From Siphonodentalium dalli (taxonomy: Eukaryota > Mollusca > Scaphopoda > Gadilida > Siphonodentaliidae): a stretch of DNA of 64,000 nucleotides. Numbering within the stretch: the first letter of the stretch is position 1; every line of letters begins with the position of its first letter. The stretch is from the NCBI GenBank assembly GCA_032622095.1, contig CP136069.1, forward strand, positions 2,761,462 to 2,825,461, read 5' to 3'. The notes under the pieces were generated by a model. It was not told the origin of the DNA. It was given only the letters and a program-made list of their open reading frames with translations, and made no database searches. A program made the translations under genes and the position numbers. Of this stretch, positions 1 through 64,000 are shown piece by piece.

Positions 1-437
1 GCTCAAGAAATATAATATTTTTTTTTGTAGTACATCATTCATCACAGTGTTCAGTACATATTCCCATATTTGATTCTTAGATATGGACTTTGTTTTTCTG
101 CCTGTAAATTTTATTTTTTTAAATCTCAATAAAGTTCACATTTTGTATTTCTAACATAATCCACCATGAAGTATACTCTTCAAATGTTGCATCAATGGGC
201 ATGGTTTCTATGATTACTAATATATATGAACAGAATCCTTTATTTGCACTCTAAAATTTTGGAAAAATTGGGTCGACCACAATTTAAAGCCCTTAAACTT
301 AAAGTTAATGATTAATCTGAATCGTCTAATTTGTTGGACTACTATACAAGTACAACTGATAATTTATTGAAATTGACATACACATACGGTACATTGTATG
401 ATGACAAAGTTCGTCTGATTCTCTAAGACATACATAC

Positions 438-523
438 CCTGGAACATGTGATCCATCTCTAAGTGAAGAAAATGATCTTCTCTGTTCTAAAGAAGGACCT
501 CCTCCAAAAGCAATAGTGGTCAT
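438..523 (-). CDS. Possible first coding exon of a left-edge gene (partial)
   Basis: The minus strand has an ATG at 523 followed by 28 open codons, beginning MTTIAFGGGPSLEQRRSF and ending DGSHVP. A strong donor follows (CCAGG then GTATGT, GT at 437-436). Codon use is balanced, unlike the AT-rich surroundings, and a CpG-containing promoter-like stretch lies just upstream. The short HVPGY-type motif across the donor recalls ciliary microtubule-inner proteins with VPGY motifs, but that resemblance is weak and from general knowledge. The remaining exons would lie left of the window. It could be a chance reading frame; only a transcript would decide. Confidence 0.3.
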
Positions 524-539
524 GATTTTCTAGTTTCAG

Positions 540-900
540 TCACTCACAAAATTGTCAAAAAATCTGAATTTTGTTCTCGAAATCAATAACTGAGTTTATG
601 ATCACAGAACAACGGCAGACATTCCCCATAAAGCACCTGTTTGACACTCGTCTTGTTTTAACGAGGAATAATCTCTGTTGCTATGAGCAGTAGCCGATTA
701 AAACGACAACAGCCAATTGCCGCATTCATTTCTGTTTACATTGGTGTCAAGATCGATAAAAATGGCGGAAGTGTTGACCGAATCGTCCTTTGCGCATGCG
801 GGCACCTGGTTGGGAATGACAACAAAATGTTCTCTCCAAATTGTGCACATAATTTCCCACGATTTATCCGAAGATTTTCAGTAATTCGTTGATTAGAATG
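540..900. promoter_or_regulatory. Promoter-like CpG-containing segment with NRF-1 motif
   Basis: This stretch has more CpG than its flanks. It contains TGCGCATGCG at 791-800, a match to the NRF-1 binding consensus, and AAAATGGCGGAAG at 759-771, which resembles a YY1/start-codon motif of housekeeping promoters. An open frame from ATG 762 runs 42 codons (MAEVLTESSF...) to a stop near 890. It may be a first exon on the + strand or simply 5' untranslated sequence. The segment lies upstream of the putative minus-strand exon, so a bidirectional promoter is possible. Inference only. Confidence 0.35.
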
Positions 901-1612
901 ATTGTGGAAACTCAGTGATTACTTTGGAACTAAACAAAATCAGTTTAGGATTTGCGGTGTAGGTTTTAAAATAGATTTCGTATTTCATGTTTTCGGCGCC
1001 ATTGATTTTATTTTCTTGTTGGATTATCTCCCTTGATTGGCTCAGACTCGGCAAGTTATCGCCCTTGATTCTCTTTTTACATTTTGCTCCAATTATTTCT
1101 AACAACAACAATTTCTAACTAAATATTTTACTATAAACTAAATATTGTCATTCAAATGATTCAATGATTCGTGATCTTTATATTTCATAATTAATTGAAT
1201 TGGTCAAGAAAACATTTCATTGTTGAATAAAAGTGTTAACTTATAATAAAAATTATGTATGAGACTATGACTGAATGGATATTGTTTTTTGTATAAATAA
1301 AGTTTATTTGTGCATAAGTGTCATATAGCCTAAGCTAAAGAACAGAGCACGGATCCGGTCAACAGGAAAACCTATAGCTGGTAACCAATAGTCAAAATTC
1401 AATACACGTGATCGGATGCAACAGTGAAATAAGATGAAACAACATAATAATTCATTGCTCAGTAGAAAATGAGGACGCGCGGGGATCAGGCAATTAAATA
1501 CTATAATAGTATAAGGATGTACCATACTCGAGGTGACAACAGCTAGGGCTGTGGTGTAGAGGGATGATAAAGTAAACAATATATGTACCGGTACTTGTTC
1601 AATTGTATTATA
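901..1612. other. AT-rich intergenic stretch
   Basis: No convincing exon, RNA gene or repeat was recognised here. Short open frames on the - strand (893-1111, 1304-1579) have no family resemblance. Confidence 0.4.
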
Positions 1613-1616
1613 TTAA

Positions 1617-1966
1617 GTGAACGTTCAGACAACCACGATTCAATCGTAAGTGGAAGGATTTCCGTCGTAGGAAGTAACCGGTAGTTAGACTGCACATGCT
1701 CACATCAATATCACAAGTAAAAAAATAATATGAAGTACTGTTTGATTTTAGATTCAAAATCATGACGTATCCTTGGATACTTCCACTTGCAACGTAATCG
1801 CAGTCATGTGTACGTAAAAATCGTGGCTGGAAAGATCGCAGGGTTGTCAATTACATGCTTACGAACCACCTACAATATCATCATGTACGACGACATCAGA
1901 ATCGTTTGAACAAACTATCCAGGATTCCTCCACTTACGATTGAATCGTGGTCGTCTGAACATTCAC
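1617..1966. repeat. Terminal-inverted-repeat element, about 350 bp
   Basis: The left end (GTGAACGTTCAGACAACCAC, then GATTCAATCGTAAGTGGA) is the reverse complement of the right end at about 1921-1966 with few mismatches. The interior is unique, so this looks like a non-autonomous DNA transposon. Target duplications were not clear. Confidence 0.55.
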
Positions 1967-3206
1967 TGAGGATTTTGAATTAAACAGCTTTGTAGATTCG
2001 TAGAATAGATGGACATGCACAGCAATAAAGATAAGATAATTTTGTTGCATCACTCTTAGAATTGTTTCCATAAAGTAAGCTTTTAATAGTTATCCTTATT
2101 TGTTTATCTGAAAATGTTGGATTTCTGTCCGTCCACTCATATACCGGTACCTCAACCATCTCAATGAAAATTGGTATGCTGGTTTGGCATCAGGAGGGCT
2201 TCCAAAAGAGGTTTCATTGGCATTGTTCACATTTCCCGTTTAAGAGTTATCCTTTTTCTTTATCGGAAACTGTTGGATTTCCCTCCGTTTTTTGTTAGAA
2301 TTGTCAAGTAATTTGTTCATTCATCACATTTGTTTTCACAATTTGGTTTCCGACCGGCCCATATTTCAGTTTTCACCATGGGGGTATCCCAGCACCCATG
2401 GTGTACCGGTATCCTCTTGTTGCATATGCATAGTGTACATGTATACATTTGTATATATAAATATGGCGTTATGTAGGGTACCTTTACACTGGCCAATGGC
2501 TCTTTCAGCCCTATAACCCAAACTTCCTTCTCATACACTAGCTGTAGGACCATAGGGCTATAGGATTATTTCTTATTTATGCGCCAGGAATAAGCACTGA
2601 CTGGAAATTGCATGGGCCAAATGTGTATGTGGTATTGATGCCTGGATTTTCGTAATTTTAGTTATCGATATTGCTAACTGTAGGCATGCCACTACATGTA
2701 TATACATGTACCATGTGTCAGATTTGTTCATTCGGGTAGGTTATAGCTTTTTTCAATGACAAATTGTCATTAAAGAATGCTATAACCTACTCGAATGAGT
2801 TGTACATGTACATGATGGATTGACACAGGCAAATTTCAAATCAACGTCGCAAGTGATACCAGATATCCTTATGCACCCCGGGTGTTGTCAGCTGCCAATG
2901 GTAAGATGATACACTGCATGTGATTGCCAGTCGTTCTCTCATGTAAAGCTGGACCATAATATTTCTGGGAAAAAAAGCCTGGTTATGTAGTCAAGAGGCT
3001 GTCCATAACTAACAGTGTTCATGCGAGAGACTGGTCCTTTAAACTAATTTGAACAAGCAGCTAAGCTGTCTAATATGCAGCAATTTGTCCATATCAACCG
3101 TGGTGTTGGAACATCAAAGTGTCATATAAATAAAATTTAGTTACCACATGTACACATAACATCATGGAACGTAATCAGACACTAACAATTTCAGTTCTGC
3201 ACACTC
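1967..3206. other. Intergenic stretch with a small hairpin
   Basis: No gene was recognised. At 2728-2798 a foldback pairs CATTCGGGTAGGTTATAGC with its reverse complement across a short loop. The segments at about 2090-2160 and 2245-2295 are related to each other (AAATGTTGGATTT versus AAACTGTTGGATTT, each followed by TCCGT), which looks like a decayed local duplication. Confidence 0.4.
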
Positions 3207-3210
3207 CTAT

Positions 3211-3412
3211 AGCAATGTCCTAAATAATCGACTCCTTAACCACAGCAGAATTATGGGTAATTTTTCAGAATTTAGTCGGAAAATGGCTTGTTGCTGTTCA
3301 TCAGAAAGCTCTCTGATGAATGTCAACAAGCCATATTTCCGACTAAATCCTGAAAAGTTACCCATAATTCTGCTGTGTTTAAGGAGTCGTTTATTTAGGG
3401 CATTACTGTACA
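3211..3412. repeat. Family D foldback element
   Basis: Near-palindrome of about 200 bp. Its arms carry AATAATCGACTCCTTAACCA, CAGCAGAATTATGGGTAA and GATTTAGTCGGAAA, and the outer ends are related to CAGTAATGCCCTAAATAATC. The many copies in this window define the family. The ends resemble mariner/Tc1-type MITEs, but a TA target site was not proven here. Confidence 0.75.
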
Positions 3413-3789
3413 CTCACATTGTCAACTTGTGTGGTGACATAGGTCTACATGCACCTCAGCGAATTTAATTGTAAATAGCTCATCTACATGTATATTATAA
3501 ACTACATGTACTTGAAATGAATACCACATACATGTAAACCAGTAAATCATGCAGGATCAAGTTTGTCTAACTCAATAATTACAGTATTTCTGATTCCCCC
3601 GTCTTTCTAGCCACTTCAGTATGTCAGTAGCTGACTGAATTCCCATGCCCCCAAACCAAGGAAAACGCATCATTTTGAAAGCAATATTAAAAGTTTTCCC
3701 AGACCCCCTCCAACACGAAACCCGCACTCACTGCTTCGCGGCTCAGATGAGGCTTGGCAGCATCATATATTAATTACAAACATAGCCAA
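3413..3789. other. Unassigned stretch
   Basis: Rich in ACATGTA words. No feature was recognised before the LINE relic begins. Confidence 0.35.
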
Positions 3790-4738
3790 TGCCTCATCAA
3801 GATTCATCAGAAGAAATATCAGGACAAATAACCATAAAACAAAAGAACTAGCCTATAAAAAATATGTCCGCCCTAAACTGGAATATTGCTCAACACATGG
3901 CAAGCATACCTATGAGACCAAATAGAAATGGTCCAACACAGAGCAGCTAGCCCGATACACACTGAACATTTACAACTACCCAAAGCAGTGCTTCTGACAT
4001 GCTAAAACAACTGCAATGGCCTTCTCTAGAACAGTAACAATTATATTCATTGCTTGTCATGTTCTACAAAATCAAAAACAACATTGTTAACCCTTTCAGT
4101 GCCAGGGACCGATCTCATCGGCCCTAATTTATGGTCTGTAAAATCGGCCCTAAAAAAAATTAATTTTTTTTTTTTTTTAGATTTTTGGTTAATTTTATTT
4201 GGGTATGCTTAAGCATACTATAGCGAATTTAAAAACAAACTGGATAAAACCTTAGGGGCATGTTATAACTCAAAACTATCACCAAGTATTCATAGTAATA
4301 ATTTTGATGCCCATGAAAAACGTGAGATTCCCTGGCACTAAACCTATATATAAGAAAAAATTATTAAAATTGTAAAAAATTGTAAAAAATAATAAAAAAT
4401 AATGAAAAATTGTTAGGCCAATGCATTCTCTTATATATGCGAGGCGACCTATGGTCGACTCGCATATATAAGAGAATGCATTGGCACAGGGTATATGGGT
4501 TGATACAAAAATCGGACCTGGCACTGAAAGGGTTAATATACGAGACACTTCCCCCCTCACAACATCCAGAGGTCATAAATTTGTACTGTTTTTCACTGGA
4601 CCCAAATACATCCGCACCTCATTCTACCCACATACTATTCTTGCATGGAATTCTCTTGACCCTGCTATTGCTACCCTCACAGACATGGACAAGTTCAAAT
4701 CTGCTCTTTATAGCGACCACTTCAAACTCCCATAACCC
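3790..4738 (+). mobile_element. Decayed non-LTR retrotransposon (LINE) pol C-terminus, interrupted by a TTAA element
   Basis: Translation of about 3790-4086 gives residues typical of the region after the reverse transcriptase domain of CR1/Jockey-type LINEs (ELAYKKYVRPKLEYCSTH), with several stops. After an inserted element (4091-4532) the frame resumes as DTSPLTTSRGHKFVL, then FYPHTILAWNSLDPAIATLT, and ends at a stop near 4733-4735. Joining across the insertion and one TTAA keeps the frame (NNIVNIRDTSP). The relic is 5'-truncated, as LINE copies usually are, and is not coding. Confidence 0.75.
4091..4532. mobile_element. Family C TTAA-flanked foldback MITE
   Basis: Flanked by TTAA at 4087-4090 and 4533-4536. 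The terminal inverted repeats are CCCTTTCAGTGCCAGG and its complement. Inside lie an AT-rich part and one copy of the family A hairpin (arms GCCAATGCATTCTCTTATAT, at about 4418-4486). The element interrupts a LINE reading frame, and excision of one TTAA plus the element restores that frame, so the TTAA is a true target duplication. A piggyBac-type origin is inferred from the TTAA target. Confidence 0.8.
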
Positions 4739-4924
4739 AACCTGTACCTAATCTGAGTTTTTATCATGTTTTTAAATAAAATCCAAAATTCACCAAAAAT
4801 ATTGCACATAAAAATTGTATAGCTACTAGTACACAATCATGTGCCTCCTTTAAAACTTCAACATGATGAAGGTTAGGAGAAACCTATAGATAGATAAATT
4901 ATGCCCCAATTTATTAGGCTGTAC

Positions 4925-5400
4925 GAATAGTTTTCTGGCCGCTACGCCTCTGCTAGACCTATAGTGTATGATCTACTATATATTTTGAGAACTACGTATA
5001 TATATCCATATATATATCCTTTATAGACTCGTAAACGGCTTGACCAATTGAGCCCAAACTTGCTACCTAGTGGTAATTTTGTCCGGGGAGTGTTTTGGAC
5101 GGGTCAAATCGTAACCATGACCTGACCTTGACCTTCAAAATGGTCAATTCAAGGTCAAATCGAGTAAAACTGGCGGATTTCGACGAAATTTGATACCTAT
5201 GGGTACTTTAGTCCAGGGAGTGTTTTGGGCGGGTCAAATCGTGACCCGTACCCGACCTTGACCTTCAAAATGGTCAATTCAAGGTAAAATCGGGTCCAAT
5301 TTTTCATGCGCCAGTGTCCTTGCTCATATACGCTCATATACACTCATATAGTCATGTTTCTGGCAAAGTTATGGGACGAATCCCGCCAGTGGTGGGCTAA
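4925..5400. repeat. Interspersed repeat with an internal 120-bp duplication
   Basis: Two imperfect tandem copies of about 120 bp (about 5063-5165 and 5185-5288) each contain GGGGAGTGTTTTGG or a close variant, then CGACCTTGACCTTCAAAATG or a close variant. The stretch ends in CGCCAGTGGTGGGCTAATCT. It is probably an interspersed element; the class is unknown. Confidence 0.5.
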
Positions 5401-5572
5401 TCTGCTAGTAATATATAATTTTGAAATATTTAGTTGAAAATAATTTGAGCAATATGGAATCAAAGACGATCTGTCTGTATATTCATCCATACATGTATGT
5501 CAGATATTTGACAACTCTTCGAGTATTACTGCATGTTTTTCTCTCCTTTTTTTAGTCTGGATTTGATGCATT

Positions 5573-5743
5573 ATGGGTAATACTACAGTCGTAGCCAACA
5601 GCGTGAAATCGCAAGCCGATGGTGGCACTTTTAAGATATATCAATTTGCGGACTTGAAAGGAGGAGGTGAACTTGTCGAGTTGGTGAAGACAGCAAGGAA
5701 GACAAAGAATTATGAGGAAGTGGACCATATGATTGCAACGGAG
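5573..5743 (+). CDS. TRPV-like: TRPV exon 1 (coding part), residues 1-57
   Basis: Begins [18 protein letters not shown] and includes [18 protein letters not shown]. It ends MIATE before the donor GTGAGG (GT at 5744), phase 0. The upstream ATG at 5566 stops after four codons, and a pyrimidine tract with AG at 5554-5555 suggests an upstream untranslated exon. The MGN start raises the idea of N-myristoylation, but residue 6 (V) fits the consensus poorly. Confidence 0.85.
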
Positions 5744-8700
5744 GTGAGGATTAATGGACTACCCATATGGCACCTCACATAGATACAGCTGCCATTATGC
5801 TCTGATTAATCTACATGTATCGGTACATCCTTAACAAGTATTACCGAGGTGCAATACCGCAGTCGACTGCAGTATTGAATCAGCAGACTACCGCCTGGTC
5901 CTGGTTGGGATTTGGGTACCGTGGTGACCTGTGGTACCACGCTTCATGACCATGGTGACCTGCGGTAGCACATTTCATGACCATGGTTGACTTAGAGTAA
6001 TGTATTTCATGACTGGGGTTGACTTACTGTAATGTATTTCATGACCAGGGTTGACTTACGTAATGTATTTCATGACCGGGATTGACTTATAGTAATGTAT
6101 TTCATGACCGAGGTTGACTTATAGCAATGTATTTGATGACCGAGGTTGACGTATAGTAATGTATTTGATGACCAGGGTTGACTTATAGTAATGTATTTCA
6201 TGACCGGGGTTGACTTATAGTAATGTATTTCATGACCGGGGTTGACTATAGTAATGTATTTCATGACCGGGGTTGACTTATAGTAATGTATTTCGTGACC
6301 GATGTTGACTTATAGTAATGTATTTCATGACCGGGGTTGACTTATAGTAATGTATTTCATGACCGAGGTTGACTTATAGTAATGTATTTCATGACCAGGG
6401 TTGACTTACGGTAATGTATTTCATGACCAGGGTTGACTTATAGTAATGTATTTCATGACCGGGGTTTACTTATAGTAATGTATTTCATGACTGAGGTTGA
6501 CCGATAGTAATGTATTTCATGACCGTGGTTGACTTACGGTAATGTATTTCATGACCGGGGTTGACTTATAGTAATGTTTTTCATGACCAGGGTTTACTTA
6601 TAGTAATGTATTTCATGATCAGGGTTTACTTATAGTAATGTATTTCATGACCGGGGTTTACTTATAGTAATGTTTTTCATGACCAGGGTTTACTTATAAT
6701 AATGTATTTCATGACCAAGGTTTACTTATAGTAATGTATTTCATGACCAGGGTTGACTTATAGTAATGTATTTTATGACCAGGGTTGACTTATAGTAATG
6801 TATTTCATGACCAGGGTTGACTTATAGTAATGTATTTCATGACCAGGGTTACCCGGTAACTTATAGTAATGTATTTCATGACCAGGGTTGACTTATAGTA
6901 ATGTATTTCATGACCGGGGTTGACTTATAGTAATGTATTTCATGACCAGGGTTGACTTATAGTAATGTATTTCATGACAGGGTTGACTTATAGTAATGTA
7001 TTTCATGACAGGGTTGACTTATAGTAATGTATTTCATGACAGGGTTGACTTATAGTAATGTATTTCATGACCAGGGTTGACTTATAGTAATGTATTTCAT
7101 GACCAGGGTTGACTTATAGTAATGTATTTCATGACAGGGTTGACTTATAGTAATGTTTTTCATGACCAGGGTTGACTTACGGTAATGTATTTCATGACAG
7201 GGTTGACTTATAGTAATGTATTTCATGACCAGGGTTGACTTATGGTAATGTATTTCATGACCGGTGTTGACTTACGGTAATGTATTTCATGACCGCAGTT
7301 ATCTTACAGTAATAATTTCTTGATGTACTGTGGAATGTCATCTGAAAACATGTAAAACAAATTGGCAGAATGAGGTACACAAATGGTGAATATACATGTA
7401 ATGATGCTATCCTGCACTTAGGGTTAGTGTTACCAAATGCACCCTCTTGGGACCTCATTCTGCTCATGCTTCATCTTTTGGTAAGTATCTACATGTATAG
7501 TGTTAAATTAACATTGTTTTTAGTTACTTTTTTCCTTTTGTTGAGTTTCTATATCCCCTGACCTAGAGTCAGGTTTATGTTCCCAGATGGTGAAGATGGT
7601 GGTGTGCTAGCTCCCATTGTGCACCTCAATTACATTTTTGAAAGCTCTCACTGAGAGTAATGCCCTAAGTATTCGACTCTTTAACCACAGCAGAATTATG
7701 GGTAACTTTTCAGGATTTAGACGGAAATATGGCTTGTTTCCGACTAAATCCTGAAAAATTACCCATAATTCTGCTGTGGTTAAAGGTACTCAACCCGTAA
7801 AGAGGGTCCCCATCTCAACAGATTCCAACAACAACAATCCGATCAGAGGGTCCTATATTACTATTTCTTTGGCTTTGGGGGTAAAAAATATTTGATTCCA
7901 GTCGAGGAACCCATCAAACAAAGCTCAGAGTTATTAGATATTGATTTTTGAAAATTCTTATGTTCTCGAGATGAGTACTTATAACTGCCGTCAATTTGGT
8001 AACATGCTCGAGATGTTACGCCAAAATTCTATTCAAACAGACAAGGATGGATAACTCTATAATCAAGTAGTAATAATTGACTACGTACTGGGCCAGAAAG
8101 AATTCCCGATAATGAAAAATAATAGATTTCTAAAATCGATATCTAACAAATCTGAGCTTTGATGGGTGACTTCCTCGACTCGAATCAAATATTTTTGACC
8201 CCCGAAGCCATTGAAATAGTAATTGAGAGGAGTTTTATCGGGTTGAGTACCTTTAAAGAGTCGAATACTTAGGGCCTTTAACTGTATGCACGTCTGTCAA
8301 TATTATACTATTACCAGTGTGAGGCTCAATATAGGGTACATTATACTATTACCAGTGTGAGGCTCAATATAGGGTATATTATACTATTACCAGTGTGAGG
8401 CTCAATATAGGGTACATTATACTATTACCAGTGTGAGGCTCAATATAGGGTATATTATACTATTACCAGTGTGAGGCTCAATATAGGGCATATTATACTA
8501 TTACCAGTGTGAGGCTCAATATAGGGCATATTATACTATTACCAGTGTGAGGCTCAATATAGGGTATATATACTATTACCAGTGTGAGGCTCAATATAGG
8601 GTATATTATACTATTACCAGTGTGAGGCTCAATTATAGGGCATATTATACTATTACCAGTGTGAGGCTCAATATAGGGTATATTATACTATTACCAGTGT

Positions 8701-11700
8701 GAGGCTCAATATAGGGTATATTATACTATTACCAGTGTGAGGCTCAATATAGGGCATATTACACTATTACCAGTGTGAGGCTCAATATAGGGTATATTAT
8801 ACTATTACCAGTGTGAGGCTCAATATAGGGTATATTATACTATTACCAGTGTGAGGCTCAATATAGGGTATATTATACTATTACCAGTGTCAGGCTCAAT
8901 ATAGGGTATATTATACTATTACCAGTGTGAGGCTCAATATAGGGTATATTATACTATTACCAGTGTGAGGCTCAATATAGGGCATATTATACTATTACCA
9001 GTGTGAGGCTCAATATAGGGTATATTATACTATTACCAGTGTGAGGCTCAATATAGGGTATATTATACTATTACCAGTGTGAGGCTCAATATAGGGTACA
9101 TTATACTATTACCAGTGTGAGGCTCAATATAGGGTATATTATACTATTACCAGTGTGAGGCTCAATATAGGGTATATTATACTATTACCAGTGTGAGGCT
9201 CAATATAGGGTATATTATACTATTACCAGTGTGAGGCTCAATATAGGGTATATTATACTATTACCAGTGTCAGGCTCAATATAGGGCATATTATACTATT
9301 ACCAGTGTGAGGCTCAATATAGGGCATATTATACTATTACCAGTGTGAGGCTCAATATAGGGTATATTATACTATTACCAGTGTGAGGCTCAATATAGGG
9401 CATATTATACTATTACCAGTGTGAGGCTCAATATAGGGCATATTATACTATTACCAGTGTCAGGCTCAATATAGGGTATATTATACTATTACCAGTGTGA
9501 GGCTCAATATAGGGCATATTATACTATTACCAGTGTCAGGCTCAATATAGGGTATATTATACTATTACCAGTGTGAGGCTCAATATAGGGTATATTATAC
9601 TATTACCAGTGTCAGGCTCAATATAGGGCATATTATACTATTACCAGTGTCAGGCTCAATATAGGGCATATTATACTATTACCAGTGTGAGGCTCAATAT
9701 AGGGTATATTATACTATTACCAGTGTGAGGCTCAATATAGGGTATATTATACTATTACCAGTGTGAGGCTCAATATAGGGTATATTATACTATTACCAGT
9801 GTGAGGCTCAATATAGGGTATATTATACTATTACCAGTGTGAGGCTCAATATAGGGTATATTACACTATTACCAGTGTCAGGCTCAATATAGGGTATATT
9901 ATACTATTACCAGTGTGAGGCTCAATATAGGGTATATTATACTATTACCAGTGTGAGGCTCAATATAGGGTATATTATACTATTACCAGTGTGAGGCTCA
10001 ATATAGGGTATATTATACTATTACCAGTGTGAGGCTCAATATAGGGTATATTATACTATTACCAGTGTGAGGCTCAATATAGGGTATATTATACTATTAC
10101 CAGTGTGAGGCTCAATATAGGGTATATTATACTATTACCAGTGTGAGGCTCAATATAGGGCATATTATACTATTACCAGTGTGAGGCTCAATATAGGGTA
10201 TATTATACTATTACCAGTGTCAGGCTCAATATAGGGCATATTATACTATTACCAGTGTGAGGCTCAATATAGGGTATATTATACTATTACCAGTGTGAGG
10301 CTCAATATAGGGTATATTATACTATTACCAGTGTGAGGCTCAATATAGGGTACATTATACTATTACCAGTGTGAGGCTCAATATAGGGTATATTATACTA
10401 TTACCAGTGTGAGGCTCAATATAGGGTATATTATACTATTACCAGTGTGAGGCTCAATATAGGGTATATTATACTATTACCAGTGTGAGGCTCAATATAG
10501 GGTATATTATACTATTACCAGTGTGAGGCTCAATATAGGGCATATTATACTATTACCAGTGTGAGGCTCAATATAGGGTACATTATACTATTACCAGTGT
10601 GAGGCTCAATATAGGGCATATTATACTATTACCAGTGTCAGGCTCAATATAGGGCATATTATACTATTACCAGTGTGAGGCTCAATATAGGGTATATTAT
10701 ACTATTACCAGTGTGAGGCTCAATATAGGGTATATTATACTATTACCAGTGTGAGGCTCAATATAGGGTATATTATACTATTATTAGTGTGAGGCTCAAT
10801 ATAGGGCATATTATACTATTACCAGTGTGAGGCTCAATATAGGGTACATTATACTATTACCAGTGTGAGGCTCAATATAGGGTATATTATACTATTACCC
10901 AGTGTGAGGCTCAATATAGGGCATATTATACTATTACCAGTGTGAGGCTCAATATAGGGCATATTATACTATTACCAGTGTGAGGCTCAATATAGGGCAT
11001 ATTATACTATTACCAGTGTGAGGCTCAATATAGGGCATATTATACTATTACCAGTGTGAGGCTCAATATAGGGCATATTATACTATTACCAGTGTGAGGC
11101 TCAATATAGGGTATATTATACTATTACCAGTGTGAGGCTCAATATAGGGCATATTATACTATTACCAGTGTGAGGCTCAATATAGGGTATATTATACTAT
11201 TACCAGTGTGAGGCTCAATATAGGGTACATTATACTATTACCAGTGTGAGGCTCAATATAGGGTACATTATACTATTACCAGTGTGAGGCTCAATATAGG
11301 GTATATTATACTATTACCAGTGTGAGGCTCAATATAGGGTATATTATACTATTACCAGTGTGAGGCTCAATATAGGGTACATTATACTATTACCAGTGTG
11401 AGGCTCAATATAGGGTACATTATACTATTACCAGTGTGAGGCTCAATATAGGGTATATTATACTATTACCAGTGTGAGGCTCAATATAGGGTATATTATA
11501 CTATTACCAGTGTGAGGCTCAATATAGGGTACATTATACTATTACCAGTGTGAGGCTCAATATAGGGCATATTATACTATTACCAGTGTGAGGCTCAATA
11601 TAGGGCATATTATACTATTACCAGTGTGAGGCTCAATATAGGGTATATTATACTATTACCAGTGTGAGGCTCAATATAGGGCATATTATACTATTACCAG

Positions 11701-14700
11701 TGTGAGGCTCAATATAGGGCATATTATACTATTACCAGTGTGAGGCTCAATATAGGGCATATTATACTATTACCAGTGTGAGGCTCAATATAGGGTATAT
11801 TATACTATTACCAGTGTGAGGCTCAATATAGGGTATATTATACTATTACCAGTGTGAGGCTCAATATAGGGTATATTATACTATTACCAGTGTGAGGCTC
11901 AATATAGGGTATATTATACTATTACCAGTGTGAGGCTCAATATAGGGCATATTATACTATTACCAGTGTGAGGCTCAATATAGGGTATATTATACTATTA
12001 CCAGTGTGAGGCTCAATATAGGGTATATTATACTATTACCAGTGTGAGGCTCAATATAGGGTATATTATACTATTACCAGTGTGAGGCTCAATATAGGGT
12101 ATATTATACTATTACCAGTGTGAGGCTCAATATAGGGTATATTATACTATTACCAGTGTGAGGCTCAATATAGGGTATATTATACTATTACCAGTGTGAG
12201 GCTCAATATAGGGTATATTATACTATTACCAGTGTGAGGCTCAATATAGGGTATATTATACTATTACCAGTGTGAGGCTCAATATAGGGTATATTATACT
12301 ATTACCAGTGTGAGGCTCAATATAGGGTATATTATACTATTACCAGTGTGAGGCTCAATATAGGGTATATTATACTATTACCAGTGTGAGGCTCAATATA
12401 GGGTATATTATATTATTACCAGTGTGAGGCTCAATATAGGGTACATTATACTATTACCAGTGTGAGGCTCAATATAGGGCATATTATACTATTACCAGTG
12501 TGAGGCTCAATATAGGGTACATTATACTATTACCAGTGTGAGGCTCAATATAGGGTATATTATATTATTACCAGTGTGAGGCTCAATATAGGGTATATTA
12601 TACTATTGCCAGTGTGAGGCTCAATATAGGGTATATTATACTATTACCAGTGAGGCTCAATATAGGGCATATTATACTATTACCAGTGTGAGGCTCAATA
12701 TAGGGTATATTATACTATTACCAGTGTGAGGCTCAATATAGGGTATATTATACTATTACCAGTGTGAGGCTCAATATAGGGCATATTATACTATTACCAG
12801 TGTGAGGCTCAATATAGGGCATATTATACTATTACCAGTGTCAGGCTCAATATAGGGCATATTATACTATTACCAGTGTGAGGCTCAATATAGGGCATAT
12901 TATACTATTACCAGTGTGAGGCTCAATATAGGGTATATTATACTATTACCAGTGTGAGGCTCAATATAGGGCATATTATACTATTACCAGTGTGAGGCTC
13001 AATATAGGGTATATTATACTATTACCAGTGTGAGGCTCAATATAGGGTATATTATACTATTACCAGTGTGAGGCTCAATATAGGGCATATTATACTATTA
13101 CCAGTGTGAGGCTCAATATAGGGCATATTATACTATTACCAGTGTGAGGCTCAATATAGGGTATATTATACTATTACCAGTGTGAGGCTCAATATAGGGC
13201 ATATTATACTATTACCAGTGTGAGGCTCAATATAGGGTTATTATACTATTACCAGTGTGAGGCTCAATATAGGGTATATTATACTATTACCAGTGTGAGG
13301 CTCAATATAGGGTACATTATACTATTACCAGTGTGAGGCTCAATATAGGGTACATTATACTATTACCAGTGTGAGGCTCAATATAGGGTATATTATACTA
13401 TTACCAGTGTGAGGCTCAATATAGGGTACATTATACTATTACCAGTGTGAGGCTCAATATAGGGTACATTATACTATTACCAGTGTGAGGCTCAATATAG
13501 GGTACATTATACTATTACCAGTGTGAGGCTCAATATAGGGCATATTATACTATTACCAGTGTGAGGCTCAATATAGGGCATATTATACTATTACCAGTGT
13601 CAGGCTCAATATAGGGCATATTATACTATTACCAGTGTCAGGCTCAATATAGGGCATATTATACTATTACCAGTGTGAGGCTCAATATAGGGCATATTAT
13701 ACTATTACCAGTGTCAGGCTCAATATAGGGCATATTATACTATTACCAGTGTGAGGCTCAATATAGGGTATATTATACTATTACCAGTGTGAGGCTCAAT
13801 ATAGGGCATATTATACTATTACCAGTGTGAGGCTCAATATAGGGTATATTATACTATTACCAGTGTGAGGCTCAATATAGGGTATATTATACTATTACCA
13901 GTGTGAGGCTCAATATAGGGTATATTATACTATTACCAGTGTGAGGCTCAATATATGGTATATTATACTATTACCAGTGTGAGGCTCAATATAGGGCATA
14001 TTATACTATTACCAGTGTCAGGCTCAATATAGGGCATATTATACTATTACCAGTGTGAGGCTCAATATAGGGTATATTATACTATTACCAGTGTGAGGCT
14101 CAATATAGGGCATATTATACTATTACCAGTGTGAGGCTCAATATAGGGTATATTATACTATTACCAGTGTGAGGCTCAATATAGGGTATATTATACTATT
14201 ACCAGTGTGAGGCTCAATATAGGGTATATTATACTATTACCAGTGTGAGGCTCAATATATGGTATATTATACTATTACCAGTGTGAGGCTCAATATAGGG
14301 TATATTATACTATTACCAGTGTGAGGCTCAATATAGGGCATATTATACTATTACCAGTGTGAGGCTCAATATAGGGCATATTATACTATTACCAGTGTGA
14401 GGCTCAATATAGGGTATATTATACTATTACCAGTGTGAGGCTCAATATAGGGCATATTATACTATTACCAGTGTGAGGCTCAATATAGGGTATATTATAC
14501 TATTACCAGTGTGAGGCTCAATATAGGGTACATTATACTATTACCAGTGTGAGGCTCAATATAGGGCATATTATACTATTACCAGTGTGAGGCTCAATAT
14601 AGGGCATATTATACTATTACCAGTGTCAGGCTCAATATAGGGCATATTATACTATTACCAGTGTCAGGCTCAATATAGGGCATATTATACTATTACCAGT

Positions 14701-17700
14701 GTCAGGCTCAATATAGGGCATATTATACTATTACCAGTGTGAGGCTCAATATAGGGTATATTATACTATTACCAGTGTGAGGCTCAATATATGGTATATT
14801 ATACTATTACCAGTGTGAGGCTCAATATAGGGTATATTATACTATTACCAGTGTGAGGCTCAATATAGGGCATATTATACTATTACCAGTGTGAGGCTCA
14901 ATATAGGGTATATTATACTATTACCAGTGTGAGGCTCAATATAGGGCATATTATACTATTACCAGTGTGAGGCTCAATATAGGGTATATTATACTATTAC
15001 CAGTGTGAGGCTCAATATAGGGCATATTATACTATTACCAGTGTGAGGCTCAATATAGGGCATATTATACTATTACCAGTGTGAGGCTCAATATAGGGCA
15101 TATTATACTATTACCAGTGTGAGGCTCAATATAGGGCATATTATACTATTACCAGTGTGAGGCTCAATATAGGGTATATTATACTATTACCAGTGAGGCT
15201 CAATATAGGGCATATTATACTATTACCAGTGTGAGGCTCAATATAGGGTATATTATACTATTACCAGTGTGAGGCTCAATATAGGGTATATTATACTATT
15301 ACCAGTGTGAGGCTCAATATAGGGCATATTATACTATTACCAGTGTGAGGCTCAATATAGGGCATATTATACTATTACCAGTGTGAGGCTCAATATAGGG
15401 CATATTATACTATTACCAGTGTGAGGCTCAATATAGGGCATATTATACTATTACCAGTGTGAGGCTCAATATAGGGCATATTATACTATTACCAGTGTGA
15501 GGCTCAATATAGGGTATATTACACTATTACCAGTGTGAGGCTCAATATAGGGCATATTATACTATTACCAGTGTGAGGCTCAATATAGGGCATATTATAC
15601 TATTACCAGTGTGAGGCTCAATATAGGGCATATTACACTATCACCAGTGTGAGGCTCAATATAGGGCATATTATACTATTACCAGTGTGAGGCTCAATAT
15701 AGGGCATATTATACTATTACCAGTGTGAGGCTCAATATAGGGCATATTATACTATTACCAGTGTGAGGCTCAATATAGGGCATATTATACTATTACCAGT
15801 GTGAGGCTCAATATAGGGCATATTATACTATTACCAGTGTGAGGCTCAATATAGGGTACATTTTAATATTATCACTAGGTGAAGAGCTTCCTGTATAATG
15901 AGGGAAGAGGTAAAAAGATGCACTTCCACGACCTTATAAGGAAGCGGAACAAAGAATTCGGAAAAAAGCTGAAAGGCGGGCGTGAAAAGTCAGTGAAAGA
16001 ACTCGTGATGAATGACCTTCACTTGAAAGAGGATGACGAAAATAACCTTCGTTTTGACCCCAGTGAGTTTTTAACCTTTAACTACTGTCAAGACTCAAAA
16101 TAAAAAAAATTCTACTGACTGTCAAAATGACAGGCACCAAATGGATGGTGTTGGTCATTTCAAAATGGTGTCTGTCAAATTTTCAGATGTACATGTACTG
16201 AATGAGACCGTATTTAAATTTCCAATCAACTTATTATTTGTCAATGAGTGAGTTAGTGAGCGTCCAATCGGCACCCAGAAAAAACCTTCTTATTTTTGTT
16301 TTCAAAAGTTCAAAAACATTCCATCAATGTACAAATGCACTTCACAAATGAGATAATTGCATTAACTCTGAATTGATATGAAATTAAAAAAGAACTATTT
16401 TTTACTTTCAATGTCCGATTTGGCCAGTATAGTAGTGGCTCCTTGGATGTACCCAAACAGATACAGATTGTTTAAAAATTTGCATTGGACAAAATGTCCG
16501 ACAGATACTGAAGTGCACTGGACATAAGCTATTTTTCCGCCAAGGAAAGCCCTTCAACAGAACTATGCGGATTAAATCTCCGGCCTTGTGTCAATCAGGA
16601 GGGTTAAAATTTTATTGCTGTCCGACTCCGCTGTTCACACCCATGCTCAGATTAGTCACGCATGAATACGCCCAAGTAAATCCCGCATTCTTCTAATTAT
16701 CTAGTCAGTTTGTTTGTATACGTAATTCGTTTCGTGTTTTTGTTTTCTCATCAAGTCGGTTCCTTCTAAAAAATTAGAAATAAGAAGGACATCTTGACGA
16801 TGACTAAAGACGCACATAGCTTACTTGTGGCGACACCAAATTTTGCATTTTTGTGCAACATATACGGCGTGATAACTTACGATAAATCCGAAAGATAGTC
16901 CTTGTTATCAGATGACAATTGACATTTCTTTTGACTGAGCGATCTGTACCATTGTTTTAACAATCAATACCTGCGAATTTACACCCGCCAGTATGTATGA
17001 ACGTGAGGTCTTGTATTAGACCCATGGCAAATGTAATACAACATTACAGCTACTTCAAGGTATTTAGAAAATTCTGCCTTGTCTATCACGATTACATATC
17101 CTTTAACTCATTGTATCATCAGTACAATAGTTACTAACACTCCGTAGCAGGGAGATTATATTCGTTATCCCATATATAAACTCACTTCAGATTGGTGTGT
17201 TGTCTGTTGCTATAACTATAGTGTTGCATTATTTACATCCATGTATGTACAGTATGGCTGTAACAGTTTGGGTTACTACGAGTCAGGCGATTGGTTTGAT
17301 TGGGGCCGAGGGCACCCTGATATACAAGCTTTGACGACAACCAATTTTCATTAAAAAGTTTATCAATTGAAATATCGATCAACGACTGCAAAGCAGTGAA
17401 AACGTAGTAACCTGACACTCCAGCTACACCTGGCTCAAACACTGGCCTACTTGTGGCAAGTAACCATATCCAATGGGACCTTGGTAAACAAGGGAAAGCT
17501 TTGTCTTCAATACGGCGCACCTTGTTCATAAGGGGCATGGTCAGGGTGTTGCAACGATTTATCGGCTTGCCAGCATCTCACTGAATTTCAATTAAACGAT
17601 GTTTCTCCTTATTATCATCCGCCAGATGATTTAAGATTTACGCCGTCCACAGGTTAGTAATTAGAATTGTAAATTGTAAATGTGATGTAACGACTGTGAT

Positions 17701-20700
17701 CAGAAGATGTCACCAACTTGGAACATCTGACCTCTTATCCTCAGACATTAGTGTTTGTCGATACATTCAATTTTTCTGTCCCATTGACATATTATGGTTT
17801 AAGTGCCTCAATGCCATATTACCGTAGGACCTAATATGCATCGGAATTGGTGAGCTGGCAACATGTATTGCACGCCATAATAGTTCCATACATTGTACAT
17901 GGCAATAATATGGTATCAGGGCCTCATGTATGCTGTCAGAACTGACTATGCTTACATATGGTGAACAGTTTTCACCACAATACTGACATACTTTGCGGTT
18001 TTCATCAGTGAATAAACAGCGACACAGAAAGCATAAATATTGTCACATGCTCCAGAATCACTGCCAATAATCTTTCCAATAGAGTCCATCACTTGGCTCA
18101 TTAACTTCTATTTCCACATATATCAAAACGATAATCTGCCAAATAGCTTTCACTCATGTATGCAGCGCAGTTACATGCAACACATTTATATTGCGCATGG
18201 CCACTGCCCTTATGATTTCCATAAAAGAGTCCAAACCATGACTCTTTTCCTTCTATTGCCACATATTCAAATGATTATCTGGCAAATATCAGAAATGACT
18301 GCATTTGTATTGTCACATGTCTAAAGCGAGATTACATGCACAGCATTTATATTGCCCACATTCACTGCCAATATATTTCCAAAGAGGCCGAGACATGGCT
18401 CTTCTCCTTCTATTGTCACATATCCAATGATTATCGGGCCAATAGATTCGATACAAGCATAACGAAAATGAAGGCTAAACCGCTTAGTTCTTGCACATAT
18501 GTGCATTCGTCCTCATAAACGAGAAAAGACAGTATCTTACCTGTAATTCAATAAAACTTATAGCAGGTAAGATCACATGGCCAGGGGTATAAAGTAATTT
18601 TTATACTAACCTTACTTTCCATTCAATAACCAACAGACTGTATTGTATATTAACCTTACTTTGTTATAACTAACAGCATGTCTTGCAGTCGAACGTGATT
18701 CAAATTTGATGGCCACACACCGTGCGGGTTGCTCAATCACGGGTGTATTACTTGTCATAGTTCGGGTGAGGGCATTTTAGTCAATGATTACGAACTTTGA
18801 GCAACTGTACCAGTCTTTACCTCGGGCAGGACCAGTTCTGGCCCCCTGGTCCTGCTACGGCAGTCTGATCCAGTGGTAGGCGGGTGCTGCAATTTGTTGA
18901 TTCGGGAAACCAATCTTAAAGTGTGATTGCCCCGGCATCTTACTCTCAGGTGCCTAATGGTAGTGTCAGTACGATTATTAAATTTCGAGGAAACCCATTG
19001 ATACAATATTATTCCACATAGAGTGAAATTTCCATCTGTATTGTTGATTTCGGCCTGGATTCCTGACAACAAGATCTGTTTTTAGGCCATCAAGATTATT
19101 GCGCAACTGGGAGTAGCCTTTGGCAGCTGTTCTGGGAAGACTCGTTGTCATGTGACGCTCTTGCTCATAGACATAGCGCACCAGCCAAATGGCCTTCTGA
19201 CTCTTCCCCACGGTGCAGTGGCCCACATCTACAATAGAGTGGGTCCAGTCGATCCCCTGGAATCATAATACCTTCGGGATACATCCGGGCCTGCTCCTCC
19301 GCCGTCATATGATCATAGTGGTATGTCATCGACATTTATTCCAGTTTGGTCAGGACCACCAGCATTTGGGGGATTCCATGGAAGGGGCTTCCTTTGGTCT
19401 AATGGCTCATCAGAACTTATTCCCTCTGGCCTTGGGGGCGCAGCCTTTTCTACATGGGCCATTGATGATGCTCCAGAATTTGAGGGGGTGACCTTGGACA
19501 GGACATAGCTCCTTATCCCAAATGCAAGAGCATTTGTCTTGCGTCAAACCATTTCAGAGTAGGCCTCTTCTACAGTCTGGTATCCCAACTTGATGCAGCC
19601 AATTCTGTTGGCTGGCGTCGATCCTGACATGCTTCTCTGAATCACGTGGCGTCGGCAGGTTTGACGACGATGAGCAAGAATCGCGGGTCGACAGTGGGTC
19701 ACCAGGCACACTGTCAGACGAGGATTCTGACGTTCCTCTGGTAAGTGATTTTGTACAGGATGAGGACACAGGTTGATCTCTTATATTGCTTCATTTAATT
19801 CAACAATTTGCGATAAAGTACCAGTATTTACCTCAGTCAGGAAAGCTCCAGCAATGTAGCCTTTGGAGGATGTTCAGGGTGGGGAAGACTTGTTGTTGCA
19901 TGCCTCCAAGAGCTGCACCAGGCAACCAGTCTTCTGCCTCTTCCCCACGGTGCAGTGGCCCACATCTCCACAAGATGGGGTCCAGTCGATCCCCTGGAAT
20001 CGTACACCTTCGGGATACCTCCAGGCCACTCCTCCACCAGTAGAAAAGAAAGGCTGAATGTTTTGGGTGGGGAAGACTTGTTGTTGCGTGCCTCCAAGAG
20101 CTGCACCAGCCAACCAGCCTTCTGACTCTTCCCCATGGTGCAGTGGCCCACATCTCCACAAGATGGGGTCCAGTCAATCCCCTGGAATCATCACCTTCGG
20201 GAGACCTCCAGGCCACTCCTTCACCAGTCATTTTGCAACTTTGATCATTCTGCTAAATTTGATCATTTTGAAATGTACCGAAACTTGTCATGTGCACCAT
20301 CATAGATCACTGATGCTTCTATGCCTGTTCTTCAATTCCTCAGTGGTGTTCTCTAATCTCCTATATACTGGTATGCAATGATACCTTGGATCATGTTGGC
20401 GTTCCCTGCTCTCTACATTATACGAGGCTGGAGTAAGGATTTGTGGCATGATATAATGAAACATCATACCTCGCTATGATATCTGCAGCATATCATTTTT
20501 ATATCTGGTTTGTGTATCACAGGGAGCAAATAATTTTGAAATTTTGATTAGCAAATAATCTCACATTGACATGATTAGATAGCATGTTATAACATCATAT
20601 AAAAATTACTCGCTATTACCGGTATCCACATTTCCGTAGCAAATTGCGATGCGATACCAGTTAATTTGCTCCCTGGTGTATCATAAGCATCCTGATATCT

Positions 20701-23700
20701 TATGGCATACACAATGGCTACATGTGACATCAGTTCATAATGTGAACTGTCGAGAGAGCGAAGACTACATGTATGACAAAGAGAATAGGATGAAGCGACG
20801 GAAGAAGTGAAGGAAAAGAAGTCTCTTCAAAAGTTATACTTGCTCGGTTGTCTCGCTAGCATGAATTATATGGCACTACCTGGGATGTTTCTTCCAAAAA
20901 CAAGGGGGGGGGGGGGGGGAGGTCCACGTTTGAGCAATGTCGGAATCTGAATTGTGAGCTCTTTCACGTAACATAATCATATCCGATTCATGACTAAATC
21001 ACATTTACATGAAATCTGTTTCGGAAGAGTAAATTCCCATCGAATTTGGATATTAGTTAACTTTATTGCTCGTGCCTCCTCCTGGGCTTGCATTCTAATC
21101 CATATAGTTCAGTTGAAGGGCTTTCCTTGGCGGAAAAATATAATTTTTAAAATAAAAATTATTTTTTCCTTAACTCATTACCACTCTGACCGCAGCTGAC
21201 AAGAACCCCCAGGTTACTTTGACGTTGTGACGTTAAAATCTCAGCCACCTTGCCACGGCGACGTAATTTACGTCCCATTTCCTCAGAGATTTTGATGTTT
21301 TAGTCGGCTTCAGCATGTTTTTACCTTAGTTCTGTGATCACTGTCATTCTAATTTCTAAATTCTAGAAATGGCCTTTCGTGGTTTCGCTATTTAGTATTT
21401 GTTCAGAATTTGTTGTTTCAAACAAATTGAATAGACTGTGCCACCTTTCCATAATGTCACAATTCCAAGTTTAAAGGTACTCAACCCGTAAAGAGGGTCC
21501 CCATGTCAACAGATTCCAACAACAACAATCCGATCGGAGGGTCCTATATTACTATTTCTTTGGCTTTGGGGGTAAAAAATATTTGATTCGAGTCGAGGAA
21601 CCCATCAAACAAAGCTCAGAGCTATTAGATATTAATTTTTAAAATTTGTTATAAACTCGAGATCAGTACTACTAACTGCCGTAATCTGCTCTGGATGTGT
21701 TCTCCAAATCTATTCAAACAGACAAGGATGGATAACTCTAAAATCAAGTGGTAATTTTAACTCAATTTTGACTGAGTTCTGGGCCAGATAGTATTCCCGA
21801 TAATGAAAAATAATAGATTTCTAAAATCGATATCTAACAAATCTGAGCTTTGATGGGTGACTTCCTCGACTCGAATCAAATATTTTTGACCCCCGAAGCC
21901 ATTGAAATAGTAATTGAGAGGAGTTTTATCGGGTTGAGTACCTTTAAATGTTAAAATGTTGCAACAGTAATCGAAAGCAATCGTCGTTTTTATTAATTTT
22001 TTAACAAATGTACTTTCGAGCAAGGTAAGGCGTGAATGGAATAAAATGTTCTGATTGGATAGAATATACTTCAACCGCATACTTTATGTAAAATCAAAAC
22101 AATCATGACGATTAATGGAGAAAGCCACGAAAATTTTGTGTTTACTTTTATTAAATAAAAAGGTGTCAAAAGGTGCTTCTGAGGAAATGACGTAAGGTGA
22201 CAAAAGGTGCCTCTGAGGAAATGACGTAAGGTGACAAAATGTGCTTCTGAGGAAATGTCGTAAGGTGTCAAAAGGTGCTTCTGAGTGGTAATGAGTTAAG
22301 GGAAGCCCGAAACTGAACTATCATAGATCCCTCCCATGGTGGTGCCATTCCCAACCCCGCGACTCGCAAATCTCATGATTGAGTCGGAAATAAAAAACTG
22401 ACTAGATAATTAGAAGAATGCGGGATTTACTTGGGCATATTCATGCGTGACTAATCTGAGCATGGGTGTGAACAGCGGAGTCGGACAACAATAAAATTTT
22501 AACCCTCCTGATTGACACAAGTCCGGAGATCTAATCCATATAGTTCAGTTTCGGGCTTCCCTTAAGGAAAAACTAATTTTAATTAAAAAAATTATATTTT
22601 TCGTCGGACAATGACCGTGACTGACCACTTATTTTGAGCCTTGACTACTGTATGAATGTCTATGCACGTCTGACTGAACACTTCCCAGACATCAATCATG
22701 GCCATCAGAAACTCATTCATTGTGATAGGTTGTTTAAATATTATATAGTGACAATACATCACCATCGTGTATTGTAGCAAATTATTGTTTAGTTTTGACA
22801 GTGGTTGTACCGGTATAACAAATACCAACTCAGTGCAATAACTCTATCAGTGCAATAACTCTATCAGTGCAATAACTCTATCAGTGCAATAACTCTATCA
22901 GTGCTCTAAGTACTTAACCCTTTACCCAACAGAACGGCCCTGTGCCAATGCATTCTCTTATATATGCGAGTCGACCATAGGTCGCCTCGCATATATAAGA
23001 GAATGCATTGGCTTAACACATTAAAAATTATAAAATTGTTAAAGAATGTAAGAAAAAATGGTAAAAAGTGTTAAAAAAAAGATATTTTTAGGCCAATGCA
23101 TTCTCTTATATATGCGAGGCGACCTATGGTCGACTCGCATATATAAGAGAATGCATTGGCACAGGGTATAACTGTAACTATCACAATGTGGTCAAGGAGC
23201 CGGTTCCAATGATATCCATATTTGTATGGTTCTATTGAGACAGACCGAAGATATTTTAGGCTGTTGAAGCTTTATTTGGCCGGTTCTGGCCGGTTTGTTG
23301 GGTAAAGGGTTAAACCCTTTCAGTGCCAAGTCCGATTTTTGTATCAACCCATATTTCCTTGATCATTTTTCAAATTTATTGATTATTTGAGCTCTTTCCA
23401 TCAATGTATCACATTATTATAATCAATAAATTTGAAAAATGATCAAGGAAATATGGGTTGATACAAAAATCGAACTTGGCACTGAAAAGGTTGAAGTCCC
23501 ATTGTCCACTCAATAGAGACCTTTTGCAAAATTATGAATATGATATATTGTCCTACAGTAATGTATTATACACCACACGGATAATGTTAGAGCGTCCCCA
23601 AGCAGGACCGGTGGCACATTCTTGACACATCTTCACATAATTAAACTGAGTGGGGTATATTTCTTCCCACATAATAACTTCCGTGCGTAAAAATATTAAA

Positions 23701-26700
23701 TTTTGGCCTTATACTGGCAAGATATTGCGAAGGTCTCTATTGTGTGAAATAAGCATACAGATATCTAGACCAAGTCTTCTCAGTCCACAACAGCTTGGGA
23801 TATCGCATGGACTATAAGAGGAAGCTCCAGTCATGTATTCAAGCCTGCAAATAGCGTGTCTGTCATTTGCAGAATGAGGTCCCCAGAGGGTGAATTTAGT
23901 GATGCTATCACTAAATTCGCTCTCTGGAGACCTCATTCTGCTTAGGCCCTCAACTGCTATGGTAGACCTAGGATCAGAATGAAGTTGCCCAGTTGAAGTT
24001 GGTGATGTTCACCCATTGGGCACCTCAATTATGAATTTTATCTTCTGCAAATTAGGGGGATATAGAAACTTCCTAGAAGGGAAATGTAACTAAAACAATC
24101 TTAATTTGATACTATAGATACCTCCCAGAAGATGAAGTCTAAGCAGAATGAGGTCTCCAGAGGGTGAATTTGGTAATGCTAGCCCGATGTGCGGGATAGC
24201 GTTACTAAATTCACCCTCTGGGGACCTCATTCTGCAAATGACAGACACGCTATTTGCAGGCTTGGTCAGTAATCTATAAGACATCCATCTCAAACCTCAC
24301 TAATAAACTTTAATGTTTAACCCACAGGGAGCCTCACACAGATGGAAGCTTGCACTACAGAGTGTCGTCTGCTCCAGTCTATGTGGGGCTCTCTATGGGT
24401 TCAGACACGCTATTTGCAGGATGATGCTGTTTTTGGACTGAGTCCCAACCCGTTGTTCTTCTATAACGGACTTTCATTCAAAATAGTATTCACATAAACC
24501 CTTGAATGTGATTAATCATCTGAAGTGTCCACGATTAATCTGTCTTAAATGATATATCATCTACCATGATAGAAAAAGGTATAGTGATGGTACGATCGTT
24601 TAATATATTGTTTACATGCATTTTCTGACAGCGCGACAAATTCTCTTGAAAACTAGGCTTTTTTTTACTTATATATCTTGTTGCAATGAGATTTAATGGA
24701 CCTCTGATATATGCATGTTTGATATCATAATGCTTGGGAAAGGCTATCCTCTATGATCATATATGCAAAGCTTCCATTTGACCTAATCCAAAGATATACA
24801 AGCAATATAACCCCCACCTACGAATATGGGCGTAACGTCTGTTACAGAAGAGCAACGGGATGGGACTCGGTCCAAAAACATCATCAACCCGACCGATATT
24901 CCATGCCGTTGTGGTCTGAGAAGACTAACCAGGTAACTAACTATACGAGGGTTAACCGATTTGTTACCCTGTGCCAATGCATTCTCTTATATATGCGAGT
25001 CGACCATAGGTCGCCTCGCACATATAAGAGAATGCATTGGCCTAACAATTTTTTATCATTTAAAAAAAATATTTCTTACAATTTTTAGGACATAAAATAA
25101 AAAACATCCATTACCCTGCAGGGAGCCCCACACATATATAGAAGCATATAGAAGAGTGTCGTCTGCTCATGTTTGTCTGGGGCTCTGTATGGGTGAAATT
25201 ATAAAATTGTTAAAGAATACAAGAACAAATTATTAAAATTGTAAAAAATTGTTAGGCCAATGCATTCTCTTATATATGCGAGGCGACCTATGGTTGACTC
25301 GCATATATAAGAGAATGCATTGGCACAGGGCTCTTAGAGCTCTTTCCATCCATCAATGTATCACATTATTATAATCAATAAATTTGAAAACAATTATCAA
25401 GGAAATATGGGTTGATACAAAAATCGGACTTGGCACTGAAAGGGTTAACACACGGAGAATTTAAATGGTCAAGAAGTTACATGAACTAATTAATTGCTCA
25501 ATAAAAGAAGCGCTTCCGTGAAAACAATCGAACACTAACCCGCACCAGCACAGAACGGTACTGTCGTAAGCTGTTGTGGACCGAGAAGACTTGTTCTACA
25601 TGTAAATTCTGTACATCTGAAGATCATGAGAGGGAACTTGGTTTTTTATTCAAGACATTTCATAATTATTTTTATTCTGAAAGACAACCACTGATAAATA
25701 TTTGTCAACATTTATATTTTTATTCGAATCCTTTGACTGGAATTTGGGTTGTATCAGAATGAGCAGAACAATGTACGCCACCGTGAGATCATATATCACT
25801 AAATGTACGCCACCGTGAGATCATATATCACTAAATGTACGCCACCGTGTGATCATATATCACTAAATGTACGCCACTGTGTGATCATATATCACTAAAT
25901 GTATGCCACCGTGTGATCATATATCACTAAATGTAATCCACCGTGTGATCATATATCACTAAATGTACGCCACCGTGTGATCATATATCACTAAATGTAC
26001 GCCACCGTGTGATCATATATCACTAAATGTACGCCACCGTGTGATCATATATCACTAAATGTACGCCACCGTGTGATCATATATCACTAAATGTATGCCA
26101 CCGTGTGATCATATATCACTAAATGTACGCCACCGTGAGATCATATATCACTAAATGTACGCCACCGTGAGATCATATATCACTAAATGTACGCCACCGT
26201 GTGATCATATATCACTAAATGTACGCCACCGTGTGATCATATATCACTAAATGTACGCCACCGTGTGATCATATATCACTAAATGTATGCCACCGTGTGA
26301 TCATATATCACTAAAAGTACGCCACCGTGTGATCATATATCACTAAATGTACGCCACCGTGTGATCATATATCACTAAATGAACGCCACCGTGTGATCAT
26401 ATATCACTAAATGTACGCCACCGTGTGATCATACACTGTATATCACTAAAAGTACGCCACCGTGTGATCATATATCACTAAATGTACGCCACCGTGTGAT
26501 CATATATCACTAAATGTACGCCACCGTGTGATCATACATCACTAAATGTACGCCACCGTGTGATCATATATCACTAAATGCAGACGCATACTGCGCAAAC
26601 ATTATGAAATGGTTGGTTAATATATATATTTTTAAATGACATATACGGCGTCTTTCAACAATATTCGCTCACATGCTCCATGTAGGAAATATCCATGTAA

Positions 26701-29700
26701 ATAATATGTTAATTTTACTACAGTAAATTTCAGGATTTAGTCGGAAACATGGCTTGTTACCATTCATCGGAAAGCTCTCAGTGAAGCTTTCCAATGAATG
26801 GTAACAAGCCATATTTCCGACTAAATCCTGAAAAATTACCCATAATTCTGCTGTGGTGACGGAGTCGATTATTTAGGGCATTGCTATATGTCCACTAAGT
26901 TTACTGACTATGTTCTAATTGTACACTATCATGACAGTCGTAAGTCGGGATTTTTTTACCCTGTGCCAATGCATTCTCTTATATATGCGAGTCGACCATA
27001 GGTCGCCTCGCATATATAAGAGAATGCATTGGCCTAACAATTTCTTACAATTTTAATAATTTTTTCTTGTATTCTTTAACAATTTTATAATTTCACCCAT
27101 ACAGAGCCCCAGACAAACATGAGCAGACGACACTCTTCTATATGCTTCTATATATGTGTGGGGCTCCCTGCAGGGTAATGGATGTTTTTTATTTTATGTC
27201 CTAAAAATTGTAAGAAATTAAAAAAATAAATGATAAAAAATTGTTAGGCCAATGCATTCTCTTATATATGCGAGGCGACCTATGGTCGACTCGCATATAT
27301 AAGAGAATGCATTGGCACAGGGTAAGAATTTCATTACAATCCCATCAATCATCTAATAATTTCAGATCCCGAGTACCGTGAGGTATGTTGGGACATTGAA
27401 CAGCGTGGTGCTGTCGGTGAAACCATCTTTCACATGTGTATCCTGCATAATAATCCCGTCCACCACGATCTCGCCAAACGACTGCTGGCTCACTTTCCGA
27501 AGCTCATAAACGATATATATCTTGATGATGAATATTACGGTAAGTTGTACATACTGTGAGGCATGCTGGGTAATATACCTGGATATTACGGTAAGTCAGC
27601 CAAGTCTGAGTTAAGTGTGTGTGACATTTGCAAATTTACCCTCTGGGGACCTCATTCTGCTTAGGCATTTTTTTTAAAATGATAGTGTGAACATTTAGGA
27701 CCAGCTTGGTATTGTCGATTAAGGGATGGAATCATGGGAGGGGCGGTCAACACGGGTCAATTTTTTTTTTTCGACCGATCTCCAAACTCGGAACATAAAG
27801 TCTCTATGCGTCACCGATTACAGATATGCAAATCGTTATTGTAAACATATTTTATTCCAATCAAAATATAACATATATAAACATTTGACAGACATTTAAC
27901 AGGAGTATAGAATAGTACAAATATTCAACTGATTGGAAAGGGGATTAAACAACAAGCCCAAGGGCTTTTATTAATTTTGCTCCCCTAAATCGTTCCCCGA
28001 TCGCTTGGTAAATGACAGAGATACAGGCCTTCAAACATTTAAAGATTGGGCTAGAGTGACTTCTCGCCGTATCTCCTCTGAAAATAATGAATCTAGGTCA
28101 ATATTTTATTTATATTTTTATTGTACATGATGGCATGTATGAACATTTGGGATGGAGTCAAGAGAGGGGGCAACACTCCATGTGGGGGTCTCTATTGGGC
28201 ATGAAATTTTTTTTTGTCTTGTCATTGCAGGCCGGATAAGATGTGTTTCAAATTAACCCTTTACCCAACAAACCGGCCAAAACCGGCCAAATAAAGCTTC
28301 AACAGCCTAAAATATCTTCGGTCTGTCTCAATAGAACCATACAAATATGGATATCATTGGAACCGGCTCCTTGACCACATTGTGATAGTTACAGTTATGC
28401 CCTGTGCCAATGCATTCTCTTATATATGCGAGTCGACCATAGGTCGCCTCGCATATATAAGAGAATGCATTGGCCTAAAAAAAAAAATTCTTACATTCTT
28501 TAACAATTTTATAATTTTTAATGTGTTAAGCCAATGCATTCTCTTATATATGCGAGGTGACCTATGGTCGACTCGCATATATAAGAGAATGCATTGGCAC
28601 AGGGCCGTTCTGTTGGGTAAAGGGTTAAGCAAGTCTGAATTTAGTGTATCTGACATTTGCAGAATGAGGTCCTCAGAGGGTGAATTTAGCGATGCTATCC
28701 TGCACAGTGGGCTAGTATCACCAAATTCACCCTCTGGGGACCTCATTCTGCAAATGTCAGATACAATAAATTGAGACTTGAAATTAAGCCACAGTTCACC
28801 CCATATGCACTACATTCTGGCTACTGCAGTCTATATGGGTCATGAAAGGCACATGTTTCAAATTAACCCTTTACCCAACAAAACGGCCATAGGTCGCCTC
28901 GCATATACATGTATAAGACATAACACATATTAAAAATGATAAAATTGTCAAAGAATGTAGAAAAATATTATAAAAATTGTTAAAAAATGTAAGAAAAAAT
29001 TATAAAATTGTTAAACAATGCAAGAAAATATGGTAAAAAGTGTTAAAAAATGAATTTGTTTTAGGCCAATGCATTCTCTTATATATGCGAGGCGACCTAT
29101 AAGATAATGCATTGGCACAGGGCATAACTGTAACTATCACAATGTGGTCAATGAGCCGGTTCCAATGATATCCATATTTGTATGGTTCTATTGAGACAGA
29201 CCCAAGATAATTTAGGCTGTTGCAGCTTCATTTGGGCTATTTTTCTGGGTTAAGCCACATCATAAAATTAACAAACCTCAATGAAAAGACACCTTTGCCT
29301 GGGATACACTGTCTTGTGCACTTGTTTTGAATGTAACTGTAACATTTTTTTCAGGAGAGACTGCCTTGCATATAGCGATAGTCAATGAGGACCCGGCTAT
29401 GGTGAAATTTTTCTTGGATCATGGTGCCGATTTTAATTATCGATGCTGTGGGAACTTCTTCTGTCCATTCGATCAGAAGTCATCAAGAAAGGACAGCGGG
29501 GAACATGAATGGATGGACGTCGGTGAAAATACAAATTATGACGGGTAAGATAAATTTTCAGAACTGGCGACAATATCATTGAAATTTCATATATTTTACT
29601 GCAGACCTACACCTTACAACTTAACCCTTTCAGTACTAGTGCCAAGTCCGATTTTTGTATCAACCCCTCTGGATCTCTATATCTTACAACCGAACATGAA

Positions 29701-30876
29701 TGGATGGACGTTGGTCAATATACAAATTATGACGGGTAAGATATGTTCTGAAAAACAACAATTGTTTCGTGGTTGTCCAATTCTCATAATTTTCAAGGTT
29801 CCTGAAATCCACAAAATTAAAAATCCCACGATGAAGTTTCGTCAACAGATATTTTAAGCTGCGGTTTCCGTTTTGGAAAATAGTATGCCATGGGTATATT
29901 CAGGTGTAGGGAGGTAACTCTATTAACCATGGGTATATTCAAGTGTAAGGAGGTAACTCTATTAACAATACCAATTATTGTGAAGTAAGTTATTTGATCT
30001 GGAGGTGAATAGCCACTGTATAAAGTTTAATAATAATTTGATGACAATCTATCAATTCATGCTCACACATTTAACCACTTTCGTGCCACTTTCATTGTAA
30101 TAAGTAACCGTATTTATCACTATATGCGGGAAAAGAGTACCCGATTCTCACACAGAAATGCGCAAACTAAAGCGCAAGGGGCAGGGTTGGCGCTGGATGA
30201 AAATTTTCTCTTGCCAAAATGACTATTTTTTTGCCAAATTAAAAAAATATTTGCCAAATTTAATTGTGCGTATAATTGGAAAAATTATTGTGTTTTTATC
30301 TTTGTTAAAATCTAACAACAGACACAGGTAAAATGAGCTAATAGAAAAGCAAGTTAATATTTTTAATAAATATCAAAGTATCAATAAATATCTAAGCGAC
30401 ATCTGCCTGGAAACTATGTTTAATGTTGCTACACAGTCATCAAGGATACATATTATTTCGCCTTGTATTACTGCTGAAATCAACGAGCCATAAATTAATC
30501 CGTCGTCATTCACACTCGGCTGATTAACCTATTGTCCTATACTCGCTGGTAATATAATGCTGACATCATAAATAATTGCTTTATAATGTCGCCATTAATA
30601 TACATTGTTACAATGACTACATGCGTCCATAATCCAAACGTACAAAGGGAGGATTAACTGGCAAAACAAATAAATAATTACCTTTTGCGGTATCTACATT
30701 GAGATCATGTTACAAAGTACAAACTACAGCCTCAATGAAAAATTTACAGAACATCATTTTTTTTTCCCGACTCACATTTTAACCCTTTGAGTGCCAGGGG
30801 CCGATCTCATCGGCCCGAAACCTACAAAATAAGTATGTTAAAGAATATAAGAATAAATTATTAAAATTGTAAAAAA

Positions 30877-30907
<31 letters not shown>

Positions 30908-33900
30908 GGGTTAGGCCAATGCATTCTCTTATATATGCGAGGCGACCTATGGTCGACTCGCATATATAAGAGAATGCATTGGCACAGGGTATATGGGTTG
31001 ACACAAAAATCGACCTGGCACTCAAAGGGTTAACCACAGTCGATTAGCTGTTTGGTGAAAGTTTGATTATGACAGCAAGATTGGATTACCATTTTGTGAA
31101 AACTGAAGAAGATTACATATAACTGTCGACATAACACTCATGACTGCGCTACATGTAAATTGACAGATTTCTTGTGTTTTTGTTTCCCATTGTATTGTCT
31201 GTAATTCGGCTCACATAACGAATAACCCACATTCGATAATGTTTTATGACTAGATAGTTCGCATACCTTAATTAAAAGCTCACTTGCCAAAATATTTGCC
31301 AAATGAAAATATTTTTTGCCAAATGAACATTTGGCAAGCGGCAGCGCGAACCCTGGCGAGGAGCACCTATCATGACCTATTTTTATACATAATACACTAC
31401 TCTATCATGATCTAACTGCAAATAGGCTGCCTTTTTTCCGCATAAGGCCATACAAACTTAACAACAGTTTGTTGTAATAAGTAACCACATTTATCGCTAT
31501 ATCCAGGAAAGGGGAACCCGATTCTCACACAGAAATGCGCTCAAACTAAAGCATTTCTGTGTGAGAATCGGGTTTCCTTTTCCTGCATATACATATAGCG
31601 ATAAATACGGTTATTTATTACAACAAACTGTTGTTAAGTTTGTATGGCCTTATACGGAAAAAGGCAGCCTATTTGCAGTTAGATCATAATAGAGTATTAT
31701 GTATAAAAATAGGTCATGATAGGTGCTCCTCGCGCTTTAGTTTGTGTGCATATAGCGATAAATGCAGAACTTATAACAATGAAAAATTGTTAAGTTTATA
31801 TGGCCTTATAAGGAAAACGGCAGACTATTTGCAGTTAGATCATGACAGAGTTGTATATTTTTATCAGAAGAACTCAGTAGGCGCGACCCTAGTGATTCAC
31901 TGTGTGCGCATCCCTGTGTGAAATTCGGGTACCATTTGGCCGCATATAGTGATATTAGCACGAAAGTGGTTAAATTTAGATGGCCTTATATGCAATGGTT
32001 CAGTCTAATTGCAGTTAGATTGCGATAAGGTAGTCTATGTTGTTTCAATATAGAACATGAGGGGTGACCTGATTCCTTCCGATTGTGATCAACTATGTAT
32101 GAGACTTGGGTACCCTTTCCCCGCATATAGCGATAAATACGGTTACTTATTTCAATGAAAGCGGGACGATGATAATTTTGCAGGTATGTGAATTTTGGAG
32201 AATACGCCCTTTCATTATATTCTTATATATGTGTTATACCGCTGGATCTAAGATTTCGTAGAGTCCAACAACAAAGTAATTGGGTCGATAAAGTGTATTT
32301 TAAAAAGTATAAACTTCAACATAATTATCACAGCACAGCCAATATAATAAACCACATATAAAAGATAATCCTTAAAAATGAAATTTGCATTTCATTTAAC
32401 CATAGAATCTCAAACGGGTAACTCAATATTGTGCGTCTGTCTATTTCAAAAGCTAATTACTGAATGCCCCCCGGACTGCGCTAATGTTTCCGCCAGTAAC
32501 AGGTGAGTGCTAATCAGTGTGCAGGTGACACAATCATTCATGCTCGCTCTCACGCGCATACACACTGACACACATTTCAGTTAACCCATAACATGCTGAA
32601 ATAACAATGCAGGACGCGCGCAACTATCATGATCCATAAAAGAAGCAGTTTACTAAAACAGATAAAAACGGCACCTATAACATATGTAAGGTACTTTATA
32701 AGTGTTTTTTATTTTGCAGACACGTGTATTTTGGAGAATTCGCCCTGGCGTTTGCCGCATGTCTGGGACAAGAAGAATGTGTTAGATTACTGATAGCAAA
32801 AGGTGCAGACCCTAACTATCAGGACGCTAACGGCAACACCGTGATGCATATGCTAGTCATTCATGACAAAAGGGTAAATTACTAATATAAAATTAGATTA
32901 TCTATTTCTAAATTTACAGCCCTGTTAATTAGCAGAAAGTTTATAATTCGTTGCGAAATAAAAAACGAAAATTTGATCATCAAATTATAGATTTACGAGT
33001 AACTAAGACTTCTTCAAACCAATTACTAGCCCTCCCATCCTCCCCGCCGATGTTATACTTTGTTATGTACATAATATAACTTGGTGTTTTTCATCATCGT
33101 TTGGCGTATTGATGCAGAATGAAGATTGTTTATAACGGGGAATCTTGTACCAAGAGAGTTCATCAAATTTAGGAAGTGTTTTTCACATTGTTTTACTGAT
33201 TTCATAATTAACCCTTTACCCAACAAAACCCCTTATAGAGCCCCACATAGACTGGAGAAGACGACACTCTGCAGTGCATGCTTCCATCTGTGTGAGGCTC
33301 CCTGTGGGATAAATATTAAACTTTATATATCGCTTCGGTTATTAACCCTTTAGAGAGCCCCACATAGACTGGAGCAGACGACACTCTGCAGTGCATGCTT
33401 CCATCTGTGTGAGGCTCCCTGTGGGATATATATTAAACTCTATATATCGCTTCGGTTATTAACCCTTTAGAGAGCCCCACATAGACTGGAGCAGACGACA
33501 CTCTGCAATGCATGCTTCCATCTGTGTGAGGCTCCCTGTGGGATATATATTAAACTTTATATATCGCTTCGGTTATTAACCCTTTATAGAGCCCCACATA
33601 GACTGGAGCAGACGACACTCTGCAGTGCATGCTTCCATCTGTGTGAGGCTCCCTGTGGGATAAATCTCTTAATTAACCCTTTACCCAACAAAACGGCCAA
33701 AAACGGCCAAATAAAGCTTCAACAGCCTAAAATATCTTCGGTCTGTCTCAATAGAACCATACAAATATAGATATCATTGGAACCGGCTCCTTGACCACAT
33801 TGTGATAGTTACAGTTATGCTATGTGCCAATGCATTCTCTCATATATGCGAGTCGACCATAGGTCGCCTCGCATATATAAGAGAATGCATTGGCCTAAAA

Positions 33901-36900
33901 ATCTTTTTTTAACACTTTTTACCATTTTTTCTTACATTCTTTAACAATTTTATAATTTTTAATGTGTTAAGCCAATGCATTCTCTTATATATGCGAGGCG
34001 ACCTATGGTCGACTTGCATATATAAGAGAATGCATTGGCACAGGGCCCTTCTGTTGAGTAAAGGGTTAATGGCAAAACCCCTTTCTCCACCATAAGGTTC
34101 TTGTTCTCATAATTGTTTGCAATTTTTGCCAGAGCAGCAAAAAGTTCTGGTGTAGTACGAAATAGTACTTCTGTAATTAAGTCGTGCGATATAAAGGGAG
34201 ACACTGGAATGCAATCCTAATGGCATCTGGTTTGAATAAGTCTTAGTTACTCATAAAACTATAATTTGATAATCAAATTTTCATTTTGCCTAGGTTAAAT
34301 TTTTCTAGGCCAGAATTGTTTCCTCAACTAAAAAGCATAGGATCCGCATAGTTGCAAGCTCTAAGGTCAAAGGTCAAATACAAAATATTATTTGAGTCTC
34401 AGACACCGCCTCATTGAAATAAATGGCCCGCATTGGATGTTTTATTTCAATTTTTTTGATAAGCCACTCTGTGTAGAAAACATTAAGAATTCGATTACTT
34501 AGGGCATTACTGTATGTTAAGAGTTCATGTGTGTTGCAATTAGTGCTCAAAACATATGGATATGTTGGTAAAAAAAGACCATAATCATTTTGAGTAAAAT
34601 ATTTTTTATTTTTTTTTTATTTTAATAAAATAAAAAATATTTTACTCAAAATTATTATGGTCTTTTTTTACCAACATATCCATATGTTTTGAGCACTAAT
34701 TGCAACACACATGAACTCTTAACATACAGTAATGCCCTAAGTAATCGACTTCTTAACCACAGCAGAATTATGGGTAACTTTTCAGGATTTAGTTGGAAAT
34801 ATGGCTTGTTGCCATTCATCGGAAAGCTCTCTGCTGTGGTTTAGGGGGTCGATTACTTTGGGCATTACTGTAGATGACTACATTGAAGAAAATGATTAGC
34901 TGATCATCATAGTCTGGTCTAATAATTGTAACTCCAGAATAATTGTGTCACTGGAGGAAATTTAGGATCACATGTAATAATGGAGAGATGTCAATTTACT
35001 GACAACAATAACAGAAAAATGACATTTTTTTAAATTATTTTGTTTTTATTTATATATTTTTTAAATTTTAATATTAATTTAATGTTTTTTAAATTTAATT
35101 TATGTATTTTTTCAATTTTTTAATATTTAATACTTTTTTATAATTTAATTGTTTTTTTTATTGTTAATTTTTTTTTTTTCTGGCGGAAATTTCCGATGAA
35201 TCCCCCTTCCTAGGAACGACTTTCAATGAGTTAATTCATGGTAACTGTCCTAAACATTTCGAGCGATAACGTTTTGTTGAATCCCGTCGTAAAATCTCTC
35301 TGCATAATATTTCGAGCTATTTCGAGCGGGTCAATGAAATCGCCCTTCCTAGGATGTAAACTTGGCGACTATACAAGATTCTTGAAGTAAGGAGAGCGGT
35401 TTCACAAATTAACGATTAGAGTTAACAGTTAGGAATATGTTCAAGCCTGATTATAGCGTGTCTGTCATTTGCAGAATGAGGTCCCCAGAGGGTGAATTTA
35501 GTGATGCTATCCCACATAGTGGGCTAGCATCACCAAATTCATCTTCTGGGGACCTCATTCTGCTTAGGCCTCATCATCTGACAAACAGCTGTGGAAATTC
35601 TAATTCCAACACGTTGAAATGGGCAGATCCTCGATGTCTAGAAAATACTTTGAAAATCATGTGTGGGATTTTGATCTTTCTTTTTATAGTAGGTGTTGAA
35701 TAGTCTAAGTCTAGTCGACTAAAGGCTGCCAACTAGTCGACTACAAAATACCTCATATAGATATACTTGTAGCACAATGTAATTTTTATACCCCCACTTT
35801 CGAAGAAAATGGGGGGTATACTGGATTGACTGCGTCCGTCCGTCCATCTGTGTTTACATATGGGCATATATTGGTTACTTTGTGGGTACAATGGGCACTT
35901 GTTGGGTATTTTCCGCCTTGTTGGGTATTTTCCCGCCTTGTTGGGTATACCCAATAGCCCTGACAAGTTATTCTTTGTCCAAACATAATTTTTGGCTTTC
36001 ATGTGAATGTACTCAACAGGTGGTTTGGACTTCATTTGTCCTAAAAAAAAAGTCCATAATGTCCAAACCATAACCCAACAAAACAATATTGGATGACCCA
36101 CTATGTGCCTATTTGTGAGATTTTTTTCATACCCAACAAGGGATTTTTTTCATACCCAACAAGGGAACCCAATAAGATTTTGGACAACTGACCCAATTTG
36201 TGCCCAAATGAGAACCCAAGATGACTTCAACTTATTTGAATTTACTCAACAATGTCTGCATTTTTTAGCCAATAAATATCTGAACAGATCTTTGCAGCCA
36301 ACAATATTTTAATTGTGCCCAACCAGAACCCAACAAAAAAATATTGGATGACCCACTATGTGCCTATTTGTGAGAACACATTTTTCATACCCAACAAGGG
36401 AACCCAATAAGATTTTCGACAACTGACCCAATTTGTGCCCAAATGTGGGTACGTCCGTCCGTCCGTCACGCTTTCTCCCTCCGTGTGTCCGTCCATCCGT
36501 CCATCCGAACTCATAACTCGAACAACTATGAACCGATTTCAATAATATTTTGTATGCAATCTCCTTATGACGGTCTCTCCACATGATGTTAATTGCGGTT
36601 CGGTCCGACTTTTTTTTTTCAAGTTACGCCTCATTTTCGACTTATTTTGACTTAAAAAATTATGTCCGACTTAATAACTTGAACAAATATGAACCGATTT
36701 CAATAATTTTTGGTATACATGCTTCTCAAAATACCCTCTCTACATGATGCGGCTAGGGATTGGCTCAGACTGTTTTCGTAATATTACACTTCATTTTCGA
36801 CTTATTTTGACTTAGAAAATTCTGTCTGACTTAATAACTTTAACAAATATGAACCAATTTGAATAATTTTTTCTGTACAAGCTTCTTGTGACACCATATC

Positions 36901-39900
36901 GATATTATTAGTCCGATTTTTTCTTTAAAGTTAAAAATCTTTTTTGTTGGGTTTATGGATAATGCGGGTTGAATTTGCCACGGTGGGGGTATTCTAGCAC
37001 TCGAGTGCACACCTCTTATTATATCAGGTTAAATGAAGATATATAGGCAAAACAAAGTCTCCTCTACATTTTCTGACTATTTACTAGATAAGGGAAGCTG
37101 TCATTATCCATGCTTACGATGTGTACAAAAAAAAAAAATTATAAATAAAGTCCTCTCACCCTCATTGATTCAGAATTTTTTTTTTACTAATTTTTACTTT
37201 TTGGCATAAACATATCACTTCAGTTTTTTACAGTTGGAAAGTTCTAAAATTTCATTTTTCTTGGTGTTTGCCTCAGGTCAGCCGATAGGCAACCCTAATG
37301 TCTTTTTGGTCTGCATTTGCCTCAGTGCAGCCGATAGCTGACGCTAATTAACAGGGCTCATTTTACGCATACAGTAATGCTCTAAATAATCGACTCCTTA
37401 GCAGAATTATGGGTAATTTTTCATGATTTAGTCGGAAATATGGCTTGTTGCCATTCACCGGAAAGCTCTCCCCGAGAGCTTTCCGATGAATGGCAACAAG
37501 CCATTTTTCTGACTAAATCATGAAAAGTTACCCATAATTCTGCTGTGGTTAAGGAGTCGATTATTTAGGGCATTAATGTATCTTTATTTATAACTTCTAA
37601 CATTTGCACTCGGCTTCAAAGTATGGTGCTGGACATTCGCAGAATGAGGTCCTCCAAGGGTGAATTAATGACACCACCCTACCCATGGGCTAGCATCACT
37701 AAATTCACCCTTTAGGTCCTCATTCTGCTTAGGCCTCATCTTCTCTGGAAAGTATCTTTATTATCAAATCAACAAGTGCATAATCGAGGTGCCCAATGGG
37801 TGCACGTTACCATCTCGGAACTTAAATCTGTGTCTCGGTCTCCCATAGCAGATGAGGCCATGCAGAATGAGGTCCCCAGTGGTTGAACATTGGTGCTGCT
37901 AGCCGCTGTGCAAAGTAGCGTCCCTAAATTCACCCTCTAGTGGCCTCATTCTGCAAATGTAAGGCACGCTAATTTCAGACTTGCTTAATTTGAAACACAT
38001 CTTATCCGGCCTGCAATGACAAGACAAATTTTGTTTCATACCCCATAGAGACCCCCACATGGACTGGAGCAGACGACACTCTGTAGTGCATGCTTCCATC
38101 AGTGTGAGGCTCCCTGCGGGTTAAACAGCACCATATTTGGAAGCCTGCTGACAACTTTCTAACATTTGCACTTTTTTACATTTACTTCTGACTAATGCAC
38201 TGTGCTATGGTGATTGATATGTGTTGGTTGCCATTCTGATTGATATGTGTTGGTTGCCATGGTGATTGATATATGTTGCATGTCGTGCTGCGCTTTGTTT
38301 CAAATTGTTATTTTATGATAAGGTAGTTTGAGCGGGTAACTTGTTCAGGTGTCTCCATTGCAACGAAGCTCATCCGTCATCAAACAACATGTCGTGTGAA
38401 ATGTAACCATGTGAGCTCGTTATGAGTGAAATTTGAACAGGTACTATATATCCAACACGACATTAGCCTAATCTACCCAAGGAGCTCCTCCCGAGCTTAG
38501 TCAGAATACCATATACCCATCACAACATTAGTGCAGACAGAACATAAAACTCATCATAATCAACAATATTTTACCGAATGAGTTGCAGATAGCGCAAGGA
38601 TATATTTTGCGAGAAAAATAACAACTGCGCCATTACTATTGTTTCACCCATAAGGCACCCCTCATAGCCTGAAGCAGAAGACATTAGTAGTGCATGCTGC
38701 CACCTGTGAGGGGCTCCATATGGGTTACATTCAATGTAACTGCGCCATTCCTATTGTTATTGTGTATGTATATTCTTTTGTTTATTCTATTATTCATTCA
38801 TATTGATTATTTGTAACAGGCTATTTTGATTTATTGTTTAGTTTACTTTTTTTGGCTAAAGGAGGATGAATTTCTCTCTATTTTATCTTATTTTGTTTTT
38901 GTTTTGGATTATAATATTATAGGCAATATAAATTGATGGAGGAGGCTGTTTTTTTCTCCCATTTTTTCAGGAGATTATAGTAACGCCCTAAGTAATCGAC
39001 CCCTTAACCACAGCAGAATTATGGGTAACTTTTCAGGATTTAGTCGGAATATGGCTTTCCGATGAATGGCAACAAGCCATAATTCTGCTGTGGTTAAGGG
39101 TCGGGGTAGATTACGTACGGCATTACTGTATATAATCAAAACAAGGCTCAAAATAATTATTTTTTTACTGACCGTCAAAATGACAGGCACCAAATGGATG
39201 ATGTTGGTCATTTCAAAATGGTGCCTGTCAAAATTCAGATGTACTATATGAGACAGTATTTAAATTTCCATCAACTTATTATTCGCACATTTTAGTGAGC
39301 GTCGAATTGCCACCCAGGAAAAACCCATGCTATTTTTGTTTTCAAAAGTTCAAAAACTTTTAAGTCGATAAATAAATATGCATGCATGCAAATGACATTA
39401 TTATATATTCACTCTGAATTGATCTGAAATTAAAAAAGAACTATATTTTACTTTCAATGTATGATTTGGCCAGTAGTTGCTCCTTGGACCCAAACAGATA
39501 CAGATTGTTCAATAATTTGCATTGGACAAAATGTCCGACAGTTACAGAAGTGCACTGGAAATAAGCCATTTATTTTGAGCTTTAAATCAATCCAAGCCAA
39601 TTTTCCTCCAAAGCTTTGTATCTACATGCTCCGTAATATGTCAGTCTCGACATATTTTATTATTCTTTTAACTCTGTTTCCATATCAGCAAAAGTAGGAA
39701 TTCTTTTATGCATTTTTGCATGGTATGCAATAATGCCCTAAATAATCGACTCCTTAACCATAGCAGAATTATGGGTAATTTTTCAGAATTTAGTCAGAAA
39801 TATGGCTTGTTACTATTCATCAGAAAGCTCTCAGTGAGAGCTGTCCGATGAATGGCAACAAGCCATATTTCTGATTAAATCCTGAAAAATTACTCATAAT

Positions 39901-42900
39901 TCTGCTGTGGTTAAGGAGTCTATTATTTATTACATGATCCTACCCTTATTCCATTCAATAAACCCATTCTATAAATTGTGATATTAAACATTCGTTTAAT
40001 AACAGGAAATAGTGCCAGGTGACCTCTGACTTCCGGTTTGTTGTCCGTTTACATTTCATGCGCTACGTCTCAAAATACTAAGACTTCCAATATTTTTCCA
40101 ACAAACTATATACAGTTATCGCATTGTTTCGAGGTTGACACGAGGAATTGTCAACCCGAGGAAGTCAATATTCACCAAGGCCGTAGGCCAAGGTGAATAT
40201 TGACTTCCAAGGGCTGACAATTCCTCGTGTCAACCAAGAAACAATGCAATAACTGTTTTATTATATGAAATGCGCTTTGATTGGACAAGACGTTGTGACG
40301 TTGAACGTCACTGGGAAAATGCTATCTACTTTCAGGTCTGATAATAAGTTATGTTAACCCCTGAAGTACCTGACGTCACTCAGAACTGATATTAACCTAT
40401 TGTTTGATTAATGAGGTGAACATCATTATATATCTCGATGTTTTCGTTATGTTTTAACATAGGAATTGGGAAAGAAACTTATGATCATATAATAATAATG
40501 AATAAAGAGTTTGAAAAGTGATGTTATTAAATATGCGCCAAAGAGTCTTTATTTATCTGGGACTATTTCTTTATGCGGTCAAATAATGCATCGTTACGTG
40601 AAACGTCGTCACATGCCTTATAGAAGCCGATGTTAGTTTCGTGTCCAATTTATTGTATTAAGAATATTTTTCAAGGTTTTGGATCATGTAATAAATAGAA
40701 TCTAAAACTCGTCCCCAGTTTATAGCGGAATTTACAAAACTCGTCCAGTTAATTAGGTCTGGACCTCGCCTAAAACTTAATTTACTGGACTCGTTTTGGA
40801 AATTTCGCTATAAAATGGGGACTCGTTGTAGATCCTCTATTTAGGGCATTACTGTATATTAGACGACAACAGTTTTAAAGTCTTGTTTACAAACAGAAAA
40901 AAAGTAGATGCAGGAGGAAATAAAATAAATATATATAATCCTTTATTTCCTCCATGTAACGGAGAGCTTAGAATAAATTTATACAAATAACGATACGAAT
41001 GAACAATAACACAAAAAAGAATACATGTGAGTCATGTGAGTACATTAAGAATACATGTGAGTCATGTGAGTACATTAAGAATACATGTGAGTACATTAAG
41101 AATACATGTGAGTCATGTGAGTACATTAAGAATACATGTGAGTCATGTGAGTACATTAAGAATACATGTGAGTACATTAAGAATACATGTGAGTCGTGTG
41201 AGTACATTAAGAATACATGTGAGTCATGTGAGTACATTAAGAATACATGTGAGTCGTGTGAGTACATTAAGAATACATGTGAGTCGTGTGAGTACATTAA
41301 GAATACATGTGAGTCGTGTGAGTACATTAAGAATACATGTGAGTCGTGTGAGTACATTAAGAATACATGTGAGTCATGTGAGTACATTAAGAATACATGT
41401 GAGTCATGTGAGTACATTAAGAATACATGTGAGTCATGTGAGTACATTAAGAATACATGTGAGTCATGTGAGTACATTAAGAATACATGTGAGTCATGTG
41501 AGTACATTAAGAATACATGTGAGTCATGTGAGTACATTAAGAATACATGTGAGTCATGTGAGTACATTAAGAATACATGTGAGTCATGTGAGTACATTAA
41601 GAATACATGTGAGTCATGTGAGTACATTAAGAATACATGTGAGTCATGTGAGTACATTAAGAATACATGTGAGTCATGTGAGTACATTAAGAATACATGT
41701 GAGTCATGTGAGTACATTAAGAATACATGTGAGTCATGTGAGTACATTAAGAATACATGTGAGTCATGTGAGTACATTAAGAATACATGTGAGTCATGTG
41801 AGTACATGTGAGTACATTAAGAATACATGTGAGTACATTAAGAATACATGTGAGTACATTAAGAATACATGTGAGTCATGTGAGTACATTAAGAATACAT
41901 GTGAGTCATGTGAGTACATTAAGAATACATGTGAGTCATGTGAGTACATTAAGTCAATCACAGAAGGACATGAATGATAATTATATTTTTCATTTGATCA
42001 ATTATACAATAATATATAAAGAGAATTCAGGCACAAGTGTATAGACGATGTACCTGTTTAGCACGAAAGTATGGGGTTTCGGAATATTGGGATAAGATGC
42101 AATAAGATTCTTTATACAAGGGTAACAGAACTATATCAATAATACGCACCATAATAGTGAGTTGGCATGTAAGATGAATTGTAAGATGGAATTAGCTACT
42201 TCTGGAATAATTGTAATCTTATCCAGCGGTATATCGTTTGAATATGTTTCATTGTGTCCACAAGGATGGTTGACAATAGAGTATATGGTTATTAACCCAT
42301 AGAGAGCCCCATATAGTCTGGAGCAGACGACACTCCATAGTACATGCTCCCATCTGTGTGAGGCTCCCTGTGGGTTAAACATTATACTTTTATCAGTGAG
42401 GTTTGAGATGGATGTCTTACATTACTAAACAAGGATGGTCACGTATAGAAGATAGTTTGTGGTTGACAATAGAGTATATGGTTATGCTGGTGTGGGTCCA
42501 GTCAGAAAATAGCAAATCGCGTGACATCTTACTTTGTATGGATATATCTTATTTCAGTTTTCCGACACTGTCTTGTAGGTTAATTTCGTATCAGTTTTTG
42601 TTCCAAGTTACAGATAAAGACACCTGTATCTTTGCGGACAAATATACCATAGTGCTTTACATTTATTGAAAGAGTTAGAATGTCTACATGTTTGAGTTTT
42701 TTTCTTTTCAGATTTAAGCCTACTATTAAATAATTTTTTTTGTAACTGTGAAAAAAGTTGTAGGTAATGTTTGTAAAAGTACTAAACCAGACATTAAAAT
42801 AGGTGTCACCTTATATTTTTAAAATGTAATTGATGAATTTTACTACTAGTAATAGATGACCGACCGGTCGGGTGTGGTTTTTTGACTTTAATTGATGAAT

Positions 42901-45900
42901 TTTACTAACAGATGGCCGAGCAACCTCCAATCGAGGACCCTGAGGACGATTATGATGATGATGAAAAAGGAATGTTTTACTATGTAAGACAGTGATATGT
43001 TGTATCAAATTAACCCATAGAGAGCCCCATATAGACTGGAGCAGACAACACTCCATAGTACATGCTCCCATCTGTGTGAGGCTCCCTGTGGGTTAAACAT
43101 TATACTTTATCAGTGAGGTTTGAGATGGATGTCTTACATTACTAAACAAGCCTGCAAATAGCGTGTCTGTCATTTGCAGAATGGGGTCGTCATAGGGTGA
43201 ATTTAGTGATGCTATCCCGCACTAGCATCACCAAATTTACCCTCTGGAGACCTCATTCTGCGATGGGTGAACATCACCAACTTCAACTGGGGAACTTCAA
43301 TCTGATCCTAGGTCTATCACAGCAGTTGAGGGCCTAAGCAGAATGAGGTTCCTAGAGGGTGAATTTAGTGATGCTAGCCCGCTGTGCGGGATAGCGTCAC
43401 TAAATTCACCCTCTGGGACCTTATTCTGCAAATGACAGACACGCTATTTGCAGGCTTGGTAAGACAGTGATGTGCTTAAGTAATTGTAGGACCTTCCTAA
43501 TCCCACAGGGAGCCTCAAAGAGATGGAAGATTACAATGAGGTGTGTCTTCAGCTCTTGTCGGGCTCTCTATGGGTTTGCATGACCTTCGACCTTCCGAAC
43601 CCCCATTGTGGCTGAAGTGGTCATGTTTGCTTGGTGTGTAAGCAATCAATGTATTACAAAAATTTTGGAGAAAAATCTGGGAACCCAATAAATACATGAT
43701 TTGGAGATCCTGGGTACCATAATAAATGATTTGGAGATCCTGGGTACCTAATCATTGTTATAGAAATCCTGGGTACAATTATAATCAGTGATACCATGGA
43801 AACTTGATCACTTCAGCTGCTTTGTGTCATCAACATATGACCTTTTGACCTTGTGGACTCAAGTGTCCTGCTAATTTGCTAAGATGCTGGTGGGTCCTGC
43901 TGATTTGAGCAAATCGATGTTGTTAATAAAAAAGTACCATTTTCGTATTTAAATAACATATCCGCAGTGTTTGGTTGACCTGAACAAATCGATGAGAAGA
44001 TGCAATGTGCATAAAACATGTATATTTAGGAGATAAACGTGCATAAAACATGTATATTTAGGAGATAAACGTGCATAAAACATGTATATTTAGGAGATAA
44101 ACGTGCCCTGTTTCATTGTACAATCTGGGATTCGAACATGAGAACAGTTTGTGAATGAGCCAGCAAGTTTCACAAACTGTTTTTATGCTCGAATCCCAGA
44201 ATGTACAACGAAACAGGGTACGTTTATCTCCATTGTAATTCAATCTAGCAAGGACTTTGCAAAAAAACGTTAATGACTTTCATTTTGCCGTTGTCACCGT
44301 GCGTTGTGCATTGCATTACTCGGAACACGTTTCGCTACTCCGTTCTGCGCCGATGAAATTTTACCGTGCTACATTCAGATTTGAGCAGCCAATGTCGGTG
44401 AATCGAAAACAAAAGTTAGCCGCTCTCGGTCAATCAGAATGCTTGGTTTTTGTGACAAATATGCAATTGAATTACAATGTGAAATATTTTAACCCTTTAC
44501 CCAACAAAACGGCCAAAAACGCCCAAATAATGATTCAACAGCCTAAAATATCTTCGGTCTGTCTCAATAACACCATACAAATATGGATATCATTGGAACC
44601 GGTTCATTGACCACATTGTGATGGTTACAGGTATGCCCTGTGCCAATGCATTCTCTTATATTTGCGAGTCGACCATAGGTCGCCTCGCATATATAAGAGA
44701 ATGCATTGGCCTAAAAAACCTTTTTTTTAACACTTTTTACCATTTTTTCTTACATTCTTTAACAATTTTATAATATTTTCTTACATTTTTTAACAATTTT
44801 TATAATATTTTTCTACATTCTTTGACAATTTTATCATTTTTAATATGTGTTAAGCCAATGCATTCTCTTATATATGCGAGGCGACCTATGGTCGACTCGC
44901 ATATATAAGAGAATGCATTGGCACAGGGCCGTTCTGTTGGGTAAAGGGTTAATAATATCGCTGTTGGTTGTTGCCATACCGACCATACTTGAGATGATTA
45001 TCCCTGTTGTTTTGAAAACCAATCCTGAGATTAGTGTGCTTGCCATTTGCAGAATGAGGTCCCCAGAGGGTGAATTTAGTGATGCTATCCTGCATAGCGG
45101 GCTAGCATCACTAAATTCACCCTCTGGTGACCTCATTCTGCATGGCCTCATCTGCTATGAGAGACATAGACTCAGATTGAAATTCCCGAATGGTAAATAT
45201 TGTGATGTACACCCATTGGGAACCTCGATTATGCAATGTGTCATCTGTGGATATACATGTAGGGATACTAAAATAAACAAGACACAGTGTCGCCATTATT
45301 AAATTTGTTTTAAAGTGATGTGAAATACTCCAATGGGTGATTAAAATAGAAATAATCTTGCTGAATATTAACCCAAATTTACAACACACCGTCAGTCTTA
45401 TATACATGTAGTTATTAAATGCAATAAGTCTCGATGGCGAAATCATTTGCGTTAGTTTATTGACGATTGTTGAGTCCCAAATTGAGATGTAAATATTTAC
45501 AATTGAGCGTAGTTCAGACGGTCTTTTATACCGAGTTGTACAGTCGATTTCTTATAGATTTTGGGTGATGTTAGTAGAATGCTACATTCCCCCAGTTGGC
45601 ATAACGAGTACTAATTTATCAGTTTCACCCGAACATGTCCATAATATGTCTTTAATATATATGAATGTTTCATACACACACTGGCTTATTGTTCAAATCG
45701 CTTGTTTTAGCCAAACACTGTTACTATTACTTATAACAACATCACTTTGCCCTACCAGCATCATATCAAATTAGTAGGATCACTTAACCAGTGGTGACTA
45801 TGCGTGTTCCCTGTTTCCATAGCTACCTGTATGTTTAACCCACAGGGAGCCTCATGCAGATGGAAGCATGTACTAGAGAGTGTCGTCTGCTGCAGTCTAT

Positions 45901-48900
45901 GTGGGGCTCTCTATGGGATATGCGTGTTCCCTGTTTACATAGATACCTGTGTATCCTGTTGTTACCTCATGTCTGCAGTTGTTTTTTTTTGTAATCAGAC
46001 CTGAAAATATTGTGCTGGATGTTTGCAGAATGAGGTCCACAGAGGGTGAATTTAGTGATGCTACCCCGCAGTGTGAGGTCCCCAGAGAGTGAATTTAGTG
46101 ATGCTACCCCGCAGTGTGAGGTCCCCAGAGGGTGAATTTAGTGATGCTACCCCGCAGTGTGAGGTCCCCAGAGGATGAATTTAGTGATGCTACCCGCAGT
46201 GTGAGGTCCCCAGAGGGTGAATTTAGTGATGCTACCCTGCAGTGTGAGGTCCACAGAGGGTGAATTTAGTGATGCTACCCCGCAGTGTGAGGTCCACAGA
46301 GGGTGAATTTAGTGATGCTACCCCGCAGTGTGAGGTCCCCAGAGGGTAATTTAGTGATGCTACCCCGCAGTGTGAGGTCCCCAGAGGGTGAATTTAGTGA
46401 TGCTACCCCGCAGTGTGAGGTCCCCAGAGGGTGAATTTAGTGATGCTACCCCGCAGTGTGAGGTCCCCAGAGGGTGAATTTAGTGATGCTACCCCGCAGT
46501 GTGAGGTCCACAGAGGGTGAATTTAGTGATGCTACCCCGCAGTGTGAGGTCCACAGAGGGTGAATTTAGTGATGCTACCCCGCAGTGTGAGCTACAGTAA
46601 TGCCGTAAATAATCGAAAGCTCTCACTTTCCGATGAAGCCATATTTCCAACTAAATCCTGAAAAGTTACTCATAATTCTGCTCTGGTTAAGGAGTTGATT
46701 ATTTAGGGCATCACCAAATTCATCCTCTGGGGACCTCATTCTGCATGGCCTCATCTTCTGTGGGAGACGTAGATACAGATTTAAGTTCCCAGATGGTGAT
46801 GTGCACCCATTGGGCACCTCGATTATGCATTGTGTCGTCTGCTAATTTTGGGATATGGAGGACCTAAACTAAAAAAGAAAAAGAAACTTTCTAAAGAAGT
46901 TTTTAACCCTTTCAGTGCCAAGTCCGATTTTTGTATCAACCCATATTTCCTTGATCATTTTTCAAATTTATTGATTATAATAATGTGATACATTGATGAA
47001 AATAGGTCTTATCACATTATTATAATCAATATGACAAGAAAATCCAAACCGATGTACCCATATTGGACTTCTCCAAAGCATTCGATACAGTGCCCCACAA
47101 CAAATTACTGCAGAAGCTCGAAAATTACGGGATCCGAAACAACATACTAGATTGGCTGACATCTTTCCTGACAAATAGGCGTATGCGGGTAGCAGTTGAA
47201 GGAACCTGCTCTTCGTACCTACCAGTGGACTCTGGAGTTCCACAAGGTACTCTACTGGGACCCCTCCTGTTCCTCATACATGCAAACGACATACCAAACT
47301 GCGTAAATGCCCAAATAAGACTCTTCGCAGATGACTGTCTCATACAAAGAAACATCAACAAACAAGAGGACCACAAGATCCTCCAGAATGACCTGAAAGC
47401 TCTTGAAGATTGGGCAAATACATGGGAAATGTGATTTAACACACAAAAATGTTTCATCATGAGCATTCGGAACCGATCATCGCACATGTACCAACTAAAC
47501 AATGACATCCTTCAATCGGTCCACGACAACCAATATCTCGGATTAACCATCACCGACGATTTATCATGGTCATCACATGTGAGAAAAATAACCAAAAGAG
47601 CAAACTGCACTCTTGGACTTCTCTGCAGGAATATCAGACACGCACCGGAGAAATGTAAAAAAACAGCATAACATAGCCCTAGTCAGACAGACGCTTGAAT
47701 ATGGAGCAGCAGTTTGGGATCCACACGAAAAGAAGGATATAACATCAATTGAGAAAGTGCAAAGACGTGGCGCCAGATTTATCAAGAACAACTACAGGCG
47801 AATGGGGGTATCTGTAACCAACATGCTTGATGAACTGGAACTAACATCACTCCAAGAAAGACGCCAGGAAATAAGACTGACCCAGTTCCACAAGATAGTG
47901 AAGGGGATGGTGCCAGCTCTTGATGTGCATGACTTAATTCCTAATCCCAAAAAAGGAAAGCAGAAAGATTACTGCAACAAATTTCTCGGACTACATCTCC
48001 ACCAACATAGTCGAAAAGGAGGTTTGTAATAATAAATGGCCGTTCCAACTCAGGCGTACTAGCTGCGACCAGTACAAACACTCCTTTTTCGTAACAACGA
48101 CAATTGACTGGAACCAACTTGAGGATTCTGTTGTGTGCGCTAGCGATTCGGAGGAATTCGTAGGCCAGGGGCACTCCGAAAAAGTAGGATCGCTACTCCA
48201 GGAGAGTTCCACCAGTCGCAGCCTCCTGGAAAAACATCACACACCTCATCTCAGTGTGTCTAAAGCCAGCATTGGCTACTGCACAGGAAAATTACAGATA
48301 CAGAATAAATTTGAAAAATGATCAAGGAAATATGGGTTGATACAAAAATCGGACTTGGCACTGAAAGGGTTAAAGATACTAAAAAACTTGTTAATTTTAT
48401 AAAAAAGAAACTTTCCAGAGAAGATGAAGCCTAAGCACTAAATTCACCTTCTGGGGACCTCATTCTGTAAATGACTGACACACTAAATTCACCCTCTGGG
48501 AACCTCATTCTGTAAATGTCCGACACCATACTTTCAGAACTGTTTGTAATTGATAGTTTTCTTGTGGTTTGTATCTGGCTCTTTTTAAGTATTGAGGCGT
48601 TTCCTTTCTCTGGAAGTGGAAAGATTTAAGTTGGACCTACAGTAACACTCTAAATAATCGACTCCTCAACCACAGCAGAATTATGGGTAATTTTTCACGA
48701 TATTGTCGGAAATATGGCTTGTTGCCATTCATCGGAAAGCTCTCACTGAGAGGTTTCTGATGAATGGCAACAAGTCATATTTCCGACTACATCTTGAAAA
48801 ATTACCCATAATTCTGCTGTGGTTAAGGAGTCGATTAGTTAGGGCGTTACTGTACATGTAGTTCACCGCTGGAAGGAATCTGTGCTAACTGAAGACCACA

Positions 48901-50083
48901 TCCATGATGCAATTTATTACATGTATATAACCCTAAAAATGTAAAAAAAAATAAGATGACTTTGAACATATTTTAAAAGATAATTTTAGGTGGAGCATTC
49001 TCAGCAAGTAATTTTACCCTGTGCCAATGCATTCTCTTATATATGCGAGTCGACCATAGGTCGCCTCGCATATATAAGAGAATGCATTGGCCTAACAATT
49101 TTTTATCATTTTTTTTTATAAATTGTTCTTACAATTTTTAGGACATAAAATAAAAAACATCCATACACATATATAGAAGCATGTCGTCTGCTCATGTTTA
49201 TCTGGGGCTCTGTATGGGTGACATTATAAAATTGGAAATTAATAACTGTCATAAAACGATATATGATCTGAACGTGTGAAAGACTTGAATGACTCTGATG
49301 TAATTTGATTCATTTTCGGAATAACGTTCTGGCAATCTTTTGTATAGTTGCACAAAACATGAAACCAAATGAATCTACATTATGACATGCAAGTCGCAAA
49401 ATCTGGTATATATGATTGTATGTATGTGCAGGCTGCCGTGAATCTTACATTGGCGAGACCGACAACACGTTACGTGAGCACATGACATTACACCGTCAAC
49501 ACATCAGGCAGTCTGAATACAGAGAGATACAATTAAGCCAACATCTTGATGTTTGTGGGAACGGAAAGCTGAATTCACTGAAATGACGTCATACCATACA
49601 TGCCGGAAATGACGTCATACCATACATGCCGGAAATGACGTCATACCATACATGCCGGGAATGATGTCATACCATACATGCCGGAAATGACGTCATACCA
49701 TACATGCCTGAAATGACGTCATACCATACATGCCTGAAATGGTGTCATACCATACATGCCTGAAATGACGTCATACCATACATGCCAGAAACGGAAATGA
49801 CGTCGTACCATACATGTCGGAAATGACGTCATACCATACATGCCGGAAATGACGTCACACCATACATGCCGGAAATGACGTCATACCATACATGTCGGAA
49901 ATGACGTCATACCATACATGCCGGAAACGGAAATGACGTCACAATACAATACACTAACTTTGATTATCTTTAAATCTGAAGAGCTCTTTTAAGAGTGAAA
50001 TTAATGCATAATATTAAAAAAGATAATCATAAAAATGAGTCATATTCAACATGTTATTCATATATTGAACTGTTAATCATTTG

Positions 50084-50120
<37 letters not shown>

Positions 50121-53100
50121 CTACATAATGCATGATTATATTTTCCACCTCACCCTACCCTATACAATATAATCATGCATTATGTAGTATATATATATAT
50201 ATATAACCCACCTCACTCCACCCTATACAATATAATCATACATTGTGTAGTATATATATACCCACCTCACCCTACCCTATACATATACAATTCAATCCTG
50301 CATTATGTAGAATATATAAACCCACCTCACCCTACCGTATACAATATAATAAATATTTAACAAATTATGCAGAATTATGGGCCTTTTTTTTATAAAATTG
50401 CCGAAAAGTGTTATTTATCAACATGTTGTTCAACGAAAAGCCTCTTGAGATATCAATCTTCATCCGGAATTTGGTCCGAGACTGTTGGCTCATCAACTTT
50501 TTACTGGGCCGCTAATAAGTCTCGATGGTGAAAAATAATAGATTTCAAAAATCATTATTTAATAACCCTGAGCTTTGATAGGTGGGTTCCTCGACTCGAA
50601 TCATAAATTTTTTACCTCCGAAACCAAATAAATAGTAATTGAGGGGCATTTAACCCTTTACCCAACAAACCGGCCAAAACCGGCCAAATAAAGATTCAAC
50701 AGCCTAAAATATCTTCCGTCTGTCTCAATATAACCATACAAATATGGATATCATTGGAACCGGCTCCTTGACCACATTGTGATAGTTACAGTTATGCCCT
50801 GTGCCAATGCATTCTCTTATATAGGTCGCCTCGCATATATAAGAGAATGCATTGGCCTAAAAAAAATATTTTTTTAACACTTTTTACCATTTTCTTACAT
50901 TCTTTAACAATTTTATAATTTGTAATGTGTTAAGCCAATGCATTCTCTTATATATGCGAGGCGACCTATGGTCGACTCGCATATATAAGAGAATGCATTG
51001 GCACAGGGCCCTTCTGTTGGGTAAAGGGTTAATTGGATTATGCATCTTTAATTCAATGGGTAATTTGTTTTCCCAATTACAGTAATAAAGTTGTGTCACC
51101 TTTAACCCTTTCATGACTCGAGCTTCCTGTAGGGAGCCCCATACAGGTGGCAGCTTGTATTGCTGAGTGCCGTCTGCTCACGTCTGTGAGGGGCTCCGTA
51201 AGGGTAGTTTAACTCTTCTATGACTGGTGCTTCCAGATTTTTTTATGAAAACCCTGTGCCAATGCATTCTCTTATATATGCGAGTCGACCATAGGTCGCC
51301 TCGCATATATAAGAGAATACATTGGCCTAACAAATGTTATATTATTTTTTTATAAACCTCATATATATGCTAATTCTATGATATATGATAAGACTCTTGA
51401 ATTGGTTAACAAAACAGAACCGAAACGGGCTATTCTGACTTGACAGGTATTTTCAGATAGACAATCAGTTTTAGCGGGAGGGTTAAGTTTGTGGAAATAT
51501 CTCGGATATCAGTGTTTGTGCTGTTGATATTAATAAATCAAATGCTTTATACCAAAAAATGAACATTTTATAGGAAATCTTCTGGATTTTTTTTTTTTAA
51601 AAGCAGTCATTTATGCCTTTTTTTTGGCATTTTCATGAATTTTTCACAAAAATTGTTGGAGAATATTTTTTGGGCATTTTCGTGAATTTTTCTCAAAAAT
51701 TATTGGAGAATATAATTTGTTGCACATCATTAATGTTAAACAACCCAGATAGAATAAATATCTGATATCAAGTATATTTTATTCAACATTTGTCTTACAT
51801 GTATATTTTATTCAACATTTGTCTTATGTTATTGGTTTTACTGATAATATACTGATTATACTGAAATTTGCAGGTCAAAACACTAAAAAGGTAAAAAAAT
51901 ATATTTTTCACCTGCTCCACCCTGGATACCTCAGTGTTTTGGAACCCTCATGGGGCAAGGATAATTGGATATAGCGTCCAAATTTCTACCCTATCGTGTG
52001 ACACTACCCTTATCTGGGGGCTGGTCTATTGTAAGAACAAATTCTAAAAAATGATAAAATTGTTAAAGAATATAACACAAAATTTATAAAAATTGTTATA
52101 GAATGTAAGAAAAAATTACTTTATCATACTAATTGACTTTTTGACAACGTTTAGTTTAATGGTACTCAATCCGATCAGAGGGTCCCCATATCATCAAGAT
52201 GCAGCAACAACATTTCTTCAAAATACGTTTTAGTTATCAGAATCAATATATTGTAACAAAATAATGCTAACCACTGTCAACTATTGTAGCAAATTTCCCA
52301 AAACGTGTTATTTATTAACATTTTGTTCAACAAAGTATTTCCGTATTATCACTTAAGTATCACAAAATTTGGCCGTATTACCACTTGATTTTAGAGTTAT
52401 CCATCTTCATCCGCAATTTTGTCCGAAACCTTCCATTTAACCACATGTTTCTGGGCCACATATTACTACACATCTCGAGAAATAACAAACTTCAAAAATC
52501 GATATCTGATCACCCTGAGCTTTGATGGGTGGGTTCCTCGACTCAAATTAAATATTTGTTTTCCCCCGAAGCCAAAGAAATAGTAATTTAGGAGCGTCTG
52601 ATCGAATTGAGTACCTTTAATTGCTTGAATAGGTTTATGAATTTGAAGCCAAAGTTAATAGTAATTTGTTGTTGTTGTATCTTGATGGTATGGGGACGTC
52701 TGATCGAATTGAGTACCTTTAATTGCTTGAATAGGTTTATGAATTTGAAGCCAAAGTTAATAGTAATTTGTTGTTGTTGTATCTTGATGGTATGGGGACG
52801 TCTGATCGAATTGAGTATCTTTAATTGCTTGAATAGGTTTATGAATTTGAAGCCAAAGTTAATAGTAATTTGTTGTTGTTGTATCTTGATGGTATGGGGA
52901 CGTCTGATCGAATTGAGTACCTTTAATTGCTTGAATAGGTTTACGAATTTGAAAAATTGTCACTTGTTATTATCACGGTGGGGAATCACATCGTTTCGAG
53001 GTTGGTTCAAAATGTGCAAACGCACAAAATCATAATATACGAGGAACTGATACAAAACACAGCAGTTTGACTGTGACGAGCATATGCTGGTTTATTTTGA

Positions 53101-56100
53101 AACAAGTTACCTTATTTGTTCGAAATACTTAGTGGTTTTCTATAACATTCTGATCAAAATTGCCAGTCGGAGGTGCGTGGAATACACCAGTCCATACATC
53201 TTGGAAATCCTTCGACTGACAACTTTGGTCAGAATGTTAGAGCAAACAAATGTGAATTTGGACATAAATGAGGTATCAGTTTGTTTGACAGTTAGTATAG
53301 CATCTGCTCGTAGCTGTCAAAATACTATGTTATATGTCATATCTTAGTTTATTACCTTTTTTCCTTGCTTTTAGTCGCATTTTAGATCGCCTCGGCCATT
53401 TTGAATGCGTGATACTCATCAACTCGAAACCACGTGATTCCCCATCGTGAATTTGCCATGAAATCACGACATGGTAAAGTAATATATATAGAGTTCAGGG
53501 GTACTAAAACTAAGAATTCAATTCAACAAAGATAGGTTTTTGTAATGCTATATTTTATTGTGATTTAGTTCAAGGAACCAATCACTGTTTACTACAATGT
53601 AATACTACAATGTAAAATCACAGATTTATAAAAAAAACATGAATTCAACAGTATCAATTTAACCCTTTACCAAAACGGTCAAAAACGCCCAAATAAAGCT
53701 TCTTCGGTCTGTCTCAATAACAACATACAAATATGGATATCATTGGAACCGGTTCATTGACCACATTGTGATGGTTACAGTTATGCCCTGTGCCAATGCA
53801 TTCTCGTATATATGCGAGTCGACCATAGGTCGCCTCGCATATATAAGAGAATACATTGGCCTAAAAAAAAATTCTTACATTTTTTATAATATTTTTCTAC
53901 ATTCTTTGACAATTTTATCATTTTTAATATGTGTTAAGCCAATGCATTCTCTTATATATGCGAGGCGACCTATGATCGACTCGCATATATAAGAGAATGC
54001 ATTGGCACAGGGCCGTTCTGTGATTATATTCATTATTGTGTTCTTGTATCTCATAATATTAATGAAATTAACTTCTCTTAATGCACCCCATACAACAGCG
54101 AGAGAGGGATTATTCAATGAAGGTTTGTTTATATACCCATAAAATACTGAATGGATTAAAGAATTAACAGTCAATAGTATTGAGAAGACAAGTCATTCAC
54201 TGATCTCAAAAAGAGCAGCGAAACTCAATGGATAGCTTTCTGATGTAACAATTTGGAGGGTCTATATCGGATCATGGACAATATACTCTCCCACAATGTG
54301 TTACTATGATGATCAATATCAGCTATGTTTAAACTAGCTTTTGCTAGAGTAATGCCCCAAATAATCGACTCCTTAACCACAGCAGAATTATGGGTAACTT
54401 TTCAGGATTTAGTCGGAAATATGGCTTGTTGCCATTCATCGGAAAGCTCTCAGTTTACCCATAATTATGTTGTGGTTAAGGGGTCGATTATTTAGGGCAT
54501 TACTGTAGATGCCGTGTTGTTATGAATTATAGTGTCACACCAAAGTACACATATGAAATTTCTATTCCAAACATGGGAAAAGTGTCATTAATTTCTTTAT
54601 CACCGCAAGAGTTTTTGCTTTCTAAATTGTTGCACAGCATTATTATGCTAGTCTGCTATGTGGGATAGAGTCACTAAATTCACCCTCTGAGGAACTCATT
54701 CTGCAAATAACAGGCACACTAAATTCAGACTTGATCTACTTTATAGGCGTGAAGACATTAGCGAATAATTCATATGTCAGACAGGGGAGGGGGGGGGGTC
54801 GGTCAAAAGTAAAAACATAGCACGCGAAAATGGCCTTAGTTATCCTTGGACTACACAAAAAAAACAAAAAGAATGAATTTTTTTTTTTTGTTGCAAATTT
54901 GGGAATATTTAGGTGCCACGCCCACTAAAATGAAAACAGAAATAATGAGTTTCAAAGCAAATAAAACCAATATCTTAGACCTATTATGTTCTTAAGTGGC
55001 CACTGAAGACATAGCAAAACTCAAACTTCTTGTATCAGTGAAAAAAATGACAAAAAGTGGATTTTAAAAAAATGGTCTGGCTGCGGGGGACCCACCCCCC
55101 CCTAGGCCCTATATGTTGCAAATTTTTTCCTCCCCTCCCCTCTGTGTCAGATGATTAATTCAATCGGATTGAATTATTCAAGTGATTTGTGGAAAACATG
55201 TCACAGATTTCAACTATAAAATAATTTCTAACAAATTATTTCTAAAAACTACTTCCCAATAAATCGCCCCATTTGTAGAGATTAATTTAATTTGTCATAA
55301 TTCCATGGAAAAAGTTAAGGATATTTAACTGAAAAATAATTTTCTCTATTTTAGGAAATGTTTGATTTGCTGCATACTTTGGGAGCAAAACTGAATATCA
55401 CCAATCGACAAGGATTAACTCCCCTTACGCTGGCCTCAAAGCTCGCGAGAAAGGAGGTAAGCAAGCCTTGAAATAAGGTGTCTGTCATTTGCAGAATGAG
55501 GTCCCCAGAGGGTGAATTTAGTGATGCTACCCCGCATAGCGGGCTAGCATCACCAAATTCACCCTCTGGGAACCTCATTCTGCTGAGGTGTAAGCAGAAT
55601 GAGGTCCCCAGAGGGTGAATTTGGTGATGCTATCCCGCATAGCGGGGTAGCATCACCAAATTCACCCTCTGGGGACCTCATTCTGCAAATGATAGACACC
55701 CTATTTCAAGGCTTGGAGGTAAGTGCTGTAACTGCAAGACATACATGTACCGCTAACTCCACTTACACTGGCATTGAAGCTGAGAAAGGAAGAAAATATA
55801 ACACTATCTATATCCCTGAAACCAGGTCTGGCACTTTCCCCAATTGATGACGTATATATGCCAATCGTCCTTGCGATTGAAAGAAATACCCACTAATTTA
55901 TAAATCTGAAATTACATAAACAGTGTATGACTTAATGTTTAGCTGACAGGTAATATATGACAAAGCCGATAAAAATGCTGCGATAAATTCAAAGTGGTCA
56001 TGTCGGCATGTTGTTCAGATAGGTAGATCATGCCATGAATCTCTACTCTGGCTAAAGTAAAATTAAGTGGGCCTTTAACAAACGCCTTCTCTGGTAAATA

Positions 56101-59100
56101 CTCTGTGCCAATGCATTCTCTTATATATGCGAGTCGACCATAGGTTGCCTCGCATATATAAGAGAATGCATTGGCCTAACAAAATTTTATTATTTGTTCT
56201 TGCCTTCTATAACAATTTAAAAAAAAAATTCTTATATTCTTTAACAATTTTATAATTTCACCCATACAGAGCCCCAGTCAAACATGAGCAGACGACACTC
56301 AGTACACATGCTTCTATATATGTGTGGGGCTCCCTGCAGGGGGTTCGAAAATTCAAAGTGGACATGTCAGCATGTTGTTCAGATAAGTAGATCATGCCAT
56401 GAACCTCTACTCTGGCTAAATACCTGTAGAGATTGTATTCTACTGGTACAAAACCTGGGAACTTTTTGAAGTTTTGAAAGGGAACCTTATAAAGTCGAAA
56501 AATTAACACAGGGAATATATTTCTTAGTTCCTTAACCCTTTACCCAACAAACCGGCCAAAACCGGCCAAATAAAGCTTCAACAGCCTAAAACATCTTCGG
56601 TCTGTCTCAATAGAACCATACAAATATGGATATCATTGGAACCGGCTCCTTGACCACATTGTGATAGTTACAGTTATGCCCTGTGCCAATGCATTCTCTT
56701 ATATATGCGAGTCGACCATAGGTCGCCTCGCATATATAAGAGAATGCATTGGCCTAAAAAAAATCTTTTTTTAACACTTTTTACCATTTTTTCTTACATT
56801 CTTTAACAATTTTATAATTTTTAATGTGTTAAGCCAATGCATTCTCTTATATATGCGAGGCGACCTATGGTCGACTCGCATATATAAGAGAATGCATTGG
56901 CACAGGGCCGTTCTGTTGGGTAAAGGGTTAATACTGATCAGGTGTATCTCTGATTGTTTCAGATGCATGACCACATTTTGGAGATCGAGAGAAGCATTTA
57001 CTGGATTTACGGGAATGTGACGTGTGCAGGCTATCCACTGGACTCCATTGATACAATATCGCCGTCAGGGGAGATAAACCAGAACTCCGCCCTCTATCTC
57101 GTCGTATATGGGGTATGTCTAGTTAGAATGTGAGATGTGCTGTCTATGTTGCCATATATGGGCAATGATAAACCAGAGCTCCGCCCACATATCATTGTAT
57201 ATGGGGTATGATAAACCAGAGCTCCGCCCCTATCATTGTATATGGGGTATGATAAACCAGAGCTCCGCCCCTATCATTGTATATGGGGAATGATAAACCA
57301 GAGCTCCCCCTATCATTATATAAGGGGAATGATAAACCAGAGCTCTGCCCCCCTATCATTGTATATGGGGTATGATAAACCAGAGCTCCGCCCCCCTATC
57401 ATTGTATATGGGCAATGATAAACCAGAGCTCTGCCCCCTATCATTGTATATGGGGAATGATAAACCAGAGCTCTGCCCCCCTATCATTGTATATGGGGTA
57501 TGATAAACCAGAGCTCCGCCCCTATCATTGTATATGGGGTATGATAAACCAGAGCTCCGCCCCCCTATCATTGTATATGGGGAATGATAAACCAGAGCTC
57601 TGCCCCCTATCATTGTATATGGGGTATGATAAACCAGAGCTCCGCCCCTATCATTGTATATGGGGTATGATAAACCAGAGCTCCGCCCCCCTATCATTGT
57701 ATATGGGGTATGATAAACCAGAGCTCCACCCCCTATCATTGTATATGGGGAATGATAAACCAGAGCTCCGCCCCCTATCATTGTATATGGGGTATGATAA
57801 ACCAGAGCTCCGCCCCTATCATTGTATATGGGGTATGATAAACCAGAGCTCCGCCCCTATGATTGTATATTGGGTATGATAAACCAGAGCTCCGCCCCCT
57901 ATCATTATATAAGGGGTATGATAAACCAGAGTTCCGCCCCTATCATTGTATATGGGGAATGATAAACCAGAGCTCCGCCCCCCTATCATTGTATAAGGGG
58001 TATGATAAACCAGAGCTCCGCCCCCTATCATTGTATATGGGGTATGATAAACCAGAGCTCCGCCCCTATCATTGTATATGGGGTATGATAAACCAGATCT
58101 CCGCCCCCCCTATCATTGTATATGGGGTATGATAAACCAGAGCTCCGCCCCTATCATTATATAAGGGGTATGATAAACCAGAGCTCTGCCCCCTATCATT
58201 GTATATGGGTTATGATACACCAGAGCTCCGCCCGTATCATTATATAAGGGGTATGATAAACCAGAGCTCCGCCCCTATCATTGTATATGGGGTATGATAA
58301 ACCAGAGCTCCGCCCCCTATCATTGTATATGGGGTATGATAAACCAGAGCTCTGCCCCCCTATCATTGTATATGGGTTATGATACACCAGAGCTCCGCCC
58401 GTATCATTATATAAGGGGTATGATAAACCAGAGCTCCGCCCCTATCATTGTATATGGGGTATGATAAACCAGATCTCCGCCCCTATCATTGTATATGGGT
58501 TATGATACACCAGAGCTCCGTCCGTATCATTATATAAGGGGTATGATAAACCAGAGCTCCGCCCCTATCATTGTATATGGGGTATGATAAACCAGAGCTC
58601 CGCCCCTATCATTATATAAGGGGTATGATAAACCAGAGCTCCGCCCCTATCATTGTATATGGGGTATGATAAACCAGAGCTCTGCCCCCCTATCATTGTA
58701 TATGGGGTATGATAAACCAGAGCTCCGCCCCCCCTATCATTGTATATGGGGTATGATAAACCAGAGCTCCGCCCCTATCATTGTATATGGGGTATGATAA
58801 ACCAGAGCTCCGCCCCCTATCATTGTATATGGGGTATGATAAACTAGAGCTCCGCCCCTATCATTGTATATGGGGTATGATAAACCAGAGCTCTGCCCCC
58901 TATCATTGTATATGGGTTATGATACACCAGAGCTCCGCATCATTATATAAGGGGTATGATAAACCAGAGCTCCGCCCCTATCATTGTATATGGGGTATGA
59001 TAAACCAGAGCTCCGCCCCTATCATTGTATATGGGGTATGATAAACCAGATCTCCGCCCCCCCTATCATTGTATATGGGGTATGATAAACCAGAGCTCCG

Positions 59101-62100
59101 CCCCTATCATTATATAAGGGGTATGATAAACCAGAGCTCTGCCCCCCTATCATTGTATATGGGTTATGATACACCAGAGCTCCGCCCGTATCATTATATA
59201 AGGGGTATGATAAACCAGAGCTCCGCCCCTATCATTATATAAGGGGTATGATAAACCAGAGCTCCGCCCCCCTATCATTGTATATGGGGAATGATAAACC
59301 AGATCTCCGCCCCCCTATCATTGTATATGGGGTATGATAAACCAGAGCTCCGCCCCCCTATCATTGTATATGGGGTATGATAAACCAGAGCTCCGCCCCC
59401 TATCATTGTATATGGGTTATGATAAACCAGAGCTCTGCCCCCCTATCATTGTATAAGGGGTATGATAAACCAGAGCTCGCCCCTATCATTGTATATGGGG
59501 TATGATAAACCAGAGCTCCGCCCCCCTATCATTGTATGTGGGGTATGATAAACCAGAGCTCCGCCCCCCTATCATTGTATATGGGGTATGATAAACCAGA
59601 TCTCCGCCCCCCCCCCCTATCATTGTATATGGGGTATACAGGGCCGTTCTGTTGGGTAAAGGGTTAAACAGTTATCTTGGTTTTGATTTTGTATACAACT
59701 TGGATTTCAGGAGGAGCAGGAGCATATTGAGATGATGGACGGGTTAGTGGTCAATCTACTCATAGAGAAATGGAAAACCTTCATCAGATTCAGGTATGTA
59801 TCTCCATAGAAACCCCCGCTCAGACCGAAGCAGACTACAGGTATGTATCTCCATAGAAACCCCCGCTCAGACCGAAGCAGACTACAGGTATGTATCTCCA
59901 TAGAAACCCCCGCTCAGACCGAAGCAGACTACAGGTATGTATCTCCATAGAAACCCCCGCTCAGACTGAAGCAGACTACAGGTATGTATCTCCATAGAAA
60001 CCCCCGCTCAGACCGAAGCAGACTACAGGTATGTATCTCCATAGAAACCCCCGCTCAGACCGAAGCAGACTACAGGTATGTATCTCCATAGAAACCCCCG
60101 CTCAGACCGAAGCAGACTACAGGTATGTATCTCCATAGAAACCCCCGCTCAGACCGAAGCAGACTACAGGTATGTATCTCCATAGAAACCCCCGCTCAGA
60201 CCGAAGCAGACTACAGGTATGTATCTCCATAGAAACCCCCGCTCAGACCGAAGCAGACTACAGGTATGTATCTCCATAGAAACCCTCGCTCAGACCGAAG
60301 CAGACTACAGGTATGTATCTCCATAGAAACCCCCACTCAGACCGAAGCAGACTACAGGTATGTATCTCCATAGAAACCCCCGCTCAGACCGAAGCAGACT
60401 ACAGACGATGAAGAGTCAGTAGCAGGCCTTAACCCTTTACCCAACAAACCGGCCAAAACCGGCCAAAACCGGCCAAATAAAGCTTCAACAGCCTAAAATA
60501 TCTTCGGTCTGTCTCAATAGAACCATACAAATATGGATATCATTGGAACCGGCTCCTTGACCACATTGTGATAGTTACAGTTATACCCTGTGCCAATGCA
60601 TTCTCTTATATATGCGAGTCGACCATAGGTCGCCTCGCATATATAAGAGAATGCATTGGCCTAAAAAAAATCTTTTTTTAACACTTTTTACCATTTTTTC
60701 TTACATTCTTTAAAAAAATTTAATGTGTTAAGCCAATGCATTCTCTTATATATGCGAGGCGACCTATGGTCGACTCGCATATATAAGAGAATGCATTGGC
60801 ACAGGGCCCTTCTGTTGGGTAAAGGGTTAACAAAATGTGGTTCCCAGAGTGTATATTTTGTGACGCGAGCCCATTGTGCGTGATAGCGTCATTTAATTCC
60901 CCCTCTGGAGATCTCATTCTGCAGACAATGGAGAGGTATGTAGCCCCATCAGGGTCCCCAGTCAAATCGCATGCAGACCAGGGATGGGGTAATTGTAATT
61001 TGTAATTGTAATTGACTGTAATTAATTACATTTTTTCAAGTAATTGCATGTAATTGAGTTTATTCTCAATTACATGTAATTGCAATTGTAATTGGTTAGG
61101 ATGTAATTGTAATTGTAATTTGGGTCTAATTTCAATTACTTCAAAATCACAGGTACTTATTTCTTCTCAAAGTTCTCTTTCATGATTCATCCAATGGTTT
61201 CTTCAAATGTTTTTTTCCAAATTTCAAAGTGTAAGACTGGTGACTGGCTATCACTATGTTGTCACAACACTGAGTTTTCACCCGCTGTGTCTCAATGGTT
61301 AATTCTGTGGACACCTCTTTGGTTGCTTAAGCATTGGTTTACCGTTGAGGTAGAAGGCTTGTTTTGATAAATACAATGAGAAACCAACTTCAAATAATTG
61401 ACAATAGATCACTATAATAGATCACTCTTATGATCATGTTTCATTATCTCCACCTGATTGCAGACAACACACGTCACCTTCAAGTTAACCATTTCAGGAC
61501 GGAAGATACTGTGCCAGCGCATCCTCTTTCTATGCGAGTCTCCCATAGGGAGCCTCAAATATACAAGAGAATGCACTGGCTTACAAGGTAAATATTCTTA
61601 GGCCAATGTATTCTCTTATACGTATGTCAGGCTCCCAATGGGAGACATGCATATATAAGAGAATGCATTGACACAGGGTTTTCGCAAAATTTCAGGAAGC
61701 TCCAGTCACGGAAGGGTTAAATATGTATGCCTGTTGGGAGCCCCAGAACACAGTGTACTGCACCTGCCAGAATGAGGTCCCCAGAGGTTGAATTTAGTTA
61801 ACGTCACCAAATTCATCCTCTGTGACCTCATTCTGCGTGGCATATGTTATGACCTAGACTCGGATTTAAGTTTCACGATGGTGATGAGCACCCATTGGGC
61901 ACCTCGATTATGCTCTGTGTCGTCTGCCAATTTGGGGATATGGAGGACCTAAACTAACAAGACAATTACAGACTCTTAAATAAATTGCTAGATTAACATT
62001 TTCACGCAAATTGGGCGGGAGGCTGTGGGAGGGCGAATTTTATGATATTGAAGCAGTATCCTATCTTATATAATACAAGGTGATTTATATAGTCCAATTT

Positions 62101-63280: not shown

Positions 63281-64000
63281 GTGAGTAAATATGTTAACCC
63301 CATAGAGAGCCCCACATACATGTAGACTGCAGCAGACGACAACTCCACAGTGCAAGCTTCCATCTATGTGAGGCTCCCTGTGGGTTAAACATTAAACTCA
63401 GATACCGATTTTGTGAGTAAATATGTTAACCCCATAGAGAGCCCCTCATACATGTAGACTGCAGCAGACGACAACGCCACAGTGCAAGCTTCCATCTGTG
63501 TGAGCCGCGATCCCTGTGGGTTAAACATTAAACTCAGATACAGATTTTGTGAGTAAATATGTTAACCCCATAGAGAGCCCCTCATACATGTATGACCGGA
63601 AAGATAAAGAGCACCGTATACAAACGAATATATACGGACTAAGTCCTATAAGAGTGTGCATTAGATTTGATCCCATATAAAATTCATGATATTGTGATCT
63701 ATTATGACCAAATGAGGAACCAAATCGCAATATTTCACCCGAAATGGAATCCGTTTATATAAATACATGAATCCGGAATCTAGCTTAACTTGTGTCTTGA
63801 ATCCGGCGTACGGGTCCAAAATGGGTCGAATCCGGCATACGAAAAGGGGGGGAAGGGGCCCTCAAATATGTTAACCCCATAGAGAGCCCCACATACATGT
63901 AGACTGCAGCAGACGACAACTCCACAGTGCAAGCTTCCATCTGTGTGAGGCTCCCTGTGGGTTAAACATTAAACTCAGATACCGTTTTTGTGAGTAAATA
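63265..64000. repeat. Tandem units joining the exon 10 end, its donor and a family G element
   Basis: Each unit (about 132-136 bp) has CTCAGATACCGATTTTGTGA, GTAAATATGTTAACCCC and a G element. Donor copies start at 63281 (real), 63413, 63549 and 63990. A stretch of other sequence (63590-63865) interrupts the third unit. The window ends inside the array. Confidence 0.92.

Follow-up and report, generated by a model that had tools for sequence, protein, structure and literature searches.

Splice-junction copies in a Nanchung-like TRPV gene

Several splice junctions of a predicted TRPV channel gene in this mollusc are accompanied, in the adjacent intron, by partial copies of themselves, and the resulting arrays and relics are best read as exon-edge minisatellites of the kind described in amphioxus as mirages. 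Chance tandem duplication in a repeat-rich mollusc genome, followed by tolerance, probably accounts for these copies, and no preference of the duplications for junctions needs to be invoked. The genome assembly totals 2.23 Gb in nine contigs; the window, i.e. the whole stretch of DNA analysed, is 64 kb long and lies at 2.76–2.83 Mb on a contig of 215 Mb. It holds nine TRPV exons, whose phases are consistent:

5573..5743, + strand: E1, coding start of the Nanchung-like TRPV gene
15879..16062, + strand: E2
27366..27539, + strand: E3
29355..29544, + strand: E4
32720..32873, + strand: E5
55355..55456, + strand: E6
56963..57112, + strand: E7
59711..59793, + strand: E8
63085..63280, + strand: E9, first transmembrane segment (by eye)

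The joined protein of 468 aa shares 63% identity with a Haliotis TRPV5-like channel, its top named matches being molluscan, and residues 1–447 of 468 align with the Nanchung chain 9nvo (E = 3e-161), the Nanchung chains being the best matches in the PDB. On this ankyrin–TRPV similarity over the length present in the window, the gene is predicted to be a Nanchung/TRPV5-like channel. The same alignment bears out the view that each genuine exon keeps its code, and it crosses the E5–E6 join ungapped, while next to the E2–E3 join the Nanchung row shows just two gaps of one residue each; one of the ten exons of the original prediction is therefore unsupported, and those formerly numbered 7–10 would be E6–E9 here. 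Since the protein in the window ends near the first transmembrane segment, the gene presumably runs past the window. E1 and its flanks also have a second copy 162 kb upstream (G000:C9:2604734-2604910; L014), 99.7% identical over 2,278 bp, which is either a recent segmental duplication or an uncollapsed haplotype. Open frames with reverse-transcriptase-like wording at 47006–48029 resemble, by eye, a non-LTR retrotransposon remnant.

Each of 17 junctions was compared with its adjacent intron by aligning the 90 bases around it (60 exonic and 30 intronic), and 300 dinucleotide shuffles served as the control for each. Seven of them beat all 300 shuffles (floor p = 0.003), namely the donors of E4, E6, E7, E8 and E9 and the acceptors of E2 and E5. 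The copy at the E3 donor was marginal (p = 0.023–0.027), and the E5 donor match (p = 0.03) came from a long, gapped, AT-rich alignment of 64–67% identity and was judged to be chance. The remaining eight junctions gave no adjacent-intron copy (p of 0.12 or more, 300 shuffles), including the E1 donor, for which the dinucleotide-shuffle test across the whole intron returned p = 0.877. The claim that most junctions carry copies thus holds for the donors (five solid and one marginal of nine) and fails for the acceptors (two of eight). The copies outside the E6–E9 region are:

8300..15871, + strand: 38-bp minisatellite, 199 copies, ending 7 bp before E2
27580..27596, + strand: marginal E3 donor copy, 16/17 bp, 40 bp downstream (p = 0.023–0.027)
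29692..29752, + strand: E4 donor copy, 61 bp, with 44 bp of exon end and 19 bp of intron, 89% identical (score 47.5, p = 0.003)
32175..32210, + strand: E5 acceptor copy, 36 bp, with 9 bp of intron and 27 bp of exon, 86% identical (p = 0.003)

E4 and E5 are represented by a single diverged copy each, and the E2 acceptor matches the units of the 38-bp minisatellite (p = 0.003), an array that abuts it.

Minisatellite arrays at E7, E8 and E9

At three consecutive donors the repeat unit itself spans the exon–intron boundary:

57155..59611, + strand: 41-bp minisatellite, 59 units, the unit being about the last 40 bp of E7 plus GTATG
59791..60404, + strand: 47-bp minisatellite, 13 units, starting at CAG/GTATGT of E8
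63264..63592, + strand: 132-bp composite repeat of the E9 end, donor, intron start and sequence like the 33227–33662 array (by eye)
63865..64000, + strand: the 132-bp E9 repeat resumes

The E7 array, in units of about 41 bp, begins 42 bp past the exon end, and 43 GGGGTATG sites occur in the downstream intron; its 59 units confirm that copies can reach about 60 units. Downstream of the E8 donor lie 12 further donor copies, ACAG/GTATGTATC, which carry just the last few exon bases, and a CAGA-T-CAG-like sequence is common to the exon end and the unit end, suggesting microhomology. The 12 E8 unit boundaries, ACAG/GTATGT, read as acceptor-like and donor at once, as in recursive splice sites; by eye, their acceptor side has no good pyrimidine tract. 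E9 has six intron donor copies, starting at 63399, 63535 and 63976 and, beyond the window, at 64108, 64240 and 64372; two TRF rows for the extended locus (L085) place the end of the array at base 559 or base 692, the farther of which corresponds to a window position of about 64630. A dispersed, pre-existing satellite captured by the exon was considered for E7 and E8 and rejected, since a four-unit E7 query and the E8 units matched their own locus only in a genome-wide search that skips very common words.

According to a simple splice matrix, the decoy donors at E3, E4, E8 and E9 score the same as the real donor, the target-site copy at E6 scores above it (7.7 versus 6.2) and the E7 units score below it (1.4 versus 2.8). 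With decoys that equal or exceed the real donor, the choice of site would have to rest on position or exon signals, and we infer correct splicing at the first donor. With these decoys, the TRPV gene offers a natural setting in which to study how the spliceosome chooses its site.

An inverted-repeat element at the E6 donor

The E6 donor served as the 8-bp insertion target of an inverted-repeat element and was thereby duplicated:

55454..55461, + strand: left 8-bp target site GAGGTAAG (the E6 donor itself)
55462..55715, strand unassigned: terminal-inverted-repeat element at the E6 donor
55716..55723, + strand: right 8-bp target site GAGGTAAG
55754..55795, + strand: relic of the E6 exon end beyond the element, 42 bp, 78% identical (p = 0.003)

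The mechanism varies by junction, as the original prediction had stated: E6 shows a target-site duplication, E7 and E8 show minisatellite growth, and E9 has a composite unit. The core of the element family has 74 matches in the sequence searched (up to 3 substitutions; duplicate loci counted), and its terminal inverted repeats start with CAAGCC. Perfect 8-bp target sites flank three copies, at 55462–55715, at about 62102–62541 and at about 626–1074 of L081. From the features of the class, we take the element to be a hAT-like miniature inverted-repeat element (MITE). The terminal inverted repeats and 8-bp target sites of the family agree with this assignment; other paired copies have no clear 8-bp site, unlike hAT-like MITEs (pairs near 23.9–24.2, 28.7 and 43.2–43.4 kb show either no target site or 5 of 8 bases).

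Similar copies in other genes

Comparable copies occur in several unrelated genes, at 6 of 77 scored junctions across CCT chaperonin, myosin and TRPV-paralog loci; five CCT exons and one myosin exon show them. Among the CCT exons, one carries a 39-bp array that repeats the exon end with its donor (L079) and another a 63-bp duplication that includes the donor (L075), so that here, too, the repeat unit spans the boundary; a third has two intron copies of its exon end on the donor side (L082), and two have duplicated acceptors (L061, L076). The myosin case (L031) is a duplicated donor common to the near-identical copy L033; none of this type was found in 110 intron bases of the five other myosin loci compared.

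These loci belong to a control of 42 non-redundant exon loci (CCT chaperonins, myosins, a TRPV paralog), taken with 1.5 kb on each side and with dispersed repeats masked. The families were hand-chosen (the best 30 of 53 CCT matches, the best 30 of 85 myosin matches and 16 TRPV-query matches), a choice that favours conserved, well-matching exons. Of 62 exon loci entered, 20 near-duplicates were dropped; the single-frame loci L021, L023, L055 and L056 were excluded, and L001–L008 served in the repeat mask only. Junctions in the control genes were placed by profile match and a typed splice matrix, without transcripts. Six donor windows masked as dispersed repeat (five in other genes, and E6) and one low-complexity acceptor were left out of the rates. 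The L082 junction was scored at the copy, the true L082 donor also being a match, and the counts are given as first made.

Two side observations arose from these loci. Near-identical CCT pairs (L057/L058, L065/L066, L068/L069, L070/L071, L077/L078, L081/L084; longest pieces 95.5–99.0%) lie 37 to about 170 kb apart and could represent haplotypes that the assembly has set in tandem. When the nine TRPV exons of the window were taken together with the 42 control loci, dispersed repeat made up more than one-fifth of the 60 junction bases at 6/50 donors versus 0/50 acceptors, a contrast that would be expected were insertions kept clear of the branch point and pyrimidine tract.

Junctions compared with intronic sequence

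With a local copy defined as a Smith–Waterman score of 18 or more for 60-mers, copies were found at 6/16 junctions of the TRPV gene versus 694/1359 (51%) of its intron 60-mers (Fisher p = 0.32), and at 6/77 junctions of the other genes versus 277/2991 (9.3%) of theirs (Fisher p = 0.84). Mid-exon 60-mers had local copies in 0/6 cases in the TRPV gene and 2/38 in the other loci. The proposal that junctions are preferred sites therefore finds no support in the raw rates, the junctions being no richer in copies than random intronic 60-mers either in the TRPV gene or in the 42 other loci.

Because each array multiplies the intron matches, each intron match was also weighted by 1/copy number (founder weighting). 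At cut-offs of 15, 18 and 22, the founder-weighted intron rates of the TRPV gene were 16.0, 13.2 and 11.0%, against 7/16, 6/16 and 4/16 junctions (p = 0.008, 0.013 and 0.091), a two- to threefold excess at the founder level in a gene picked for looking unusual and under a weighting chosen after the fact. The other 42 loci showed the same leaning, with founder-weighted intron rates of 6.4, 3.9 and 3.0% against 10/77, 6/77 and 6/77 junctions (p = 0.024, 0.078 and 0.027). In a further set of 16 kinesin exons (our own pick from 123 matches, added later with 300-bp flanks, unmasked, one donor not found), 0/31 junctions had a local copy, and the intron count was 23/211 (5.8% founder-weighted). Pooling all independent junctions at cut-off 18, kinesins included, gave 6/108 versus about 4.8 expected (hand sum), so that the excess lies mainly in the gene that drew attention.

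The TRPV gene exceeds the other genes in its junction rate (6/16 versus 6/77, p = 0.005) and in its intron rate too (51% versus 9%), and the whole TRPV locus is minisatellite-rich. For 18 hand-chosen arrays, with element-derived, AT-rich and very small arrays omitted, 0.54 junction-covering founders were expected and three were seen (E7, E8, E9; p = 0.017). A TRF count over 58 other loci placed two junctions inside arrays, too few to use alone. A preference for junctions is not demonstrated, and the other genes, a small sample, offer no convincing indication of one. The original prediction had itself warned that exonic copies are easier to notice, rightly so: an exon copy is readily recognised as a founder, which makes the junction cases look special.

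Origin of the copies

Taken together, we favour an origin in which short tandem duplications, probably through microhomology or slippage, would be frequent in the introns of this genome, and one would occasionally span a splice junction. Such a duplication would be tolerated by selection because the original splice site stays by the intact exon and the extra copies land in the intron; some would then expand to dozens of units. The E6 donor was also hit by a hAT-like inverted-repeat element, whose insertion duplicated it as an 8-bp target site. Five or six affected donors out of nine is nevertheless a high number for a single gene. That count, with its five solid cases and one marginal one, speaks for the view that tandem duplication favours splice junctions, and donors most of all, for example where transcription, R-loops or the spliceosome make junctions break-prone, as do the founder-weighted excess, about threefold in the TRPV gene and about twofold in the other 42 loci, and the local copies within 300 bp found in 21/148 windows at 0–240 bp after other-gene donors versus 4/165 before acceptors. 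These windows, in our reading, partly count the same few arrays repeatedly, the difference between donors and acceptors (8/44 versus 4/49) is not significant (p = 0.22), the raw rates do not set junctions above introns, and the pooled independent junctions give 6/108 versus about 4.8 expected. We regard this view as unlikely, and with it the idea that junctions, chiefly donors, seed tandem duplications two- to threefold over other intron DNA, so that co-transcriptional events at donors would drive the birth of mirages and the E8 array, with AG/GT at its 47-bp boundaries, would form a ready series of recursive splice sites from which new introns could be made.

The copies could instead have been made by introner-like transposons with a taste for donor-like targets, given that the E6 donor is an exact 8-bp target site and that family copies lie ~20 bp after three other donors (L018, L059, L095). 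The two other perfect target sites of the family, CCAATTTG and GTTAAGAG (read from the flanks), are unlike a donor, no element of this kind was noticed at the copies of E4, E7 and E8, and the absence of elements near acceptors fits the branch-point and pyrimidine-tract constraint; a family with donor preference was rejected on the target sites, and we hold this origin to be very unlikely. Slightly less credit still is due to an assembly artefact, whether an erroneous repeat count or a false join between haplotypes. Several exon loci do have a nearly identical second copy (longest pieces 95.5–99.7%), which suggests uncollapsed haplotypes, but diverged units and relics are hard to produce by assembly, and similar structures are present in independent genes. 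Least probable of all is the alternative raised by the original prediction, that the copies are decaying relics of past whole-exon duplications. They are homologous to the exon and partly diverged (78–89% identity at E4, E5 and E6), but they hold about 0–45 bp of exon and never a whole one (exons of 83–196 bp), stopping short of the 60 exon bases searched; the E8 copies have the last few exon bases only, and the arrays keep constant short periods. Whole-exon decay was rejected on this partial extent.

Comparison with known systems

The mirage literature reportedly includes a 2002 paper on amphioxus Adh. Mirages have been described at amphioxus Adh3, the globins BflGb6 and BflGb9, TnC and PGBD5 (PMC3087553, PMC3902484), TnC and PGBD5 being added by the latter; in the portions of these two papers drawn on here, they are reported from amphioxus only. 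Our narrow search of open-licence papers found none on exon-edge arrays in molluscs. The TRPV locus shares with amphioxus mirages, as those portions describe them, minisatellite-like tandem duplications that span exon–intron boundaries at donor or acceptor, retention of the authentic site, many units with splice signals, variable unit length and the occurrence in several genes of one genome. It differs in its mollusc host, in arrays of up to 59 units and in the involvement of 7 (8 with the marginal case) of 17 junctions of one gene; moreover, the amphioxus cases were studied by RT-PCR and haplotype length variation, and the present ones from the genome sequence. Their presence in a mollusc, with a 59-unit example and several conserved genes affected, suggests that mirages need not be peculiar to cephalochordates and may arise generally as a by-product wherever a genome is rich in minisatellites.

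Mirage copies are also raw material for intron gain, and two further systems bear comparison. Variable internal tandem repeats at human exon–intron boundaries (PMC2812944) resemble the TRPV arrays in being minisatellite expansions at such boundaries; the human repeats, in the part of that paper considered, vary between recent paralogs and may create introns, while the TRPV coding exons show no visible change. In Rogers-type intron gain, as cited in PMC3087553 and with a potato case in PMC4974935, AGGT segments are tandemly duplicated. Within what these sources offer, the E8 array is similar in that its unit starts with AG/GT and ends with ACAG, so that the boundaries are AG/GT proto-splice sites, and it is unlike Rogers-type gain in that its 47-bp units sit in an existing intron and a new intron is not shown.
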